Part shown: positions 1 through 64,000 of the stretch, one piece after another | Position numbering within the stretch: position 1 is the first letter of the stretch | How the letters are laid out: every line of letters begins with the position of its first letter | NCBI RefSeq assembly: GCF_018760365.1 | Contig: NZ_JAHIAB010000012.1 | Coordinates: 1 to 64,000, forward strand | Length of the DNA stretch: 64,000 bases | Source: Pseudooceanicola endophyticus | Lineage (GTDB): Bacteria; Pseudomonadota; Alphaproteobacteria; Rhodobacterales; Rhodobacteraceae | Direction: 5' to 3' | Made by a program: the position numbers and the translations under genes | Notes under the pieces: model-generated | What the model saw: only the letters and a program-made list of their open reading frames with translations | Databases searched by the model: none | Told to the model about the DNA's origin: nothing

Positions 1-1
1 G

Positions 2-409
2 TCGGAATGGCTGGAGGACAAGGTGGCCGAGAGCGACCGGCCCGAGCTGACCTCGGCGAAGATCGTGGTTTCGGGCGGTCGCGGCGTCGGTTCGGAGGCG
101 GATTTCGCGCTGATCTCGGGCCTGGCGGACAAGCTGGGCGCGGCGGTTGGCGCCTCGCGTGCGGCGGTCGACTCGGGCTTTGCGCCGAACGACTGGCAGG
201 TCGGCCAGACCGGCAAGGTCGTGGCGCCGGATCTTTACGTTGCGGTCGGGATTTCCGGGGCAATTCAGCACCTTGCGGGGATGAAGGACAGCAAGGTGAT
301 CGTCGCGATCAACAAGGACGAAGAGGCGCCGATCTTCCAGGTCGCCGATTACGGCCTGGTCGCCGACCTCTTCGAGGCCGTTCCCGAGCTGACCCGCGAG
401 CTGGGCTGA
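2..409 (+). CDS. etfA: Electron transfer flavoprotein alpha subunit, C-terminal part (5' truncated by window edge)
   Basis: The reading frame enters at base 2 and ends in TGA at 407-409, giving 135 residues with no start inside the window. The part visible is the FAD-binding C-terminal domain of EtfA: it has the SGGRGVGS stretch, the [16 protein letters not shown] segment, then VGISGAIQH and [10 protein letters not shown], all hallmarks of the alpha subunit. ETF passes electrons from acyl-CoA and other flavin dehydrogenases to the ETF:ubiquinone oxidoreductase. The partner etfB is normally just upstream, outside the window. A strong hairpin terminator follows 14 bases after the stop, so this is the last gene of its transcript. 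The identification is secure; only the N-terminal half is missing. Confidence 0.95.
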
Positions 410-423
410 GCCCGGATGCGAAA

Positions 424-463
424 GGGCCCCGGAGACGCCATGTCTCCGGGGCCCGCCTTTTTT
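424..463 (+). terminator. Intrinsic terminator after etfA
   Basis: A perfect 13-bp stem (424-436 with 442-454) encloses a 5-base loop, and a T6 run follows at 458-463. Read from the other strand the hairpin is followed only by CCCTTT, so it may also weakly end the convergent nitrilase-superfamily transcript that stops at 479. Confidence 0.92.
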
Positions 464-478
464 CCGGCACCGCCCGCC

Positions 479-1333
479 TCAGGCAGTGACCGGATCGACG
501 CTTCCGGTCACCGGCAGAAGGTAGCTGTCCAGGCGATCGCGCAGGAAGGAATAGGTCTCGCGCACGGAGGTGATCTCCTCCCGGGTGGCGCGCAGGTGCA
601 GGAAGGCCTCCGCATGGGCGGGGAAGGCCGTGGGCGCCAGCGTCTCGTCATGCCAGGGATGGCAGAACAGCGACTGGCCGTAATCCGCCCCGGCCCGGTT
701 CAGCGACAGGAAGTAGCACTGGTTCTCGATCGCGCGCGACACCGCGAAATCGTGCCAGGTGTGGAACGAGACATCGCGGAAATAGGCACCGCAATGCAGA
801 ATCGCGTCGACGCCGTGATCCAGCACAAGGGTCCGGCACAGCTCGGGGATGCGGATGTCGTAGCAGATGATCGGCGCCACGCGGAAGCCCGCGACCTCGA
901 GCACCAGAAGGTGGTCGCCGCGGGTGAAATAGTCCTTCTCCATCGAGGCGCCGTATTGTGCCAGGTGCAGCTTGTCGTAATGGCCGACCAGACGCCCCTG
1001 GGGATCGACGGCGCCCATGCAGATATGCGCGGTCTCGCCGGCATCGCGGGCAAAGCCGTAGACCACGTGGATGCCATGTTCGCGCGCGACCTCGGACCAG
1101 CACCGGAACGAGGCGCCGTCCAGCGGCTCGGCCAGGGCATCAAGATTGTCGAAGGCGGCCCGGGAGTAGTCGATGCTGGCCAGTTCGGGCAGCACCACCA
1201 GGTCGGCGGGCCGGTCGCGCAGCTGGCGGCGCACCTCCTCCGAGACGCGGGCCAGATGGGCGTCGCGCTCGGCGGCGGTGGTCATCGCGGGGATGTCGAT
1301 CTGGCACGCGAGGATGCGCAGCGTATCGGTCAT
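479..1333 (-). CDS. Nitrilase-superfamily carbon-nitrogen hydrolase
   Basis: This is a 284-residue cytoplasmic amidase of the CN-hydrolase superfamily. The Glu-Lys-Cys triad is complete: E50 in VLPELAS, K121 in HYDKLHL and C157 in PIICYDIR, the last flanked by the usual RIPEL. Enzymes of this fold hydrolyse nitriles, amides or N-carbamoyl compounds; the exact substrate cannot be read from the sequence. It is the last gene of a minus-strand set that starts with a TRAP transporter and includes an RpiR-type regulator; the gap to the regulator's stop is about 30 bases. This suggests it acts on the compound that the TRAP system imports, probably releasing ammonia or cleaving an amide. No signal peptide is visible. 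The length is normal for single-domain members. Confidence 0.9.
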   Translation of the reverse strand: MTDTLRILACQIDIPAMTTAAERDAHLARVSEEVRRQLRDRPADLVVLPELASIDYSRAAFDNLDALAEPLDGASFRCWSEVAREHGIHVVYGFARDAGETAHICMGAVDPQGRLVGHYDKLHLAQYGASMEKDYFTRGDHLLVLEVAGFRVAPIICYDIRIPELCRTLVLDHGVDAILHCGAYFRDVSFHTWHDFAVSRAIENQCYFLSLNRAGADYGQSLFCHPWHDETLAPTAFPAHAEAFLHLRATREEITSVRETYSFLRDRLDSYLLPVTGSVDPVTA

Positions 1334-1363
1334 GTCTTGGGGTCCGTCAAAATAGGCCAGTCA

Positions 1364-2245
1364 TCAGATGTCGCGGTCCTGCCAGTATTCACCCATGGCA
1401 CGACGGCGGTTTTCCATGTTCTCGATGCGGGCAACCGCATCGGGGCTCTGCATGGTCAGGAAGCCCAGCAGCACCTCCAGCATCAGGGTCACGCCGAGGT
1501 AGCTGTCGAAGAACATCGGACTGCGGTTGGGGATCAGCAGCACTTCCTGGGCGCTCAGCGCCAGCGGCGCGGCATCGCTGTCGGTCAGCGCCACCACATG
1601 GGCCCCGGCGGCCCGCCCGGCGCGGGCAACGCGGATGGTGAACTCGCTGCTGGGCCGCATGGAGACCGCAAGAACGGCGTCCTCGGGCCCGATTTCGGCG
1701 ATGTCGTCGGCAAAGACGCCGCCCTGCCCCGAGACGATGCGGAAGCGTTCCGACACCATGGAGCCGAGGTATTTCGCGTAGATCGCGCTGGAAAGCGAGG
1801 CCTGCATCCCCACCACGTAGATCCGCCGCGCCTGCGCCAGGCGCCCGGCGGCGGCATTCACCGCCGACAGGTGGTTCTGCTCGAACAGCGCATCGACATT
1901 GCGATGCGCGGCGTCGCGGAACTCCTGCCAGGTGGCCTGCAGGCCGTCGCCCACCGCACCCTCCTGCAGGGCGCCGGCGCGAATGTGGTAGTCGCCGACG
2001 CTGCCGGTCTGGACATGGGTGCTGAAGACCGAGCGCAGCTCGTTGTAGGTGTCATAGCCCAGGGCCTTGGCCAGCCGTGGAAAATTCCCGAGCGAGATCC
2101 CGGTATCCGCCGCCACCTGGCGCATCGACAGGGTGGCGATATTGCCGGGATGTTCCAGCACATAGGTCGCGGCGGTTTGCAGGGCGGGCGGCAGATCAGG
2201 GAAGCCCCGCTTCAGCCGGTCCTGGAGGTCTTGATATTCGCTCAT
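1364..2245 (-). CDS. RpiR/MurR-family transcriptional regulator (HTH plus SIS domain)
   Basis: The protein has 293 residues from the ATG at 2245. A start 66 bases upstream is possible, but its first 22 residues look like random GC-rich translation. Residues 1-80 form the RpiR-type helix-turn-helix (SMRQVAADTGISLGNFPRLAKALGY), and residues from about 120 to 260 form the SIS sugar-isomerase domain that normally binds a phosphosugar or related acid (IYVVGMQASLSSAIYAKYLGSM; AVSMRPSSEFTIRVARAG). It sits between the TRAP transporter and the amidase on the same strand. It is therefore the obvious candidate to bind the four palindromes upstream of the TRAP operon; that is inference. RpiR proteins act as repressors or activators depending on the system. 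Confidence 0.92.
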   Translation of the reverse strand: MSEYQDLQDRLKRGFPDLPPALQTAATYVLEHPGNIATLSMRQVAADTGISLGNFPRLAKALGYDTYNELRSVFSTHVQTGSVGDYHIRAGALQEGAVGDGLQATWQEFRDAAHRNVDALFEQNHLSAVNAAAGRLAQARRIYVVGMQASLSSAIYAKYLGSMVSERFRIVSGQGGVFADDIAEIGPEDAVLAVSMRPSSEFTIRVARAGRAAGAHVVALTDSDAAPLALSAQEVLLIPNRSPMFFDSYLGVTLMLEVLLGFLTMQSPDAVARIENMENRRRAMGEYWQDRDI

Positions 2246-2338
2246 CGCAAGCGCCTGTTTCCGTTCTGAAATATCTTCCACAGGATTACCTCCGGGTGCC
2301 GCGCGCCTCAACGGCGGCGCAAGATTTGCCGGGCCTTT

Positions 2339-3631
2339 TCATCGGCCCAGCAGTACTTCGGGCAGCCAGAGGGCAATTTCCGGGATGAAGGTGGTCAGCA
2401 GCAGGGTCGGCAGCCAGGCGAAGAGGATGAAGATGAAGGTCGGCAGCAGCATCCGGCTGACCGGCGTGTTGGTGACCCTTGCGCCCAGATACAGCAGCGG
2501 CGCGGTCGGCGGCGTGACATTGGCCATCCCGAGGTTGACGCCCAGCACGGCAGAGAAATGCACCGGGTCCATGCCGACACCCTGCACGATCGGCAGCAGC
2601 AGCGGCGTGGCCAGCAGCAGCCCCGAGATGTCGTCCATCAGCATCCCGATCAGGATCATCACCAGGTTGACCATCAGCAGGATCACCACCGGGTTCTCGG
2701 ACACGGAATAGACCAGGTCCTGGGCGATGCCGGGGATGTCCTCGAAGATCAGGAAGCGCGAGACGATCAGCACCATGAAGATCATCGCCATGACCACGCC
2801 GACGGTGACGCCGCCCTCGCGCATGGTGGTCAGGAAGCTCCGCCAGGTCAGGCCGCGGTAGACGTAGATCGCCACCGGGATGGCGTAGATCAGCGCAAAG
2901 CCTGCGGCCTCGGTGGGTGTCATGACGCCGCCGTAGATGCCGCCCAGGATGATCAGCGGCATCACCAGAGCCGGCATGGCGCTGCGCGTGCGGGCCTTGA
3001 ACTCGGGCAGGAAACGCTCGGGCGCGGGGGGCAGGTTCAGGTTGCGGTACTTGCGCAGCTGCACCTGGTTGGTCAGCGAAAGCAGCACGATCAGGATCAG
3101 CCCCGGGATCACGGTCGCGAGGAAGCAGGCCAGCACCGATTGCTGGGCCACCCAGGCATAAAGGATCTGGCTGGCCGACGGCGGGATCAGCAGGCCCAGC
3201 GGGCTCGCGTTGACGATCAGCGCCGCCGACAGCCCCTCCGGGTAGTTCGACTTGCGCAGGTGGGGCATCATGATGCCGCCGATGCAGGTCAGCGTGGCAT
3301 TGGCGCTGCCCGAGATCGCCCCGAAGACGCCCGAGGCCACGACGGCGGCCGCCGGCAGGCCGCCACGGATATGGCCGACGAAAAGCTGCGCCAGCGCCAC
3401 AAGCGGCGCGGCGATCCGGCCCTTTTCCATCACCGCACCGGCCAGGATGAACAGCGGGATCGCCAGGATCACGACCGAGTTCATCTTCCAGTGCCCCGAG
3501 GGCAGGAAGCCGGTGACATCGGTGGTGGTCACGCTGGCCAGAAAGATCAGCACGCCACCGAAGGCCAGCGGCACGCTGAGCCCGATCAGCAGAAGGGCAC
3601 AGAGAACAAAGATGCTGCCTGCGATGATCAT
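2339..3631 (-). CDS. TRAP transporter large permease (DctM family), system 1
   Basis: This 430-residue, very hydrophobic protein is the 12-helix transport subunit of a tripartite ATP-independent periplasmic importer, driven by the sodium or proton gradient. Family features are visible: an N-terminal helix with LIGLSVPLAFGGVLIF, the ASGVFGAISGSANATLTCIG segment, LGLLIPPSASQILYAW and a C-terminal LGVNLGMANVTPPTAPLLYLG. The start is the ATG at 3631, which overlaps the stop of the small permease by 4 bases (ATGA). The longer upstream frame adds 48 residues with no hydrophobic character and overlaps the small permease gene, so I rejected it. It works with the small permease at 3628-4167 and the binding protein at 4234-5247. 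The substrate is unknown; neighbours point to an amide- or nitrogen-containing acid. Confidence 0.95.
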   Translation of the reverse strand: MIIAGSIFVLCALLLIGLSVPLAFGGVLIFLASVTTTDVTGFLPSGHWKMNSVVILAIPLFILAGAVMEKGRIAAPLVALAQLFVGHIRGGLPAAAVVASGVFGAISGSANATLTCIGGIMMPHLRKSNYPEGLSAALIVNASPLGLLIPPSASQILYAWVAQQSVLACFLATVIPGLILIVLLSLTNQVQLRKYRNLNLPPAPERFLPEFKARTRSAMPALVMPLIILGGIYGGVMTPTEAAGFALIYAIPVAIYVYRGLTWRSFLTTMREGGVTVGVVMAMIFMVLIVSRFLIFEDIPGIAQDLVYSVSENPVVILLMVNLVMILIGMLMDDISGLLLATPLLLPIVQGVGMDPVHFSAVLGVNLGMANVTPPTAPLLYLGARVTNTPVSRMLLPTFIFILFAWLPTLLLTTFIPEIALWLPEVLLGR

Positions 3632-4167
3632 GCCTGGGCCTCCGGGGCGGCGGGGCCTTCCTTCAGCAGCACCCACAGGTGCAGCGCCGAGAAGAGCCAC
3701 ATCAGGACGAAGCCGAGCGCGATCGCCGCGCGCGGCACGAGGAAGGGAATGTGCAGGGCGATGGTGCTTTGCCACATCGGGTAATCGGCGATCTCTTCCA
3801 TGACCATTTCCCAGCCCAGCCAGGACAGGTAGCTCAGGATCGCCAGTTCCAGCGCCTCGACCAGCAGGGCGCGCCGCCAGCGCCAGAGCGGGCGGGTGAT
3901 CAGCAGCCCGAGGATGTCGGCATTGATATGCGCCCGGTCATGGGTCGCCACCGCCGCCGCCATGAAGAAGCCCCAGAAGGCCGCCGCCATCAGCCATTCC
4001 TCGTAGGCGAAGAGATCGGCGTGGAAGACGTAGCGCAGGATCACGACGCAGAAGAAGGTCAGCGCCATCAGGCAGCCGTTCAGCACGATGATCGCGTGCA
4101 TCACGGCACGCAGGCCCCGCAGCGGCACCGCGAGGGGCCGGGGCAGATGGTCGGAGAGGTCGCTCAT
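3628..4167 (-). CDS. TRAP transporter small permease (DctQ family), system 1
   Basis: The 179-residue protein has about four membrane helices, as expected for DctQ. It includes the typical VVILRYVF and YEEWLMAAAFWGFFMAAAVATHDRAHINADI segments, where small permeases usually carry a conserved E-W and a later R/H-I pair. It bridges the binding protein and the large permease in the inner membrane. Its stop overlaps the large permease start in ATGA, which implies translational coupling. The 66 bases between it and the binding protein gene hold no clear hairpin. Confidence 0.93.
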   Translation of the reverse strand: MSDLSDHLPRPLAVPLRGLRAVMHAIIVLNGCLMALTFFCVVILRYVFHADLFAYEEWLMAAAFWGFFMAAAVATHDRAHINADILGLLITRPLWRWRRALLVEALELAILSYLSWLGWEMVMEEIADYPMWQSTIALHIPFLVPRAAIALGFVLMWLFSALHLWVLLKEGPAAPEAQA

Positions 4168-4233
4168 GCGGCGGGCTCGCTTGCTGGAGGGAGGGGACGG
4201 AACGGGACGGCGCCCGTTCCGCCGGCGGCGGGA

Positions 4234-5247
4234 TTACTCCACGTCGGCCTTGATGCGGTCCAGCACGTCCTGGCCGACGATATCGGCCATCTGCGGCCAG
4301 ATCTTGGCGCGCACGGCATCGCGCATCGCGGCGGCCTTCTCGGGCGAGGGGGTCAGCACGGTGTAGCCGCTCTCGACCAGCTTCTGCTCGAAGGCCGCGT
4401 CATTGTCGCGGTTCCACTGGAAGAAGCTGTCGGAAGCCTCGGCAAAGGCCTTCTCGACCACGGCGCGCTGTTCGTCGTTCAGCTTGGCCCAGGTCTTGTT
4501 GGAGGCGTAGAAGGTCGAGATCTCCATGAAGGCATTGTAGTCGATGTAGTACGACCCGACCCCGGACTTGGCGAAGATCGTGTAGGTCGCCTGCTTGGTG
4601 CAGCATTCCGCGCCATCGACGATACCCGACTGCAGCGCCGGGAAGATGTCGGCCCAGGCGATGGTGGTGGTGTTGAAGCCCAGCTCCTTCATGGTGTCCT
4701 TCACCACGTTGGAGGACCAGACCCGGATGTTCATGTCCTTGGGGTCGAGCGTGTCCCAGTTCTTCGGCTCCTTGGTGGAAAGCACGTTGGCAAAGCCTTC
4801 CGGGTTGTTCTGCAGCAGGTGCAGGCCGATGGCATCCAGGTGCTCGCCCATGACCTGGTTGTAGGCGCTGTCGGGGTTGCGCAGCACCGCCGACATCTCG
4901 TCCCAGTCGCCGGCCAGGTAGGGCATCGAGGCGATCTCGAAGGCGGGATCCTTGTGGGCGTAGATGAAGCCCATGGAGAAATCGATATTGCCGCGGATCG
5001 TGTCCTCGAACAGCTCCTCGCCCGAACCCAGCTGGTTTGCGGGGAAGACCGTGACCTTGAGGCCGACATCGGCATCCTCGATGGTCTTGGCGATCTGCTC
5101 CATCGTCTTTGTGCCCTGATGTTCGACCGGCAGGGTGCCGGCGAATTTCAGACGCAGGTCGGCGGCCTGGGCCCCCGTCGCCAGCATCGAAGTTGCGAGC
5201 ACGGCGCCGAGCACCAGACCGCGCGCAAGAGAGGAATGCGTGAACAT
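4234..5247 (-). CDS. TRAP transporter periplasmic binding protein (DctP family), system 1
   Basis: The protein has 337 residues from the ATG at 5247, which is preceded by an AGGGAA ribosome site; an earlier in-frame start adds 11 residues rich in Arg before the signal peptide. Residues 1-28 are a Sec signal peptide ending in TGAQA-ADLRLKF. The DctP core follows, with VFPANQLGSGEELFEDTIRGNIDF, the IRVWSSNVVKDTMKELG segment that contributes the ligand-binding Arg, and ALQSGIVDGAE. It captures an organic anion in the periplasm and hands it to the two permeases. It is the first gene of the operon that also carries the RpiR regulator and the amidase. The upstream region carries four spaced palindromes. 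Confidence 0.95.
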   Translation of the reverse strand: MFTHSSLARGLVLGAVLATSMLATGAQAADLRLKFAGTLPVEHQGTKTMEQIAKTIEDADVGLKVTVFPANQLGSGEELFEDTIRGNIDFSMGFIYAHKDPAFEIASMPYLAGDWDEMSAVLRNPDSAYNQVMGEHLDAIGLHLLQNNPEGFANVLSTKEPKNWDTLDPKDMNIRVWSSNVVKDTMKELGFNTTTIAWADIFPALQSGIVDGAECCTKQATYTIFAKSGVGSYYIDYNAFMEISTFYASNKTWAKLNDEQRAVVEKAFAEASDSFFQWNRDNDAAFEQKLVESGYTVLTPSPEKAAAMRDAVRAKIWPQMADIVGQDVLDRIKADVE

Positions 5248-5283
5248 GTGTGTTTCCCTGTTGTATCTCCGGCGCCTCAAGAA

Positions 5284-5382
5284 TTCAGATGAATCACCAA
5301 GGCTTGGATTGTGTTCATATGAATACTTTCCTCCGGCGGCGATTCATATGAACAGGAAAACTGTCCACAGATCTCAAATGAA
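5284..5382. promoter_or_regulatory. Four phased palindromic operator-like sites upstream of TRAP operon 1
   Basis: Sites are TTCAGATGAA (5284-5293), TTCATATGAA (5314-5323), TTCATATGAA (5343-5352) and CTCAAATGAA (5373-5382). The start-to-start spacing is 30, 29 and 30 bases. The two central copies are perfect 10-bp palindromes; their 12-base contexts, with one flanking base on each side, are reverse complements of each other. The last copy also forms a CAAATGA/TCATTTG inverted repeat (5375-5391) with a 3-base spacer. The array lies 37-136 bases upstream of the binding protein start. Binding by the RpiR regulator at 1364-2245 is inferred from position. Confidence 0.75.
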
Positions 5383-5613
5383 TCTCATTTGCCGAAAAAA
5401 TGGTCAAACCTGCTGAAAGTAACGGCCCGTTGCGCGATGCCCAGGCCACGCCCCCTCCGGTTCACAGCGGCAGCGTGCCGCAAACCATGCACACGTAAAG
5501 AGGGAACTCATGCCCTCGGAATCATCCACCTTTCTGGTCACAAAAGGCCCCCGAGATCCCCCTTCCGCACAGCTCCGAACCGGGATCTGATTTGCGAAGT
5601 CAATCAAGTTATT

Positions 5614-5643
5614 TTGACGAATCACTTAATTAATTGTTACAAT
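5614..5643 (+). promoter_or_regulatory. Sigma-70-type promoter of the DUF1326 operon
   Basis: TTGACG at 5614-5619 and TACAAT at 5638-5643 are separated by 18 bases, each one mismatch from consensus. The predicted start of transcription is near 5650, leaving a short leader before the ATG at 5680. A GAGGGTAAGG ribosome site precedes that ATG. Confidence 0.6.
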
Positions 5644-5679
5644 TTAATCACAGTTTGTAGTTTTCGTGAGGGTAAGGTT

Positions 5680-6318
5680 ATGACTCCATGGGAAATTCAC
5701 GGCTTCGAGCTTGTGAACTGCAATTGCGACACCGGGTGTCCCTGTCAATTCGTCTCCCTGCCCACGAAAGGCGCCTGCGAAGCGGCAGCGGCCTTCATCA
5801 TCGAAAAGGGCCATTACGGCGATGTCGATCTCTCGGGGTTGAAACTGGCGCAGGTGTTCAAATGGCCCGGCGCCGTGCATGAGGGCAACGGCACCATGCA
5901 GACCGTCATCGACGACCGCGCCACGCCCGAACAGCGCGCCGCCCTCGAACAGATCGCCACCGGCGGGGACACCGAGGAAATGGCCACTTTTTGGTGGGTC
6001 TTCTCAGCCATGAGCCCGCACAAGCGCGAAACCCTGTTCCGCCCGATCGAGATCACTCTGGATTACGAGGCCCGCACTGGCACCGCCCGGGTGGTCGGCG
6101 TCTTCGACACCGACTGGGGCCCGCTGATCAATCCCGTCACCGGCGCCGAGCACCGGGCGCGGATTTCCCTGCCCGAGGGCTTCGAATACCGTCTGGCCGA
6201 GGTCGGCAAGGCCACCACGAAGACCTATGGCGACCTATCCCTGACCGGGAATGTCGACAGCCACGCCCATATGGCCGTCCTGCACATCGGCAACGCCGGT
6301 CTGCTCGAACCCGCCTGA
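5680..6318 (+). CDS. DUF1326 domain-containing protein
   Basis: This is a 212-residue soluble protein of uncharacterised family DUF1326. The ATG at 5680 has a strong GAGGGTAAGG ribosome site. The frame is open for 97 more codons upstream, but those residues look non-coding and cover the promoter. The family signature is at the N-terminus: VNCNCDTGCPCQF, with cysteines at 14, 16, 20 and 22, a CxCxxxCxC cluster well suited to metal binding. The C-terminal half has the family's DTDWGPLINPVTG and GNVDSHAHMAVLHIGNAG. DUF1326 genes commonly sit next to DUF2182 genes, as here, where the next gene starts 16 bases later. No activity has been assigned; a role in metal handling is a guess from the cysteines and the partner. 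Confidence 0.9.
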   Translation: MTPWEIHGFELVNCNCDTGCPCQFVSLPTKGACEAAAAFIIEKGHYGDVDLSGLKLAQVFKWPGAVHEGNGTMQTVIDDRATPEQRAALEQIATGGDTEEMATFWWVFSAMSPHKRETLFRPIEITLDYEARTGTARVVGVFDTDWGPLINPVTGAEHRARISLPEGFEYRLAEVGKATTKTYGDLSLTGNVDSHAHMAVLHIGNAGLLEPA

Positions 6319-6333
6319 ACCGGAGGTCCGCCC

Positions 6334-7188
6334 ATGCCCGGCCTGCCCCTGGTCGAGCGCGCCCTGGCGCATGAGCGCCTGATGCTGGCCGCGCTCATGG
6401 GAACGCTGTTTCTTCTGGCGTCCCTCTATACCCTGTTCGGGGTCGGCATGGAGATGTCGGCGCTGAAGATGACCTCCATGGCCGGGGTGGCTGATCGGCC
6501 CGCATCCGACATGACCGCACCGGCGGTGTCGGGGATGACGGACATGGCACGGGCTTCGGACGGGGACTGGGGGCTGCGCCATGCGCTGCTGGTCTTCCTG
6601 ATGTGGTGGATCATGATGGTGGCGATGATGCTGCCAAGTGCCGCCCCCACGGTGCTGCTGCATGCCGCGCTTGGCCGTCATGCCCGGGGCGGCACGGCCC
6701 TGCCGCTGGCCTCGGCGCTGTTTCTGACGGGCTACCTGCTGGCCTGGGCCGGCTTCAGCGGCGTGGCGACCGCCCTGCACTGGGGTCTCGAAGCTTCGGG
6801 GCTGGTCTCGGCCTCCATGATGACGCTCACCGACACGCGTCTGGGCGGGGCGCTGCTGCTGGCGGCGGGCATCTACCAGTTCCTGCCGATGAAGGCCGCC
6901 TGCCTCAGCCATTGCCGCAGCCCCGCACGCTTTCTTTCGGAACGGCGCCGGCCCGGCCTGGCCGGGGCGCTGCGCATGGGGCTGGACCACGGCACCTATT
7001 GCCTGGGCTGCTGCTGGGGGCTGATGGCGCTGCTGCTGGTGGGCGGGGTGATGAACCTCTACTGGATCGTCTTCCTGGCCCTGATCGTGGCACTGGAAAA
7101 GCTGCTGCCCTTCGGGATGCTGGTCAGCCGCGTGCTGGGCGTGGGGCTGATCGCCTGGGGCACGCTCCTGCTGTTTCAGGCCGCATAG
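6334..7188 (+). CDS. DUF2182 integral membrane protein
   Basis: This is a 284-residue membrane protein with about six to seven helices (near residues 18-38, 84-104, 122-145, 170-187, 221-240, 241-259 and 263-283). It belongs to the DUF2182 family, often called predicted metal-binding membrane proteins. The signature WWIMMVAMMLPSAAPTVLL is at residues 91-109. Conserved cysteines occur in the CLSHC motif (190-194) and in HGTYCLGCCWGLM (219-231). A Met-rich loop (residues 39-71, eight Met) lies between helices 1 and 2 and probably faces the periplasm. It pairs with the DUF1326 protein just upstream. I infer that the two form a membrane-bound metal or thiol module; no substrate is known. Confidence 0.9.
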   Translation: MPGLPLVERALAHERLMLAALMGTLFLLASLYTLFGVGMEMSALKMTSMAGVADRPASDMTAPAVSGMTDMARASDGDWGLRHALLVFLMWWIMMVAMMLPSAAPTVLLHAALGRHARGGTALPLASALFLTGYLLAWAGFSGVATALHWGLEASGLVSASMMTLTDTRLGGALLLAAGIYQFLPMKAACLSHCRSPARFLSERRRPGLAGALRMGLDHGTYCLGCCWGLMALLLVGGVMNLYWIVFLALIVALEKLLPFGMLVSRVLGVGLIAWGTLLLFQAA

Positions 7189-7204
7189 ACCGGGAAGGAC
7201 CCCG

Positions 7205-8119
7205 ATGAACCAGACCCCGCAGCCGTCCGGCGGTCCGCCCTGGATCGATCCCGACATCCAGCAGCACATCCACTGGCGCGACGGCGACGTGGTGATCTCG
7301 GTCCCGCCGAAAAGCGGCACAACCTGGACCATGAACATCGTCCACCAGCTGCTGCGCGGCGGCACCCGGGCCTTCGACGACATCTACGCCGAGGTGCCCT
7401 GGATCGAATTCCTGGGCCATCCGGAGCAATCCCCCCGCGAGGTGCTGGACCGGGTCGAGGCGATGCCTGCCGACCGCCGCCGGGCCTTCAAGACCCATTC
7501 CGCCCCGCCGACCCTGCCGTTCCTGCCCGCGGGCACGGACAGGACGGTGAAATACGTTGTCATCTTCCGCAATCCCGAAGAGGCGCTGGTGTCCTTCCGG
7601 CCCTTCCTGGAAAAGCATTCAGACGCCTGGTACGCGCTCTGGCAGGTCCCGCGCGAGGCCCTCTGCCGCCCCGATTTTCCCAGCTTCTACAACGAGGTCG
7701 TCGACAGCCACGGCCTTCAGGGCGCCTTCTTCGGGTTCCTGGCCGCCTGGTGGCCGCTGCGCCGGGCCCCGAACGTGCTGTTCCTGCATTTCTCGGACAT
7801 GAAGCGCGATCACGAAGGATCGATCCGCCGGCTCGCGGCCTTCCTTGGGATCCGCCCCGATGACCGGCAATGGCCGGTCATCCTGGAGCACACCTCTTTC
7901 GACTGGATGAAGCGGCACGAGGCCAGGTTCGAGGCCCGCAGCGCCGGAAAGGTGCCGATCCTCGATTCCGGGGCGATGATCCGCAGGGGCGAGGCCGGCC
8001 ATGCCCGGGACGACGGCATGACCCCGGAAATCGCGGCGCATCTGCGCGCGCGGGGCCAGCAGATCTGTGACGATGCCGAGGCGATCGACTGGTTCTACAG
8101 GGGTGGCCCGCTGCCGTGA
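7205..8119 (+). CDS. PAPS-dependent sulfotransferase domain protein
   Basis: The 304-residue protein belongs to the cytosolic-type sulfotransferase family. The 5'-phosphosulfate loop is PKSGTTW at residues 35-41, the putative catalytic His is H98 in FKTHSAPP, and the 3'-phosphate-binding strand is KYVVIFRNPEEALVSF. Such enzymes move a sulfate group from PAPS to a hydroxyl or amine. It starts 17 bases after the DUF2182 gene, so it is probably co-transcribed. The C-terminal part is in the usual place but the common RKG...W motif is not obvious; instead RRGEAGHARD near residues 258-267 may replace the RKGxxGDWK segment. The acceptor cannot be predicted. Confidence 0.85.
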   Translation: MNQTPQPSGGPPWIDPDIQQHIHWRDGDVVISVPPKSGTTWTMNIVHQLLRGGTRAFDDIYAEVPWIEFLGHPEQSPREVLDRVEAMPADRRRAFKTHSAPPTLPFLPAGTDRTVKYVVIFRNPEEALVSFRPFLEKHSDAWYALWQVPREALCRPDFPSFYNEVVDSHGLQGAFFGFLAAWWPLRRAPNVLFLHFSDMKRDHEGSIRRLAAFLGIRPDDRQWPVILEHTSFDWMKRHEARFEARSAGKVPILDSGAMIRRGEAGHARDDGMTPEIAAHLRARGQQICDDAEAIDWFYRGGPLP

Positions 8120-8152
8120 ACACGCGGTCCGGCCCCGGGCGCGCTTCGGGGG

Positions 8153-9064
8153 TCAGCCATGTCCGGCGCGGCGCGGCACCGGGCGGGGCAGCAGGGCGCC
8201 GGGACAGCCGATGACCCGGGCCGCCAGGGCATGGCCTGCCAGAACCGCGTCCTCGGGCGGGGCGCCGGCCAGCAGGGCCGCCAGGCAGGCGGCGTTGAAA
8301 CTGTCTCCGGCAGCGGTCGTGTCGAGCGGCGTCACAGGGACCGGCACCGGGATGTGGCGGGTCCGCCCGTCCTGCCGCAGAAGCGCCCCCTGTGCCCCGA
8401 TCTTCAGCACGATCCGCGCCGCGCTGCCCCCTGACAGCCGGTCGAGGCTCTGCTCCGGCCCGGCATCGCCCCAAAGCAGCGCCTCGTCCTCGGCGGTGGG
8501 CAGCAGCAGGTCGCTCAGCGCGCCGATCCGGCGGAACAGGTCGCGCGCCCGGTCCTCCTGCCCGGCCCAGAGCCGGGGCCGGTAATTGCCATCGAAGACG
8601 ATCATCACACCGGCGGCGCGTGCGGCCTCAAGCAGCGCCAGCAGCGCCCCGGCTTCTGCCCCCAGCACCCAGGCGGTGATGCCGCTGAGATAGAGCACCC
8701 CGGCCTGCGGGATTGCCGCCGCCAGCGGACCGGCGTGATCCCGCAGCAGGTGGCGGGCCGCCGCATGATCGCGCCAGTAATGGAAGCTGCGCTCGCCGTC
8801 GCGCGTGGTGATCGCGTAAAGCCCGGTTTCGCGATCACTGTCGAACAGCAGGGCATCGTCGATGCCCTCCTCGATCAGCCGGGCGCGGATCATCTGGCCG
8901 AAGGGATCGGGGCCGACCGCGCTGGCAAAGGCGCAATCCACCCCGGCGCGGGCCAGATAGACGGCGGTGTTGAACGTGTCGCCCCCGACCCCGACCGCGA
9001 ACCCGGCGGGGGTGGCGGCGATCTCTCCCATCGCCTCGCCCATGCAGATCACCCGGGGGCTCAT
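8153..9064 (-). CDS. kdgK: 2-keto-3-deoxygluconate kinase (PfkB family)
   Basis: The 303-residue protein is a PfkB/ribokinase-fold sugar kinase. It starts MSPRVICMGEAMGEI, contains the GGDTFNTAVYLARAG N-terminal signature and the C-terminal DTTAAGDSFNA signature with the catalytic Asp in AAGD. It should phosphorylate 2-keto-3-deoxygluconate (KDG) to KDPG, the last step encoded in this operon. The ATG at 9064 overlaps the kduD stop by 4 bases (ATGA), so a much longer frame running through the kduD region is only an overlap artefact. The substrate is assigned from context (kduI and kduD immediately upstream) as much as from sequence. No KDPG aldolase gene is in the window. Confidence 0.93.
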   Translation of the reverse strand: MSPRVICMGEAMGEIAATPAGFAVGVGGDTFNTAVYLARAGVDCAFASAVGPDPFGQMIRARLIEEGIDDALLFDSDRETGLYAITTRDGERSFHYWRDHAAARHLLRDHAGPLAAAIPQAGVLYLSGITAWVLGAEAGALLALLEAARAAGVMIVFDGNYRPRLWAGQEDRARDLFRRIGALSDLLLPTAEDEALLWGDAGPEQSLDRLSGGSAARIVLKIGAQGALLRQDGRTRHIPVPVPVTPLDTTAAGDSFNAACLAALLAGAPPEDAVLAGHALAARVIGCPGALLPRPVPRRAGHG

Positions 9065-9804
9065 CGTGCGAGCCACCCGCCATCGACGTTCAGCACCGCG
9101 CCGCTCACATAGGCCGCCGCCGGGGAACACAGGAAGGCCGCCGTGCCGCCGATATCCTCGGGGCGGCCCCAACGCCCCGCAGGGATGCGCTCCAGGATGG
9201 CGCGGGCGCGCTCGGGATCCTCGCGCAGGGCCTCGGTGTTGTTCGTCGCGATATAGCCCGGGGCGATGGCGTTGACGGTGATGCCGTGGGGCGCCCATTC
9301 GTTGCACAGGATCTTGGTCAGCCCCGCCACGCCATGCTTGGCCGCCGTGTAGGCCGGCACCCGGATGCCGCCCTGGAACGAGAGCAGCGAAGCGATGTTG
9401 ACGATGGCCCCCGGCGCGCCCTCGGCCACCAACGCCTTCGCGAAGGCCTGGCAGGTGAAGAACACCGCCTTGAGGTTCACGTCCATCACCGCGTCCCAAT
9501 CGGCCTCGGGGTAGTCGGTGCTGTCGGCGCGCCGGATGATGCCGGCGTTGTTGACCAGGATCGAATAGCCCTGGCCCTCGAAGACATGGGTGGCCGCCAT
9601 CGGATCGGCGAAATCGAGGATCATCTCCTCGGCCTCGCCGCCCGTGGCCCGGATCGCGGCGACGGTTTCGCCGCAGCTGCGCCGCCCGGCGCAGGTGACG
9701 CGCGCGCCCTGCCCCGCCAGCGCCAGCGCGATGGCCTGCCCGATCCCGGTATTGGCCCCCGTCACCAGCGCGCGCCGCCCCTTCAGGGAGAACACGTCGC
9801 TCAT
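9061..9804 (-). CDS. kduD: 2-dehydro-3-deoxy-D-gluconate 5-dehydrogenase
   Basis: This is a 247-residue classical short-chain dehydrogenase. The nucleotide-binding TGANTGIG is at residues 15-22, NNAG at 85-88, the catalytic Tyr/Lys at Y152/K156 (YTAAK) and Ser near 139-142. Together with KduI upstream it converts 5-keto-4-deoxyuronate to KDG using NAD(P)H. Its start overlaps the kduI stop by 4 bases and its stop overlaps the kdgK start by 4 bases, so the three genes are translationally coupled. The length and the N-terminal FSLKGRRALVTGANTG match KduD proteins well. Confidence 0.93.
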   Translation of the reverse strand: MSDVFSLKGRRALVTGANTGIGQAIALALAGQGARVTCAGRRSCGETVAAIRATGGEAEEMILDFADPMAATHVFEGQGYSILVNNAGIIRRADSTDYPEADWDAVMDVNLKAVFFTCQAFAKALVAEGAPGAIVNIASLLSFQGGIRVPAYTAAKHGVAGLTKILCNEWAPHGITVNAIAPGYIATNNTEALREDPERARAILERIPAGRWGRPEDIGGTAAFLCSPAAAYVSGAVLNVDGGWLAR

Positions 9805-10625
9805 GCCAGATCCGCCGGCTGGTGGAAGTCCATGTCGGTGTAATCCACGTTGTCGCCCGCCATGGCCCAGATGAAGGTATATTCCCCGATCCCCGCCCCG
9901 GAATGGATCGACCAGGAGGGGGAAACCACGGCCTCTTCATTGGCCACGAACAGGTGGCGCGTCTCGCTCGGTTCGCCCATCAGGTGCAGCACGCGGGCCT
10001 CGGGCGCCATACCCCAGTACAGGTAGGCCTCCATCCGGCGGTCATGGGTATGGGCCGGCATGGTGTTCCAGACCGAGCCGTCCTCAAGCGCGGTATAGCC
10101 CAGGATCAACTGGCAGCTTTCCATCACGGTGGGGTGGATGAACTGCTTGATGGTCCGCTTGTTGGAGGTCTCGGCGGCGCCCATCTGCACCTTCACCGCG
10201 TCCTCGACCGTGATCAGCCGGCTGGGATAGCTGGCATGGGCGGGGGTGGAGGTGATGTAGAAACGGCCCGCTCCGGCAAAGGTCACCGGCCCCGTTCCCA
10301 TGCCCAGGTACAGCACATCGCCCTTGCCCATCTCGTAGCTTTCGCCCCCCGCCGTCACCGTGCCGGTGTCGCCGATATTGACGATGCCCATCTCGCGCCG
10401 GTCGAGGAAGCTCGGCGTTTTCGTCTCGGCCACCACATCCAGCACCAGCGGCGCGTCACCGGGCACCGCACCGCCCAGCACGAAGCGGTCGTAATGGGTG
10501 TAGAGCAGCCGGATCTCTCCGGTCGCGAACAGGCCGGTGCCCAGGAAATGGCTGCGCAGGGCGGCGGTGTCCATGGCGCGGGCATGGTCGGGGTGAATGG
10601 CGTGGCGGGTTTCCACGGTCAGCAT
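9801..10625 (-). CDS. kduI: 4-deoxy-L-threo-5-hexosulose-uronate ketol-isomerase
   Basis: The 274-residue protein is a cupin-fold zinc isomerase that converts 5-keto-4-deoxyuronate to 3-deoxy-D-glycero-2,5-hexodiulosonate. The zinc ligands are visible: H192 and H194 in PAHTHDRRMEAY, E199 in the same motif and H241 in PSWSIHSG, the spacing known for KduI. It sits directly before kduD (ATGA overlap) and after the TRAP genes, with a 68-base gap to the large permease stop. The unsaturated uronic acid it needs would come from the GH88/GH105 hydrolase at the head of the operon. Confidence 0.95.
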   Translation of the reverse strand: MLTVETRHAIHPDHARAMDTAALRSHFLGTGLFATGEIRLLYTHYDRFVLGGAVPGDAPLVLDVVAETKTPSFLDRREMGIVNIGDTGTVTAGGESYEMGKGDVLYLGMGTGPVTFAGAGRFYITSTPAHASYPSRLITVEDAVKVQMGAAETSNKRTIKQFIHPTVMESCQLILGYTALEDGSVWNTMPAHTHDRRMEAYLYWGMAPEARVLHLMGEPSETRHLFVANEEAVVSPSWSIHSGAGIGEYTFIWAMAGDNVDYTDMDFHQPADLA

Positions 10626-10693
10626 GTCGGTCTCCGTCAGTTCAGGTTGGGGCCCGCGCGGCAGGGAGGCCGCGCGGAACCGGGGCCGCGGCC

Positions 10694-11992
10694 TCAGAGG
10701 TTCAGAAGGCGCGGCAGGCTCAGCGTCAGCGCGGGCCAGTAGGTCACGACCAGCAGCAGCGCGAAGAGCAGGAGGTAGAAGGGCCAGAGCACGGGAATGA
10801 TCCGCTCGACCCGTTCCTTGGCCACCGAGGCGCCGACGAAAAGGCCGGTGCCGACGGGGGGCGTGATGGTCCCGATGGCCAGATTGAACACCATGATGAT
10901 GCCGAAATGCACCGGGTCGTAGCCGACCTTCTGGGCGATGGGCAGCAGGATCGGGGTGAAGATCAGGATCGCCGGTCCGATGTCCATGAAGCAGCCGACC
11001 ACCAGCAGGATGGCATTGATGATCAGCATCACCACCTCCGGGTTGTTGCTGAGCCCGAGGATCAGAGAGGAGATCGCGGCGGGAATGCCGGTAAAGGCCA
11101 TGGCAAAGCTGAGCGCGGCCGAGGCCGCCAGCAGCAGCATGATCGTCCCGGTGATCTGCGCGGTTTCCAGCAGGAAGCCCGGCACGGCGCGCAGCGGCAC
11201 GGTGCGGTGGATCACCAGCGCCAGCAGCAGCGTGTAGAGCACGGCAATGCCGGAGGCCTCGACTGCGGTGAAGATGCCGAAGGTGATGCCGCCGATCACC
11301 AGCACGATCAGGAACAGGCTCGGCAGGGCATCCAGGGTGATGCGTCCGGCCTGGCCAAGGCTGACCGAGCCGCTGGAACGATAGCCGCGCCGCCAGGCCA
11401 TGACGGCGGTCACCGCCATCAGCCCGATCCCCCAGAGCGCCCCCGCCACCGCGCCGCCCAGGAACAGCGCCGCGATGGAGGTACCGCCCGAGACCAGCGA
11501 ATAGATGATGAAGGCGGTTGTCGGCGGGATCAGCATCCCCGTCGGCGCCGAGACGATGTTGATCGCGGCGGCGAAACGCTTGTCGTAGCCTTCCTTCTCC
11601 TGCATCGGGACCATGACGCCCCCGATCGAGGTCGAGGCCGCGATGGCCGAGCCCGAGATGCAGCCAAACAGCATGTTGCCGGCGATATTGGTCTGTGCCA
11701 GCGCGCCCGGGATGCGCCCCGAGATCAGCTTGGCGAAATTCACCAGCCGGATCGCGATCCCGCCGGAGTTCATCATGACACCGGAAAGGATGAAGAAGGG
11801 CACCGCCAGCAGGCTGAAGCTGTCGAGGCTGGCCATCATCTTCTGCGCCGCCGTGAACAGCGCCATGTCGAGGGGCACCATCATCAGCACCGCGGCCAGC
11901 GCCGCAACGACGATGCTGACCGCCAGCGGGATGCCGAGGGCCGCCAGCACCCCGAAGGTGCCCAGCAGCAGCAGGCTTGCCTGTCCGGCCAT
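10694..11992 (-). CDS. TRAP transporter large permease (DctM family), system 2
   Basis: The 432-residue protein with about 12 membrane helices is the transport subunit of the second TRAP importer. It carries the family's ISGSAIAASTSIGGVMVPMQEKEGY and SAPTGMLIPPTTAFIIYSLVSGG stretches and the C-terminal MVFNLAIGTITPPVGTGLFVGASVAKE. It starts 3 bases after the small permease stop. Its position between a GH88/GH105 hydrolase and kduI/kduD/kdgK shows that it imports a uronate, probably an unsaturated disaccharide or a galacturonate-type acid. Confidence 0.95.
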   Translation of the reverse strand: MAGQASLLLLGTFGVLAALGIPLAVSIVVAALAAVLMMVPLDMALFTAAQKMMASLDSFSLLAVPFFILSGVMMNSGGIAIRLVNFAKLISGRIPGALAQTNIAGNMLFGCISGSAIAASTSIGGVMVPMQEKEGYDKRFAAAINIVSAPTGMLIPPTTAFIIYSLVSGGTSIAALFLGGAVAGALWGIGLMAVTAVMAWRRGYRSSGSVSLGQAGRITLDALPSLFLIVLVIGGITFGIFTAVEASGIAVLYTLLLALVIHRTVPLRAVPGFLLETAQITGTIMLLLAASAALSFAMAFTGIPAAISSLILGLSNNPEVVMLIINAILLVVGCFMDIGPAILIFTPILLPIAQKVGYDPVHFGIIMVFNLAIGTITPPVGTGLFVGASVAKERVERIIPVLWPFYLLLFALLLVVTYWPALTLSLPRLLNL

Positions 11993-11995
11993 GTC

Positions 11996-12508
11996 TCAGT
12001 CTCCTGCGGTCAGGGCCTGCTCGACCGGATCGGGCAGCGCCCGGGTTCCGCTCAGCATGTCGGCCAGGTTCAGCGCGCTGTAGAGCGCCATCAGCACGCC
12101 GCTCACCGGCAGGCTGGCATAGATCAGAGACATCGGAAGGCGCATCACGGCGCTGGTCTGGCCCCGGGCGATCTCGACCCCGTGCCAGCCGCCGATGCCC
12201 AGAACGACGATCCCGAAGCCAAGAAGCGACAGCGGCACCAGGCAGCGCAGCGCCAGCAGCGCCCGGCCCCGGGCAAAGCCCGTCACCAGGTCCACCGCCA
12301 TGTGGCTGCCGCGTCCGGTGGAATAGGCCGCGCCCAGCAGCGACAGCCAGATCACCCCGTAGCGCAGCGCCTCTTCCGAGAAGGTCGAGGGATCATCCAG
12401 CAGGTAGCGGCTTATCACCTGCCAGGCGAGGATGCAGACCATCCCCGCCAGCAGGACACAGCACAGCGTACCCACGATCAGATCGAGGCCGCGGCGAAGT
12501 CCCCGCAT
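11996..12508 (-). CDS. TRAP transporter small permease (DctQ family), system 2
   Basis: The 170-residue membrane protein has about four helices and the DctQ-type segments VISRYLLDDPSTFSEEALRYGVIWLSLLGAAY and GRGSHMAVDLV. It is separated by a single base from the binding protein stop and by 3 bases from the large permease start. The three TRAP genes are therefore one translational block. Confidence 0.93.
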   Translation of the reverse strand: MRGLRRGLDLIVGTLCCVLLAGMVCILAWQVISRYLLDDPSTFSEEALRYGVIWLSLLGAAYSTGRGSHMAVDLVTGFARGRALLALRCLVPLSLLGFGIVVLGIGGWHGVEIARGQTSAVMRLPMSLIYASLPVSGVLMALYSALNLADMLSGTRALPDPVEQALTAGD

Positions 12509-12509
12509 C

Positions 12510-13481
12510 TCACTCGCCCGCCAGGGCGCGGATCTTCTCGTAGACCGCGTATTTCGCGGGCTCCGCCTTCAGCGCCTCGTACATCGGCTGCACGGCCTTC
12601 TGGAATTCGGCCACGTCCGGGTAGAAGAACTGCACCCCGAACTCATCCTGAGCCTTCTTCTTCTCAGCCTCGATGGCGGTATCCCAAAGCTGCTTCTGGT
12701 ACTCGGTCGACTCCTTCGCCGCCGCGATCACCGCCGCACGGTCCTTCTCCGAGAGCTTGTTCAGCGTCGCGGTCGAGATCAGCACGATATCGGGGATGCG
12801 GCTGTGCATGTCGTAGCTGTAGTATTTCGCCACCTCGCCGTGGCGCGCGACGGTCAGGGCGTATTCGTTGTTCTCGGCCCCATCCAGAACGCCCTGCTGG
12901 ATCGAGGTATAGACCTCTCCCTGCCCCATCGCGATCGGCGAGGCGCCCAGCTCCTTGACCATCTCGATCGAGGTCGGGCTTTGCATGACGCGGATCTTCA
13001 GCCCCTTCAGATCGGCCACCGACTTGATCGGCACCTTCGAGGTATAGAAGCTGCGGGCGCCGGAATTGTAGTAGGTCAGCCCCACCATCCCCTGCTTGGC
13101 CGTCGCCTGATAGATCGGCTCCATGATGTCGGCATCATCCATGGCGGCGTAGAAATGCGCCTCGCTGTCGAAAAGATAGGGCATCGAGAAGACGCCGTAG
13201 ACCGGCGCGAAGCTCTCCATCAGCCCGCCCGAGACCTTGGTCATGTCGAGCATCCCGCCCTGCACCATCTCGACCAGCTCGCGCTCTCCGCCCAGCTGGC
13301 TGTCGGGGAAGAACTGCACGGTGACATCGCCGCCGCTCTTCTCCTTCACCAGCTCTCCGAATTTCGCCATGGCCTCCTTGGTGGCGGTGGCATTGCTGGC
13401 ATAGGCAAAGCGCAGGGTTTCCGCCTGGGCCGCGCCCGCCATCAGCCCGAGCGCCGCAAGCGCCGTGATCATCCTGTTCAT
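12510..13481 (-). CDS. TRAP transporter periplasmic binding protein (DctP family), system 2
   Basis: The 323-residue protein starts at an ATG with a GGGAGGAGAG ribosome site. It has a Sec signal peptide of 20 residues (ending AGAAQA-ETLRFAYAS). DctP features follow: FFPDSQLGGERELVEMVQGG, YNSGARSFYTSKVPIKSVADLKGLKIRVM with the anion-binding Arg, and SIQQGVLDGAENNEYAL. The SADLKGLKIRVM / GVLDGAENN pattern is typical of uronate-binding members (DctP/SiaP/UehA superfamily); this is family knowledge, not proof of ligand. It delivers the substrate to the permeases encoded just downstream. Confidence 0.94.
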   Translation of the reverse strand: MNRMITALAALGLMAGAAQAETLRFAYASNATATKEAMAKFGELVKEKSGGDVTVQFFPDSQLGGERELVEMVQGGMLDMTKVSGGLMESFAPVYGVFSMPYLFDSEAHFYAAMDDADIMEPIYQATAKQGMVGLTYYNSGARSFYTSKVPIKSVADLKGLKIRVMQSPTSIEMVKELGASPIAMGQGEVYTSIQQGVLDGAENNEYALTVARHGEVAKYYSYDMHSRIPDIVLISTATLNKLSEKDRAAVIAAAKESTEYQKQLWDTAIEAEKKKAQDEFGVQFFYPDVAEFQKAVQPMYEALKAEPAKYAVYEKIRALAGE

Positions 13482-13523
13482 CTGGTCTCTCCTCCCAAAG
13501 AACCGTCCGTTGATAGACGCGGC

Positions 13524-14660
13524 TCAGATGTAGCCGCGCAGGTATTCGCAGAGGCAGAACATCGCCATCGCCTGCCCGTAGGGCATCGAGGTCAGCGGGA
13601 TCTGCCGGTAGTACTCAAGGTCGCTGCCCATGGCCGTCCCGAAGGAGACATTGCGCAGCTCGCCCTCGGGCGTGATATTGGCGATGACGCCCTGCACGGC
13701 GCGCTCGGCCACCTCCCGATAGTCCGCCGGCAGCAGCCGCAGCCGTGCCGCCTTCATCAGCCCATAGGCAAAGCCCGCCGTGGCCGAGGCCTCCTCGTAG
13801 CTCTCGGGATCATCCAGCAGCGTCGGCCAGAGGCCGCTTTCCCCCTGCGTGGCCTTCAGCGTCTCGGCCTGCCGGGCCAGCAACGCCACGAGGTGGCGGC
13901 GGATCGGATCGCTCTCGGGCAGGTCCAGCATCTCGATGAACTCGGGGATGGCGATGGTGATCCAGCTGTTGCCCCGCGCCCAGAGCGCCCGGGCGAAGTT
14001 GTGGTTGCCCTCGCTGGTCCAGCCGTGGAACCAGAGCCCCGTCTGCGTGTCCATCAGGTACTGGGCATGGACGAGGAACTGGTACTTCGCCTCCTCGACA
14101 TAGGCGGGGCGGTTCAGCACCTGGCCGATGCGCGCCAGCGGCAGCACCGACATCATCAGCGTGTCGTCCCACATCTGCTGGTCGTTGACCGAGTTGTAGA
14201 CGATGTGCTGCAACCCGCCGACACGGGTCTTCGGCATCTCGGCCATGATCCATTCGGCCCAGGTTTCCAGATAGGGGACATTGGCGGGATCGGGATCCAG
14301 CGCGTGCAGTTCCGCCAGGGTCAGGAAGGGCGCGACGGTGTTGATGTTCTTGGTCGGCGTGCCTTCGGCCAGCCGGTCGGCGAACCAGTCGCGGATGATC
14401 TGCATCGCCGGGGCATTGCCGGTCAGCTGCCAGTACTTGAACAACCCGTAAAGGCCGATCCCGTGGGTCCATTCCCAGCCGGCCCAGCCCTTGGTGTCGA
14501 TGACCCTCCCGTCCTCCAGCCGCAGCAGGAATTCGCCCGTGGTGTCCTCGATATGGATCAGGTTGTCGGTCAGCCGGTCGATCAGCGCGCAGACCTCGGC
14601 CCGCGAAATGGCGTGATCCTTCTGGCGCAGGAGCGGATGCATCCCCGTCGCGTCTTTCAT
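13524..14660 (-). CDS. Unsaturated rhamnogalacturonyl/glucuronyl hydrolase (GH88/GH105 family)
   Basis: The 378-residue protein has the alpha/alpha-barrel pattern of GH105 (YteR-type) enzymes. The start is the ATG at 14660, preceded by GGAGGGAGGACAT; a longer frame runs 38 codons upstream across the operator and is rejected. Recognisable segments are WEWTHGIGLYGLFKYWQLTG (63-82), YNSVNDQQMWDDTLMMSVLPLA (155-176) with the likely catalytic Asp D166, and HGWTSEGNHNFARALWARGNSW. The family hydrates the enol double bond of a 4,5-unsaturated uronate and so frees it from its neighbour sugar. There is no signal peptide, so it works in the cytoplasm on an imported unsaturated oligosaccharide. It heads the operon with TRAP transporter, kduI, kduD and kdgK. 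Confidence 0.9.
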   Translation of the reverse strand: MKDATGMHPLLRQKDHAISRAEVCALIDRLTDNLIHIEDTTGEFLLRLEDGRVIDTKGWAGWEWTHGIGLYGLFKYWQLTGNAPAMQIIRDWFADRLAEGTPTKNINTVAPFLTLAELHALDPDPANVPYLETWAEWIMAEMPKTRVGGLQHIVYNSVNDQQMWDDTLMMSVLPLARIGQVLNRPAYVEEAKYQFLVHAQYLMDTQTGLWFHGWTSEGNHNFARALWARGNSWITIAIPEFIEMLDLPESDPIRRHLVALLARQAETLKATQGESGLWPTLLDDPESYEEASATAGFAYGLMKAARLRLLPADYREVAERAVQGVIANITPEGELRNVSFGTAMGSDLEYYRQIPLTSMPYGQAMAMFCLCEYLRGYI

Positions 14661-14683
14661 ATGTCCTCCCTCCGCTATCGAAA

Positions 14684-14706
14684 TTTTCGGAATAGCGTTC
14701 CGAAAA
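14684..14706. promoter_or_regulatory. Inverted-repeat operator between the uronate operon and the iclR gene
   Basis: TTTTCGGAA (14684-14692) and TTCCGAAAA (14698-14706) form a perfect 9-bp inverted repeat with a 5-base centre. The core GGAA-N5-TTCC resembles the sites bound by IclR-family proteins. It lies 24 bases upstream of the GH88/GH105 start codon, a position where binding would control that operon. Confidence 0.7.
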
Positions 14707-14811
14707 CATGTAAGCACAGAGTCGCCCCCCGAGGCAAGAGGGTTGATTGGCGGCGCATTTCTTAAATTAATCACGATATATCAGCATGATGGCCGCATTC
14801 GCTCAGGCTTC

Positions 14812-14866
14812 TTGACAAGCGCGGTTCAAAAAAACAAAATGCAATTCCATAAAAACAGAAATGGAA
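14812..14866 (+). promoter_or_regulatory. Promoter and possible autoregulatory site of the iclR gene
   Basis: A consensus -35 box TTGACA (14812-14817) is followed after 17 bases by CAAAAT (14835-14840). A second inverted repeat, TTCCAT (14845-14850) and ATGGAA (14861-14866), spans the predicted transcription start and the first start codon. It could serve autoregulation, but its arms are short. Confidence 0.55.
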
Positions 14867-15673
14867 ACCATGGCTGCGAATCTCCAGAAATCCGAGAATG
14901 TCGCCTCGGTGCTGAAGGTGTTTTCAGTGCTCGAGACCCTGTCCGAGGACGATACGGCAAGCCTGGCGACCATCGCCCAGCACGCCATGACCTCGAAAAG
15001 CACGACGCACCGGCTGCTGCAGACCATGGTCGATCTGGGCTATGTCACCCAGGACCCCGAGACCGAGAAATACGGCCTGACGCTCAAGCTGTTCTCGGTC
15101 GCGGCGCGGGCGCTGAAGCAGGATGGCGACATCGTGCAGGTGGCCGATGCGGGCATGGGCAAGCTGTCGCGCGCGACGGGGGAATCCATCAACCTCGGGC
15201 TGCTGGAGTCCCATGACCAGCGGGTCGTCTACGTGCACAGCTACCCCTCGGTCTACAGCCTGTCGATGAAATCGACCATCGGGATGCGCAACCCGCTGCA
15301 CTCGACCTCGCTCGGCAAGGCGCTGCTGGCCTTCCGTGACCCTTCTGAGATCGAGGAGCGCATCGCCGCCATGGAGCTGAGCCGCCGCGCCCCCAACACG
15401 ATCACCGATCCGCAGGTGCTGCGCGACCAGCTGGCGCTGACCCGCAGCCGGGGCTTTGCCGAGGAGATCGAGGAAAGCGAAGCGGGCGTGCGCTGCATGG
15501 CGGTGCCGCTGTTGAACCATCTGGGCCGCTCGGTCGGCGCGATCTCGATCGCCTTCCCGATCTTCCGCTTCGACGAGGCGCGGCGGGCCGATTACATCGA
15601 CCTGCTGCTGGCCACCGGGCAGGAGATTTCCGCCGCCCTGGGCCATGTGCCCGCCCAGAGCGTCCCGACCTGA
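14861..15673 (+). CDS. IclR-family transcriptional regulator of the uronate operon (KdgR-like)
   Basis: The protein has 270 residues from ATG 14861, or 267 from the ATG at 14870; neither has a clear ribosome site. Residues 10-75 are the winged HTH (LATIAQHAMTSKSTTHRLLQTMVDLGYVTQD). The rest is the IclR effector domain, with NPLHSTSLGKALLAF and GVRCMAVPLLNHLGRSVGAISIAFP. KdgR, the regulator of pectin and KDG catabolism in enterobacteria, belongs to this family. The gene is divergent from the GH88/GH105-TRAP-kduI-kduD-kdgK operon with a perfect inverted repeat between them, so it very likely controls that operon in response to a KDG-type intermediate. Its stop is 1 base from the convergent stop of the next gene. 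Confidence 0.92.
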   Translation: METMAANLQKSENVASVLKVFSVLETLSEDDTASLATIAQHAMTSKSTTHRLLQTMVDLGYVTQDPETEKYGLTLKLFSVAARALKQDGDIVQVADAGMGKLSRATGESINLGLLESHDQRVVYVHSYPSVYSLSMKSTIGMRNPLHSTSLGKALLAFRDPSEIEERIAAMELSRRAPNTITDPQVLRDQLALTRSRGFAEEIEESEAGVRCMAVPLLNHLGRSVGAISIAFPIFRFDEARRADYIDLLLATGQEISAALGHVPAQSVPT

Positions 15674-15674
15674 C

Positions 15675-16898
15675 CTAGCCGCGCACCAGGGGCGGCGCCG
15701 GCGCCCAGAGCCGCAGCACGCCGCCACGCACCACCGCGCGCACCGGGGCGTTGGTGCGCACCGCATGGGCCGGGCTCTCGGCACCCAGCAGAACGAAATC
15801 CGCCGCCGCCCCCACGGCAAGCATCGGCACCGATGCCCGCAGGATCTGTGCCGGGGCCGTGGTGATCATGCCGAAGGCCGCCGCCATCTCTCCCTCCGAC
15901 GCAAGCTGATCGAGGCTGGCATAAAGGTTCGCCATCCGCAGCAGCGCCGCATCGCCATGCGGGGTGAAGGGGTTCTGCACGTTGTTGGTGGCCAGCGCGA
16001 CGGTGGTGCCGAAGCCCGCGATCTGATGCGCCGGCGCCAGCCCCCGGGGCCGCAGCGGATCGCGCCGGTCGCCATTGAGGAAACTGTCGGTCGCCGGCAG
16101 CACCACCAGCGCGATTCCGGCCCCGGCCATCTGGCGGGCCAGCGCTTCCCGCCGCTCGGGCGAAAAGGCCGCGAATTTCGTCGCATGGCCCACCGCCACC
16201 CGCCCCCGCCAGCCGCGCGCAAGGGTCTGGGCAATGATCTCGGGCAGGATCGAGCCTTCGGGATCAAGGTCGAAATCGGCGTGGAAATCCACGTCCACGT
16301 CGTGCTGCTCGGCCAGATCGAAGATCAGCGACACATGCGCCACCGGATCCGCATCGGTGTAGGGGCAGCCGCCCACCAGATCGCCGCCCTCGGCCAGCGC
16401 CCGGTCGATCAGGGCGTAGGTCTCCATCTCCTGGGTCAGGCCTTCCTGGGCAAAGATGCACAGCTGCAGGTCGATCAGGTCCGCCCAGTCCGCCTTCAGC
16501 CGCTTCAGCGCCGCAAAGCTGCGCAGGCCGGCCCGGGGATCGACCTCCACGAAAGAGCGCATCCTCTGGGTGCCGGCGCGCACCGCCATCTCGATCACCC
16601 GCGAGGCGCGGGCATGGACATCCTCTTCGGTGAAGCTGCGCTTGGCGGCGGCGGTCAGGCGGACGGCCTCGGGCAGCGTGCCCTCGCAGATCGGGCATTG
16701 CTCCAGCAGCAGCGCCTTGTCGAGATGCACATGCGCGTCGGTGAACCCCTGCGACAGCAGCGCGCCCTGCGCGTCGAAACGCTCCGGCCCCTCCGCCAGC
16801 CCCTGCCCCATGGCGGCGATCACGCCGTCCTCGATCCGGATCGACAGGACCTCTCCGTCCGCAAGCCGCACGTTGTCGAGGATGAAGGGAGCGTGCAT
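15675..16898 (-). CDS. Amidohydrolase-superfamily protein, cytosine-deaminase-like, with altered metal site
   Basis: The 407-residue protein has the amidohydrolase barrel with HxH at H56/H58 (GFTDAHVHLDKAL), H206 in DFHADF and H238 in VGHATKF. Where cytosine deaminase relatives carry the metal-binding Asp in a (S/G)DNxxDP motif, this protein has ATNNVQNPF, so the Asp is replaced by N305; the HxxE Glu is also absent (HADF). A subfamily with a different reaction is more likely than a dead enzyme, because the rest of the fold is intact. It is the last gene of the deoR-btpA-FGGY kinase operon, starting 10 bases after the kinase stop region, with a GAGGAGGC ribosome site. The substrate is probably a nitrogen heterocycle or amide released within this locus. 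Confidence 0.82.
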   Translation of the reverse strand: MHAPFILDNVRLADGEVLSIRIEDGVIAAMGQGLAEGPERFDAQGALLSQGFTDAHVHLDKALLLEQCPICEGTLPEAVRLTAAAKRSFTEEDVHARASRVIEMAVRAGTQRMRSFVEVDPRAGLRSFAALKRLKADWADLIDLQLCIFAQEGLTQEMETYALIDRALAEGGDLVGGCPYTDADPVAHVSLIFDLAEQHDVDVDFHADFDLDPEGSILPEIIAQTLARGWRGRVAVGHATKFAAFSPERREALARQMAGAGIALVVLPATDSFLNGDRRDPLRPRGLAPAHQIAGFGTTVALATNNVQNPFTPHGDAALLRMANLYASLDQLASEGEMAAAFGMITTAPAQILRASVPMLAVGAAADFVLLGAESPAHAVRTNAPVRAVVRGGVLRLWAPAPPLVRG

Positions 16899-16908
16899 CG
16901 GGGCCTCC

Positions 16909-18387
16909 TCAGCCGTGAAAGCCCTTCAGACGGGCGTAAAGATCATGGAACCGGGCATAGGCGCGGTCGTAGCGGGCGGCAAGGGAGGGATCGGGGGCGA
17001 TCACCGCGCCGGTCTTCACAAAGCCCGTCACCGCGTCCCAATCCGCCTGCCCCACCGCCACCGCCGCCGTCAGCGCCACCCCAAGGGCCGAACCGGGATG
17101 CCCCTGAAGGCGCTGCACCGGGGCCTGCAACACATCCGCGACGATCTGCATCCAGACATCCGAGGCCGCACCGCCGTCCGAGACGACGAAACGCGTCGCC
17201 GGGTGGCCCATGTCGCGCAAAACCTCGACATGGTGGCGCAGGGCGAAGGCGTAGCTTTCCAGCACCGCGCGCCAGAGGTGCCCAAGGTCATGGGACAGGG
17301 TCAGCCCCTCGATCACGCCCCGGGCGGCAGGGTCGTGGATCGGGGTCTTCTCGCCCAGAAAATAGGGCAGCACCAGCAGGTCATCGGCGCCCGCGGGCCG
17401 CTTTGCCGCCCGGGCATCCAGCCAGCCATGCAGGTTGCCGCCCGGCGCCTCGATCCCCTTGCAGAAGGTGGCGACGAACCAGTTCAGCACCGATCCGCCC
17501 GTCGACATGCAGCCATTGGGCATCATCAGCCCCGGCACCAGATGGTCATCGAGGTAAAGCCGCGCATCGGGGGCCACGCGCTCGGTCGCGGTCAGGATGT
17601 CGACGGCGCCGCCGAATTTCAGCAGCACATCCCCCGCCGACCGGATCCCGGCGCCATAGGCCGAAGCGATCATGTCCGCCGCCCCGCCGATCACCGGCGT
17701 GCCCTCCGCCAGACCGGTCTGAAGGGCAGCCTCGGCGGTGACATGGCCGATCACCTCGGTCGAGCGGGACCGGGGCGGCAGGGCGGCAAAGGGCACGCCG
17801 GTCATCGCGGCCAATTCCGGATCAACCGTGCCGGAGGCGACATCGACCACACCGGCCTCCAGCGCCCAGTTCTGTTCGATCCGCTTCGCGCCGGTCAGCC
17901 GCCAGTTGACGTAATCGTAACTGCCGAAGACGGTCGCGATGCGGGCGTGGTTTTCCGGCTCGTGCCTTGCCAGCCAGCGCAGTTTCGCCCCCACCAGCTG
18001 CTGGTTCACCCCGTTGCCGGCGCGGTGCAGAAAGGCGGCCTCGTCGATCTGCTTGCGCATCTCGGCCACCTCGGCGCCGCAGCGACCGTCGCTTTGCTGG
18101 ATCGAACGGCGGATCAGCCGGTCGTCTTCATCCAGCAGCACCACCGCCGGCAGCATCCCCGTAACGCCCACCGCCGCGATCCGGCCCCCGCCCGCCTGCG
18201 CCAGCAGATCGGGCACCAGCGCGCAGACATTGGCCCACCACTGTTCGGGGTCCTCCTCGGCCCAGCCGGGGTGGTCGGAATGCAGCGTGACAGGGCGCGA
18301 GGCCAGCGCCTTCACGCGGCCCGGCAGCTCCACCAACATCCCGATGGTCGAGGTCGTGCCGATATCGAGGCCCAGGAACATTGCCAT
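16909..18387 (-). CDS. FGGY-family carbohydrate kinase (xylulokinase-like)
   Basis: The 492-residue protein has both FGGY lobes. The N-terminal phosphate loop is LGLDIGTTSTIGMLVE, QQSDGR follows near residue 100, and the C-terminal lobe has GDVLLKFGGAVDIL, PYFLGEKTPIHDP and VSDGGAASDVWMQIVADVLQAPV. It phosphorylates a sugar or polyol with ATP. The family covers xylulose, ribulose, glycerol, erythritol and others, and I cannot choose among them. It starts 3 bases after the BtpA/SgcQ gene stop. The ABC sugar importer at 24810-28987 probably supplies its substrate. The length is normal for xylulokinase-type members. Confidence 0.92.
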   Translation of the reverse strand: MAMFLGLDIGTTSTIGMLVELPGRVKALASRPVTLHSDHPGWAEEDPEQWWANVCALVPDLLAQAGGGRIAAVGVTGMLPAVVLLDEDDRLIRRSIQQSDGRCGAEVAEMRKQIDEAAFLHRAGNGVNQQLVGAKLRWLARHEPENHARIATVFGSYDYVNWRLTGAKRIEQNWALEAGVVDVASGTVDPELAAMTGVPFAALPPRSRSTEVIGHVTAEAALQTGLAEGTPVIGGAADMIASAYGAGIRSAGDVLLKFGGAVDILTATERVAPDARLYLDDHLVPGLMMPNGCMSTGGSVLNWFVATFCKGIEAPGGNLHGWLDARAAKRPAGADDLLVLPYFLGEKTPIHDPAARGVIEGLTLSHDLGHLWRAVLESYAFALRHHVEVLRDMGHPATRFVVSDGGAASDVWMQIVADVLQAPVQRLQGHPGSALGVALTAAVAVGQADWDAVTGFVKTGAVIAPDPSLAARYDRAYARFHDLYARLKGFHG

Positions 18388-18390
18388 GGC

Positions 18391-19191
18391 TCAGCGCAGG
18401 GTCGCAACCTTGTCCATGAAGCGCTTTACCCTGTCGCCATCGACCTTGTTCCAGGTGTCGCCATCGACCTTGAAATGGGTGCCGATCACGCAGCCCGAGG
18501 CCACCGCCAGCACATCGGCCACGTTGTCGATATTGACGCCGGTATTGGCAAAGACCGGCACGTCGCTCACCGCTTCGCAGACCTTGCGCAGGTCCGAGGC
18601 ATCCGCCGGCTGCCCGGTGATCGGCCCCGAGACCAGGATCGCATCCGCGACCGAGGAGAAGACCGCCGATTTCGCCCGCAGCTCGATCGGGCGCTGGTCG
18701 AGGGAATGGGCGAATTCCGCGTTGATGTTGAACAGCATCTTCATGTCGGGCCGCTTCAGCGTGCTGCGCAGGCGGGCGGCGGCGGCGCAGTCGGGCTGCC
18801 AGACGCCCATGTCGGAGGCGAAGACACCGGTAAAGATCTCGCGCACGAAGGAAGCGCCCGTCACCGCCCCGATCGCCACCGTCGCCTGCGGATCCCACAG
18901 GTAGTTGACCCCGAAGGGCACCTTCAGCAGCGGCTTGATCGCCTGCACCACCACGGTCATCGCGGCGATGCTTTCGGGCGTGCCCTTGAAGACATAGGGG
19001 CGGTCGTTTTCATTGCCGAACATGATCGCATCGACGCCGCCCGCCTGCAGCTGTTCGACATCCGCCGCCACGTCCTCGATCAGCCCGTCCATGCCCCGGT
19101 CCGCATCATACAGCGGCGATCCCGGCAGCGCGCCGATATGTGCCATGGAAATCACGGCCTTCGAGGTCTCGCCGAAAAAGTCAAAGATCAT
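18391..19191 (-). CDS. BtpA/SgcQ-family TIM-barrel protein
   Basis: The 266-residue protein matches the BtpA/SgcQ family: it has MAHIGALPGSPLYD at residues 16-29, DVEQLQAGGVDAIMFGNENDRPY, VPFGVNYLWDPQATVAIGAVTGASFVREIF and the C-terminal VFANTGVNIDNVADVLAVASGCVIGTHFKVDG, which looks like a phosphate-binding loop. BtpA is known as a photosystem I biogenesis factor in cyanobacteria; SgcQ homologues in heterotrophs sit in sugar gene clusters and have no established reaction. Here it lies between a DeoR regulator and an FGGY kinase. It may therefore act on the phosphorylated sugar, for example as a lyase, isomerase or glycosidase (inference). It has an AGGAGC ribosome site. Confidence 0.88.
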   Translation of the reverse strand: MIFDFFGETSKAVISMAHIGALPGSPLYDADRGMDGLIEDVAADVEQLQAGGVDAIMFGNENDRPYVFKGTPESIAAMTVVVQAIKPLLKVPFGVNYLWDPQATVAIGAVTGASFVREIFTGVFASDMGVWQPDCAAAARLRSTLKRPDMKMLFNINAEFAHSLDQRPIELRAKSAVFSSVADAILVSGPITGQPADASDLRKVCEAVSDVPVFANTGVNIDNVADVLAVASGCVIGTHFKVDGDTWNKVDGDRVKRFMDKVATLR

Positions 19192-19224
19192 CTGGGGCTC
19201 CTGGAAAGGGCTTGAGGGAATCCG

Positions 19225-20046
19225 TCAGGGGGCGATGCGGATCTCGACCCCGGCGCGCTCCAGCGCCTGGGCCAGATCGGCGGGCGGTGCCGCATCGGTG
19301 ATCAGCAGCTGCACGTCGGACAGATCGCAGACCTTGGTCAGCGACATGCGGCGGAACTTGGAACTGTCGCAGAGCACCACCCGGGTGGCCGAGCGCGCGA
19401 CATAGACGCGCTTCAGCTCGCTGTCCTCCATCGAGTAATCGAACAGCCCCTCGCCCGTCAGCCCCGAGATCCCCAGCAGCGCCACGTCGAAATGCAGCTT
19501 CTCGAAATATTCGACGGCCTGGGGGCCGGTGATCGACATCTCGTCGGGGCGCACGCGACCGCCCGGCACGTAGACCTCGGCCTGGGTGGGCGAAAGCGCC
19601 TCGGCGACGCGCAGCGAATTGGTGAAGATGCGCGAGCGGCTGGTGACCTCCATCATCTGCGCCACCGCATGGGTGGTGGTGCCCACGTCCATCGCCACGG
19701 TGCGGTAGCCCGCGACCAGCCGCGCGGCTTCCCGCGCGATGGCGGTCTTGGCGGCGCTCATGTGCACGGCGCGGGCACCAAAGCGCGGCTCCACATCGTC
19801 GATCACCGACAGCGGCCCCTCGCTCAGCAGCACGGCGCCGCCATGGACGCGCTCCAGCAGGCCCTCGCGCTCCAGCTCGCTCAGGTCGCGGCGCACGGTC
19901 ATGTCCGAGACGTGGAAATCACGGGCGATCTCGGTCACGGTCACCGAGCCGCCGGCGCGCAGACGCTCCAGGATCGCCGCCAGCCGGACCTGCGCCGGGA
20001 TCTTCGCCCGTTCCACCGGCTTATGTTCGCTTTCCGACCTGCTCAT
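19225..20046 (-). CDS. DeoR/GlpR-family transcriptional regulator
   Basis: The protein has 273 residues from ATG 20046, which is preceded by AAAGGAACA. A start 13 codons earlier is possible, but it covers the likely -10 region. Residues 10-65 are the DeoR HTH (VTVTEIARDFHVSDMTVRRDLSELEREGLLERVHGGAVL). The rest is the DeoR sensor domain with AMDVGTTTHAVAQMM, TNSLRVAEAL, the phosphosugar-binding DVALLGISGLTGEGLFDYSMEDSELKR and VVLCDSSKF. DeoR-type proteins are usually repressors released by a phosphorylated sugar, which here could be the product of the FGGY kinase in the same operon. The TGTTCG-type half-sites at its own start and at three other promoters of this locus are candidate targets. 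Confidence 0.92.
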   Translation of the reverse strand: MSRSESEHKPVERAKIPAQVRLAAILERLRAGGSVTVTEIARDFHVSDMTVRRDLSELEREGLLERVHGGAVLLSEGPLSVIDDVEPRFGARAVHMSAAKTAIAREAARLVAGYRTVAMDVGTTTHAVAQMMEVTSRSRIFTNSLRVAEALSPTQAEVYVPGGRVRPDEMSITGPQAVEYFEKLHFDVALLGISGLTGEGLFDYSMEDSELKRVYVARSATRVVLCDSSKFRRMSLTKVCDLSDVQLLITDAAPPADLAQALERAGVEIRIAP

Positions 20047-20158
20047 GTTCGCAATGTTCCTTTTATACCCGCATAACCGTGGCACCGCCGAAATTCAAAC
20101 AATTTCATTGCGATTGATGTTAGTTTTTGTTTGTTTGTGTTCAGCATAGGAGATTGCC
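20047..20158. promoter_or_regulatory. Divergent promoter/operator region of the deoR operon and SDR gene
   Basis: The 112-base region is rich in TTTG repeats on the plus strand (about 20123-20141). It holds a TGTTCG half-site at 20046-20051, TGTTCC at 20055-20060 and TGTTCA at 20138-20143. For the minus strand a TATAAAA element lies at 20067-20061. GlpR/DeoR-family half-sites of the TGTTCG type are known in enterobacteria, so these are plausible operators. Confidence 0.5.
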
Positions 20159-20959
20159 ATGTCCCCCCACAGCCTGCCCGCCTCAATTTTCCCCGATTTG
20201 TCAGGTCAGCGGGCGCTTGTCACCGGGGCGGCCAGCGGAATCGGGCGGGCGATCGCCACGGCCCTGGCGGCGCAGGGGGTGCGGGTGGCGCTGGCGGACC
20301 TGAACCCGGAGGCCGCGCAGGCGGTGGCAGACAGCCTGCCCGGAGACGCCTTCGCCCTGCCCGTCGACGTGCGTCAGCGCGCTTCGGTCGAGGCGGCGGT
20401 TAAAGCGGCACTCGACACCATGGGGGGCCTCGACATCCTGATCGCCAATGCGGGCGTGTCGTCGATGGCCCGCGCGCTGGAGATCACCGATGCGGAATGG
20501 GACTTCAACATGGACGTGAACACCCGGGGCGTCTTCCTGGCGAACCAGATCGCCGGGCAGATCTTCGCGGCGCAGGGGCATGGGACCATCGTCAACACCG
20601 CCTCGCTGGCGGCCAAGGTGGGGGCGCCGCTCTTGGCGCATTACTCGGCCTCGAAATTCGCGGTGGTGGGCTGGACGCAGGCACTCGCACGGGAAATGGC
20701 GCCGCTGAGCATCAGGGTGAACGCGGTCTGCCCGGGCTTCGTGCGCACCTCCATGCAGGAGCGCGAGATCGGCTGGGAGGCCACCTTGCGCGGCATGACC
20801 CCCGAAGCGGTCGAGGCCGATTACATCGCCCAGACGCCCCTTGGCCGGATCGAGACGCCCGAGGACGTGGCGGGCGTGGTGGTCTTCCTGTGCTCCGAAA
20901 GCGCGCGCTTCATGACCGGCCAGGCGATCAACGTCACCGGCGGCGTCTACATGACCTGA
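20159..20959 (+). CDS. Short-chain dehydrogenase/reductase (SDR)
   Basis: The 266-residue protein is a classical SDR with VTGAASGIGRA (21-31), IANAGV (95-100), Ser in NTASLAA and the Y162xxxK166 pair (YSASK). An aspartate at the end of strand 2 (VALADLNPE) favours NAD over NADP. It has an AGGAGA ribosome site. It is the first plus-strand gene after the deoR promoter region and overlaps by 13 bases the 3' end of the convergent amidohydrolase gene. It probably oxidises a sugar or polyol hydroxyl of the compound handled by this locus. Confidence 0.92.
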   Translation: MSPHSLPASIFPDLSGQRALVTGAASGIGRAIATALAAQGVRVALADLNPEAAQAVADSLPGDAFALPVDVRQRASVEAAVKAALDTMGGLDILIANAGVSSMARALEITDAEWDFNMDVNTRGVFLANQIAGQIFAAQGHGTIVNTASLAAKVGAPLLAHYSASKFAVVGWTQALAREMAPLSIRVNAVCPGFVRTSMQEREIGWEATLRGMTPEAVEADYIAQTPLGRIETPEDVAGVVVFLCSESARFMTGQAINVTGGVYMT

Positions 20960-22116
20960 GCGCCCGCCACCACGCGCCCCCCCTTGATCACCAGACGCTC
21001 CGGGGGGCGGGCGGCGACGGCCTCGGCCCGCGATCCGGCGGGGACCAGCATCAGATCGGCCAGCGCCCCCGGGGTCAGGTCCGCACGCGGACGCCCCAGC
21101 ACGGCGCCGGGCACGGTGCTGACCAGATCCAGCGCCAGCTCCAGATCCGCATCGGCGCGGAAATCCTGCCGGTCGCAGAGGATCGCCGCGCGTTCCAGCA
21201 GATCGCCCGATCCGAAGGGCGACCAGGCGTCGCGGATGTTGTCATTGGCGGCAAAGACGGTGACACCGGCAGCGCGCAGGGCCTTCACCGGCGGCATCGG
21301 CACCGGCCCCGGCGCCGAGGTCATGATGCTGACCCCCGCCTCTGCCAACTCCGCCGCGATCCGCGCGAAAGCATCGGGGCTGAGCGCGCCCAGACAGAAG
21401 GCATGGCTGACATTGACCCGGCCCGACAGCCCGGCGCGCGCGGTGCGCCGCGCGATCTGCGACAGCTCGTGCGCGCCCAGCTCTCCGCCGTCGTGCAGAT
21501 GGATGTCGAGGCCCAGCCCGTGCCGTTCGGCAAGGCCGAAGATGGTGTCCAGATGGCCGGTGATATCGCCATCGATCCCCGCCGGATCGAGGCCCCCGAT
21601 CAGGTCCACCCCCGCCTTCGCCGCCTCTTCCAGCAGCGCCGCCGTGCCCGGTTCGCGCAGGATGCCCGATTGCGGGAAGGCGACGGTCTGGATCTGCATC
21701 ACACCGGCCAGTTCCGCCTTCAGGGCCAGGATCTGGTGCAGGCTGTCCAGCCCGACCTCGGGGTCGATATCGACATGGCTGCGCAGCGCCACTGTGCCAA
21801 GAGCGGAAAGCCGCGCGATCAGGGCGCGGGCGCGGTCCGCCACCGGCAGGGCGACGCTGCGGCGCAGATGCCGTTCGGCGGCGATGCGCGCGGCGATGGT
21901 CGTGCCGGGGATATGGGGAATGAAAGGCAGCCCGATCAGGGTCTTGTCCAGATGCACATGGCCATCGACCAGCGCGGGCAGCGCCAGACGGCCCTGCCCC
22001 TCCAGCAGCGCCTCGCCCTCGGCCGCGTCCAGCCCCGGGCCGGTTTCCACGATCAGGCCGTCGCGCAGCCGCAGGTCGACGCGGCGACCATCGATGCGCA
22101 CATCCCGGATCAGCAT
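20947..22116 (-). CDS. Amidohydrolase-superfamily protein, cytosine-deaminase-like (intact metal site)
   Basis: The 389-residue protein is a second cytosine-deaminase-type amidohydrolase. It has HxH in PALVDGHVHLDKTL, an LDIHLHDGGELGAHEL segment, HAFCLGALSP and an ANDNIRDAWSPFG motif that keeps the metal-binding Asp, unlike the gene at 15675-16898. Such enzymes deaminate or hydrolyse ring amides of heterocycles such as cytosine, isopropylammelide or creatinine relatives. Its start overlaps the stop of the questin-oxidase-like gene upstream by 7 bases. It ends inside the 3' end of the convergent SDR gene. Confidence 0.88.
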   Translation of the reverse strand: MLIRDVRIDGRRVDLRLRDGLIVETGPGLDAAEGEALLEGQGRLALPALVDGHVHLDKTLIGLPFIPHIPGTTIAARIAAERHLRRSVALPVADRARALIARLSALGTVALRSHVDIDPEVGLDSLHQILALKAELAGVMQIQTVAFPQSGILREPGTAALLEEAAKAGVDLIGGLDPAGIDGDITGHLDTIFGLAERHGLGLDIHLHDGGELGAHELSQIARRTARAGLSGRVNVSHAFCLGALSPDAFARIAAELAEAGVSIMTSAPGPVPMPPVKALRAAGVTVFAANDNIRDAWSPFGSGDLLERAAILCDRQDFRADADLELALDLVSTVPGAVLGRPRADLTPGALADLMLVPAGSRAEAVAARPPERLVIKGGRVVAGAQVM

Positions 22117-23120
22117 GGCAGCAGCCCCACCCGCCGCGCCGCCACCACGCGGTAGAGCGGATCGCCCCAGACGGCTTCTTCCTGCGCGGCGGAATAGGTC
22201 AGGCTGATGTCGTGCTCATCCTCCGAGGCGCAGGCGGTCGCGAAGATCTCGGGCCAGTCGGGGGCCTGTAGGGCGCGCAAGCGGGCCAGGGTCTCGGCAC
22301 AGGGCAGATCGGGAAAGCCGATCTTCGGCACCAGCGCCGCGATCACCGCCCAGAACTGCGGATAAAGCGCCTCCGGATCATCGACATGGGGCCGCAGCAG
22401 GCGCAGCCAGTGCAGCCCGGTCACCGCGTGCAGGGCCGAGAAATCCATCGTCCCGGCATAAAGCGCCAGCGCCGCCCGCGCCATCCGCCGCGCCGCCTGC
22501 GGGCAGGGCTGCATCTGCCCCGCCAGATCGGCAAAGCCCGGCAGGGCCGAGACCGCCTCGATGTTCTTCCACAGCAGATCGATCTCGACCCGGTAGTCGC
22601 GCACCCCGGGCAGAGCAGCGACCCCGGCCAGAACCTCCACCGGATCCGAGGTAACCGGCCCACCAGCCGCACGCGGCACCGCCAGATAGGTGCAGACCCA
22701 GTAGCCAAGCGCATCGCCCACCGCCGGGGCATCACCATCGATCAGCGCATAGGCCAGCCGCATCAGCGGATGCAGCGCCGATCCGGCCATCCCCGGCGCC
22801 AGCCGCGGCAGGTAAAGCCGCAGGCAGGCATCGACGCCCATCCGCGCGACCTCGGCGCGGAAGAAGGCGCGGGCGTCGGTCTCTCGGCTGCGATCACCCA
22901 GGGCCTCGGTCCAGGTGGCACGGGTCAGAGGCGCCACGGGCGGTGGCGGCGCAGGCAGCGCATGGCTGGCGCGATACCCCTCGTACCAGGCCGCGCGCCG
23001 CGCCTCAGAGGCGCCCATCCGCTTCAGCGCCACCAGCACCATCGGCGCATGGTTGGCCAGCATGGTCGGGAATTCGACCGAATCCGTGCGGGCGCGGTCC
23101 AGCGTGTCGGAGAGAGTCAT
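22110..23120 (-). CDS. Questin-oxidase-like protein (DUF4243 family)
   Basis: This is a 336-residue soluble, mostly helical protein. The N-terminal LANHAPMVLVALKRMGASEARRAAWYEGYRA segment (21-51) is the pattern of the questin oxidase-like family, known best from fungal Baeyer-Villiger-type enzymes (questin oxidase, AflY). LAPGMAGSALHPLMRLAYAL (107-126) and a late SEDEHDISLTYSAAQEEAV match the family's other His-containing blocks. The assignment is from recalled motifs, so it is less certain than for the enzymes around it. The start codon overlaps the stop of the flavin monooxygenase gene by 1 base, which suggests that the two proteins act one after the other on the same compound. Confidence 0.72.
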   Translation of the reverse strand: MTLSDTLDRARTDSVEFPTMLANHAPMVLVALKRMGASEARRAAWYEGYRASHALPAPPPPVAPLTRATWTEALGDRSRETDARAFFRAEVARMGVDACLRLYLPRLAPGMAGSALHPLMRLAYALIDGDAPAVGDALGYWVCTYLAVPRAAGGPVTSDPVEVLAGVAALPGVRDYRVEIDLLWKNIEAVSALPGFADLAGQMQPCPQAARRMARAALALYAGTMDFSALHAVTGLHWLRLLRPHVDDPEALYPQFWAVIAALVPKIGFPDLPCAETLARLRALQAPDWPEIFATACASEDEHDISLTYSAAQEEAVWGDPLYRVVAARRVGLLPC

Positions 23121-24547
23121 CAGGCGCTCCTTTCGCGGGGCGGGCGGGGATCGAAATGCGGGGCCTCGAAAGCCTCGAACGCGGACAGGAAAGCATCCGC
23201 CCGCGCCGCGAACAAGCCCGTCACCAGCGCCCGCACCAGACGCGGCACCCCGTAGCGGAACCCGGTGATGCCGTTGCTGATCGGGCCGAGGCTGGGCAGC
23301 GCCGCCGCATTGTAAAGATGTACCCGCGTGATCCAGTCGGCGCCGGGCGCCTGCGGCAGCAGCTCGAACCCCGGGCCAAGGTAGGGGTGGGCGGCGATGA
23401 AGGGATCGGCGGCGGCCTCGGGCAGGCGCGTGCCCCAGGTGGTGAACAGCCCCTGAAGGCTGTGCAGCTCGGGCCGCAGGGCGGGATCGTAGCGATAGCC
23501 GGTGCCCAGTAGCAGGTGATCGGCATGGAAGGTGCCATGGGCGTTTGCGATGCGGATCTGCGCCCCCTCCATGGCGAAACGGCAGGTCCCGCTGCCGGGC
23601 AGGTAGCGAAAGGCCGGATCGCCGATGGCACGGTCGTACTGGTCCTGGGTGGGCGGGATCTTGCAGCGGAAATACTGCTGCATGAAGCGGAAGCGGACCT
23701 CGGGCGGCAGATCGGGAAAGCTGGTCATGAAGCCGGGGAATGCCATCCAGGCCAGCGCCTCGGTGCGCGGCAGATGGGCCTCGCGCCCGAATTGGACCAC
23801 CTGCGCGGCGCCCTGCTCCAGCGCCGTCACCGACCAGTCGAAGGCCGAGGTCTGCCCGCCCAGCACCGCGACCCGCAGCCCCTTCAGGCGCCCGTCCTCG
23901 GCCTCTTCCGCGGAATGGGTGTAGCGCGCGCGCGGCAGGGCACGGGCGACCTCGGGCGGGACATGCGGCCCGCCGCCGCCATCCAGCCCGGTCGCCAGCA
24001 CCAGCCGCGCGGCGCCAAGCTGCGTCACGCCTTCGGGCCCCTCAAGCGTCAGCCGCAGCCCGCCCTGCGCCGGGGCAATGGCGCAAAGCCGGGTGTCGTT
24101 CTGCACCGCGATCCCGCTCACCCGGCGGAACCACAGCAGGTAGCGCATCCAGTCCTCCTTGCTGGGGCGCTCCAGCGCGGCCCAGGCGGGCGCACCGTAG
24201 CGCGCCTCGTACCAGGCGCGCATGGTCAGGCTGGGGATCCCGAGGTCGAGCGAGGACAGATGCTTGGGCGAGCGCAGGGTCTTCATCCGCGCCGAGGTGA
24301 TCCAGGGCCCCTCCCGTCCGGCGGGCCGGGCATCGATCACCCGCACATCGGCAACGCCCGCGCGGCGCAGCGCAAAGGCCAGCCCCAGCCCCGACATGCC
24401 CGCCCCGCAGATCACCACCGGCACCTGCCCCGAGGCCCCGTCGATCCAGGGATCGGGCAGCGCCTGGACCTGCTCCAGCTCGACCGGGATGCGGGCCTCC
24501 AGAGCGCTCAGCGCCGGACAATCTGCCTCTTTCCCCTGCTGCGACAT
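23120..24547 (-). CDS. FAD/NAD(P)-binding monooxygenase-like flavoprotein
   Basis: The 475-residue protein has two dinucleotide folds. The FAD loop is CGAGMSGLG at residues 47-55, and the second is VAVLGGQTSA (226-235), a variant of the usual GxGxSA/G of flavin monooxygenases. A third family block, LLLGTGYRYDPAL, occurs near residue 350. It resembles class B flavin monooxygenases and SidA/ornithine N-oxygenase relatives, but the exact FMO fingerprint (FxGxxxHxxxY/F) is not seen, so an N-hydroxylase, Baeyer-Villiger or other oxygenase remains open. It heads a minus-strand set with the questin-oxidase-like protein and amidohydrolase, divergent from the ABC importer genes. Confidence 0.82.
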   Translation of the reverse strand: MSQQGKEADCPALSALEARIPVELEQVQALPDPWIDGASGQVPVVICGAGMSGLGLAFALRRAGVADVRVIDARPAGREGPWITSARMKTLRSPKHLSSLDLGIPSLTMRAWYEARYGAPAWAALERPSKEDWMRYLLWFRRVSGIAVQNDTRLCAIAPAQGGLRLTLEGPEGVTQLGAARLVLATGLDGGGGPHVPPEVARALPRARYTHSAEEAEDGRLKGLRVAVLGGQTSAFDWSVTALEQGAAQVVQFGREAHLPRTEALAWMAFPGFMTSFPDLPPEVRFRFMQQYFRCKIPPTQDQYDRAIGDPAFRYLPGSGTCRFAMEGAQIRIANAHGTFHADHLLLGTGYRYDPALRPELHSLQGLFTTWGTRLPEAAADPFIAAHPYLGPGFELLPQAPGADWITRVHLYNAAALPSLGPISNGITGFRYGVPRLVRALVTGLFAARADAFLSAFEAFEAPHFDPRPPRERSA

Positions 24548-24809
24548 GGTGCAAAAGTCCTGAAATCCTGCATCCCGCCGGAACGTCCCGGCCCCGGATG
24601 ACGGTTGCGTGATGGAAATTTATGCGGTCGCCGCTTGTTTCGGCTCCCCCGCGGAAATGTTCAGTTATGTTTTGTGTCGAAAATTTTTGGCCTTTGTCAA
24701 GTTCGCATATGTGTGCTTTTGTTCGTATTGGGGCAGGATGTCCCAAAAACAAACAAGAAGAAACGCGATCCCGCCCGCCTGCGGGCGCCACAGCAACAGG
24801 GAAGTTCAG
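24548..24809. promoter_or_regulatory. Divergent regulatory region between flavin monooxygenase and ABC importer genes
   Basis: The region is 262 bases with an AT-rich core (24655-24735). It holds TGTTCA at 24658-24663, TTTTGTG at 24670-24676 and TTTTGTTCG at 24717-24725, all resembling elements in the deoR and isochorismatase promoter regions. No hexamer pair is good enough to name a promoter. A frame open through this region joins the binding protein but carries no family sequence. Confidence 0.5.
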
Positions 24810-26090
24810 ATGAAAAGATTGTCCTCTCTCCGGTGCCTCGCCCTGGCGTCGGCCTCGGTCGCGGCCCTTGCGGCACCGGCGCTCGCCGATCAGTCGCTCA
24901 AGGGGGTGACGCTGACGCTGGCCTCCCAGAACGACCAGTTCGCCGCCGTCCTGGCCGAAATGGCCCCCGAATTCGAAGCCGCCACCGGCGCCAAGCTGAA
25001 GGTCGACATCCTCGACTACGGTTCGCTGCTGACCAAGACCACCGCCGATTTCGTCGGCCAGACCGGCAGCTACGACCTGGTGACCATGGATATCGTCTGG
25101 GCCGGGCAATATGCCGAGAACGGCTATACCGTCGATCTGACCGACTGGATCGCCCGCGACAAGGACGAGATCGACACCGACGACATCTATCCCGTGCTGA
25201 TGCAGGCGCTTGGGCAATACGACGGCAAGCAGGTGGCCTTTCCCTTCGCCGGCTATGCCAACGTGCTGGCCTATCGCAAGGATCTGCTTGAGAAGGCCGG
25301 CCTGGGCGTGCCGACCACGCCCGAGGAATTCACCGCCGCCGCGCTGAAGATGACCGACCCCGCGGCCGGCGTCTACGGCTTCGTCGCCAACGGCCAGAAG
25401 GGCGCCGCCGGGGCGCAGGACTGGATGCAGTACAACGCCCAGATGGGCGGCGCGATCATGGGGCCGGACGGCAAGCCGGACCTGAACTCCGACGCCAATA
25501 TCCACAGCCTTCAGGTCTACAAGGAACTGTTCGACAAGGCCGCGCCTCCGGGGGCGGCGAATTACGACTGGGGCGGGCGCGAGGAAAGCTTCCGCCAGGG
25601 GATCGCGGCGATGATGCAGACCTGGTCGGTGGGCGCACCCGGCTATTACGATCCCGCCTCCTCCAAGGTGGTCGATACTGTGGGCATCGCGCTGGCGCCC
25701 TCCGAGAACACCGAGGAACCCTCCTACGGGGTCGGCGGCTGGGGCATCGCCATCAACGCCGGCATCTCCGAAAAGCAGAAGGAGGCCGCCTGGGAATACA
25801 TCAAGTGGATGACCTCGAAACCCGTCCACAAGGAGATGATCCTGAAGGGCTCGGGCTCGTTCCTGAGGAAATCCGAGATGGCCGACCCCGAGCTGAAGGC
25901 CAAGTTCCCCTTCCTGCCGATCCTCGAGAAGACCTTTGAGAACGGCGATGGCAGCTACCGCCCGCGCATCCCCGAATACCCCGAGATCCAGGACCTGCTG
26001 GGCACCGCGGTGAACGCCGTTCTGGTGGGCGACGAGGATCCGAAGGCGGCGCTGGACGCTGCGCAGAAAGAGGCGCTGGACCTCTTCTGA
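24810..26090 (+). CDS. ABC sugar importer, extracellular solute-binding protein (family 1)
   Basis: The protein has 426 residues from ATG 24810 with an AGGGAA ribosome site. Residues 1-27 are a Sec signal peptide (ending AAPALA-DQSLKG). The mature part is a type 1 sugar-binding protein: ASQNDQFAAVLAEMAPEFEAATG, a YDLVTMDIVWAGQYAENGYTVDLTDWI segment, VAFPFAGYANVLAYRKDLLEKAG and GGWGIAINAGISEKQKEAAWEYIKWM. It binds a sugar, polyol or glycoside in the periplasm and works with the two permeases that follow and the ATPase at 27890-28987. A GC hairpin lies between it and the first permease gene. Confidence 0.94.
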   Translation: MKRLSSLRCLALASASVAALAAPALADQSLKGVTLTLASQNDQFAAVLAEMAPEFEAATGAKLKVDILDYGSLLTKTTADFVGQTGSYDLVTMDIVWAGQYAENGYTVDLTDWIARDKDEIDTDDIYPVLMQALGQYDGKQVAFPFAGYANVLAYRKDLLEKAGLGVPTTPEEFTAAALKMTDPAAGVYGFVANGQKGAAGAQDWMQYNAQMGGAIMGPDGKPDLNSDANIHSLQVYKELFDKAAPPGAANYDWGGREESFRQGIAAMMQTWSVGAPGYYDPASSKVVDTVGIALAPSENTEEPSYGVGGWGIAINAGISEKQKEAAWEYIKWMTSKPVHKEMILKGSGSFLRKSEMADPELKAKFPFLPILEKTFENGDGSYRPRIPEYPEIQDLLGTAVNAVLVGDEDPKAALDAAQKEALDLF

Positions 26091-26099
26091 GGTCCCGCC

Positions 26100-26119
26100 C
26101 GGGGGCCCTGCGGCCCCCG
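26100..26119 (+). other. Intercistronic GC hairpin between binding protein and permease genes
   Basis: CGGGGGCC (26100-26107) pairs with GGCCCCCG (26112-26119) over a CTGC loop. No T run follows. Hairpins at this position often stabilise the upstream mRNA so that binding protein is made in excess over permease; that role is inferred. Confidence 0.6.
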
Positions 26120-26139
26120 CCCCGCCTGAAGGAGTCCCC

Positions 26140-27075
26140 ATGAGCGACCTGTCCCTCCCGGTGCCCGCGCGCGCGCTGAGCCCCTTGGGTTTTTACCAGC
26201 GGCGGCGCTGGTTCCTGGTCGCCATGGCGGCCCCGGCGCTGGCCTATATCCTTGTGGTGGCGGTCTGGCCGATCCTTCAGGGCATGTATTTCAGCCTCTT
26301 CGACTACAACCTGCTGAAGCCCCACCGCACGAAATTCGTCGGGCTTCAGAACTACCTTGAGGTCTTCGACACCCCCGCCAACCGCGCCGCCTTCGTCAAC
26401 ACCGTGATCTTCACCGCCGCCGCCGTCACGATCGAGCTGGTCCTGGGCTTTGGCCTGGCGCTGGCGCTTTGGCGCGACAGCCGCTTCAACCGGATCGCCC
26501 TGGCGCTGGTGCTGGTGCCGGTGACGATTACGCCGCTGGTGGTCGGGCTGATCTGGCGGGCGCTGCTGCTGCCCGATTTCGGGCTGCTGGGCTACTGGCT
26601 GGCGCACTGGGGCCTGAGCGACCCGCGCGGCCTGCTGGCCGATCCGCACAGCGCGCTGGCCACGCTGATCGCCATCGATGTCTGGGAATGGACCCCGATG
26701 ATGGCGCTGATCCTGCTGGCGGGGCTGAAATCCCTGCCCTCCGACATCCTTGAGGCCTCGCGCACCGATGGCGCCACGGGCTGGCAGCGGGTGCGCCTGA
26801 TCGTGCTGCCGCTGATGCTGCCGGCAGTGCTGCTGGCGCTGATGATCCGCTCGGTCGATGCCTTCCGGGTCTTTGACAGCGTCTATGTCACCACCGGCGG
26901 CGGCCCCGGCAACAGCACCAACACGCTGATGCTTCAGGCGGTGAAGGAGGGGCTTCAGTTCTTCGACATCGGCGCCGCCTCGACGCTGGGCAACGTGACG
27001 CTGCTGTGCATCGCGCTGATCGCGGGCGGGCTGATCGCCGTCATCCGCCGCGCCGACCGGAGAGCCAACGGATGA
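26140..27075 (+). CDS. ABC sugar importer permease 1 (MalF/UgpA type)
   Basis: The 311-residue membrane protein has six predicted helices, the first near residues 25-45. The ABC permease coupling loop (EAA motif) reads EASRTDGATGWQRVRLIVLPLM (about 207-228). It forms the heterodimeric channel with the next gene product, whose start overlaps its stop by 4 bases (ATGA). An AAGGAG ribosome site precedes the start. Confidence 0.94.
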   Translation: MSDLSLPVPARALSPLGFYQRRRWFLVAMAAPALAYILVVAVWPILQGMYFSLFDYNLLKPHRTKFVGLQNYLEVFDTPANRAAFVNTVIFTAAAVTIELVLGFGLALALWRDSRFNRIALALVLVPVTITPLVVGLIWRALLLPDFGLLGYWLAHWGLSDPRGLLADPHSALATLIAIDVWEWTPMMALILLAGLKSLPSDILEASRTDGATGWQRVRLIVLPLMLPAVLLALMIRSVDAFRVFDSVYVTTGGGPGNSTNTLMLQAVKEGLQFFDIGAASTLGNVTLLCIALIAGGLIAVIRRADRRANG

Positions 27076-27893
27076 TCGCCTCGGACCGCCGCAGCATCCG
27101 GATGGAGCGCCTCGTGGTCAGCCTGGCCATCGTGCTGGCGCTGGTGCCCTTCCTGTGGCTGGCGGCCACCGCCTACAAGCCCGGGCGCGACATCTTCGCC
27201 ATCCCGCCCACCCTGCTCTTTTCCCCGACGTTGGAGAATTTCCGCAAGGTTCTGACGCTCTTCGACGTGCCGGCGCTGCTGATCAACAGCCTGAAGATCG
27301 CCGGGACCTCGGCGCTGCTGTCGCTGCTGGTGGGGGTGCCGGCGGGCTATGCGCTGGCACGCGCGCGCAGCCGCTGGGCGATGGGGCTGGCCTATTTCTT
27401 CATGGCGATCCGCATGGTGCCCCCGGCGGCGACGCTGATCCCCTTCTACCTGATGATGCGCGACATCGGCTTGCTGGGCCAGTGGATCAGCGTCGCGCTG
27501 ATCAACACCACGCTGAACGCCGCCTTCGTCACCTGGATGATGTTCTCCTACTTCCGCAGCCTCCCGAAAGAGCTGGAAGAGGCCGCGATGACCGATGGCT
27601 GCACCCAGTTCGGCGCCTTCTTCAAGATCGCCTTGCCGGCGGTGCGCCCCGGCATCATCGCCGCGGTGATGTTCTGCATCCTGTTCTCGTGGAACGATTT
27701 CCTGTTCGCCATGTTCCTGACCCGGCTGGAGGACAAGCCGATTTCGGTGGCGCTTCTGTCAGCCTACGGCACCAAGGACATCACCTGGGGCACGCTGGGG
27801 GCGCTGGCGCATTTCTCGACCCTGCCGATCGTCGTCATCGTGCTGGGGCTGAACCGCTACTTCGTGCAGGGGCTGACCCGGGGCATCCACTAG
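27072..27893 (+). CDS. ABC sugar importer permease 2 (MalG/UgpE type)
   Basis: The 273-residue membrane protein starts at ATG 27072, overlapping the previous stop; an in-frame earlier start inside permease 1 is rejected. The coupling loop is EEAAMTDGCTQFGAFFKIALPAVRPG. It ends with the usual NRYFVQGLTRGIH. Its stop codon overlaps, on the opposite strand, the stop codon of the cognate ATPase gene, a convergent arrangement. Confidence 0.94.
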   Translation: MIASDRRSIRMERLVVSLAIVLALVPFLWLAATAYKPGRDIFAIPPTLLFSPTLENFRKVLTLFDVPALLINSLKIAGTSALLSLLVGVPAGYALARARSRWAMGLAYFFMAIRMVPPAATLIPFYLMMRDIGLLGQWISVALINTTLNAAFVTWMMFSYFRSLPKELEEAAMTDGCTQFGAFFKIALPAVRPGIIAAVMFCILFSWNDFLFAMFLTRLEDKPISVALLSAYGTKDITWGTLGALAHFSTLPIVVIVLGLNRYFVQGLTRGIH

Positions 27894-28987
27894 ATCCGCT
27901 TGCCGGTCGCGGGGTCGAAGAAATGCAGCCGCGCGGCATCGGGGGTCAGCCGGATCGGCGTGCCCGGACGCAGCGGCGCCGTCGCCGGAAGCGAGACCCT
28001 GAGCCGCAGCGCCGACAGGTCGGCGCCGTCCTGATCGGCCTGTCCGCGCACCAGCGCTCCCTCCGGCAGGGCGACATGGGCCAGAAGGCTTGCCCCCAGA
28101 TCCTCGACGAAGGCGACCTCTCCGTGCAGCGGCCCCTCCGCATCCTGCACCAGCGCCTCCGGACGGATGCCCGCGATCACCGGGCCCGGGCGCGGCGGCC
28201 GGGGCAGCGCGATCTCGGCCTGCCCGGTGCGCAGCCGGTCGCCTTCGATGGTGCCGGACAGAAAGCTCATCGGCGGCGTGCCGATGAAGCTGGCCACGAA
28301 CAGATCCGCCGGGGCATCGTAAAGCCGGCGCGGCGTGTCCAGCTGCAACAGCTCTCCGGCATTCATCACCGCCACCCGGTCGCCCATGGTCATCGCCTCG
28401 ACCTGATCATGGGTCACGTAGACCGTCGTCACCCCCGAGGCCCGCTGAAGCCGTGCCACATCCGCCCGCATCTGCGCCCGAAGACGCGCATCGAGGTTCG
28501 ACAGCGGCTCGTCCATCAGGAAGGCCTGCGGCGTGCGCACCAGCGCCCGGCCCATCGCCACCCGCTGCCGCTGCCCCCCCGACAGCTGCCCGGGCTTGCG
28601 CGCCAGATGCGCGTCCAGTTCCAGCAGCCGGGCGGTTTCCTGCACCCGCGCGGCGATCTCGGCCTTGGCCATGCCGCGCACCTTCAGCCCGAAGCCGATG
28701 TTCTGCGCCACCGTCAGATGCGGATAAAGCGCGTAGCTCTGGAACACCATCGCGATATCGCGGTCCCTGGGCGCCAGATCGTTGGAGCGGACGCCCCCGA
28801 TCATCAGGTCCCCGCCCGAGATTTCCTCCAGCCCTGCAATCATCCTGAGCGCCGTCGACTTGCCGCAGCCCGAGGGGCCGACCAGCACCAGGAACTCGCC
28901 CTCGCGGATCGTCATGTCGAGGCCGCGAATGGCGGTATAGCCGTCGGGATAGCTTTTCGTGACCCCGCGAAACTCGATCTCGGACAT
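27890..28987 (-). CDS. ABC sugar importer ATP-binding protein (MalK/UgpC type)
   Basis: The 365-residue ATPase has Walker A GPSGCGKST (38-46), the Q loop in MVFQSYALYPHLTV, the signature LSGGQRQRV, Walker B FLMDEPLSNLDARLR and the switch His in VYVTHDQVEAMTMGDRVAVM. A C-terminal TOBE-type domain (IAGIRPEAL) is the regulatory region of MalK relatives. The start is ATG 28987; the frame is open further upstream through the divergent region but has no family sequence there. It is transcribed against its permease genes and shares 4 bases of stop codons with them, from a promoter region that carries TGTTCG elements. Confidence 0.94.
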   Translation of the reverse strand: MSEIEFRGVTKSYPDGYTAIRGLDMTIREGEFLVLVGPSGCGKSTALRMIAGLEEISGGDLMIGGVRSNDLAPRDRDIAMVFQSYALYPHLTVAQNIGFGLKVRGMAKAEIAARVQETARLLELDAHLARKPGQLSGGQRQRVAMGRALVRTPQAFLMDEPLSNLDARLRAQMRADVARLQRASGVTTVYVTHDQVEAMTMGDRVAVMNAGELLQLDTPRRLYDAPADLFVASFIGTPPMSFLSGTIEGDRLRTGQAEIALPRPPRPGPVIAGIRPEALVQDAEGPLHGEVAFVEDLGASLLAHVALPEGALVRGQADQDGADLSALRLRVSLPATAPLRPGTPIRLTPDAARLHFFDPATGKRI

Positions 28988-29185
28988 GGGCGTGCTCCGC
29001 TGTGTTCGATTTTGTGATTTGCGTGCGGAGCCCGGTAGAGCCCCGGGAAATATGCACTCTTCAGGCAGGCTAAGCCGGTTCAGCAGGCACTGCAAGCAAA
29101 GCTGTGTTCGAAAATGTTGTATAATGTTGTTTTCGGGAAAACCGGGCAGTAACCTCGCAGCATCCTGACGGAAAGGCGTGCGCCC
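28988..29185. promoter_or_regulatory. Divergent regulatory region between ABC ATPase and isochorismatase-fold genes
   Basis: A 10-base element CTGTGTTCGA occurs twice, at 29000-29009 next to the ATPase gene and at 29102-29111 next to the hydrolase gene. A perfect -10 box TATAAT (29120-29125) on the plus strand lies between two copies of AATGTTGT (29113-29120 and 29123-29130, 10 bases apart). No good -35 box is present. A protein bound to the repeats would cover the -10 box, as expected for a DeoR-type repressor. Confidence 0.62.
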
Positions 29186-29902
29186 ATGACCCCTGCCGAT
29201 CCCTCCGGCACCGGCGGCCCGCAGGCCGGGCCGGTGCCCGGCCTCTATCCCTGGCCCTTCGACGGTGACCTGCGCCCCGACAACACCGCCCTTCTGGTGA
29301 TCGGAATGCAGCGCGATTACCTCTGCGCCGGGGGCTGGCTGGACTGCGCGGGCCATGACATCGCGCCGCTGGCCGCCCTGAGCGCGCCGCTGGGCAGCAC
29401 GCTCTCGGCGCTGCGCCGCGCCGGGCTGGCCGTGCTGCACCTGCGCGAGGGGCACCGCCCCGACCTGAACGACCTGCCCGAGACCAAGCGCTGGCGCTCG
29501 GCCCGGATGGGCGCCGAGATCGGCCACCCCGGTCCGCTGGGGCGCCATCTGGTGCGTGGCGCGCCCGGAACTGATCTGGTGCTGCCCGCCCTGCCCGGAG
29601 AGGACATCATCGAGGTCACCGGGCGCAGCGGCTTCTACGGCACGGACCTTGATGCCCTGCTGCGGCTGCGCGGCCTGCGCAATCTGGTGCTGGCCGGCGC
29701 GCTGACCGACGGCATGGTCCAGGCCACCCTGCGCGAGGCCAATGACCGCGGCTACGAATGCCTCGTGCTGGAGGATCTCTGCGCCAGCACAAGCCCCGCC
29801 CAGCACGCCGAACAGATCCGCATGTTCGCGCTGGCCGGCGGGCTGTGGGGATCGGTCGGACGCAGCGCCGATCTGCTGGCCGCGCTGGAGGACCCCCGGT
29901 GA
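29186..29902 (+). CDS. Isochorismatase-fold protein lacking the catalytic triad (pseudoenzyme)
   Basis: The 238-residue protein aligns end to end with the next gene product and shares long blocks such as REGHRPDLNDL, KRWRSAR and GAEIGHPGPLGR. That pattern resembles biuret/ureidoacrylate amidohydrolases. Yet all three catalytic residues of the family are replaced: the nucleophile-activating Asp is G40 (VIGMQRDY), the Lys is V144 (EVTGRSGF) and the nucleophilic Cys is M177 (LTDGMVQAT). The frame is intact and has no stops, so it is maintained as a protein. I infer a structural or regulatory partner for the active copy, possibly a mixed oligomer. Its TGA overlaps the GTG start of the active copy. 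Confidence 0.88.
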   Translation: MTPADPSGTGGPQAGPVPGLYPWPFDGDLRPDNTALLVIGMQRDYLCAGGWLDCAGHDIAPLAALSAPLGSTLSALRRAGLAVLHLREGHRPDLNDLPETKRWRSARMGAEIGHPGPLGRHLVRGAPGTDLVLPALPGEDIIEVTGRSGFYGTDLDALLRLRGLRNLVLAGALTDGMVQATLREANDRGYECLVLEDLCASTSPAQHAEQIRMFALAGGLWGSVGRSADLLAALEDPR

Positions 29903-30612
29903 CCGTCCCCGCCCGCCCCTACGACTGGCCCCTGTCCGGCACGCCCGGCCCCGCCGATACCGCGCTGATCCTGATCGACATGCAGATCGACTTCTGCGGC
30001 GAGGGCGGCTTTGCCCATCAGGCGGGATCGGATTTCGCCCTGCTTCAGGCCACCATCGCCCCGACCCGCCGGGTGCTTCGGGCCTTCCGCGCGGCCGGCC
30101 ACTTCATCCTGCACACCCGCGAGGGGCACCGCCCCGATCTGAGCGACCTGAACGACAACAAGCGCTGGCGCTCGGCGCGCGCGGGGGCCGAGATCGGCAG
30201 CCCCGGCCCCTGCGGGCGGATGCTGACGCGGGGCGAACCCGGCTGGCAGATCGTGCCAGAACTTGTGCCACTGCCCACAGAGCCGGTGATCGACAAGCCC
30301 GGCAAGGGTGCCTTCCACGCCACCGACCTGGATCACCTGCTGCGCCGGCGGGGCATCCGCAACCTGGTCTTTGCCGGCGTGACCTCGGATTGCTGCGTGC
30401 ACACCACCATGAGCGAGGCCTGCGATCGCGGCTACGACTGCCTGCTGCTGGAGGATTGCACGGCCTCGGTCCTGACCGCCCATCACGCCACGATCCTCAA
30501 CCTGACCCTGCGCGATCACGGGCTGTTCGGCGCCGTCACAACCTCCACGGCGGTGCTGGAGGCCCTGCCGGCACCGACCAATGCCCCCTCTGGGGCACCG
30601 GATCCCTTGTAA
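29899..30612 (+). CDS. Isochorismatase-family cysteine hydrolase (biuret/ureidoacrylate amidohydrolase-like), GTG start
   Basis: The 237-residue protein has the complete triad: D27 (LILIDMQIDF), K133 (VIDKPGKGAF) and C166 (GVTSDCCVHTT). The REGHRPDLSDL, GAEIGSPGPCGR and RGEPGWQIVPEL blocks resemble biuret hydrolase and RutB-like enzymes, which hydrolyse carbamoyl or ureido bonds to free ammonia and CO2. I start it at GTG 29899, because GTGA overlaps the upstream stop and the protein then aligns with its inactive neighbour; the next upstream ATG lies in frame within the neighbour gene and adds non-homologous residues. Together with two amidohydrolases and two oxygenase-type proteins it suggests breakdown of a nitrogen-rich ring compound. 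Confidence 0.9.
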   Translation: MTVPARPYDWPLSGTPGPADTALILIDMQIDFCGEGGFAHQAGSDFALLQATIAPTRRVLRAFRAAGHFILHTREGHRPDLSDLNDNKRWRSARAGAEIGSPGPCGRMLTRGEPGWQIVPELVPLPTEPVIDKPGKGAFHATDLDHLLRRRGIRNLVFAGVTSDCCVHTTMSEACDRGYDCLLLEDCTASVLTAHHATILNLTLRDHGLFGAVTTSTAVLEALPAPTNAPSGAPDPL

Positions 30613-30801
30613 AACCCCTCCTTTGGCATCAATATGGTGCGCAGATGAACAACACGCAGTTAATTTGTGTCATTTGTGCTATTTTGTGAAAAACAGAAGA
30701 CAATGAAGAGCGTCTAATCCTCCGTCGGTGCTGGGGCTATCTAGGCTTCACAAGACGCAACACACCGCGTCACACCAGAACCCTCACGAAGGATGACCGA
30801 A
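30613..30801 (+). promoter_or_regulatory. Regulatory region with three TTTGTG direct repeats upstream of a small secreted protein
   Basis: ATTTGTG at 30663-30669, ATTTGTG at 30672-30678 and TTTTGTG at 30682-30688 are spaced 9 and 10 bases apart, so they face one side of the helix. The repeats are about 115 bases upstream of the small secreted protein start. The remaining 100 bases hold no recognisable element. No terminator for the preceding hydrolase gene is obvious. Confidence 0.5.
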
Positions 30802-31110
30802 ATGAAACTCGCAGCTTCTGCCCTGACCGCCCTGATCGTCGCCACCACTGCCGGCGCCGCTTTCGCCAACACCGATGACGCCACCTACAGCAGCGTCCAG
30901 GTTCCCACCGCCTCCGTCTATGCCTCGCCGGAAAACGAAGGCATCGCCTCGGCCACGGTGACCGTGACCTCCGGCACGGCCCACGAAGTCGCCGCCTCGC
31001 ATCTGAACACCTCGGCCCGCGAAAACCGCGACCTGGCGCTGAACGACGAATTCACCGTCACCAGCTTCCCGCGCCCCGACGTGCCCTACCTGGCCTCCTC
31101 GGGCCGGTAA
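30802..31110 (+). CDS. Small secreted protein of unknown function
   Basis: A 102-residue protein begins with a clear Sec signal peptide (about 22 residues, MKLAASALTALIVATTAGAAFA). The mature part of 80 residues is polar, rich in Ser, Thr, Ala and Asn, without Cys. I do not recognise it. The start at 30802 is chosen because AAGG ends 9 bases before it, whereas the ATG at 30793 touches that site directly. It probably stands alone: a repeat-bearing promoter region precedes it and a GC-rich hairpin region with T5 follows. A periplasmic or outer-surface role is all that can be said. Confidence 0.75.
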   Translation: MKLAASALTALIVATTAGAAFANTDDATYSSVQVPTASVYASPENEGIASATVTVTSGTAHEVAASHLNTSARENRDLALNDEFTVTSFPRPDVPYLASSGR

Positions 31111-31427
31111 GCTTCACGTCCGGGCCGCAAGGCCCCGCACGGCAATTCCCCCCGGTCTCCCGACCGGTCGTCCCCTGGCGGGGCGGCCGGACGGGGCCGG
31201 GGGTTTTTCGTTTCCGTCCCCCGCAACGCCCCTGCCCATTCGGACCGCCCTGTCCGAAACCGGGGTCCGGCACGGACGCCCGGTGCTCAGGACTTGTGCA
31301 AAAACCGCCCGTTGCGGGACCTCTGAGCCATTTTGATCAAATTATGAAACCCTGACACGGCAAGGCCCTTTACAGGCGCGCACCCGGTGGACTGCACTTG
31401 GGAAGCGAGGGCAATCAGGGGATTTAC
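31111..31427. other. 317-bp intergenic region before the polyamine-type ABC operon
   Basis: The left part carries the possible terminator above. At 31332-31341 there is a perfect TTTGATCAAA palindrome, about 90 bases upstream of the ATPase start, which may be an operator. I found no convincing -35/-10 pair and no coding sequence. Confidence 0.5.
31148..31208 (+). terminator. Possible terminator after the small secreted protein gene
   Basis: CCCCCGG (31149-31155) can pair with CCGGGGG (31197-31203) across an internally structured GC-rich loop, and T5 follows at 31204-31208. The long loop makes this less certain than a simple hairpin. A shorter stem (31184-31188 with 31195-31199) is an alternative. 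Confidence 0.45.
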
Positions 31428-32525
31428 ATGCTGGACACAACGCGCCCATCCGAGGATGACGGGACCATCACTCTTTCCGGAATTGGCAAGAGTTTCGGCA
31501 GCTTCACCGCGATCGAGCATATCGACCTCGATATTCGCGGCAATGAGTTCTTCACCCTCCTGGGGCCATCGGGCTGCGGCAAGACCACATTGCTGCGGAT
31601 GCTCGCCGGGTTTGAGACCCCGAGCCGCGGAGAGATCCTGCTGAACGGGCGCGACATCGCGCGGCTGGCGCCGAACCAGCGTCCGATCAACACCGTTTTC
31701 CAGAACTACGCGCTGTTCCCGCACCTGAGCGTGGCCGAGAACATCGGCTTTGCGCTGAAGATGCGGGGCAAGCCGCGCTCCGAGATCGAGCGCACCGTCG
31801 AAGAGATGCTGGCACTGGTCCAGCTGGACGGGCGCGGCGGTCAGCTGATCACCCAGCTTTCGGGCGGGCAGCAGCAGCGCGTCGCCCTGGCCCGTGCCCT
31901 GGCGCCGCGTCCGGCGGTGCTATTGCTGGACGAACCGCTGTCGGCGCTGGACCAGAAACTGCGCAAGAACATGCAGATAGAGCTGAAGCGCCTGCAAAAG
32001 GAAACAGGCATCACCTTCGTCTTCGTCACCCATGACCAGGAAGAAGCGCTGACCATGTCGGACCGGATCGCCGTGCTGTCGAACGGCGCGCTGAGACAGG
32101 TCGGCACCCCTCACGAGATCTACAATCACCCCGTCGACCGTTTCGTCGCCGATTTCATCGGCGAGACCAACCTGCTGGAGGGCCGGGTGGTGCACGAAGG
32201 CGCGGGCCGCGTCGAGGTCGCGCTGGAGGGGGGCGTCACCGTTACGGCCCAGGCCGACCGGCCACTGGCCGCAGGGCGCGCTGTGACCCTGGCCGTGCGC
32301 CCCGAGAACACCGCCCTGGCCGACCCGGCCCCCGGGCAGCTTTGCGGCAAAATTGATCAAATTGTGTACTTCGGCACGGACACCCATTTCCACCTGACCC
32401 TCGACAGCGGCGTGCCGCTGGTGGTGCGTCGCCAGAACCGGGCCGACGGCCAGATGCTGCCGCCGGTGGGCGCGCGGGTCGGCGTCACGCTGGAATCCGA
32501 GGCCACCCGCATCCTGAAGGACTGA
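31428..32525 (+). CDS. Polyamine/opine-type ABC importer, ATP-binding protein (PotA family)
   Basis: The 365-residue ATPase has Walker A GPSGCGKTT (46-54), Q loop in TVFQNYALFPHLSV, signature LSGGQQQRV, Walker B LLLDEPLSALDQKLR and switch His in VFVTHDQEEALTM, followed by a TOBE domain (LAVRPENTAL). The ATG at 31428 has an AGGGGAT ribosome site; a TTG ten codons earlier is less likely. It energises the importer encoded by the next three genes. The family takes up spermidine, putrescine and related cations; the true ligand is open. Confidence 0.93.
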   Translation: MLDTTRPSEDDGTITLSGIGKSFGSFTAIEHIDLDIRGNEFFTLLGPSGCGKTTLLRMLAGFETPSRGEILLNGRDIARLAPNQRPINTVFQNYALFPHLSVAENIGFALKMRGKPRSEIERTVEEMLALVQLDGRGGQLITQLSGGQQQRVALARALAPRPAVLLLDEPLSALDQKLRKNMQIELKRLQKETGITFVFVTHDQEEALTMSDRIAVLSNGALRQVGTPHEIYNHPVDRFVADFIGETNLLEGRVVHEGAGRVEVALEGGVTVTAQADRPLAAGRAVTLAVRPENTALADPAPGQLCGKIDQIVYFGTDTHFHLTLDSGVPLVVRRQNRADGQMLPPVGARVGVTLESEATRILKD

Positions 32526-32527
32526 AC

Positions 32528-33448
32528 ATGCCGGACCAGAGCCTGACCGAGCTCGAGACCGCCCTGAACCGCGCCGATGTGCGCCGGCGCTGGTGGCTCA
32601 GCCTTCCCGCCCTCCTGATCGTGCTGCTGGCCGGTGTCGGACCGCTGGCGATCGTGGTGATCTACTCTTTCCTGGCGCCGGGCGACTACGGCGACGTGGT
32701 GTGGAAATTCTCTCCGGAAGGATGGTTCAACGTGCTGTTTACGAAGGATATCTTCGATGGCACGATTTCCATTGCCGATGCCCACCTGTCGATCTTCTGG
32801 CGCAGCTTCAAGCTTTCGGCGATCACCACGATCCTGTGCCTGATCGTCGGCTTCCCGACCGCCTACTACATGGCCGGACGCAGCCCGCGCACCCGCGCGC
32901 TGCTGCTCTTGCTGATCACCGTGCCGTTCTGGACCAACCTGCTGATCCGCGCCTTCGCGATCCAGCAGCTGCTGCGTTCCGAGGGGGTGGTGAACCTGCT
33001 GCTGATGAAGTTGGGGCTGATCGACCAGCCGGTGCAGCTGCTTTACACCGATTTCGCGATCCTGGTCGGCATGACCTATGTCTACCTGCCGCTGATGGTG
33101 CTGCCGCTCTATTCCACCATGGAAAAGTTCGACTTCCGCCTGACCGAGGCCGCCTACGATCTTTACGCCTCGCGCTTTCAGGTGCTGACCCGGGTGGTGA
33201 TCCCGCTGGTGCGGCCCGGCCTGATCGCGGGGGCGACGCTGGTCTTCATCCCCTGCCTGGGGACCTATGTGATCCCGCGCATCCTTGGCGGCGGCAGCAC
33301 CCTGATGATCGGCAACCTGATCGAGCTGCAGTTCGGCCAGGGCCGCAACTGGCCATTGGGCGCCGCGCTCTCCATCACCCTGGTGGTGCTGGTCATGCTG
33401 GGCCTGCTGATCTTCCAGCGCAATGACCGCAGCGGAGGCGAAAAATGA
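32528..33448 (+). CDS. Polyamine-type ABC importer permease (PotB family)
   Basis: The 306-residue protein has six helices, a first helix at about residues 22-46 and the coupling loop TEAAYDLYASRFQVLTRVVIPLVRPG. It starts 2 bases after the ATPase stop and its own stop overlaps the next start in ATGA. It pairs with the PotC-type permease. Confidence 0.93.
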   Translation: MPDQSLTELETALNRADVRRRWWLSLPALLIVLLAGVGPLAIVVIYSFLAPGDYGDVVWKFSPEGWFNVLFTKDIFDGTISIADAHLSIFWRSFKLSAITTILCLIVGFPTAYYMAGRSPRTRALLLLLITVPFWTNLLIRAFAIQQLLRSEGVVNLLLMKLGLIDQPVQLLYTDFAILVGMTYVYLPLMVLPLYSTMEKFDFRLTEAAYDLYASRFQVLTRVVIPLVRPGLIAGATLVFIPCLGTYVIPRILGGGSTLMIGNLIELQFGQGRNWPLGAALSITLVVLVMLGLLIFQRNDRSGGEK

Positions 33449-34248
33449 CCCGGCATTTCGATACCAAGAGCCTGCCCGGCTTCGGCTTCATCACCCTGCT
33501 GTGCTTCCTGATGCTCTATCTGCCCATCGCGGTTCTGGTGGTCTTCGCCTTCAACGCCGGCACCTCGATCGCGATCTGGCAGGGCTTCTCGCTGCGCTGG
33601 TTCGTCTCGGCGGCGCAGAATGACCAGGTGATCGAAGCCTCGATCCGCTCGCTCCAGATCGCCGTGGTGGCGGCGGGGCTGGCGACGGTTTCGGCGACCC
33701 TGGCTGCCCTGGCGACCACCCGCACCAAGGGCTATCGCGGCATGAAGACCAAGGTGCTGTTGTTCACAGTCCCCCTCATGGTGCCCGAGATTGTCACCGC
33801 CGTGGCCCTGCTGATCGTGGTGGCGCGGCTGAAGGTCTGGACCGGCTACACCGGCCTTGGCTACCTGATCCTGAGCCACGCGGCCTTCTGCGTGCCCTTC
33901 GCCTACATGCCGATCCGGGCGCGCCTGGCGGGCATGGACAGCACGCTGGAAGCCGCCGCGATGGATCTCTACGCCTCGCGCTGGCAGTGTTTCCGCCACA
34001 TCACCCTGCCGCTGCTGACCCCGGGCATCATCGCCGGTTTCATGCTGGCCTTCGTGATCTCCCTCGATGACGTGGTGATCACCGAATTCGTGAAATCGGC
34101 CGGCCAGGACACCCTGCCCACCTACATGCTGGGCCAGCTGCGCCGCAACATCACCCCCGAAATCAACGCCATCTCGACCGCCTTCCTGGCCCTGTCGGTG
34201 GTGCTGATCGTGGTCTTCTACCTGGTAAGCAACCGCAAGAAGACCTGA
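33445..34248 (+). CDS. Polyamine-type ABC importer permease (PotC family)
   Basis: The 267-residue protein has six helices. The coupling loop reads EAAAMDLYASRWQCFRHITLPLLTPG, followed by the PotC-type SLDDVVITEFVKSAGQDTLPTYM segment. It starts within the previous stop (ATGA). The binding protein gene follows after 51 bases. Confidence 0.93.
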   Translation: MTRHFDTKSLPGFGFITLLCFLMLYLPIAVLVVFAFNAGTSIAIWQGFSLRWFVSAAQNDQVIEASIRSLQIAVVAAGLATVSATLAALATTRTKGYRGMKTKVLLFTVPLMVPEIVTAVALLIVVARLKVWTGYTGLGYLILSHAAFCVPFAYMPIRARLAGMDSTLEAAAMDLYASRWQCFRHITLPLLTPGIIAGFMLAFVISLDDVVITEFVKSAGQDTLPTYMLGQLRRNITPEINAISTAFLALSVVLIVVFYLVSNRKKT

Positions 34249-34299
34249 CCATAACAGAGCGAAAAGCCTAGAAAATCCCTTCCAGACAGGAGAGAGACC

Positions 34300-35334
34300 A
34301 TGCCGAAATTCCTTTTCGCCGCCAGCGCGGTGCTGGCGCTGGCCGCCCAGGCGGGCCTGGCCCATGCCGAGGGCGAGCTCAACATCTACAACTGGGGCAA
34401 TTACACCAACCCCGAGCTGATCAAAAAGTTCGAGAAAGAGTACGACGTCAAAGTCACCGTCACCGATTACGATTCCAACGACACCGCACTGGCCAAGGTG
34501 CGCCAGGGGGGCTCGGGCTTTGACATCGTGGTGCCGACCTCCTCGGTGATGCCGATCTGGATCAACGAGGGGCTGCTGCTGGAAAGCCGCCCCGACGAGA
34601 TGTCGAACTTCAAGAACGTCGATCCGCAGTGGGTGGATGTCTCCTTCGATCCCGGCCGGCACTATTCCGTGCCCTGGCAATGGGGCACCACCGGGATCTC
34701 GGTGAACACCTCGGTCTACAAGGGCGATATCAACACCTCGGCGATCTTCATGGATCCCCCGAAGGAGCTTGAGGGCAAGATCAACGTCGTCCCCGAGATG
34801 TCGGACGTGATGTCCCTGGCGATCTTCTACGAGGGCGGGAAGGCCTGCACCGACGACATGACGGTGCTGAAGAAGGTGCGTGATGACCTAGTGGCCGCCA
34901 AGGCGAAATGGCTGTCGATGGATTACGGCACTGTCGACAACTACGCCAAGGGCGATTTCGTCGCCGGGGTGAACTGGAACGGATCTTCCTTCCGCTCGCG
35001 GCTGAAGAACCCTGATATCCACTACGGCTATCCCAAGGAAGGCTACCCGATCTGGATGGACAACGTCGCCATCCTCAAGGACGCCAAGAACGTCGAGAAC
35101 GCCAAGCTGTTCATGAACTTCATCATGGAGCCCGAGAACGCCGCGCTGATCTCGGCCTTCGCGCGCTACGCGAACGGCATCAAGGGCTCGGAACAGTACA
35201 TGCCCGCCGACATGAAGGACGCCCCCGAGATCAACATTCCCGAGGATCTGAAGGCCGCGGGAGAGTTCGTGCCCCCCTGCCCGCCGGCGGTCAACGCGAT
35301 CTACTCCAAGATCTGGACCGAGCTTCAGAAGTGA
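34300..35334 (+). CDS. Polyamine-type ABC importer periplasmic binding protein (PotD/PotF family)
   Basis: The 344-residue protein has a 23-residue signal peptide ([18 protein letters not shown]). The mature start [22 protein letters not shown] and the [24 protein letters not shown] block are typical of the PotD/F family, as is [15 protein letters not shown]. These proteins bind polyamines through acidic and aromatic residues, but relatives bind other amines or opines. It is the last gene of its operon and is followed 24 bases later by a strong terminator hairpin. Confidence 0.93.
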
Positions 35335-35358
35335 CCTGATCGCGCTTCGCGATCCTGC

Positions 35359-35387
35359 GGGCCGGCCCCGGTGGCCGGCCCCTTTTT
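35359..35387 (+). terminator. Intrinsic terminator after the polyamine-type importer operon
   Basis: A perfect 9-bp stem GGGCCGGCC/GGCCGGCCC (35359-35367 with 35373-35381) with a 5-base loop is followed by C and T5 (35383-35387). Confidence 0.88.
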
Positions 35388-35409
35388 CTGTCCCGACCCG
35401 AGATTTCCG

Positions 35410-37080
35410 ATGACCCAGACGCCGACCCTGATCCTGCACAATGCCCGCATCCGCACCATGGACCCAGACCAGCCCCGGGCCAGTGCCATCGCCCTGGCCG
35501 AAAACCGCGTGCTGGCGGTTGGCCCGGACGTGGAAATCACCGCCCTCGCCACCCCCGCGACCGAGGTGATCGACGCCCGGGGCGCCACCCTGCTGCCCGG
35601 TTTCAACGATGCCCATGTGCATATCTTCGTCGGTGCCGTCGGCCTGTCGCATCTCAGCCTGCTGGGGGTCACCGGGCTGGACCGGCTGACGACGCTGGTG
35701 CGCGACTATGCCAAGGCCCATCCCGACGAGGCGCTGCTCTGCGCCGAGTTCACCGATTACGCGATCCTGGGCGACACGCCTGTGACGCGTCATTTGCTCG
35801 ACCAGATCCTGCCCGACCGCCCCTTCCTGATGACCGCCTACGACAACCACACCGCCTGGGCCAACACCGCCGCGCTGAAGGCCGCCGGCATCCTCGAAGG
35901 GCGCGCCCTGCCGCTCGGGAACGAGATCGTCATGGGCTCCGACGGCCTCGCCACCGGAGAGCTGCGCGAGCATGAGGCGATGACCCCGGTGCGCGTCATG
36001 TCGGCCTCGGGCTACCGCGAGGGGCTGGGGATGCTGACGGGGGGCGAGCCCGATCACGTCACCCCCGAACAGCGCGCCTCGGACCGTGCGACGATCCTTC
36101 AGGGGCTGCACTACTGCGCCGCCAATGGCATCACCTCGATCCAGAACATGGACGGCAACCTCTATACCCTTGAGCTGCTGGAGGAAATCGAGCAATCCGA
36201 GGGGCTTCCGGTGCGCGTCCGCGTGCCCTTCCACTGCAAGAACACCACCCCGATGGCGGAATTCACCACCCGGGCGGCGGCCTGGCGCGACCGGTTCACC
36301 GGCGACCGGCTGACCTCGGATTTCGTCAAGATGTTCATCGACGGGGTGGCCGAAAGCGGCACGGCGGTGATGCTGGGCGGCTACGGCGACGCGCCCGATC
36401 ACAACGGCGATCCGCTGTTCACCCAGCCCGCCTTGAACGCGGCCGTGGCCGAGGCCGACCGGCTGGGCTTCCAGGTGGCGATCCACGCCATCGGCGATGG
36501 CGGCATCCGCATGGTGCTGGACGCCTACGAAGCCGCCCGCGCGGTCAACGGACCCCGCGACAGCCGCCACCGGATCGAGCATATCGAGCTGCTGCATCCC
36601 GACGACCTGCCGCGTTTCGCCGCCCTTGGCGTTGCGGCCTCCATGCAGCCGCTGCACGTGCCCGGCAACCGCCTGATGGGTGCCGAGCTCTACCTGCGCA
36701 AGATCGGGCGCGAGCGCTGGTCCCAGGGCTTCCGCGCGCGGTCGCTGAAGGACAGCGGCGTGACGATGATCTATTCGACCGACTGGCCGGTGGTGCCGCT
36801 CAGCCCGACACTGACGATCCGCGAAAGCATCTGCCGCACCCCCTGGGCGCCCGATCTGCCGCCCGAGAACCTGACCCTGGACGAAACCCTTGAGGCCTAT
36901 ACCCGCGGCGGCGCCTGGGCCGAGTTCAAGGAGGACCGCAAGGGCATGTTGAAGCCCGGCTACCTGGCCGACCTGGTGCTGCTGGATGCCGATCTGGACG
37001 CCACCGCCCCCGAAGCCGTCGATCAGGTCGCACCCCGCCTGACGGTCTGCGATGGCCGGATCACCTTCCGCGCCGCCTGA
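35410..37080 (+). CDS. Amidohydrolase family 3 protein (YtcJ-like)
   Basis: The 556-residue protein starts at ATG 35410; 13 extra codons upstream lie inside the terminator and are rejected. It has the N-terminal strand NARIRTMDPD, the metal pair H69/H71 in PGFNDAHVHIF, the FVKMFIDGVAESGTAVML block, VAIHAIGDGGIRMVLDAYE, RHRIEHIELLHP and the C-terminal STDWPVVPLSP. YtcJ-type enzymes hydrolyse amides or formamides; the substrate is unknown. The next gene is guanine deaminase, with a hairpin in the 104-base gap, so it may belong to the same purine or amine salvage set. Confidence 0.9.
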   Translation: MTQTPTLILHNARIRTMDPDQPRASAIALAENRVLAVGPDVEITALATPATEVIDARGATLLPGFNDAHVHIFVGAVGLSHLSLLGVTGLDRLTTLVRDYAKAHPDEALLCAEFTDYAILGDTPVTRHLLDQILPDRPFLMTAYDNHTAWANTAALKAAGILEGRALPLGNEIVMGSDGLATGELREHEAMTPVRVMSASGYREGLGMLTGGEPDHVTPEQRASDRATILQGLHYCAANGITSIQNMDGNLYTLELLEEIEQSEGLPVRVRVPFHCKNTTPMAEFTTRAAAWRDRFTGDRLTSDFVKMFIDGVAESGTAVMLGGYGDAPDHNGDPLFTQPALNAAVAEADRLGFQVAIHAIGDGGIRMVLDAYEAARAVNGPRDSRHRIEHIELLHPDDLPRFAALGVAASMQPLHVPGNRLMGAELYLRKIGRERWSQGFRARSLKDSGVTMIYSTDWPVVPLSPTLTIRESICRTPWAPDLPPENLTLDETLEAYTRGGAWAEFKEDRKGMLKPGYLADLVLLDADLDATAPEAVDQVAPRLTVCDGRITFRAA

Positions 37081-37107
37081 CCCGGGCTTGCCCAGGCCGC
37101 CTCTGGC

Positions 37108-37127
37108 ATCCCGGCCCGCGCCGGGAT
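37108..37127 (+). other. Intercistronic hairpin between YtcJ-like and guanine deaminase genes
   Basis: ATCCCGGC (37108-37115) pairs perfectly with GCCGGGAT (37120-37127) over a CCGC loop. There is no T run, so partial termination or mRNA processing is more likely than full termination. Confidence 0.55.
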
Positions 37128-37184
37128 ACCCCTGCGGGCATGTTCCGGGGCCGCAAGACGCCCCCCTCTCCGACAGGATCCCCC

Positions 37185-38567
37185 ATGCCGAATTATGAAC
37201 GTATCCTTGTGGGCACCGCCTTCCACACCCCCGCCCGCGACCGGCTTGAGGTGCTAGAGGATCATGCCTTCGTGCTGGATGGGGCGGGCCGGATCTCTGC
37301 CGTGCTGCCCCCCGATGCACCCGGGCGGGCCGCCCTTCTGGCCGAGGCCGGGGCGGCGGACCGGCTGGAGCGCCTGCCCCCGGACGCCTTCCTGATCCCC
37401 GGGCTGGTCGATCTGCATGTCCATGCGCCGCAATGGCCGCAGCTGGGCAAGGCGCTGGATGCGCCGCTGGAGGTCTGGCTGCAGAAATACACCTTCCCGC
37501 TGGAGGCGCGCTTCGCCGATCCCGATTTCGCCCGTCGGGTCTATGATGACCTGGTGCAGACCCTGCTGGATCAGGGCACCACCACGGCGGTCTATTTCGG
37601 CTCTGTCGACGTGGAGCCCAACCTGATCCTGGCCGAGGCCTGCCTGCGCCACGGCCAGCGCGCGCTGGTGGGCAAGGTGGCCATGGACGATCCCGCGCAA
37701 TGCCCGGAGGATTACCGCGATGCCAGGGCCGAGGCCGGGATCGCCGCCACCCGCGATTTCGTCCTGCGCCTGCGCGAGATGGCGCAGGACACGGGCGAGC
37801 TGCCGCTGGTGCTGCCGGTGATCACCCCGCGTTTCATCCCCACCTGCACCGATGCGCTGCTGGCGGGCCTGGGTGCGCTGGCCGAGGAACTGGGCTGCCA
37901 CGTGCAGACCCATTGTTCGGAAAGCGACTGGGAGGTCGGCCATGTCCACGACCGGCTGGGCTGCACCGATTGCGCGGCGCTGGAGCGCTTCGGCCTGCTG
38001 CGCGAGGGCACGGTGCTGGCGCATTCGAACTTCATCACCGAGGCCGACATGGGCCTGATCCGCGAGGCCGGCAGCGCCGTCGCCCATTGCCCGATGTCGA
38101 ATGCCTATTTCGCCAATGCGGTCTTCCCGCTGCGCGACGCGCTGGAGCGCGGCGTGAAGGTGGGGCTGGGCACCGATATCTCGGGCGGGTTCAGCGCCTC
38201 GCTTTTCGATGCGGCGCGCCATGCGCTGATGGCCTCGCGGCTGGCCGCCGCCGGGACCGATCCGGGACTTGCGCCGGAGCTGCGGGGCCCGGGCGGCGCG
38301 GCGCTTTCGACGGTGGAGACCTTCTGGCTGGCAACCGCCGGGGGCGGCGAGGCGCTGGCGCTGCCGCTCGGACAGTTCCGGGTCGGGGCGCCCTTCGATG
38401 CGCTGGTGGTGCAGGCCAATGCGCCGGGCTGCGCCTTCCGGCGCTTCGATGCGGAGGAACCGCTGGCGGAGGTGTTCGAGAAGCTGGTGCTGAGCGCCGA
38501 CCGGGGCGCGATCCGGAGCGTCTGGGTCGATGGCCGGCTGCGGCGGGGGGAAGCCCTGCGGGGCTGA
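37185..38567 (+). CDS. guaD: Guanine deaminase
   Basis: The 460-residue protein has the guanine deaminase hallmark DLHVHAPQWPQLGKALDAPLEVWLQKYTFPLEARF (77-111) with the zinc pair H78/H80. Other family blocks are QTHCSESDWEVGHV, HSNFITEADMGLI, VAHCPMSN and LGTDISGGFSASLFDAARHA. It converts guanine to xanthine and ammonia in the cytoplasm. I start it at ATG 37185; an ATG 15 codons earlier has no ribosome site and encodes Pro/Arg-rich residues. It lies next to nucleoside hydrolase, nucleoside importer and phosphoribosyltransferase genes, which fits purine salvage. Confidence 0.93.
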   Translation: MPNYERILVGTAFHTPARDRLEVLEDHAFVLDGAGRISAVLPPDAPGRAALLAEAGAADRLERLPPDAFLIPGLVDLHVHAPQWPQLGKALDAPLEVWLQKYTFPLEARFADPDFARRVYDDLVQTLLDQGTTTAVYFGSVDVEPNLILAEACLRHGQRALVGKVAMDDPAQCPEDYRDARAEAGIAATRDFVLRLREMAQDTGELPLVLPVITPRFIPTCTDALLAGLGALAEELGCHVQTHCSESDWEVGHVHDRLGCTDCAALERFGLLREGTVLAHSNFITEADMGLIREAGSAVAHCPMSNAYFANAVFPLRDALERGVKVGLGTDISGGFSASLFDAARHALMASRLAAAGTDPGLAPELRGPGGAALSTVETFWLATAGGGEALALPLGQFRVGAPFDALVVQANAPGCAFRRFDAEEPLAEVFEKLVLSADRGAIRSVWVDGRLRRGEALRG

Positions 38568-38667
38568 CGCTCTGCTTTGGCAGGGAAACCCCTGCGGGCG
38601 CAGCCGCTGCGACGGAGGAAACCCTGCGGGGGCTGGCGCACCCGCAGGGGCGGGGGCCAGCCCCCGC
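38550..38667. repeat. Repeated CCCTGCGGG units and large hairpin between convergent guaD and nucleoside hydrolase genes
   Basis: Three similar units begin near 38550, 38585 and 38618 (GAA-CCCTGCGGG cores at 38554-38563, 38589-38598 and 38622-38630). The last unit runs into a perfect 12-bp stem, 38626-38637 with 38656-38667, with an 18-base GC loop. Placed between two convergent stops, the hairpin may end both transcripts. Confidence 0.6.
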
Positions 38668-38668
38668 A

Positions 38669-38696
38669 CCCCCGGGATATTTTCGGCCAGATGACA
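38669..38696. repeat. Candidate dispersed intergenic repeat of Rhodobacterales
   Basis: The block running from CCCCCGGGATATTTT to GGCCAGATGA resembles a short intergenic sequence that I recall from many Rhodobacter and Paracoccus genomes. Only one copy is in this window, so its status as a repeat rests on memory. Confidence 0.4.
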
Positions 38697-38721
38697 GGGA
38701 GGCCGGGGCCGGTCGGGCGCT

Positions 38722-39669
38722 TCAGCTCCGCATGACCTCGTGGAAGAGGGCTTCGAAGCGGGCCTTGTCGACGCCGGTTGCGACCTTGCAATTGGCGCGC
38801 GCCAGGCCCATCGGGCGGCGGTCGGGGATGCACTGGCCGCGGGTCAGCGGGCCGCTGAGCTCGATGTCGACGCGCATCGTTTCCAGCGTCACCAGGCTGG
38901 GGTCATGGCAAACCGCCACCGCCAGCGGATCATGCAGCGGGCAGCCGGAGATGCCGGGATGCATCGCCTCGTAGCTGCGCACGTAGAAATCGGCGATCTC
39001 CATCAGCTTTGCGCCCGCAGGGGTGCCATTGGCCGTGATGTCGGCCATCATGTCCCGCGACATCAGCGTCTGCATGGTCACGTCCATGCCCACCAGCGTG
39101 ATCGGCGCCCCCGAGCACATCATGATATGCGCCGCCTCGGGGTCGTTGTGGATATTGGCATCGACCATCGGGCGGGCAACCCCGTGGATGCCCGGATGCT
39201 GCAGGGTCGAGCCCATGACGACGATCTCGCGGATCAGCGGCGCGATCTCGGGCGCCTTGGCCAGCGCGAGGCCGACATTGGTCATCGGGCCGACCGGGCA
39301 GAGCGTGATCTCTCCGGGGTTTTCCTTGACCAGGCGGATGATCAGGTCGGCGGCATGTTCGGCCACCGGGGCGATCGCGGGCTCGGGCAGCGCGACCTCT
39401 CCGAGGCCGTTGGTGCCGTGCACGTAATCGGCCTCCCGGGTGTAGGGATAGAGCAGCGACTTGCCCGCGCCCATCGCCACCGGCACCTCCGGATGGCCGG
39501 CCAGTTCCAGGATGCGCAGGGTGTTGGCGGTGGCGATCTCCACGTCGGTATTGCCGAAGACGCAGGTCAGCGCGACCAGATCCACATCGGGATGGCGCAG
39601 GGCGTAGTAGATGGCGAGGGCGTCGTCGACACCGGTATCGACATCGAGAATGATCTTGGCCTTGGGCAT
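38722..39669 (-). CDS. Nucleoside hydrolase (inosine-uridine preferring family)
   Basis: The 315-residue protein carries the calcium-binding family motif DVDTGVDDA (D9, D11, D15, D16), the VALTCVFGNTDVEIATANTLRILELAG block, CPVGPMTNVGLAL and a late CPLHDPLAVAV with the expected His-Asp. It splits nucleosides into base and ribose. It is the last gene of the BMP-type importer operon, 29 bases after the last permease stop. The context indicates that imported nucleosides are its substrate, with guanine passed on to guanine deaminase. Confidence 0.94.
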   Translation of the reverse strand: MPKAKIILDVDTGVDDALAIYYALRHPDVDLVALTCVFGNTDVEIATANTLRILELAGHPEVPVAMGAGKSLLYPYTREADYVHGTNGLGEVALPEPAIAPVAEHAADLIIRLVKENPGEITLCPVGPMTNVGLALAKAPEIAPLIREIVVMGSTLQHPGIHGVARPMVDANIHNDPEAAHIMMCSGAPITLVGMDVTMQTLMSRDMMADITANGTPAGAKLMEIADFYVRSYEAMHPGISGCPLHDPLAVAVCHDPSLVTLETMRVDIELSGPLTRGQCIPDRRPMGLARANCKVATGVDKARFEALFHEVMRS

Positions 39670-39698
39670 GGCGGGTATGGCAGGTCCTTGAAGGGGGC

Positions 39699-40607
39699 TC
39701 AGGCCAGGGCGGCCTGACGCCGTTTGCGGTTGCGCAGCGAGCCCATGACGAGGGCCGCCAGCGTGATCACGTAGGGCACCGCATCGGTCAGCTGGTTCGG
39801 CAGGCCCTGGGCCTGAAGCTGCACCGAGGCGGTATCGGCCATGGCGAAGACCAGGCAGACGAAGGCCGCCCAGGCCGGGTGGTTGCGCGCCAGCATGACG
39901 GCGACGACGGCGATCCAGCCGCGTCCCGCGCTCATGTCCTCGGCGAAGATCCCGACCGTGCCGAGCGAGAGCTGCGCGCCGGCCAGCCCGGTCAGGGCAC
40001 CGGCGGCGACCACCGTCCAGAGCTGAAGGCGTTCAACGTTGACGCCCAGCGTGCGCGCGGCCTCGGGGTTCTGGCCGACACCGCGCATACGCAGGCCCAG
40101 CGGCATGCGGAACATCACCAGCGTCACCAGGATCGTCAGGATCCAGGCCGCCCAGGTGATCGGCGTCTGACGCGAGAAGATCCAGCCGATCCAGGGTGTG
40201 GTGTTGATGGCGCGGATGACGATGCGCTTCACCTCGGCGATCTCGGGGCTGGAGAAGGTGCCGGCGGTGTCGAAGAGGACCCGCAGCAGATAGGCCGTCA
40301 GCCCCGAGGCGAGCAAGTTCATCCCCACCGAGATGACGATGGAATCGCCGCGGAACCGCGTCGTGCCAAGCGCCAGGATCAGCGAGAAGAGCGCGGTCAC
40401 CAGGATGCCGCTCAGCACGCCCAGCAGGGCCGAGCCGGTGTAGAAGCTGCCGGCGATGGAGGCGAAGGCGCCGACCAGGATCTGCCCCTCGAGCGCGATG
40501 TTGAAGATCCCGACCCGGCCGCAGAGCGAGCCGGCCAGCGCCGCCAGCAGGATCGGCGACATGCTCTGGACCGTCGCATTGACGGTGAAGGCGTTGAGCA
40601 GGGTCAC
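39699..40607 (-). CDS. BMP-type nucleoside ABC importer, permease 2
   Basis: The 302-residue protein has about nine helices and the branched-chain-type permease pattern (BPD_transp_2): FTVNATVQSMSPILLAALAGSLCGRVGIFNIALEGQILVGAF at the N-terminus and RMRGVGQNPEAARTLGVNVERLQLW as the coupling loop. It is similar to NupQ/YufQ-type nucleoside permeases. Its start overlaps the stop of permease 1 by 4 bases. Confidence 0.93.
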   Translation of the reverse strand: MTLLNAFTVNATVQSMSPILLAALAGSLCGRVGIFNIALEGQILVGAFASIAGSFYTGSALLGVLSGILVTALFSLILALGTTRFRGDSIVISVGMNLLASGLTAYLLRVLFDTAGTFSSPEIAEVKRIVIRAINTTPWIGWIFSRQTPITWAAWILTILVTLVMFRMPLGLRMRGVGQNPEAARTLGVNVERLQLWTVVAAGALTGLAGAQLSLGTVGIFAEDMSAGRGWIAVVAVMLARNHPAWAAFVCLVFAMADTASVQLQAQGLPNQLTDAVPYVITLAALVMGSLRNRKRRQAALA

Positions 40608-41628
40608 GAGCGATCCTCCTTGCGGGCGGCGCCGCGGCCGTTGCGCAGCGAGACGAAGAGGATGATGATCGCCTGCAGCACCATCGACAGGACCCGGGGG
40701 ACCTGGATCTCGCGCTGCATGGCGAAGCCGCCGGTCTGGAGCGCGGCGAAGAAGAAGCCGGCGGCGATCGCCATCAGGGGCTCTCCGCCCGCCAGCAGCG
40801 CCGCCATCAGCCCCGACCAGGTATAGCCCGGAGAGACCAGCGCGCCGTTGATGAAGCGGTAATGGGTCCCCAGCACGATGATCGCCCCGGTCAGCCCCGC
40901 CAGCGCCCCCGACAGGAACATCACGGTGACGGTCTGGCGCGCGGTGGGCACGCCGCCGTAGCGGGCGAAACGGGCATTGAGGCCGCGCATCCGCAGCTCG
41001 TATCCCGGCACGCTGCGCCGGTCGGCCCAGACCACCACCGCCGCCACCAGCGCCATCAGCACCACCCCGGTCGAGACCGGCCCGAACAGCATCGGCAGGC
41101 GGGCGGCCTCGGGCACCGGCAGGGTCTGCGCAAGGCCCGTCGCGGTATCGCGCAGCGGAAAGCCCGCCGCCCAGGAGGTCAGCCCGATGGCCGGGTAGGA
41201 CAGCAGCAGAGAGGAGATCAGCATCGGGATGCCCAGCACCGTCTGGCCAAGCGCGGCAAGGGCGGCGTAAAGCCCCGCCGCCAGCATTGCCGACAGGATC
41301 GCCACCGCCGCCAGCAGCGGCCCCGGCAGCGGCAGGTAGATCGCCGCCATGGCCGCGACGAAGCCGCCGATCACCAGCTGGCCGTCCCCGCCGAGGTTGA
41401 CCATGCCGCCGCGCAGCGGCAGCGCCGCCACCAGCGTCATGCCGATCATCGGCACCGCCCAGACCAGCGTGTTGTTCCAGTTGCGCGGCGCCAGCGCGCC
41501 CCGCACCATCTCGGCATAGGCGCGCAGCGGGTTCTGGCCCGACAGCAGCAGCAGCAGCGCGCCGAAGACCAGCCCGGTCAGGATCGCCATCAGCACGGGA
41601 TGGGGGCGCAGAAGGGCAAGGCGGTGCA

Positions 41629-41632
<4 letters not shown>
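40604..41632 (-). CDS. BMP-type nucleoside ABC importer, permease 1
   Basis: The 342-residue membrane protein is of NupP/YufP type. It has MVNLGGDGQLVIGGFVAAMAA, a motif common to these permeases, and the coupling loop YELRMRGLNARFARYGGVPTARQ. Its start overlaps the ATPase stop by 4 bases. With permease 2 it forms the channel. Confidence 0.93.
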
Positions 41633-43152
<1,520 letters not shown>

Positions 43153-43170
43153 CGAGGTTTCCGGCGGCCC

Positions 43171-44163
43171 TTACTGGGCCATCGGATCGGCCACGACGAC
43201 CTCGCCCGAGATCACCTTGTCGCGGATCGCCGCGACCTTCTCGATCACGTCGGGATGTTCCTCGAACAGGCAGCCGCTGTCGGTGATGCCGGGCTTGAGG
43301 CTGGTCAGGGTCATGCCGCCCTCGGCCAGGCCCAGGGTGACGACCTTGGGCTGATCACCCGACAGGATGCCCCGAACGCCGTTCTCGACCGCGACATCGG
43401 TCATCTTCTCGACATTGTCCATCACCAGGCCGGGGGCCTGCGGGCACTGGTTGATGTCGACCCCGAAGGCGGCGGCGCCGGGAAAGTCCCCGAGCGCGCG
43501 GTAGATCCCGCCGTTGGAACCCGAAGCCGCCGCCAGGATGCGGTCGGTGCCACCCGAGGCCATGATCGTGCCGCGCTGCTGGCCCTTGGCCGGGTCCGCG
43601 AAGGGATTGTTGCCGCCGATCCAGAGGCTGGGGGCGGTGCGGATATCGGGCACGGCATATTTCGCACCGGCCAGGAAGGCATCGGTATAGCGGTGGATGA
43701 AGGGGATATCGAGCGCGCCGATCGCCCCCACCTGCCCGGTCTCGGAGGTCAGCGCGGCCTCGGCGCCGGCCAGGAAGTTGGCCTCGTATTCGCGGAACAC
43801 GGCGCAATGCACGTTGGCGCCGGACTCTGCAGGGCAGCTGTCGACGGCGAGGAACTGCACATCGGGATGCTTGGCGGCGACGGCGGGCAGGATCTCGTCA
43901 TACTCATAGGTGATGGCGACGACGATGTCGGCCTCCTCGGCGGCGGCCTCGAGGTTCTGCAGCTTCACCGTCGGATCCGAGCTTTCGTAGATCTTGTAGT
44001 CCATCCCGGTTTCCTTCGCGACCTTCTCGGCGCCATTGGCCCCGAGCTGGAGGAAGTCGTTCACGCTGACCGGGCTGGCAGAGAGGAAGATCAGCGTCTT
44101 CGCCTCGGCAGAAACGGCGGCAAGCCCGGCAAGGGCAGTGGACAGAAGCAGGGTACGCAGCAT
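43171..44163 (-). CDS. BMP-family periplasmic nucleoside-binding protein
   Basis: The 330-residue protein has a 21-residue signal peptide (AAVSAEA-KTLIF) and the BMP/PnrA fold: NDFLQLGANGAEKVAKETG, EADIVVAITYEYDEILPAVAAKHPDVQFLAVDS, AAALTSETGQVGAIGALDIPFIHRYTDAFLAGAKY and PSLWIGGNNPFADPAKGQQRGTI. Unlike PnrA it appears to lack a lipobox Cys and should be a free periplasmic protein. PnrA-type proteins bind purine nucleosides; the nucleoside hydrolase in the operon agrees. It is first in its operon. Confidence 0.92.
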   Translation of the reverse strand: MLRTLLLSTALAGLAAVSAEAKTLIFLSASPVSVNDFLQLGANGAEKVAKETGMDYKIYESSDPTVKLQNLEAAAEEADIVVAITYEYDEILPAVAAKHPDVQFLAVDSCPAESGANVHCAVFREYEANFLAGAEAALTSETGQVGAIGALDIPFIHRYTDAFLAGAKYAVPDIRTAPSLWIGGNNPFADPAKGQQRGTIMASGGTDRILAAASGSNGGIYRALGDFPGAAAFGVDINQCPQAPGLVMDNVEKMTDVAVENGVRGILSGDQPKVVTLGLAEGGMTLTSLKPGITDSGCLFEEHPDVIEKVAAIRDKVISGEVVVADPMAQ

Positions 44164-44464
44164 GGCAGGCCTCGGGCGTGAAAGGGATGGCAGAGAGGGG
44201 CCATCGGGTCTTCACGGCCGCCTCCCGGAACTGTGACCCCAGTTGAGGCGCCGGTGATCGTTGGCTGTCAAACAAATGTGAAAAGTGACGCTGCGCCCTT
44301 TTGGTTCCGAGATTATCCTGCTGAATAAAAAGGATATATGCCCCGGTGGCTGCCTTGATTTTGGGCTGAGGGGAGAGTTTTTGCCGGCTGGTGCCCGCCG
44401 CCAGGCGACAGCGCCCGCCATCGGCGCGAGGGCTGTCGGCGGACCCTTTCAGAAAGGACAGGCC
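44164..44464. other. 301-bp divergent region between BMP importer and phosphoribosyltransferase genes
   Basis: An AT-rich patch at 44265-44340 probably carries both promoters. On the minus strand TTGACA sits at 44271-44266, but no good -10 box follows at the right distance. I looked for a purine riboswitch fold and saw none. No additional gene is supported. Confidence 0.5.
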
Positions 44465-45046
44465 ATGGCCCAGCCCCCCAGCCGGCAGGTGCGGATCGGC
44501 ACCCAGACCGTCACGCTTCCCGTCGTTCCGGTGAACGCGGACACCTCGATCATCCTGCTGATGACCATCGACCACGGGGTGCGCTTCATCACCCGCGCCG
44601 GGGCGGAGCTGGCCGAAGCCTTCGCCGACACCCGCCCCGAGATCGTCGCCACCGCCGCCACCCTGGGCATTCCGCTGGGGATCGAAGTGTCGCGGGCGCT
44701 GGAGCTGGACGATTACGTGGTGCTGCAGAAGACCCGCAAGGTGCACATGGGCGATGCGCTGCGCGAAGAGGTGCGCACCACGCTGACCAGCGCGCCCGGC
44801 CAGACGCTGTACCTGGACCGCCGCCGGGTCGCGGCGCTGAAGGGCCGGCGGGTGCTGTTCGTCGATGACGTGATCTCGACCGGGTCGTCTGCGCTGGCGG
44901 CGCTGCGGCTGCTGGAACAGGCCGGCGCCCGGATCGTCGGCATCGGCGCCCTGCTGGCCGAGGGCAGCGACTGGCAGGGCCCGCTGGCGCCCTACCGCGA
45001 CCGCATCCGCACGCTGGGAGAGATCCCCGTGCTGCACGGCGCGTGA
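44465..45046 (+). CDS. Phosphoribosyltransferase (adenine phosphoribosyltransferase-like)
   Basis: The 193-residue protein has the PRPP-binding signature VLFVDDVISTGSSA (130-143) and a type I PRTase layout. ATG 44465 follows AAAGGACAGGCC; the frame is open 60 codons upstream without recognisable sequence. It most resembles adenine phosphoribosyltransferase and xanthine phosphoribosyltransferase relatives, which convert a purine base and PRPP to the nucleotide. It is divergent from the nucleoside importer operon, so it may save bases released by the nucleoside hydrolase; a regulatory PRTase is the alternative. Confidence 0.85.
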   Translation: MAQPPSRQVRIGTQTVTLPVVPVNADTSIILLMTIDHGVRFITRAGAELAEAFADTRPEIVATAATLGIPLGIEVSRALELDDYVVLQKTRKVHMGDALREEVRTTLTSAPGQTLYLDRRRVAALKGRRVLFVDDVISTGSSALAALRLLEQAGARIVGIGALLAEGSDWQGPLAPYRDRIRTLGEIPVLHGA

Positions 45047-45098
45047 CCTTCCCTGCGGGGAAGGCCCCGGGATCTGATATTTGATCAAATTCCCGGGG
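45047..45098. terminator. Double hairpin between convergent phosphoribosyltransferase and D-amino-acid dehydrogenase genes
   Basis: CCTTCCC/GGGAAGG (45047-45053 with 45058-45064) is followed directly by CCCCGGGA/TCCCGGGG (45065-45072 with 45091-45098). The loop of the second holds a TTTGATCAAA palindrome (45080-45089). There is no T run, but the position between convergent stops suggests a bidirectional terminator. Confidence 0.55.
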
Positions 45099-45111
45099 CG
45101 GGGCGAGGGCT

Positions 45112-46329
45112 TCAGACCGGCAGGGGCCGCCCGGCCACCAGATCCGCCATCATCCGCCCGGTCCCGCAGGCCTGTGTCCAGCCGTTCGACCCGTGGCCAA
45201 GGTTCAGGTACAGGTTGGCATAGCGCGTGCGTTCCACCCGGCTGGGCCCGTCCGGGGTCATCGGGCGGAACCCGTGCCAGAGGCTTGCAGTGTCATAATC
45301 GGCGGCACCGGGGAACAGCTCGGCCACCCGCGTCTTCAGCCCGTCGAGGACCGGGGCCGGCATGGCGGGATCGAAGCCCGCCAGCTCGGCGATGCCGGCG
45401 GCGCGCAGCCGGTCGCCCAGCCGGGTGATCATCACCTTGGAATGTTCGTCCATCACCGAGGAGCGCGGCGCGGCGGCGCTGTCGGTGATCTGCGCGGTCA
45501 GCGAATAGCCCTTCACCGGATAGACCGGCACGTGGATGCCCAGCGGTTTCAGCAACCCGATCTGGGGGCCGGTGGCGATCACCACGGCCTCGCTCGGGAG
45601 GTCCTCTTCGCCGATCTGCACGGCGGTGACACGGTGCCCTGCGGTCCGCAATCCGGTGACGCGGGTGTTGAAGCGGAAGGTTGCCCCGGCCTTTTCCGCC
45701 AGCCCCGCCAGCGCCTTGCAGAACAGGTGGCAATCGCCGGTCTCGTCCGTGGTCAGTTGCAGACCGCCGCTGAAACGGATGCCCGAGCGGCCCAGACCCG
45801 GTTCGACCTCCAGCACCGCGTCGCGGTCCAGTAGGCGATGCGCGATCCCCATGGAGGCCAGCACGGCGGCAGAGCGTTCGCCGCCGGCATATTCCTCGGG
45901 CGTTTCGAAGACCTGAAGCACGCCGCCGGTGCCGTGATCATAGGCGATCCCGGTTTCCTCGCGCAGCTCGACCAGGCAGGCCTTGGAGAAATGCGCCACC
46001 TTCTGCATCCGCGCCTTGTTGGCGGCGAATTTCGGGGCCGTGCAATTGGCGACGAACTGTGCCAGCCAGCGCCATTGCGACAGCGAGGCCCGGGGCCGCA
46101 CCTTCAGCGGCGCCGAGGGCTGGAACATCCATTTCGCCGCCTTGAAGGGCATCCCCGGCGCCGCCCAGGGCCCCGCGAAGCCCGGGCAGACACCGCCCGC
46201 ATTGCCGAAGGAGGTCTCGAGCGCGACGCCTTCGCGGGCCTCCAGCACGGTGACCTCGTGGCCCTCCTGGGTCAGGTACCAGGCCGAGGTGACGCCGACC
46301 ACGCCGGCCCCGATGACGGTGATCTTCAT
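45112..46329 (-). CDS. D-amino-acid dehydrogenase-like FAD oxidoreductase (DadA family)
   Basis: The 405-residue protein starts at ATG 46329 (GAGGGACC ribosome site). It has the FAD loop VIGAGVVG (5-12), ALETSFGNAGGVCPG, the DAO-fold blocks GGLQLTTDETGDCHLFCKAL and VIATGPQIGLLKPLGI, and the C-terminal WHGFRPMTPDGP and NLYLNLGHGSNGWTQACGTG. DadA oxidises D-amino acids to 2-oxo acids and ammonia, feeding electrons to the respiratory chain. It is the last gene of the LysR/TRAP/DapA-family/molybdopterin operon, only 10 bases after the SDR stop. Relatives oxidise cis-4-hydroxy-D-proline, which also pairs with a DapA-family enzyme in that pathway. Confidence 0.9.
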   Translation of the reverse strand: MKITVIGAGVVGVTSAWYLTQEGHEVTVLEAREGVALETSFGNAGGVCPGFAGPWAAPGMPFKAAKWMFQPSAPLKVRPRASLSQWRWLAQFVANCTAPKFAANKARMQKVAHFSKACLVELREETGIAYDHGTGGVLQVFETPEEYAGGERSAAVLASMGIAHRLLDRDAVLEVEPGLGRSGIRFSGGLQLTTDETGDCHLFCKALAGLAEKAGATFRFNTRVTGLRTAGHRVTAVQIGEEDLPSEAVVIATGPQIGLLKPLGIHVPVYPVKGYSLTAQITDSAAAPRSSVMDEHSKVMITRLGDRLRAAGIAELAGFDPAMPAPVLDGLKTRVAELFPGAADYDTASLWHGFRPMTPDGPSRVERTRYANLYLNLGHGSNGWTQACGTGRMMADLVAGRPLPV

Positions 46330-46339
46330 CGCTGGTCCC

Positions 46340-47119
46340 TCAGTAGGTGCCGGGATAGCCGCCGCCATCCACCAGCAGGTTCTGCCCCGTCACGAAGCCC
46401 GCATGTTGGGAGCACAGGAAGGCGAAATAGGCGCCCATCTCCTCGGGGCGGCCCATCCGGCCGGCGGGATTGCCGGCGGCGCGGGCGGCATGCATCTGTT
46501 CCGCCGTCGGGCCGCCGGGCACCACCATGCCTTCGATATGTTCGCGCTGCGCATCGGTGTCGAAGGGGCCGGGCAGCAGGTTGTTGAGCGTCACGCCCCG
46601 GGCGATGGTCTGGCGCGCCAGCCCGGCGGTGAAGCCGACCAGCCCCGAGCGCGCGCCGTTCGACAGGCCCAGCTCAAGCTGCGGGATCTTCACGCTGCGC
46701 GAGACGATGTTGACGATCCGGCCCCAGCCGCGATCCATCATGCCGTCCACAACGTCGCGGATCATCAGGATCGGCGGCAGCATCATCAGGTCGACAGCGG
46801 CGATCCAGTCCTCGCGGCTCCAGTCCCGGAAATCGCCGGGCAGCATGCCGCCGGCGTTGTTCAGAAGGATGTCGGGGTTCGGACAGGCGGCCAGGATCGC
46901 GGCGCGGCCCTCTTCGGTGGTGACATCGGCGGCGACCCAGTGGACCGTGGCGCCGGTGGCCGCGCGGATCTCCGCGGCGGTGCGTTCCAGCTGGTCGGCG
47001 TTGCGCGCGGCGATGGTCACCTCGGCGCCCTCTGCGGCGATGGCCATGGCGCAGGCCTTGCCCATGCCCCGGCTTGCCCCGGTCAGCAGCGCCCGGCGTC
47101 CCTTGATCCCCAGATCCAT
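46340..47119 (-). CDS. SDR-family protein with atypical active site (Tyr and Lys replaced)
   Basis: The 259-residue protein has the SDR cofactor loop LTGASRGMGKA (12-22), NNAGG (87-91) and the Ser in NIVSRSVK, but where other SDRs have YxxxK it reads LSNGARSGLVGF: the Tyr position is S153 and the Lys position R157. The C-terminal half also carries an insert typical of a 3-oxoacyl-ACP-reductase-like branch (LLPGPFDTDAQREHIEGMV). I recall other SDRs of this SNxxR type, so it may be a subfamily with different chemistry. It lies between the molybdopterin enzyme and DadA genes. Confidence 0.86.
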   Translation of the reverse strand: MDLGIKGRRALLTGASRGMGKACAMAIAAEGAEVTIAARNADQLERTAAEIRAATGATVHWVAADVTTEEGRAAILAACPNPDILLNNAGGMLPGDFRDWSREDWIAAVDLMMLPPILMIRDVVDGMMDRGWGRIVNIVSRSVKIPQLELGLSNGARSGLVGFTAGLARQTIARGVTLNNLLPGPFDTDAQREHIEGMVVPGGPTAEQMHAARAAGNPAGRMGRPEEMGAYFAFLCSQHAGFVTGQNLLVDGGGYPGTY

Positions 47120-47130
47120 AGTCGTCTCCT

Positions 47131-49407
47131 TCAGTCTTCGGTGGGCGCGGGCGCGATGCGCACCAGCGCCGAGAGCGCGGCACAGGCCTGCCCCAGTTTA
47201 GAGGTCCGCCGGTCCGAGGTCAGCACGTTCGGATTGCCGTTGCGCTCGGTCCCGGTGCGGGGATCGGGATCGAACCAGGCGCCGGTCGGCATGACCAGGA
47301 CCCCCGGGCGGACGCCGGGATCAAGGCGGAGCGTGGCAAGGCACTTGCCCCGCCGGTTATAAAGCGTCACCCGGGCGCCGTCTTCCAGACCCTGCGCGGC
47401 GGCATCGCCGGGATGGATGCGCAGGGGCGCGGGCGCCCCTTTCATCCCCGAGGAGGTCTGCCAGAGCTGGCTGTGCAGCTGCGTCTCGGGCTGGTTGGTG
47501 ACCAGATGGAACTCTCCGGGTCTTGCCGCGCCCAGCCATTCGGCGGGGGCATGGAAAACAGGGTGGCCGGGCTGATCGGCCAGATCAAAGCCCGCGATGG
47601 TTTCCGAGAACAGCTCGATCCGGCCCGAGGGCGTCTTCAGCGGCGCGGCGTCGGGATCGGCGCGGAACGTGTCCAGCATGACCTCGGGCGTCTCGGGGGG
47701 CGGCACCTGCCAGACCCCTTGCGCGCGGAAACTGTCGTAATCGGGCACCTCAAGGCCCTGATCGGCGCCGCGCGCCTGCGACAGGGCCCACATGCGGCGC
47801 AGCCAGCCCTCTTCGTCCAGCCCCTCGTCGAAGGCCGCGCGACAGCCCAGACGTTCGGCCAGATCCGCGAAGATGTCGCGGTCATTGCGGGCCTCGCCCT
47901 GGGGCGGCACGAGCTGCGCCATGAAGACGACGTTGGGATCGCGCGAGGTGCCGCCGATGTCGTTGCGCTCGGCTGCGGTGGTGGCGGGAAAGACGATATC
48001 GGCGCGCCGCGCGGTCGGGGTCCACCAGGGTTCGTGGACGATGACGGTTTCGGCGCAGGCCCAGGCGGATTCGACCTTGGTCAGGTCCTGGGCGTGGTGG
48101 AACGGGTTGCCGCCGGCCCAGTAGACCAGCTTCAGATCCGGCAGGGTGATCCGGCGACCGTTGAAATCCAGCGGCTGGCCGGGATGCAGCAGCGCATCGG
48201 CGAAGGCGGCGCAGGGGATCGACATGCCCTTGTTGGGCAGCCCGGGGAAGGTCGGCACGAAGCCGCGCCGGGCATTGGCCCCGACCGAGCCCATGGAGCC
48301 GTAGCCAAAGCTGAAGCCGCCGCCGGGCAGACCCACCTGCCCCAGCATCGCGGCCAGCGCGATCAGCGCCCAGAAGCTTTGTTCGCCGTGCTGGGCGCGT
48401 TGCAGCGACCAGGCGGCGGTCAGCATGACGCGGCCCGTGCGGATCGTCTGCCACAGGTCTTCCAGCGCAGAGAGGGGCACATCGGCCTGTTCCGCCGCCC
48501 ACGATAGGGTCTTGGGCACGCCATCGGTGGCGCCGCTCAGATAGGCCACCAGGCGATCGGCGCCGGTGGTGTAGCGGTTCAGGAAATCGCGATCGGCGCG
48601 GCCCGACACCCAGGCTTCGTGCGCAAGCGCCAGCATGATCGCGGTGTCCGAACCCGGGCGCGGCTGGATCAGCGCCGCCTCCAACCCCGGGGGCACGTCC
48701 TGCGCCAGCGGAGAGATCACCGTGAAGCGGCAGCCGCGCGCCTGCGCCTGCGCCACCAGACCGGGCAGCGGATGATCCACCGCCCCGCCCGAGGTCACCC
48801 GCCAGTTCTTCGGGTTGAGACCCCCGAAGGCCACCACCGCGTCGGAATGCTCTGCGATGCTTTCCCAGCTGGTCGAGGCGAAGGCCACGGCATCGGTATT
48901 GCCCAGCACATGGGGCAGGATCACCGCCGCCGCGCCCCAGCTGTAATTCGTCACCTGATCGGTGAAGCCGCCCGCAGCCGCCAGGAAGCGGCGCACCTGG
49001 CTGCGGGCATGGTGCAGACGCCCCGCCGAGGACCACCCGTAGGAGCCCCCCAGGATCGCCGTCGGACCATGGTCGCGCTGAACCCGCGCGATCTCGCGCG
49101 CGGCAAGGTCGAGCGCGGTGTCCCAGTCCACCGGCACCATCTCGTCCCGGCCACGGTCGGGGGTCGGGCCGGGGCCGTTCTCCAGCCAGCCGCGGCGGAC
49201 ATGGGGGCGCGCGATGCGCAATGGGGAATGCACCAGTTCGGGCCAGGCGCCGACCATCTGCGGATCGGCGCCGCCCAGGGGAACGGCGCGTTCCAGCCGC
49301 CCCCCCTTCACATGGGCGCGAAAGGCGCCCCAGTGGCCAAGGCTGATCGGGGCCGTCAGGTCCTGCGCGTCGCGCGTGTCGTCGGTCGGGATCATGTCCT
49401 TGGCCAT
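47131..49407 (-). CDS. Molybdopterin-dependent oxidoreductase, S/N-oxide reductase type (BisC/TorA/DmsA family)
   Basis: The 758-residue protein is a DMSO-reductase-family enzyme with bis-MGD cofactor. It begins near ATG 49407 with HWGAFRAHVKGGRLERAVP, as in biotin sulfoxide reductase. The likely molybdenum ligand is S156 in TNYSWGAA. There is no N-terminal CxxC iron-sulfur motif and no twin-arginine signal peptide, so it acts in the cytoplasm like BisC. Other blocks are LGGSYGWSSAGRLHHARSQVRRFL, WAGGNPFHHAQDL, PWWTPTARRADIVFPATTAAERNDIGG and a C-terminal HPGDAAAQGLEDGARVTLYN cofactor domain. BisC relatives reduce biotin or methionine sulfoxide. The gene starts 5 bases after the DapA-family stop. 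The real substrate, sulfoxide or N-oxide, is unknown. Confidence 0.9.
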   Translation of the reverse strand: MAKDMIPTDDTRDAQDLTAPISLGHWGAFRAHVKGGRLERAVPLGGADPQMVGAWPELVHSPLRIARPHVRRGWLENGPGPTPDRGRDEMVPVDWDTALDLAAREIARVQRDHGPTAILGGSYGWSSAGRLHHARSQVRRFLAAAGGFTDQVTNYSWGAAAVILPHVLGNTDAVAFASTSWESIAEHSDAVVAFGGLNPKNWRVTSGGAVDHPLPGLVAQAQARGCRFTVISPLAQDVPPGLEAALIQPRPGSDTAIMLALAHEAWVSGRADRDFLNRYTTGADRLVAYLSGATDGVPKTLSWAAEQADVPLSALEDLWQTIRTGRVMLTAAWSLQRAQHGEQSFWALIALAAMLGQVGLPGGGFSFGYGSMGSVGANARRGFVPTFPGLPNKGMSIPCAAFADALLHPGQPLDFNGRRITLPDLKLVYWAGGNPFHHAQDLTKVESAWACAETVIVHEPWWTPTARRADIVFPATTAAERNDIGGTSRDPNVVFMAQLVPPQGEARNDRDIFADLAERLGCRAAFDEGLDEEGWLRRMWALSQARGADQGLEVPDYDSFRAQGVWQVPPPETPEVMLDTFRADPDAAPLKTPSGRIELFSETIAGFDLADQPGHPVFHAPAEWLGAARPGEFHLVTNQPETQLHSQLWQTSSGMKGAPAPLRIHPGDAAAQGLEDGARVTLYNRRGKCLATLRLDPGVRPGVLVMPTGAWFDPDPRTGTERNGNPNVLTSDRRTSKLGQACAALSALVRIAPAPTED

Positions 49408-49412
49408 GGGGA

Positions 49413-50348
49413 TCACTCGGCTGCGGCCTTGGGAACCGACAGGCCGTATTTCTGCGCCAGACCCAGCTTGGCGAAGGCATCCAGACCCTTTTGCAGGATC
49501 TCGGGCTTGGCCGGTTGCAGGGGCGAACGCAGCGGGCCGGAGGGCAGGCCGACGGCGCGCATCAGCGTCTTCATCGAGACCGGGTTGATCGTCGAATAGG
49601 CGAAATGCAGCATGTCGAGGTTTTCCAGCCAGGCCGCGCGGTGGTTGAAGGCATCCTCGCCGGTTTCCCAGGGCTTGGAGATCACGGCCATTTCCTGCGG
49701 GATGATGTTGCCGGTCATGTTCGCGGTGCCATGGCCGCCAAGCGCCATGGTCGGCACCACGAGGCCGAGGTTCGGCGAGCAGCAGCACATGATCGACATG
49801 TCGGGCTTGGCCGCGCAGACCTGGGCGACCTGACCGACGCGGGTGGTGCTTTCCTTCAGCACGACCATGTTGTCATGCTTGGCCAGCTTCAGGATGTTGT
49901 CCCAGTGCAGGTCGGTCTTCACCCGGGGCGGGTTGTTGTAGAAGCCCATGGCGATATCGGTGCTGTCGAGCACTTCCATCGCGTAATCGGTGATCGCGTC
50001 GTTGTCGGCACAGATGTAGGCGGGGGCGGCCATGATGATGCCGTCGGCGCCGCTTTCCTTGGCGAAGCGGGTGTACTCGATCGTGGTGGCGGTATTGTTG
50101 CCGGTCACGCCGTAATACATCTGCATGTTGCCCGGCTTCATCTTCGCGGTCTCCGCGATGATCAGCTTGCGTTCCTCGGGCGAGAGCATCGAGACCTCGC
50201 CGGTGGAGCCCATGATCAGCACGGCGGAGGTGCCGTTCTCATGGTGCCAGTTCAGCAGGGTGCGGAAGCCCTCGAGGTCGATCGAGCCGTCCTCGTTCAT
50301 CGGGGTGACAAGCGCGACGAAAGAGCCGGTGGGTTTGGTGTGGGACAT
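49413..50348 (-). CDS. DapA/NAL-family aldolase or lyase (dihydrodipicolinate synthase-like)
   Basis: The 311-residue protein has the family's Schiff-base Lys K165 (VVLKESTTR), Tyr Y137 (MGFYNNPPRV) and the GSTGE motif (47-51). ATG 50348 has a GGAGG ribosome site 9 bases upstream. The longer frame reaching the TRAP genes is a chance fusion and is rejected. Catabolic operons use this fold as 2-keto-3-deoxy acid aldolases, N-acetylneuraminate lyases, or deaminases of 1-pyrroline-4-hydroxy-2-carboxylate. Which applies here is open; the DadA-family gene in the same operon makes the last option worth testing. A housekeeping role in lysine synthesis is unlikely in this setting. Confidence 0.9.
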   Translation of the reverse strand: MSHTKPTGSFVALVTPMNEDGSIDLEGFRTLLNWHHENGTSAVLIMGSTGEVSMLSPEERKLIIAETAKMKPGNMQMYYGVTGNNTATTIEYTRFAKESGADGIIMAAPAYICADNDAITDYAMEVLDSTDIAMGFYNNPPRVKTDLHWDNILKLAKHDNMVVLKESTTRVGQVAQVCAAKPDMSIMCCCSPNLGLVVPTMALGGHGTANMTGNIIPQEMAVISKPWETGEDAFNHRAAWLENLDMLHFAYSTINPVSMKTLMRAVGLPSGPLRSPLQPAKPEILQKGLDAFAKLGLAQKYGLSVPKAAAE

Positions 50349-50353
50349 GAGGA

Positions 50354-51652
50354 TCAGCCTCCGTTGAAAAGTTGCGGGACCAGGAGCTTGGGCAGCCCCA
50401 GGACAAGATCGGGAACGAAGTAGGACAGGATGGCGACGCCGATGGTCAGCAGGCAGATCGGGGCGGCAGCCAGCATGCAGCGCCCGAGCGAGGCACCGGC
50501 GATCTGCGAGGCGATCAGCAGGCAGATGCCGTAGGGCGGCGTGATCAGCCCGACCGACAGGATGATGGTCGACAGGACGCCCATGTGGATCGGGTTCATA
50601 TGGGCCGCATCGCCAAGCGCCTGGATGATCGGCAGGAAGATCAGCGTGGCCGAGATCGGGTTCAGCACCATGCCGATCAGCAGCAGGAAGACGATCAGCA
50701 TCAGCATGATCAGGAAAGGCTGGTCGGTGACGCCCAGGATGAAGTCCACCACCATCTGCGCCGCGCCCAGATAGGCGATCAGCCAGCCGAAGATGCCGGC
50801 ACCGGCGACGGTGAACATCGGGATGGCGAAATCGACCATGGCATCGGACAGCAGCTTGGGCAGCGCCCGCACCGGCACGTCGCGATAGACCACCACCGAC
50901 AGGAACAGCGCCCAGAGCACGGCGGCGATGGCGCCCTCGGTCGGGGTGAAGATGCCGCCGACGATGCCGCCCAGCACGATCACCGGGATCAGCAGCGGAG
51001 CCGCGCCCTTGATCAGGATGCCGCGGAATTTCACGATGCCGGGGAAGGGGTTGGCCGGGTAGCCGTTCTTCACCGCCAGCACGTAGGTATAGACCATCAT
51101 GAACAGGCCGATGGTCAGGCCCGGCACCACGCCGCCGACGAAGAGCGCCCCGATCGAGACATTGCCGAAGGCGCCGTAGACGATCAGGATGATCGAGGGC
51201 GGGATGATCACCCCCAGCGTCGAGGAGGCCGCCGTCAGCGCCGCCGCGAAGGGCGCCGGATAGCCCGCCTTCTTCATCGCCGGGATCAGGATCGAGCCCA
51301 CCGAGGCGGTATCGGCCGCCGCCGAACCCGAGAGGCTGGCAAAGACCATGGAGACGAAGACGTTGACATGCCCGAGGCCGCCACGCACATGGCCCACCGC
51401 CGCATCGGCAACGCTGAGCAGCCGGTCGGTGATGGAGCCCGCGTTCAGGATGCGACCCAGCAGCATGAAGAAGGGCACGGCCAGCAGCGTGAAGCTGTCG
51501 ACGCCGGCAAACATCTGGTTGACCACAGAAATCAGCGGCAGCCCCTGCATCTTGATGACCAGGGCCGAGGACAGGATCAGCGCGAAGCCGATGTTCACCC
51601 GCAGGGCGATCAGGACGAAGAAACTGCCGAGAAGGACGACGAGAGGGCTCAT
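50354..51652 (-). CDS. TRAP transporter large permease (DctM family), system 3
   Basis: The 432-residue protein has about 12 helices and the DctM blocks ASLSGSAAADTASVGSILIPAMKKAGY, STLGVIIPPSIILIVYGAF and LSVGLITPPYGICLLIASQIA. Its start overlaps the small permease stop by 4 bases (ATGA) and it ends 5 bases before the DapA-family start. It moves the periplasmically bound substrate through the membrane using an ion gradient. Confidence 0.95.
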   Translation of the reverse strand: MSPLVVLLGSFFVLIALRVNIGFALILSSALVIKMQGLPLISVVNQMFAGVDSFTLLAVPFFMLLGRILNAGSITDRLLSVADAAVGHVRGGLGHVNVFVSMVFASLSGSAAADTASVGSILIPAMKKAGYPAPFAAALTAASSTLGVIIPPSIILIVYGAFGNVSIGALFVGGVVPGLTIGLFMMVYTYVLAVKNGYPANPFPGIVKFRGILIKGAAPLLIPVIVLGGIVGGIFTPTEGAIAAVLWALFLSVVVYRDVPVRALPKLLSDAMVDFAIPMFTVAGAGIFGWLIAYLGAAQMVVDFILGVTDQPFLIMLMLIVFLLLIGMVLNPISATLIFLPIIQALGDAAHMNPIHMGVLSTIILSVGLITPPYGICLLIASQIAGASLGRCMLAAAPICLLTIGVAILSYFVPDLVLGLPKLLVPQLFNGG

Positions 51653-52131
51653 GCGCGCGGCTCCGGGAAGGGGTTGCGGACAAGCTCCAGGATCATCTCG
51701 AGCAGGAAGATCGCCATCAGCGCACCGCTGACCGGCAGCGGCAGGTAGATCCAGAACCGCGAGATGCCGAGGGACTGGATCTCGCCGCTGGCGCGCATCT
51801 GCGCAAGCTGCCAGCCATGCACGCCCAGGATCCAGGCGACGCAGACGCCCGCGACGAGAGAGATCACCTCGACCGCGAAGGCCACGTTCGGGCGGTGGGT
51901 CGGCAGCACGTCGACGAAGTAATGGGCGCCGGTCCGAAGACCCAGGGCCGCCCCGATGAAGATGAGCCAGGTGAACAGAAGCTGGGCCAGGTCGCCGGTC
52001 CAGATGACCGGCAGATCCAGGACATTGCGGGCAAGGACCTGGAAGGCCACGGCAACGATCATGGCCGCGAAGGCGATCCAGCCAAGGAAGCGGATCACGG
52101 CGGCCAGCCCATCGCAGAGACGATGAAGCAT
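51649..52131 (-). CDS. TRAP transporter small permease (DctQ family), system 3
   Basis: The 160-residue, four-helix protein has VLARNVLDLPVIWTGDLAQLLFTWLIFIGAALGLRTGAHYFVDVL, the DctQ core. I choose ATG 52131, preceded by GAAAGAC; a GTG ten codons earlier is possible but has no ribosome site. It is coupled to the large permease by an ATGA overlap. Confidence 0.9.
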   Translation of the reverse strand: MLHRLCDGLAAVIRFLGWIAFAAMIVAVAFQVLARNVLDLPVIWTGDLAQLLFTWLIFIGAALGLRTGAHYFVDVLPTHRPNVAFAVEVISLVAGVCVAWILGVHGWQLAQMRASGEIQSLGISRFWIYLPLPVSGALMAIFLLEMILELVRNPFPEPRA

Positions 52132-52191
52132 GAGAAGTCTTTCAACGGGACCGTCCCGCACGGGGCGCGCGGAACGGCCGGTCAGGGGGGA

Positions 52192-53190
52192 TTACGCCTT
52201 CAGCAGGGCGTATTCGTCGGAGAGGTCCAGATCCTTTGCAAGGCCGACCTGCATCGGGGCCAGCACCTCCATGAAGGCCTGGGTATCGGGCCGCGAGACG
52301 GTGACGCCGTGGTTGGCCTGAAGATCCTCGACCAGCGCGGCATCATAGCCCTTGGCCTTTTCGACGCCGAGCGCATTGGCGTTCTTGGCGGCCTCGGTGA
52401 CGACGGCCTGCAGATCGGCGGGCAGCTTCTTCCAGGTCACCTCGGAGATCGAGGTATGGTTGACCTGCAGCGTGTGCTGGGTCAGCGCGACATGGGGCGC
52501 GACCTCGTAGAGCTTGGAGCCGGCATAGCCCGGCAGGGAGCTTTCCATTGCCTCGGCGACACCGGTCTGGATGGCGGCGTAAAGCTCTCCCCAGGCAACG
52601 GTGACCGGCAGCATCCCGAAGGCGGCCCAGGTCTTGGCGTCCATCGGCGAGGGGGGCGTGCGCATCTTCAGCCCCTTCAGATCGGCAGGGCCGGTCACGT
52701 CGACCTTGGCGGTGGACATGTTGCGGGTGCCGGAAACGCCAAGCGCCAGAAGCTTCATGCCGACGCCGCGCTTTTCGTAGACCTCTTCGAAATGGTCATG
52801 CACCGGGGTGCCGGGGCCGATCTTGGCCAGTGCCTCGTCCATGCCCTTGAACAGGTAGGGCATGGTGAAGATGCCGTATTCCGGGATCTGCTGCACCGCG
52901 TTCGAGGTGGTCGAGATCATCATGTCGATGGTGCCGAAGGCCATTTCGCCGATGACGGCGGGATCCTGGCCCAGCTGGCCGCTGTCGAAGATCTTGACGG
53001 CGATCTTGCCGCCCGACTTCTCCTCGATCTCGGCCTTCATGGCGGCGGCCATGTCGTTGTAGGGGTGCGGAGACTTCACCAGCGTGTGAATCCGCAGCGT
53101 GTACTTGGCAGCAGCCGCCGCCGGGCCGGCAACCGCCAGGGCCGCCAGGCCAGAGCCCATGGCAAGAACGTCGCGTCTGGAAATGGTCAT
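52192..53190 (-). CDS. TRAP transporter periplasmic binding protein (DctP family), system 3
   Basis: The 332-residue protein starts MTISRRDVLAMG and so has a twin-arginine-like signal peptide of about 28 residues (ending AAAAA-KYTLRIH), unusual compared with the Sec signals of the other two systems here. The DctP core shows FDSGQLGQDPAVIGEMAFGTIDMM, LALGVSGTRNMSTAKVDVTGPADLKGLKMRTP with the anion-binding Arg, and YAAIQTGVAEAMES. It is first in the transport and catabolic block and lies 96 bases downstream of the lysR stop. Confidence 0.93.
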   Translation of the reverse strand: MTISRRDVLAMGSGLAALAVAGPAAAAAKYTLRIHTLVKSPHPYNDMAAAMKAEIEEKSGGKIAVKIFDSGQLGQDPAVIGEMAFGTIDMMISTTSNAVQQIPEYGIFTMPYLFKGMDEALAKIGPGTPVHDHFEEVYEKRGVGMKLLALGVSGTRNMSTAKVDVTGPADLKGLKMRTPPSPMDAKTWAAFGMLPVTVAWGELYAAIQTGVAEAMESSLPGYAGSKLYEVAPHVALTQHTLQVNHTSISEVTWKKLPADLQAVVTEAAKNANALGVEKAKGYDAALVEDLQANHGVTVSRPDTQAFMEVLAPMQVGLAKDLDLSDEYALLKA

Positions 53191-53286
53191 GATCTCGTCA
53201 CCCTGTCGTTGGAATGGTCGTCTTCTTTTCTGACAGGGACGCTCTCTTGGCGAGGAGATAATTTCAAATACAAAGTTCAGCTGAGT

Positions 53287-54204
53287 TTATGCAGAAATGT
53301 TATGGACAGGTCGCCCGAAATGCGATTGCCCGGCGATCGTCTCGCGCAGCTCTTCGTAGAAAGCCGTTGCGGCACGGGACATTGACAGGCCGACCGGCTT
53401 GATCACCTGATAATCGAAGGGCAGCGCCGGCAGGAAGGGCCGCACGCAGAGCCTGTCGCCGAAAATGCCCGGGGTGATCGGATCGACGATGGCGATGCCC
53501 ACGCCCAGGGCGGCCAGGCTGCAGGCGGAATAGCTGGGCTGGGTTTCCGCGACGATGCGCGGTGTCACGCCCGCCTCGGCGCAGCAGCGCATCAGGTAAC
53601 TGTAGGTCAGGGTGCGGAAGTTCAGCGCCACCATCGGCACCGCATGCAGGTCCGCCGGGTGGATCGCCTCGCGCGTGGACAGCGGATGATCGGGGGCCAT
53701 GACGCAGACGCAATCGGTGCGGTAGGCGGCCAGAACCTCGACGTCCTGACGGCCGGGATCGGTCTGGGCGATGCCGATGTCGATCTGCCGCGAGGCCAGC
53801 AGATCGAGGATGCGCGGCGAGGTATGCACGTCGTGGCTGAACTCGATCCCGGGATGATGCATGACGATGCCGTGCAGCGCCCGGGGCAGGATCTCGAACG
53901 AAACCATCGGCATGGAGGCGATGCGGCAGACCGCGCGGTTCAGCGTGCGGATCTCCTCGGCGACCTGACCGAGGCGGTCGAGGCCGTAGAACATCCGCTC
54001 GACCTCCTGGAAGAAATCATAGGCCTCGCGGGTGGGCAGGGCCTTGCCGCCGGGGCGGTGCAGCAGCGGAAAGCCGATGCTGGCCTCCAGATCCGCGATC
54101 AGCCGGCTGACGGCGGGCTGCGAGACGTTGAGGGCGCGGGCGGCCTCCGTGATGGTGCCGTGGCGCATCACCATCCGGAAGGCGGTCAGCTGCTTCTGGT
54201 TCAT
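53287..54204 (-). CDS. LysR-family transcriptional regulator
   Basis: The 305-residue protein starts at ATG 54204; 109 codons of open frame upstream encode Pro/Arg-rich sequence and are rejected. Residues 1-60 are the LysR HTH (LTAFRMVMRHGTITEAARALNVSQPAVSRLIADLEASIG). Residues 90-290 are the effector-binding domain (CRIASMPMVSFEILPRAL; SRQIDIGIAQTD; LAALGVGIAIVDPITPGIF). It is upstream of TRAP system 3 on the same strand and divergent from the M20-type hydrolase gene. It probably regulates one or both; a T-N11-A dyad lies in the shared promoter region. Confidence 0.92.
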   Translation of the reverse strand: MNQKQLTAFRMVMRHGTITEAARALNVSQPAVSRLIADLEASIGFPLLHRPGGKALPTREAYDFFQEVERMFYGLDRLGQVAEEIRTLNRAVCRIASMPMVSFEILPRALHGIVMHHPGIEFSHDVHTSPRILDLLASRQIDIGIAQTDPGRQDVEVLAAYRTDCVCVMAPDHPLSTREAIHPADLHAVPMVALNFRTLTYSYLMRCCAEAGVTPRIVAETQPSYSACSLAALGVGIAIVDPITPGIFGDRLCVRPFLPALPFDYQVIKPVGLSMSRAATAFYEELRETIAGQSHFGRPVHNISA

Positions 54205-54282
54205 CGCTCCGGGGTCCGTTCTGGGAAAGTCGTCCCGTTGTCTCCGGTTGCGGGGACGCTGGCAATGGGAACGGCGGGTCCG

Positions 54283-54309
54283 CCGGCTATCAAGGGCGCC
54301 AATAGCCGG
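54283..54309. promoter_or_regulatory. LysR-type T-N11-A dyad in the lysR/hydrolase divergent region
   Basis: CCGGCTAT (54283-54290) and ATAGCCGG (54302-54309) are perfect inverted halves separated by 11 bases, giving the CTAT-N11-ATAG form expected of a LysR box. It is 79 bases upstream of the lysR start and 149 bases upstream of the hydrolase start. The rest of the 253-base region shows no clear promoter hexamers. Confidence 0.65.
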
Positions 54310-54457
54310 TATTTGCTGGACTTCTGGCGCCGGGGCGCCGTTGCCCCATTTCCGGGCAGAGCGCGCGGACGGGGGCGGGCCGGGCTGCGCGGCCCTTGTG
54401 GGGGCGCCGGGCGCGGGGCCAACTGCGCCCATTCGTGACCGCCAGAAGGATCCTGCC

Positions 54458-55687
54458 ATGCCCGCCTGCCTCCAGATCGACGCCGCCCGCCTGTGGTCCG
54501 ACCTGATGACCATGGGGGCGATCGGCGCCACCCCTGCGGGCGGCAGTTACCGCCCCGCGCTATCGCCCGCCGACCGCGAGGCGCGCAACCTGTTCCGTCA
54601 TTGGGCGCAGGAGGCCGGGCTGAGCGTCGGCGCCGATGCCATCGGCACCCTTTACGCCCGGATGGAGGGCTTGGATCCGCAGGCCGATCCGGTGCTGATC
54701 GGCTCTCACCTGGACACCCAGATGCCCGGCGGGCGCTTCGACGGCGTGCTGGGGGTGCTCGCGGGGCTGGAGGTCTGCCGCGCGCTGACCCGCGCCGGGA
54801 TCACCCCGCGCCGCCCCCTGGAGGTGGTGAACTGGACCAACGAGGAAGGCGCGCGGTTTCAGCCCGGGGTGATGGGATCGGCGCTGTTTGCGGGCACGCT
54901 GTCGCTGCCCGAAGCGCTGGAGCGGCGCGACGCCACGGGCCTGCGCCTGGCCGAGGCGATGGCCGAGAACGCCCCGCCCGGCCCCCTACCCTTCGCCCGC
55001 CCGGTGCACAGCTACCTTGAGCTGCATATCGAGCAGGGCCCCGAACTGGAGCGCACCGGCACCCAGATCGGGCTGGTCGACCGGTCCTCCTGCATGTGTT
55101 CGGGCTACGTGACGATCCGCGGAGAGAACGGCCATACCCAGACCGCCCCGATGTCGCGGCGCCGCAACGCGCTGGTCGCCGCCGCCAGGCTGGTGCTTGA
55201 GATCGAGCGCATCGGCGCCGCGCAGGAGCCCGAGGGCATGGTCAGCGCCTCGGTTCTGGATGTCTGGCCCAACAACCGCGTCAACATCCCCCACCGGGCC
55301 GAGATGTCCTATGCGGTGGTCCACATGCGCCCCGAGGGCCGCGCCGCGATCACTGCGCAGATCGAGGAGGCCGTCTCCCGGATCGCCCGCGAGACCGGGC
55401 TTGAGATCACGCTGGAGCACCGCCATTTCCGCGAGGCCCTGACCTTCGATGCCGATCTGCGCGCCCGTGCCCTCACGCTCGCGCAGGCGCGCGGCTACAG
55501 CGTGGCAGAGCTGGCGACGCTGACCGCGCATGATGCGCTTTCGATGCAGCCGCTCTGCCCGACGGCGCTGATCTTCGTGCCCTGCCGGGACGGCATTTCC
55601 CACAGCGAGGCCGAATGGTGCAGCCCCGAGGACGCCGCGCGCGGCGCGCAGCTGCTGGCCGATCTGGCGCTGGAACAGGTTCTGTAA
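54458..55687 (+). CDS. M20-family Zn hydrolase (N-carbamoyl-L-amino-acid / allantoate amidohydrolase type)
   Basis: The 409-residue protein starts at ATG 54458 with AAGGA upstream. Metal ligands are seen in IGSHLDTQMPGGRFDG (H84, D95) and NWTNEEGARF (E129/E130), with YLELHIEQGPEL, GENGHTQTAPMS and the C-terminal FVPCRDGISHSEAEW. These match beta-ureidopropionase, N-carbamoyl-L-amino-acid hydrolase and allantoate amidohydrolase. The family cleaves a carbamoyl or ureido group. The usual GAGHDA is replaced by TAHDA. It is divergent from lysR and followed by its own terminator, so it is a single-gene transcript. Confidence 0.92.
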   Translation: MPACLQIDAARLWSDLMTMGAIGATPAGGSYRPALSPADREARNLFRHWAQEAGLSVGADAIGTLYARMEGLDPQADPVLIGSHLDTQMPGGRFDGVLGVLAGLEVCRALTRAGITPRRPLEVVNWTNEEGARFQPGVMGSALFAGTLSLPEALERRDATGLRLAEAMAENAPPGPLPFARPVHSYLELHIEQGPELERTGTQIGLVDRSSCMCSGYVTIRGENGHTQTAPMSRRRNALVAAARLVLEIERIGAAQEPEGMVSASVLDVWPNNRVNIPHRAEMSYAVVHMRPEGRAAITAQIEEAVSRIARETGLEITLEHRHFREALTFDADLRARALTLAQARGYSVAELATLTAHDALSMQPLCPTALIFVPCRDGISHSEAEWCSPEDAARGAQLLADLALEQVL

Positions 55688-55712
55688 ACGGCTCTGCCCA
55701 ATTGCTGATCAG

Positions 55713-55746
55713 CCCCCGCGCCCGGTCCAATGGCGCGGGGGTTTTT
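55713..55746 (+). terminator. Intrinsic terminator after the M20 hydrolase gene
   Basis: A perfect 10-bp stem CCCCCGCGCC/GGCGCGGGGG (55713-55722 with 55732-55741) encloses a 9-base loop and is followed directly by T5 (55742-55746). Confidence 0.92.
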
Positions 55747-55907
55747 CGTAGACCTATGGGAATACTCGATTTTCCGAGAAGGTATAAAGCGCCGCTATAG
55801 TCAGGATGCAGCGTTTCTATTGGAGCGGCGCGGCCCCTGCGGGTCAGGCTGGGACCAGCAGCGGGCCCGGCCCCAGCCCGGCCCGCCTCCAACGAAAGGA
55901 CCTTCCC

Positions 55908-55976
55908 ATGACAGGGACCGTTGCCGCGCTGTTGCGCGCCCGGCGAAGCCATGCCCGAAAGGGGCCGCCATGCTGA
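55908..55976 (+). CDS. 22-codon leader ORF overlapping the dipeptide-type permease start
   Basis: An ATG at 55908 has an excellent AAAGGA ribosome site 7 bases upstream and opens a 22-residue frame rich in Arg, Ala and Leu (MTGTVAALLRARRSHARKGPPC). Its TGA (55974-55976) ends just past the ATG of the permease gene (55970-55972). The permease ATG itself has a moderate site (AAAGGGG). This looks like a short upstream frame that couples translation to the permease. It could also be a remnant of a longer gene. No homology is claimed. Confidence 0.45.
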   Translation: MTGTVAALLRARRSHARKGPPC

Positions 55977-56941
55977 GCTTCATCGCCCAGCGGCTGGTCA
56001 AGGCCGTGATCATCCTGCTGGCCATCACGGTCATGAACTTCCTGCTGATCCATTCCGCGCCGGGCGATCCGGCGCTGGTCATGGCCGGAGAGGCCGGAGA
56101 GGCCGATCCCACCTTCATCGCCGACCTGCGCGAACGCTTCGGCCTCGATCAGCCGCTCTACGTGCAGCTCTGGCGCTACGTGTCGAACGTGGCGCAGCTG
56201 AACCTCGGCTATTCCTACCGCCAGGAAGAACCCGTGCTGACCCTGATCGCCGAGCGCCTGCCCGCCACGCTGATCCTGTCGCTGTCGGCCTTCGTGATCT
56301 CTCTCGGGCTGGGGGTGCTGGCGGGGGTCGTCGCCGCCGCGCGCCAGGGCCGCTGGTCCGACAGCCTGATCTCGGCGGTGGCGCTGCTGTTCTATGCCAC
56401 CCCGCTGTTCTGGCTGGCGCTGATGGCGGTGCTGCTGTTCTCGGTCAAGCTGGGCTGGCTGCCGGCCTTCGGCTACCTGACCGTCGGATCCGACCTGACG
56501 GGGCTGGCCCGCGCCTTCGACATCTTCAAGCACCTGATCCTGCCGGCCACCACGCTGGGCCTCTTCGTGATGGCGGTCTACGTGCGCATGACCCGCGCCT
56601 CCATGCTGGAGGTCAGCCGCCTTGATTTCGTCAAGACCGCCCGCGCCAAGGGCCTGCGCCCGGGCCTCATCCTGCGCCGCCACGTGCTGCGCAACGCGCT
56701 GCTGCCGGTGGTGACGCTGGCGGGGCTGCAGGCCGGCCAGCTGGTCGGCGGCGCGGTGCTGATCGAGACCGTCTTCGCCTGGCCCGGGATCGGCCGGCTG
56801 ATGTTCGAGGCCCTTCAGGCGCGGGATTACAACCTGCTGCTCGGGGTTTTCGTGATGTCCGCCGCCATGGTGCTGCTGTTCAACCTGATCACCGATCTTC
56901 TCTATCGCGTGGTCGATCCGAGGATCCGTCTGACATCATGA
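55970..56941 (+). CDS. Dipeptide-type ABC importer permease 1 (DppB family)
   Basis: The 323-residue protein has six helices and the DppB pattern: MLSFIAQRLVKAVIILLAITVMNFLLIHSAPGDPA at the N-terminus, the RFGLDQPLYVQLWRYV periplasmic segment and the coupling loop DFVKTARAKGLRPGLILRRHVLRNALLPVV. It starts at ATG 55970; an 80-codon upstream extension in frame is rejected because it crosses the terminator region. The stop overlaps the next start in ATGA. Confidence 0.94.
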   Translation: MLSFIAQRLVKAVIILLAITVMNFLLIHSAPGDPALVMAGEAGEADPTFIADLRERFGLDQPLYVQLWRYVSNVAQLNLGYSYRQEEPVLTLIAERLPATLILSLSAFVISLGLGVLAGVVAAARQGRWSDSLISAVALLFYATPLFWLALMAVLLFSVKLGWLPAFGYLTVGSDLTGLARAFDIFKHLILPATTLGLFVMAVYVRMTRASMLEVSRLDFVKTARAKGLRPGLILRRHVLRNALLPVVTLAGLQAGQLVGGAVLIETVFAWPGIGRLMFEALQARDYNLLLGVFVMSAAMVLLFNLITDLLYRVVDPRIRLTS

Positions 56942-57777
56942 AGGATTTTGCCAAGAGCTTTGCCCGCAACCGCGGTGCCGTGCTGGGGATCGTCATCCTG
57001 GTGCTGGTGCTGGGCCTGACGCTGGCCGCGCCGCTCCTGTTTCCCCGCTCGCCCTGGTCCATCGTCCAGCGCCCCTTCCTGCCGCCGCTCTCGGTGCCGG
57101 GCTTTCCGCTGGGCACCGACACGCTGGGGCGCGACCTGGCGTCGGGGCTGGCGCATGGCGCCTATGTCTCGCTCATGGTCGGGCTGATCTCGACCGTGGT
57201 GTCGCTGGCCATCGGCGTGCCGCTGGGCGCCGCCGCGGGCTATTTCGGCGGCTGGGTCGATGACGGGCTGATGCGGATCACCGAATTCTTCCAGGTCATC
57301 CCGGCCTTCGCCTTCGCGGTGGTGCTGGTGGCGATCTTCCAGCCCTCGATCACCTCCATCGTCATCGCCATCGCGCTGGTCAGCTGGCCCCCCGTCGCGC
57401 GGCTTCTGCGCGGCGAGGTGATGTCGCTGCGCACCCGCGAATTCATCGAGGCCGCGGAGCTGTCGGGCCAGTCCGGTCTGACCATCATCTGGCGCCAGAT
57501 TCTGCCCAACACCCTGTCGCCGGTCATCGTGCTGGCCTCGATGATGGTGGCGACCGCGATCCTGACCGAAAGCGCGCTGTCCTTCATGGGCCTGGGCGAT
57601 CCCAACGTGATGAGCTGGGGCTACATGATCGGCGCCGGGCGCACGGTGATCCGCCAGGCCTGGTGGATCAGCTTCTTCCCGGGTCTGGCGATCCTGCTGA
57701 CGGTGCTGGCCTTCAACCTGATCGGCGAGGGGCTGAACGACGTGCTGAACCCGCGCCTTTCGAAACGCAGGAGCTGA
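56938..57777 (+). CDS. Dipeptide-type ABC importer permease 2 (DppC family)
   Basis: The 279-residue protein has DppC features: FAKSFARNRGAVLGIVILVLVLGLTLAAPLL, LGTDTLGRDLASGLAHGAYVSLMVGL and the coupling loop REFIEAAELSGQSGLTIIWRQILPNTLSPVIV. It overlaps permease 1 by 4 bases and precedes the fused ATPase gene by 3 bases. Confidence 0.94.
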   Translation: MKDFAKSFARNRGAVLGIVILVLVLGLTLAAPLLFPRSPWSIVQRPFLPPLSVPGFPLGTDTLGRDLASGLAHGAYVSLMVGLISTVVSLAIGVPLGAAAGYFGGWVDDGLMRITEFFQVIPAFAFAVVLVAIFQPSITSIVIAIALVSWPPVARLLRGEVMSLRTREFIEAAELSGQSGLTIIWRQILPNTLSPVIVLASMMVATAILTESALSFMGLGDPNVMSWGYMIGAGRTVIRQAWWISFFPGLAILLTVLAFNLIGEGLNDVLNPRLSKRRS

Positions 57778-57780
57778 GCC

Positions 57781-59427
57781 ATGCAGCAAAGCCAGACCAC
57801 CGCCGCCGAAATGGCAGCGACCCCGGTCCTGTCGATCAGCGACCTGCGCATCACCCTGCCCGAGGGGGCCGACCGCCCCTATGCCGTCGACCGCGTCAGC
57901 TTCGATCTGTTCCCCGGGCGCATCCTGTGCGTGGTGGGCGAAAGCGGCTCGGGCAAGTCGATGTCGGCCAATGCCATGATGGGCCTGCTGCCCGAGGGGG
58001 TGCGCGCGGCCAGCGGTCGCATCACCCTGGGCGAGACCGACCTGCTGAAACTGCCCGAAGAGGCGATGTACCAGGTGCGCGGCCGCCGCATCGGCATGAT
58101 CTTCCAGGAACCGATGTCGGCGCTGAACCCGCTGATGCGGGTCTCGGCCCAGATCGAGGAGGTCTTCGAGGCGCACGGGCTGCTCGGCCCCGCCGCGCGC
58201 CGCGCCCGGGCGCTGGAACTGCTGACAGAGGTCGGCCTGCCCGACCCCGAACGCGCCGCGCGCTCCTATCCGTTCCAGCTTTCGGGCGGGCAGCGCCAGC
58301 GCGTCGTCATCGCCATGGCCCTGGCGCTGGAGCCAGAGGTGCTGATCGCGGACGAGCCCACCACCGCGCTTGATGTCACCACCCAGGCGCAGATCCTTGA
58401 GCTGATCCAGACCCTGCAACGGGATCGCGACATGGCGGTGATGTTCATCACCCACGATTTCGGCGTGGTCGCCGAGATCGCCGATCATGTCGCGGTGATG
58501 CAGCTGGGCCGGGTGGTCGAGGAGGGCGATGCCGAAAGCGTGCTGACCCGTCCGCAGCACCCCTATACCCAGAAGCTGATCGCGGCGATCCCGACGCTTT
58601 CGGCGCGCGGCGACACCGCGCAGGCGCGCGCGCCGCTGATGACGGTCGAGGCGCTGTGCAAGACCTACACCCTGGGCGGGGGACTGTTTCGCAAGGTGAA
58701 GCGGGTCGAGGCGGTCAAGGACATCTCGGTCACCATCGGGCGCGGAGAGACCCTGGGCATCGTCGGCGAAAGCGGCTCGGGCAAATCCTCGCTCGGGCGC
58801 TGCCTGGTGCGGCTGCAGGATCCCGAAAGCGGGCGCATCCTGCTGGAGGGCGAGGACATGGCCGCGCTGGAGGGCAAGGCGCTGCGCGCCGCGCGCCGCC
58901 GGGTGCAGATGATCTTTCAGGATCCCTATGCCTCGCTCAATCCGCGCATCCGGGTGGGCCGGGCGATTGCCGACGGCCCCATCGCCTATGGCACCGATCC
59001 CCGGCAGGCGCTGGAACGCGCCGCCGAGCTGCTGGAAATCGTCGGACTGGGCGCCGGGGCCGCCAACCGCTTTCCGCACGAATTCTCGGGCGGGCAGCGC
59101 CAGCGCATCGGCATCGCCCGCGCCCTGGCGCTGGAGCCCGAGCTGATCGTCGCGGACGAGGCGGTCTCGGCGCTAGACGTGTCGATCCAGGCGCAGGTCC
59201 TCGATCTGCTGGCCGAACTGAAGCAGAGCCTGGGCCTGACCCTTGTCTTCATCACCCACGACCTGCGGGTCGCGGCCCAGATCTGCGACCGCGTGATGGT
59301 CATGCAGAAGGGCCGCTGCGTCGAGATCGGCACCGGCGCCGAGATCTTCGAGACCCCGAAGGACCCCTATACCCGCTCCCTGATCGAGGCGATCCCCGGA
59401 CGCGCCTACGAGGCCGGGCGGGCCTGA
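57781..59427 (+). CDS. Dipeptide-type ABC importer, fused DppD-DppF ATPase
   Basis: The 548-residue protein joins two oligopeptide-type ATPases in one chain. The first has Walker A GESGSGKS (53-60), [34 protein letters not shown] and [16 protein letters not shown]. The second has [12 protein letters not shown] near residue 325, [34 protein letters not shown] and [16 protein letters not shown]. Both keep Walker B and the switch His, so both sites should work. The second Walker B reads ADEAVSALD, as in many DppF proteins. Fusion of the two is common in alphaproteobacteria. Confidence 0.95.
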
Positions 59428-59451
59428 CACTTCCCCGAAAGGACGACCGCA

Positions 59452-60816
59452 ATGAACAAGCTGACCCCGCCGCCCAATTCCCTTGAGGCCCGCGACATCG
59501 CCGTGCAGGTACATGCCGCCGTGGACCACCGCCTCTATGAGGAAACCGGCGGCCTGGTGATCGAAGAGGGCGAGGGCATCTATGTCTTCGACAACACCGG
59601 CAAGAAGTACATCGAGGGGCTGGCGGGCCTGTGGTCCGTCGCCGTGGGCTTTGGCGAACCCCGCCTGGTCGAGGCCGCCACCCGCCAGATGTCCAAGCTG
59701 CCCTATTACCACATCTTCAACTACAAGACCCACGGCCCCTCCGTGGAGCTGGCCGAGAAGCTGATCGAGATCTCTCCGGAGCATCTGACCAAGGTGCATT
59801 TCACCTCGTCGGGATCCGAGGCCAACGACCTTGTGGTCAAGATGATCTGGTACCGCTCGAACGCCCTGGGCAAGCCCGCCAAGAAGAAGATCCTGAGCCG
59901 CCTGAAGGCCTATCACGGCGTCACCATCGCCTCCGGCTCGATCACCGGGATCCCGGCGAACCACACCAGCTTCGACCTGCCGCTGGAGCGGATGAAGCAC
60001 ACGCTGACCCCCGACTACCCGCGCGAGAAGCTGGAAGGCGAGAGCGAGCCAGAGTTCTCGGCCCGCATGGCAAAGGCGCTTGAGGATCTGATCCTTGCGG
60101 AAGGCCCCGAGACCATCGCCGCCATGTTCGCCGAGCCGGTGATGGGTGCGGGCGGCGTCATCGTCCCGCCCGAGGGCTACTGGGCCGCGATCCAGGCGGT
60201 GCTGAAGAAATACGACATCCTGCTGGTCGCCGACGAGGTGATCTGCGGCTTCGGGCGCACCGGGCAGATGTTTGCCAGCCAGACCTACGGCATCACCCCC
60301 GATGTCATGGTGACCTCCAAGCAGATCTCCTCTTCCTACATGCCGCTTTCGGCGATCCTGATGTCCGAGGAATTCTTTGCCCCGATCGCCGATGAAAGCC
60401 ATCGTCTGGGGATCTTCGGCCACGGCTACACCGCCTCGGGGCATCCGGTCGCCACCGCCGTGGGTCTGGAAAACCTCAAGATCATCGAAGAACGCGACCT
60501 GGTCGGCAATGCCGCGCGGCTCTCGCCGCAGTTCCTGGGCCGGCTGAAGGCGCTGGAAGAGCATCCGCTGGGCCTGTGGTCGCGCGGCGTCGGCCTGATC
60601 GGCGCGATCGAGCTGGCGCCCGGCGCCACCCCGGGCGCCACCGGGCGCGCGGTGCAGGCGGCAATGCTGGAAGAGGGGGTGATCGCCCGCGCCATCGGCG
60701 ATGCGCTGTGCTTCTGCCCGCCGCTGATCATCACCGCCGAACAGATCGACGCGATGTTCGATGCCGTGACCCGCGCGCTCGACACCGTGGCCGCGACCCT
60801 CTCGCAGGAGGCGTGA
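59452..60816 (+). CDS. Class III PLP-dependent aminotransferase
   Basis: The 454-residue protein is an omega-type aminotransferase. It has LWSVAVGFGEPRLVEAATRQM, FTSSGSEANDLVVKMIWYRSNALGKPAKKKILSR, AEPVMGAGGVIVPPEGYW, the PLP-phosphate Asp D261 in VADEVICGFGRTGQMF and the Schiff-base Lys K290 (VMVTSKQISSSYMPL). Family members use beta-alanine, putrescine, taurine or similar primary amines with pyruvate. It sits between the importer ATPase and an amidase, so it may process the amine released by that amidase. The start has AAAGGACG. Confidence 0.93.
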   Translation: MNKLTPPPNSLEARDIAVQVHAAVDHRLYEETGGLVIEEGEGIYVFDNTGKKYIEGLAGLWSVAVGFGEPRLVEAATRQMSKLPYYHIFNYKTHGPSVELAEKLIEISPEHLTKVHFTSSGSEANDLVVKMIWYRSNALGKPAKKKILSRLKAYHGVTIASGSITGIPANHTSFDLPLERMKHTLTPDYPREKLEGESEPEFSARMAKALEDLILAEGPETIAAMFAEPVMGAGGVIVPPEGYWAAIQAVLKKYDILLVADEVICGFGRTGQMFASQTYGITPDVMVTSKQISSSYMPLSAILMSEEFFAPIADESHRLGIFGHGYTASGHPVATAVGLENLKIIEERDLVGNAARLSPQFLGRLKALEEHPLGLWSRGVGLIGAIELAPGATPGATGRAVQAAMLEEGVIARAIGDALCFCPPLIITAEQIDAMFDAVTRALDTVAATLSQEA

Positions 60817-60819
60817 TCC

Positions 60820-62265
60820 ATGGACGCGCAAACCAGGACCGACCTAGGAGAGATGTCCGCCGCCGAGCTGTCGCGGCTGTTCCGCAGCGGCGAGGCCTCT
60901 CCGGTCGAGGCGGTGCAGACCGCGCTGGAGCGGATCGAGCGTTTCAACGCCGCCACCAACGCCTTCGTCCACGTGGTGCCCGAGGCGGCGCTGGCCGAGG
61001 CGCGCGCCTCGGAGGCACGCTGGCAGGCCGGGGAACCGCTTTCGGAGATCGACGGCGCACCGACCTCCATCAAGGAGCTGACGCGGGTCCGGGGCATCCC
61101 GTTCCGCCGCGGCTCGGTGCTGGGCAGCCCCGAACCCGCCGAAACCGACCTTGAGATCGTCACCCGCCTGCGCGCCGCCGGGGCCTGCATCCTGGGCACC
61201 ACCGCCTCTCCGGAATTCGGCTGGAAGGGGCTGACGCACGGCCCCTTCGGCGGCAATACCGTGAACCCTTGGGACACTTCGCGCGCCTCGGGGGGCTCCT
61301 CGGGCGGGGCGGCGGTGGCGGCGGCGCTCAACATGGGGGTGCTGCATGAGGGCTCGGACGGAGCGGGCTCGATCCGCATCCCCTCCAGCTTCTGCGGCGT
61401 CTTCGGGATCAAGCCGACCTTCGGCTGGGTGCCCTCGGACGCGCCGACCGGGTTGCAGGAGCTTGCCCATCGCGGCCCCCTGACCCGCACGGTCGAGGAT
61501 GCGGCGCTGTTCCTGAAAGCGGTCAGTGGACCTTCGGTGAACCAGCTTTACGGCTGGTGCCCGCCCGATGTGCCCGACTGGCCCGCCATCGCCCGCCAGG
61601 ACCCCGCCGGCATCCGCGGCCTGCGCATCGGCTATGCCCGCACCCTGGACGGCGCCCGTGTGGATCCGCAGGTGGCCGCCGCCGTCGAGCGCGCCGCCAC
61701 CCGCATGGCCGATCTGGGCGCCATCGTGGAAGAGGTCGATCCCGGCTTTGCCTCGCCGCAGAAGGCGCTGCTGGATCTGTGGTATGCCGCCCAGGCGCTG
61801 GCGGTCGAGGCCGCCGATCCGACCCCCGAACAGCGCGCCCGGATGGACCCGGGCCTGCTGGACATCGCCGAACAGGGCCGCCTGCTGAGCGCCCGCGACC
61901 TGCTGCGCGCCGACCAGGTGCGCGCCGAGCTGAAGGTGGTGATGGCGAAGTTCCACAAGGACTACGACGCGCTGATGCTGCCCACCATGCCGCTGGTCGC
62001 CTTCGAGGCCGGCGTCGACGTGCCCCCGGGCAGCGGCATGAGCGAATGGACCGACTGGTCGCCCTTCACCTACCCGTTCAACATGACCGAGCAGCCGGCG
62101 ACCTCGGTCAACTGCGGCTTCTCTGCCGAGGGGATGCCGATCGGGCTGCAATTCGTCGGGCCGCGCTTCCGCGACGACATCGTGCTGCGCCTTTCGGCGG
62201 CCTACCAGGCGGCCCATCCCGAAGCCATGCCCACAGCCCCCCTCGCAGCCCCCGGGCTGCGCTGA
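60820..62265 (+). CDS. Amidase-signature-family amidase
   Basis: The 481-residue enzyme has the Ser-cisSer-Lys triad: K85 (GAPTSIKEL), S160 in SGGSSGG and the nucleophile S184 in DGAGSIRIP. A late NMTEQPATSVNCGFSAEGMPIGLQFVGPRF block completes the signature family. It hydrolyses an amide to acid and amine or ammonia. It starts 3 bases after the aminotransferase stop, so the two are co-translated. The amide substrate is probably the importer's cargo. Confidence 0.94.
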   Translation: MDAQTRTDLGEMSAAELSRLFRSGEASPVEAVQTALERIERFNAATNAFVHVVPEAALAEARASEARWQAGEPLSEIDGAPTSIKELTRVRGIPFRRGSVLGSPEPAETDLEIVTRLRAAGACILGTTASPEFGWKGLTHGPFGGNTVNPWDTSRASGGSSGGAAVAAALNMGVLHEGSDGAGSIRIPSSFCGVFGIKPTFGWVPSDAPTGLQELAHRGPLTRTVEDAALFLKAVSGPSVNQLYGWCPPDVPDWPAIARQDPAGIRGLRIGYARTLDGARVDPQVAAAVERAATRMADLGAIVEEVDPGFASPQKALLDLWYAAQALAVEAADPTPEQRARMDPGLLDIAEQGRLLSARDLLRADQVRAELKVVMAKFHKDYDALMLPTMPLVAFEAGVDVPPGSGMSEWTDWSPFTYPFNMTEQPATSVNCGFSAEGMPIGLQFVGPRFRDDIVLRLSAAYQAAHPEAMPTAPLAAPGLR

Positions 62266-62351
62266 ACCTGCCCCGCCCCCTGCCCCGGGGGGCGGCGCCC
62301 ATAACCGGCGCCGGAGAACCGGCCCTTTCCCAACCAACAGGACCCCAGGAC

Positions 62352-63911
62352 ATGAAAACCCTTCTTTCGGCCCTCTGCCTGACGACCGCGCTGGCCCTTC
62401 CGGCCCTCGCCCAGGAGACCCCCACCCCGGGCGGCACCCTTGATGTCATCGTCCAGCCCGAACCGCCCGGGCTGGTCATCGGCATTGTCGCCAACGGCCC
62501 CGCCGGGCTGGTCGGCGGCTCGATCTACGAAAGCCTGCTGCGCTATGATGCCAACCTCGATCCCGAACCCTCGCTGGCGAAAAGCTGGGAGATTTCCGAG
62601 GACGGCCTGACCTACACCTTCCACCTTCAGGACGGGGTGAAATGGCACGACGGCGAACCCTTCACCGCCGATGACGTGCTGTTCACGCTGCAGACCATGC
62701 TGCCCAAGACCCTGGTCAAGGCCCGCATGACGATGGATCACGTCGAAAGCGTCACCGCCCCCGATCCGCTGACCGTGGTCTTCAAGCTGAAGGCGCCCTT
62801 CGAACCCTTCATCCGAGCCTTCAACTACGGCAGCCTGCCGATGATGCCCAAGCATATCTACGAGGGCGTCGAGGATTACGCCCGCGCCCCCGCCAACGAC
62901 ACGCCGATCGGCACCGGACCGTTCAAGTTCGTGGAATGGAAGAAGGGCAGCTACATCAAGCTGGAGAAGTTCCAGGACTACTACCTGAAGGGCAAGCCCT
63001 ACCTCGACGACGTGATCTACCACATCATCCCCGATGCCTCCTCGCGCTCCGTCGCCTTCGAGACCGGCGTGGTCGACGTGCTGCCCGGCGGCTCGGTCGA
63101 GAATTTCGACGTGCCGCGCCTGACCGGCCTCGACAACAGCTGCAACACCACCAAGGGCTGGGAATTCTACTCGCCGCTCAGCTGGCTCTGGGTGAACGAG
63201 GCGAACCCGATCCTGGCAAACGTCAAGATCCGCCAGGCGATGATGTACGCCATGGACCGCGACTTCATGGTCGATGTGCTCTGGAACGGCATGGGCAAAC
63301 CCGCCGACGGGCCGATCACCTCTACCACGCCATTCTACTCGGCCCCGGAAAAGCCCTTCTACCCGCATGACCCGAAGAAGGCGAAGGCGCTGCTGAAGGA
63401 GGCGGGCTATGACGGCACCCCGATCAAGCTGCTGCCCCTGCCCTATGGCGAAACCTGGCAACGCTGGGCCGAGGTGGTGCGCCAGAACCTCGAGGACGTG
63501 GGCTTCAAGGTCGAGATGCAGAGCACCGATGTCGCCGGCTGGAACCAGCGCCTGGCGCAGCGCGACTACGACATTGCCTTCACCTACCTCTACCAGAACG
63601 GCGATCCGGAACTGGGGGTGGCGCGCAACTACCTGTCCACCAACCGCGATGCCGGCAGCCCCTGGAACAACGTCGAAGGCTACGTGAACCCCGAGGTCGA
63701 CAAGCTGTTCAACGCCGCCGCCATCGCCTTCCCGGCGGAAAAGCGGCAGGAGCTTTACAGCCAGGTGCAGGGCATCCTGCGCGAGGATCTTCCGGTGCTC
63801 TGGCTGACCGAGATGAGCTTTCCGACGATCTACAACTGCCATGTGCAGAACCTGGTCAGCACCGCCAGCGGCGTGAACAACGGCCTGCGCGACGCCTGGA
63901 TCAAGCAGTAG
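62352..63911 (+). CDS. Dipeptide-type ABC importer, solute-binding protein (family 5)
   Basis: The 519-residue protein has a 20-residue signal peptide (LALPALA-QETPTPGGTL). The family 5 signature appears in ESLLRYDANLDPEPSLAKSWEISEDGLTYTFHLQDGVKWHDGEPFTADDVLFTL, then IGTGPFKFVEWKKGSYIKLEKF and KIRQAMMYAMDRDFMV. It is the last gene of the operon, although binding proteins usually come first. It binds a peptide-like or amide ligand that the amidase and aminotransferase may then break down. The ATG at 62352 follows AGGAC; the much longer open frame through the amidase gene is an overlap artefact. Confidence 0.95.
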   Translation: MKTLLSALCLTTALALPALAQETPTPGGTLDVIVQPEPPGLVIGIVANGPAGLVGGSIYESLLRYDANLDPEPSLAKSWEISEDGLTYTFHLQDGVKWHDGEPFTADDVLFTLQTMLPKTLVKARMTMDHVESVTAPDPLTVVFKLKAPFEPFIRAFNYGSLPMMPKHIYEGVEDYARAPANDTPIGTGPFKFVEWKKGSYIKLEKFQDYYLKGKPYLDDVIYHIIPDASSRSVAFETGVVDVLPGGSVENFDVPRLTGLDNSCNTTKGWEFYSPLSWLWVNEANPILANVKIRQAMMYAMDRDFMVDVLWNGMGKPADGPITSTTPFYSAPEKPFYPHDPKKAKALLKEAGYDGTPIKLLPLPYGETWQRWAEVVRQNLEDVGFKVEMQSTDVAGWNQRLAQRDYDIAFTYLYQNGDPELGVARNYLSTNRDAGSPWNNVEGYVNPEVDKLFNAAAIAFPAEKRQELYSQVQGILREDLPVLWLTEMSFPTIYNCHVQNLVSTASGVNNGLRDAWIKQ

Positions 63912-63919
63912 AACCCGAA

Positions 63920-63947
63920 GCCGCGCCCCGGGATCCCGGGGCGCGGC
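63920..63947. terminator. Perfect 28-base palindrome after the dipeptide-type operon
   Basis: Arms 63920-63933 and 63934-63947 are exact inverted copies without a spacer, so about four central bases would form the loop. No T run follows, so termination would be weak or Rho-assisted. It may also act as a cruciform or mRNA-end stabiliser. Confidence 0.5.
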
Positions 63948-64000
63948 ATCCAAGAGGGTATTGCATTGCCAGGTGCCCCGGAAAGAAACAGCGCTGCCTT

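Follow-up and report, generated by a model that had tools for sequence, protein, structure and literature searches.

The locus occupies positions 15675-30612 of a window of Pseudooceanicola endophyticus DNA (by window we mean the whole 64-kb stretch analysed) and holds genes on both strands. Pfam and NCBIfam scans of the open reading frames recovered every family of the initial annotation where it had been placed and raised the gene count from 13 to 14: two Amidohydro_3 proteins, an FGGY kinase, BtpA, DeoR, an SDR, Questin_oxidase, an FAD oxidoreductase, SBP_bac_1, two BPD_transp_1 permeases, an ABC ATPase and two Isochorismatase-family proteins. The left neighbour, iclR, is present in none of 67 relative loci, so the left boundary is set there. 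An Rfam scan of the window gave no family at threshold and so no riboswitch link. The features are as follows.

15675..16898, minus strand: amh1, cytosine-deaminase-like amidohydrolase (Pfam Amidohydro_3)
16909..18387, minus strand: FGGY carbohydrate kinase, XylB-like (FGGY_N/FGGY_C)
18391..19191, minus strand: BtpA/SgcQ family protein, phospho-sugar type TIM barrel (TIGR00259 and fold search of an AF2 model)
19225..20046, minus strand: DeoR-family regulator, start inferred (DeoRC, HTH_DeoR)
20125..20133, plus strand: candidate operator TTTTGTTTG in the deoR-sdr divergent promoter (one of two matches in the 64-kb window)
20159..20959, plus strand: SDR oxidoreductase (Pfam)
20947..22116, minus strand: amh2, AtzC-like amidohydrolase with intact HxH/H/H/D motifs (NF004636 above cut-off)
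22110..23120, minus strand: questin-oxidase-family protein (quox), predicted non-heme-iron ring-opening dioxygenase (PF14027)
23120..24547, minus strand: FAD-dependent oxidoreductase/monooxygenase, FMO-like (Pfam Pyr_redox_2 and related families)
24717..24725, plus strand: candidate operator TTTTGTTCG in the fmo-sbp divergent promoter (second of the two window matches)
24810..26090, plus strand: solute-binding protein (SBP), 5IAI group (SBP_bac_1)
26140..27075, plus strand: ABC permease 1 (BPD_transp_1)
27072..27893, plus strand: ABC permease 2, start inferred (BPD_transp_1)
27890..28987, minus strand: MalK-type ABC ATPase, start inferred (ABC_tran, TOBE_2, OB_MalK)
29186..29902, plus strand: iso1, BiuH-like cysteine-hydrolase paralogue without the D-K-C triad (Isochorismatase domain)
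29899..30612, plus strand: iso2, BiuH-like cysteine hydrolase with intact triad, start inferred (best match PDB 6xjm)

The solute-binding protein gives the most direct lead to a ligand. It scores 615 bits against PDB chain 5iai, with the next PDB chain at 127 bits, and this score lies inside the range of the 57 cluster SBPs (490-670 bits); judged by sequence, it is a member of the ribitol-binding 5IAI group. According to the available part of the source, 5IAI holds ribitol (PMC8468352), which makes ribitol a named ligand lead for the pathway. The initial annotation had proposed a sugar moiety in a glycoside; the sugar-type character stands, but the ligand evidence, the ribitol in 5IAI, favours a polyol over a glycoside sugar, most likely a D-ribityl or similar pentityl group. 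The ribitol of 5IAI may, however, be a screening ligand, which tells against this reading. An NMT1/THI5-type binding protein lies near quox in L023, a relative whose genome gave no BtpA match.

The sugar half is made up of the FGGY kinase, BtpA, SDR and DeoR genes. The kinase scores 297 bits with TIGR01312, under the equivalog cut-off of 380 and so too low to be called a D-xylulokinase (XylB); its best PDB chain is 3ifr, classed under XylB (PMC3245297). It is thus XylB-like and no member of the ribulokinase branch (RbtK), so that a simple path from ribitol to ribulose becomes less likely, a point against the polyol-heterocycle reading set out below. BtpA belongs to its family by score (TIGR00259, 247 bits against a cut-off of 153), and in a fold search with its AF2 model many phospho-sugar barrels tie, so no specificity can be deduced. 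The best PDB chain for the SDR is 3ak4, quinuclidinone reductase.

The quox protein carries the Questin_oxidase domain (PF14027, 80.2 bits; cut-off 27) and has the fold of BTG13 and of the hydroquinone dioxygenase PaD, at 16-18% identity. Its histidines H24, H117, H231 and H303 (protein numbering) are invariant in 11 divergent members, including three from Microbulbifer loci, and we take these four to be the counterparts of the metal-binding histidines of BTG13. We predict that quox is a non-heme-iron ring-opening dioxygenase. For the adjoining FAD enzyme no PDB relative was found at E 0.001.

The two amidohydrolases differ in the state of their presumed active sites. The amh2 protein scores 498.9 bits with NF004636 (cut-off 408), has N-isopropylammelide isopropylaminohydrolase (6nbo) as its best PDB match, and keeps the HxH, H, H and D residues, to which we assign metal-binding and catalytic roles, in all 46 aligned copies. 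NF004636 is also the best NCBIfam model for amh1, at 221.5 bits and hence under the cut-off; the four His are retained in all 27 aligned copies, but the last motif has Asn in every one of them where an Asp, presumably catalytic after CodA/AtzC, is expected, so that amh1 lacks a residue expected of active cytosine-deaminase-like amidohydrolases. Some relatives add further partners. Of 67 loci, 23 have AtzF, 12 have 8-oxoguanine deaminase homologues (one of them in Devosia; the one of the R. leguminosarum cluster scores 614 bits with NF006055, cut-off 532) and at least six, within 10-kb flanks, have a GGT-family protein that is presumably HpxW-like. The nitrogen-heterocycle moiety proposed in the initial annotation is supported by the AtzC/cytosine-deaminase type of the amidohydrolases and by these partners.

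The best PDB match of iso2 is biuret hydrolase (6xjm, E 3.5e-87). In BiuH, according to the available part of the source, the catalytic triad is Asp36-Lys142-Cys175 and Gln215, supplied by the adjacent subunit, binds the substrate (PMC5806882). The D-K-C triad is retained in iso2 in 28 of 28 cases (window plus 27 loci); the Gln215 equivalent is Asp in the window and F in 13, Y in nine, H in three, Q in one and D in one of the 27 relatives. One row of the locus L033 clusters with the second cysteine hydrolase of strain 3841, whose Q is retained. In iso1 of the window the triad positions are G, V and M, and among 23 copies Cys and Lys are each absent from all and Asp from 18, so that iso1 lacks what defines an active isochorismatase-like hydrolase. 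A single origin of the catalytically dead iso1, window copy included, has an AU p of 0.352 (quick tree, 40 of 56 rows); window iso1 forms a long branch in the tree. The description of the pair as biuret-hydrolase-like thus holds by descent, but iso1 is without the triad and iso2 without the biuret-binding Gln, the loss of which makes biuret a disfavoured substrate on present residue evidence. A local allophanate hydrolase was also sought: the window's own genome has 15 matches, the best-scoring 29% identical, so it has no close AtzF, a point against the reading developed below.

The gene block stays together in many soil bacteria, and this conservation argues that its genes belong together. 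Thirty-six of 52 full-length quox-anchored loci carry the SBP, at least three of the four sugar-half genes and FMO or amh2, in many gene orders, and none of 13 distant Microbulbifer loci, taken as a control, has any partner; the identity thresholds for these counts were our choice, the best 80 of 90 loci were used, and many of the loci come from closely related Rhizobium. A core of SBP, quox and amh2 with no sugar genes nearby recurs in 6 of the 52. A survey of 199 genomes from one order, that of a Rhizobium relative, found the SBP in 13 and quox in the same 13, and the 27 genomes with BtpA include all of these (hypergeometric 2.4e-13 for SBP within the BtpA set, relatedness being ignored and the E-value limits being our choice). 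BtpA lies within 20 kb of the SBP in six of the 13 genomes and not in the other seven, two of which are at contig ends. The SBP and quox themselves are megabases apart on one contig in G362 and on different contigs in G490, where quox is cut by the contig end. Among hand-picked quox genomes, BtpA (66-80% identical) occurs in 10/10 with this SBP type and in 0/3 without it (L023, L056 and L059, one search being without its own positive control).

Each half is also found without the other, and the halves are therefore separable modules. Quox occurs in one of 292 sampled genomes of the window's order, the window's own, and deoR, FGGY and BtpA (75-78% identical) occur without it in four other genomes of that order, with FGGY and DeoR no more than 19 kb from BtpA and the SDR adjoining in one of the four; the same three genes stand without quox in the stretches of Salipiger profundus shown. 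Conversely, the genomes of L023, L056 and L059 have the oxygenase/hydrolase half and gave no BtpA match. It had been foreseen that a splitting of homologous clusters would mark the locus as two systems, and such splitting is seen in part. The halves do occur apart, and unlinked sugar modules carry their own importers, both of which count against a joint pathway, but the halves are coupled in all genomes examined that have the ribitol-type SBP. That coupling, the 36 loci and the identical sets of 13 genomes bear out the earlier view of one system rather than a chance neighbourhood.

A 9-base element, TTTTGTTYG, lies in both divergent promoters, its only two matches in the 64-kb window (0.14 expected). 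Of 57 relatives, 43 have it upstream of sbp, against one of 465 other kept ORFs; it was picked after inspection of the k-mers that precede sbp and sdr in relatives, so the rates of 43/57 and 11/43 are partly circular, and the window, which was outside the k-mer set though its promoters had been inspected earlier, and the other ORFs are the fairer controls. The element also occurs in the deoR-sdr gaps of Salipiger profundus and two Acidisoma, these being three of nine relatives' gaps examined, and outside cluster promoters too (L082, L085, L119, L121, L124 and L125). The element suggests that regulation is likely to be common to both halves, with the system probably under DeoR control. Against this, its presence is not tied to that of deoR (32 of 41 fetched stretches with deoR and 11 of 16 without, which does not discriminate), and it is absent from six of the nine deoR-sdr gaps. 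Another candidate operator, TGTGTTCGA, was rejected, since its nine matches with up to one mismatch are not significant against 7.2 expected; the repeats in the three promoters are limited to short inverted pairs and to families with two copies each, 10-21 bases long.

From the observed gene content, conservation, co-occurrence, folds, residue states and promoter element we infer the reactions, their order and the substrate of a catabolic system with two modules that would act on a polyol joined to a nitrogen heterocycle, a reading to which we give a probability of roughly 0.5. The MalK-type importer, with its 5IAI-group SBP, would take up the conjugate by its polyol end. The FAD enzyme would oxidise or reduce the ring to a hydroquinone-like state, which quox, with its four-His non-heme iron, could open with O2; AtzC-like amh2 would then cleave a ring-type C-N bond and iso2 hydrolyse an acyl-urea fragment, with dead iso1 as a possible partner subunit. 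In some relatives allophanate hydrolase, GGT-family hydrolase or 8-oxoguanine deaminase would be added. On the sugar side, the SDR would oxidise the polyol, the XylB-like FGGY kinase would phosphorylate the product, and the BtpA barrel might free or isomerise the pentose phosphate, perhaps by a reverse Amadori step of the HisA/TrpF kind, for entry into the pentose phosphate pathway. The best reading of the heterocycle is one of flavin, lumazine or purine type, and flavins and lumazines (riboflavin-like) form the best single candidate class, tentative as that choice is.

Unlikely, but still to be reckoned with, is a ring of the guanine/8-oxopurine type, carried by a nucleoside that is oxidised or modified and whose sugar is open or unusual, and broken down by successive amidohydrolase deaminations, ring oxidation and hydrolysis of acyl-urea and oxamate-type products. 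The 8-oxoguanine deaminase homologues suit a guanine-like ring better than a flavin, and the GGT-family proteins and two further cytosine-deaminase-type amidohydrolases in the window fit as well; yet that deaminase was not seen in 55 of the 67 fetched stretches or in the window locus, a Pfam scan of the 14 genes gave neither a nucleosidase nor a phosphorylase, and the ribitol of 5IAI sits poorly with a nucleoside. We consider it quite improbable that the locus is a plain operon for ribitol, arabitol or xylitol with unrelated nitrogen-scavenging passengers: the SDR, XylB-like kinase, DeoR and CUT1 importer would suffice for polyol use, and sugar-half genes do occur without quox, but such passengers would not explain the shared 13 genomes, the unlinked G362 and G490 included, or the core that recurs without nearby sugar genes. 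Two unrelated systems made neighbours by chance would agree with the separate occurrence of each half and the rarity of quox in the window's order; this is very improbable given coupling through many gene orders, BtpA in all 13 genomes, seven of them without BtpA near the SBP, and an element common to both divergent promoters. Scarcely tenable is a pathway that starts with an AtzC-like enzyme and releases nitrogen from biuret or s-triazine (cyanuric acid), a possibility to which AtzC-like amh2, BiuH-like iso2, the AtzF of relatives and a BiuH adjoining atzD in R. johnstonii 3841 might point, given the changed Gln215 position, the lack of an AtzD Pfam match among the 14 genes, the lack of questin-oxidase, BtpA or FGGY genes in 36.7 kb around the 3841 BiuH, and a polyol importer left unexplained.

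Under the polyol-heterocycle reading, a bolder proposal, doubtful as a whole, is a new flavin/lumazine route widespread in alphaproteobacteria, in which quox would open the flavin hydroquinone with the ribityl still attached, the acyl-urea would be cut by a cysteine hydrolase that is heteromeric and requires its dead subunit, and the N-linked pentityl would be recovered by oxidation, phosphorylation and a BtpA reverse-Amadori step. If true, it would supply BtpA/SgcQ with a function and the route of the Pseudomonas RF type with candidate genes. If the substrate is a flavin or lumazine, vitamin B2 turnover in bacteria of soil and roots would gain another route at the level of genes; there lumichrome, according to the available part of the source, is a signal to plants (PMC12746152). 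The locus joins three poorly understood families, bacterial questin-oxidase-like dioxygenases, BtpA/SgcQ barrels and dead isochorismatase-like paralogues, in one testable pathway, and its conserved pairs of intact and disabled hydrolases would be a clean case for heteromeric enzymes with pseudoenzyme subunits. No description of this cluster was found in the open-access literature (titles, term counts and abstract starts, subscription papers being outside the scope).

Several known systems resemble parts of the locus. Quox shares its fold with BTG13 questin oxidase and PaD, and differs in being bacterial and linked to a polyol importer. Ribitol and other polyol catabolic operons of the ABC-SDR-FGGY kind exist in alphaproteobacteria and have the importer, SDR, FGGY kinase and regulator in common with the locus, which differs in its XylB-like FGGY, the addition of BtpA and the coupled heterocycle module. 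The TrtA-BiuH-AtzF triuret/biuret operon, described for Herbaspirillum and R. leguminosarum 3841 in the available part of its source (PMC7948467), likewise has tandem cysteine hydrolases of one family followed by AtzF, as in relatives of the locus; unlike it, the locus has an iso1 without Cys and Lys, an iso2 with a changed recognition Gln and no close AtzF in the window genome.

A further parallel is riboflavin catabolism, for which the available part of one source describes Rca in Microbacterium and Devosia riboflavina and the Lum operon in Nocardioides simplex (PMC12746152). The idea that an orphan riboflavin hydrolase comes from Devosia riboflavina was dropped, since a riboflavin monooxygenase of that species is already described and, among the first 120 of 587 proteins, most of them without a name, none bears the name D. 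riboflavina. As far as the available part of that source goes, Rca and Lum have in common with our proposal the aerobic breakdown of a ribityl heterocycle, several hydrolases that open the pyrimidine ring and a need for O2 in ring opening. Lum relies on a P450, a thiamin-dependent decarboxylase, Rieske and catechol dioxygenases and an enzyme resembling xanthine oxidase (PMC12746152, same part). Pfam found none of these families among the 14 genes, and the lack of a ring-cleaving gene of the known Lum kinds tells against the polyol-heterocycle reading; where Lum has these enzymes, the locus has FMO, questin-oxidase-family, AtzC-like and BiuH-like enzymes together with a polyol-phosphate module.

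The locus at 15675-30612 of the window has the gene set described in the initial annotation, with 14 genes rather than the 13 counted there.

Features of the locus, its neighbours and its promoter gaps (strand or position, then content)
Minus strand, first block: amidohydrolase amh1, FGGY kinase, BtpA, DeoR
Plus strand, after DeoR: SDR
Minus strand, after the SDR: amidohydrolase amh2, questin-oxidase-family protein quox, FAD oxidoreductase fmo
Plus strand, after fmo: solute-binding protein (sbp) and two permeases
Minus strand, after the permeases: MalK-type ATPase
Plus strand, right end: isochorismatase-family cysteine hydrolases iso1 and iso2
12510-15673, left neighbours: TRAP-type DctP binding protein, GH88 unsaturated glucuronyl hydrolase, IclR regulator
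31398-35334, directly right: second ABC importer (ATPase with TOBE_2, two permeases, SBP_bac_8)
20125, deoR-sdr gap: TTTTGTTYG
24717, fmo-sbp gap: TTTTGTTYG

Both flanking sets look like other systems, the DctP/GH88/IclR set like a separate unsaturated-uronide system; iclR is close to quox in 0 of 67 relatives' loci. One row of peptide-type ABC permeases and ATPase, a class-III aminotransferase and an amidase occupies 55730-62265.

With quox as anchor, 592 proteins matched at E 0.001 among the candidates scored (21-row alignment), and the best 80 of 90 named quox loci were fetched. The 13 Microbulbifer loci in this set, about 30% identical, were set aside as a distant control and gave 0/13 for each partner; in the remaining 67 the partners of quox recur, in varied orders and orientations. 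In the 52 loci that span 20.5 kb or more, at identity thresholds chosen by us, the binding protein is present in 49, fmo and the ATPase in 42 each, amh2 in 41, FGGY in 38, DeoR and SDR in 36 each and BtpA in 34; 36 combine three or more genes of the sugar half (SDR, FGGY, BtpA, DeoR) with the binding protein and with fmo or amh2, though many loci come from closely related Rhizobium and are therefore not independent events. Adjoining the R. leguminosarum cluster (L082, 786-6965) are genes for a BMP-type importer, an amidohydrolase, a GST and a Rieske oxygenase, and the BiuH-AtzD stretch of 3841 (L083) has a comparable set at its left end.

The least biased test of coupling is a survey of 199 whole genomes of the order to which the Rhizobium genome behind one locus (L009) belongs. 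At E limits of 1e-130 for the binding protein, 1e-40 for quox and 1e-105 for BtpA, matches occur in 13, 13 and 27 genomes; the first two sets are identical and lie wholly inside the third (hypergeometric p 2.4e-13, relatedness ignored). The binding protein is less than 20 kb from quox in 11 of the 13, and from BtpA in only 6. Of the seven with no BtpA found nearby, the matches of two (G314, G490) sit near the ends of contigs, where a gap may hide a linkage; in G297 and G391 the two matches are far apart on one contig. Physical proximity is therefore not enough to account for the coupling. The quox matches of G296, G297 and G425, two of them Labrys genomes, each read through one in-frame TGA. 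In a separate, hand-picked set, seven Martelella, Lichenifustis, Labrys and Acidisoma genomes have quox and the binding protein without sugar genes nearby and carry BtpA elsewhere in the genome; FGGY, BtpA, DeoR and SDR are grouped there in the five inspected, with their own importers in four. For three loci without this binding-protein type (L056, L059 and L023), the genome gave no BtpA match; the search for L023 had no positive control. Near its quox, L023 instead has a binding protein of the NMT1/THI5 type; in this Salipiger pentaromativorans locus (3407-16409) it accompanies quox-fmo-amh2-amh1, a PNPOx/PhzG-like protein and an aldehyde dehydrogenase.

The locus had been proposed as one sugar-linked N-heterocycle system under a single DeoR regulator, a view that splitting of homologous clusters into unrelated halves would count against. 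Such splitting does occur, so the proposal holds in part: against the coupling just described stands a sugar half without quox in four genomes and, in the stretches examined, in Salipiger profundus. In a sample of 292 genomes of the window's order (presumably Rhodobacterales), only the window's own has quox, while four others have BtpA at 75-78% identity, within 19 kb of FGGY, DeoR and a HAD phosphatase in all four and of an SDR in one. The importer beside BtpA in the quox-less genomes differs from that of the locus, and in S. profundus the sugar half is accompanied by a different importer, by AtzF (allophanate hydrolase) and by amidases. We read the halves, sugar on one side and quox, fmo, amh2 and the cysteine hydrolases on the other, as separable modules joined where the substrate bears both moieties, and give this wider polyol-plus-heterocycle reading a probability of about 0.5.

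Other settings of BtpA were seen. On the S. profundus plasmid, two BiuH-like hydrolases whose triads are both intact (L084, 14294-15669, and L086) adjoin AtzG/AtzE/HpxZ as well as the sugar module, here with AtzF; the BtpA module thus has a different set of partners. A second BtpA group (L122-L125; 52-61% identical; 28 of the 292 genomes) is another undescribed locus, with a gene of about 360 aa and a distant FGGY kinase (33-34%) after BtpA in three of four fetched loci, those with a called BtpA gene. In other genomes of the order BtpA lies beside a sulfatase and an amidase (L120, 10104-11645; L121), which suggests that more than one kind of conjugate is channelled into the BtpA/FGGY pair.

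The 64 kb window contains TTTTGTTYG two times (0.14 expected; none of 100 shuffles reached that count). Among relatives it precedes sbp in 43/57 and sdr in 11/43, rates that are partly circular since the motif was selected from these regions, fmo in 28/49, btpA in 10/40, quox in 5/64 and deoR in 2/41; for the other kept ORFs, 1 upstream region in 465 has it. Three of nine deoR-sdr gaps examined have it (S. profundus and two Acidisoma) and six lack it; whether the fetched stretch held deoR had no predictive value for the element (32/41 with, 11/16 without). It is likely a common DeoR operator, as a candidate, at the window's two promoters.

Against the PDB the binding protein scores best with chain 5iai ('Sugar ABC transporter'), which we take to come from Agrobacterium radiobacter K84, at 615 bits; the next scores 127. 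Scores of the 57 cluster binding proteins against that of the window run from 490 to 670 bits (R. rhizogenes L031, 618), which by similarity places 5iai in their group. In the available text of PMC8468352, 5IAI serves as the crystal structure of bound ribitol, which may be a mere screening hit. The FGGY kinase is nearest to XylB models, under their cut-off; its best PDB relative, 3ifr, falls under XylB, with D-ribulokinase on a separate branch (available text of PMC3245297), a placement that speaks against a plain ribitol-ribulose route. A fold search with the AF2 model of BtpA gave a phospho-sugar barrel, tying ribulose-phosphate epimerases, HisA, HisF and prenylglyceryl-phosphate synthases. 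The SDR would oxidise an N-pentityl chain, phosphorylation of the oxidised chain would follow, and BtpA could carry out a HisA/TrpF-like reverse-Amadori step.

As far as the available text of PMC5806882 goes, biuret hydrolase (BiuH) uses Asp36, Lys142 and Cys175 and binds biuret through Lys145 and Gln215 of the neighbouring subunit. The triad is kept in 28/28 iso2 proteins, in keeping with the biuret-hydrolase-like enzyme first suggested, but the biuret-binding Gln215 position is D in the window (F 13, Y 9, H 3, Q 1 and D 1 in 27 relatives), and this replacement makes iso2 unlikely to be a biuret or triuret hydrolase. At position 218, 26/27 relatives have Arg and the window has Leu. In iso1, Cys and Lys are lost in 23/23 and Asp in 18/23, with Gly at 215 and Asp at 145 in the 22 relatives, so that it may be a non-catalytic partner at a shared interface; a one-clade test on dead iso1, window copy included, gave AU p 0.352. 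Both amidohydrolases keep the four motif His, and amh1 has Asn (27/27) where amh2 has Asp (46/46), presumably a catalytic residue.

A polyol-binding importer coupled to ring enzymes of the pyrimidine type suggests an N-ribityl heterocycle; flavins and lumazines are the common natural class of such compounds. A flavin or lumazine substrate is nevertheless rather doubtful: relatives carry 8-oxoguanine deaminases, and the 14 genes hold no aromatic ring-cleaving set. A purine-type ring, which those deaminases would favour over flavins, is less probable still.

Catabolic clusters of this general kind are already known; in the open-access papers searched, this gene combination was not found described. 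According to the available text of PMC12746152, the old Pseudomonas RF riboflavin route, from which no enzyme was purified, begins by degrading the C-ring and yields urea and oxalamide, and the known riboflavin routes use enzyme families other than those of the locus.
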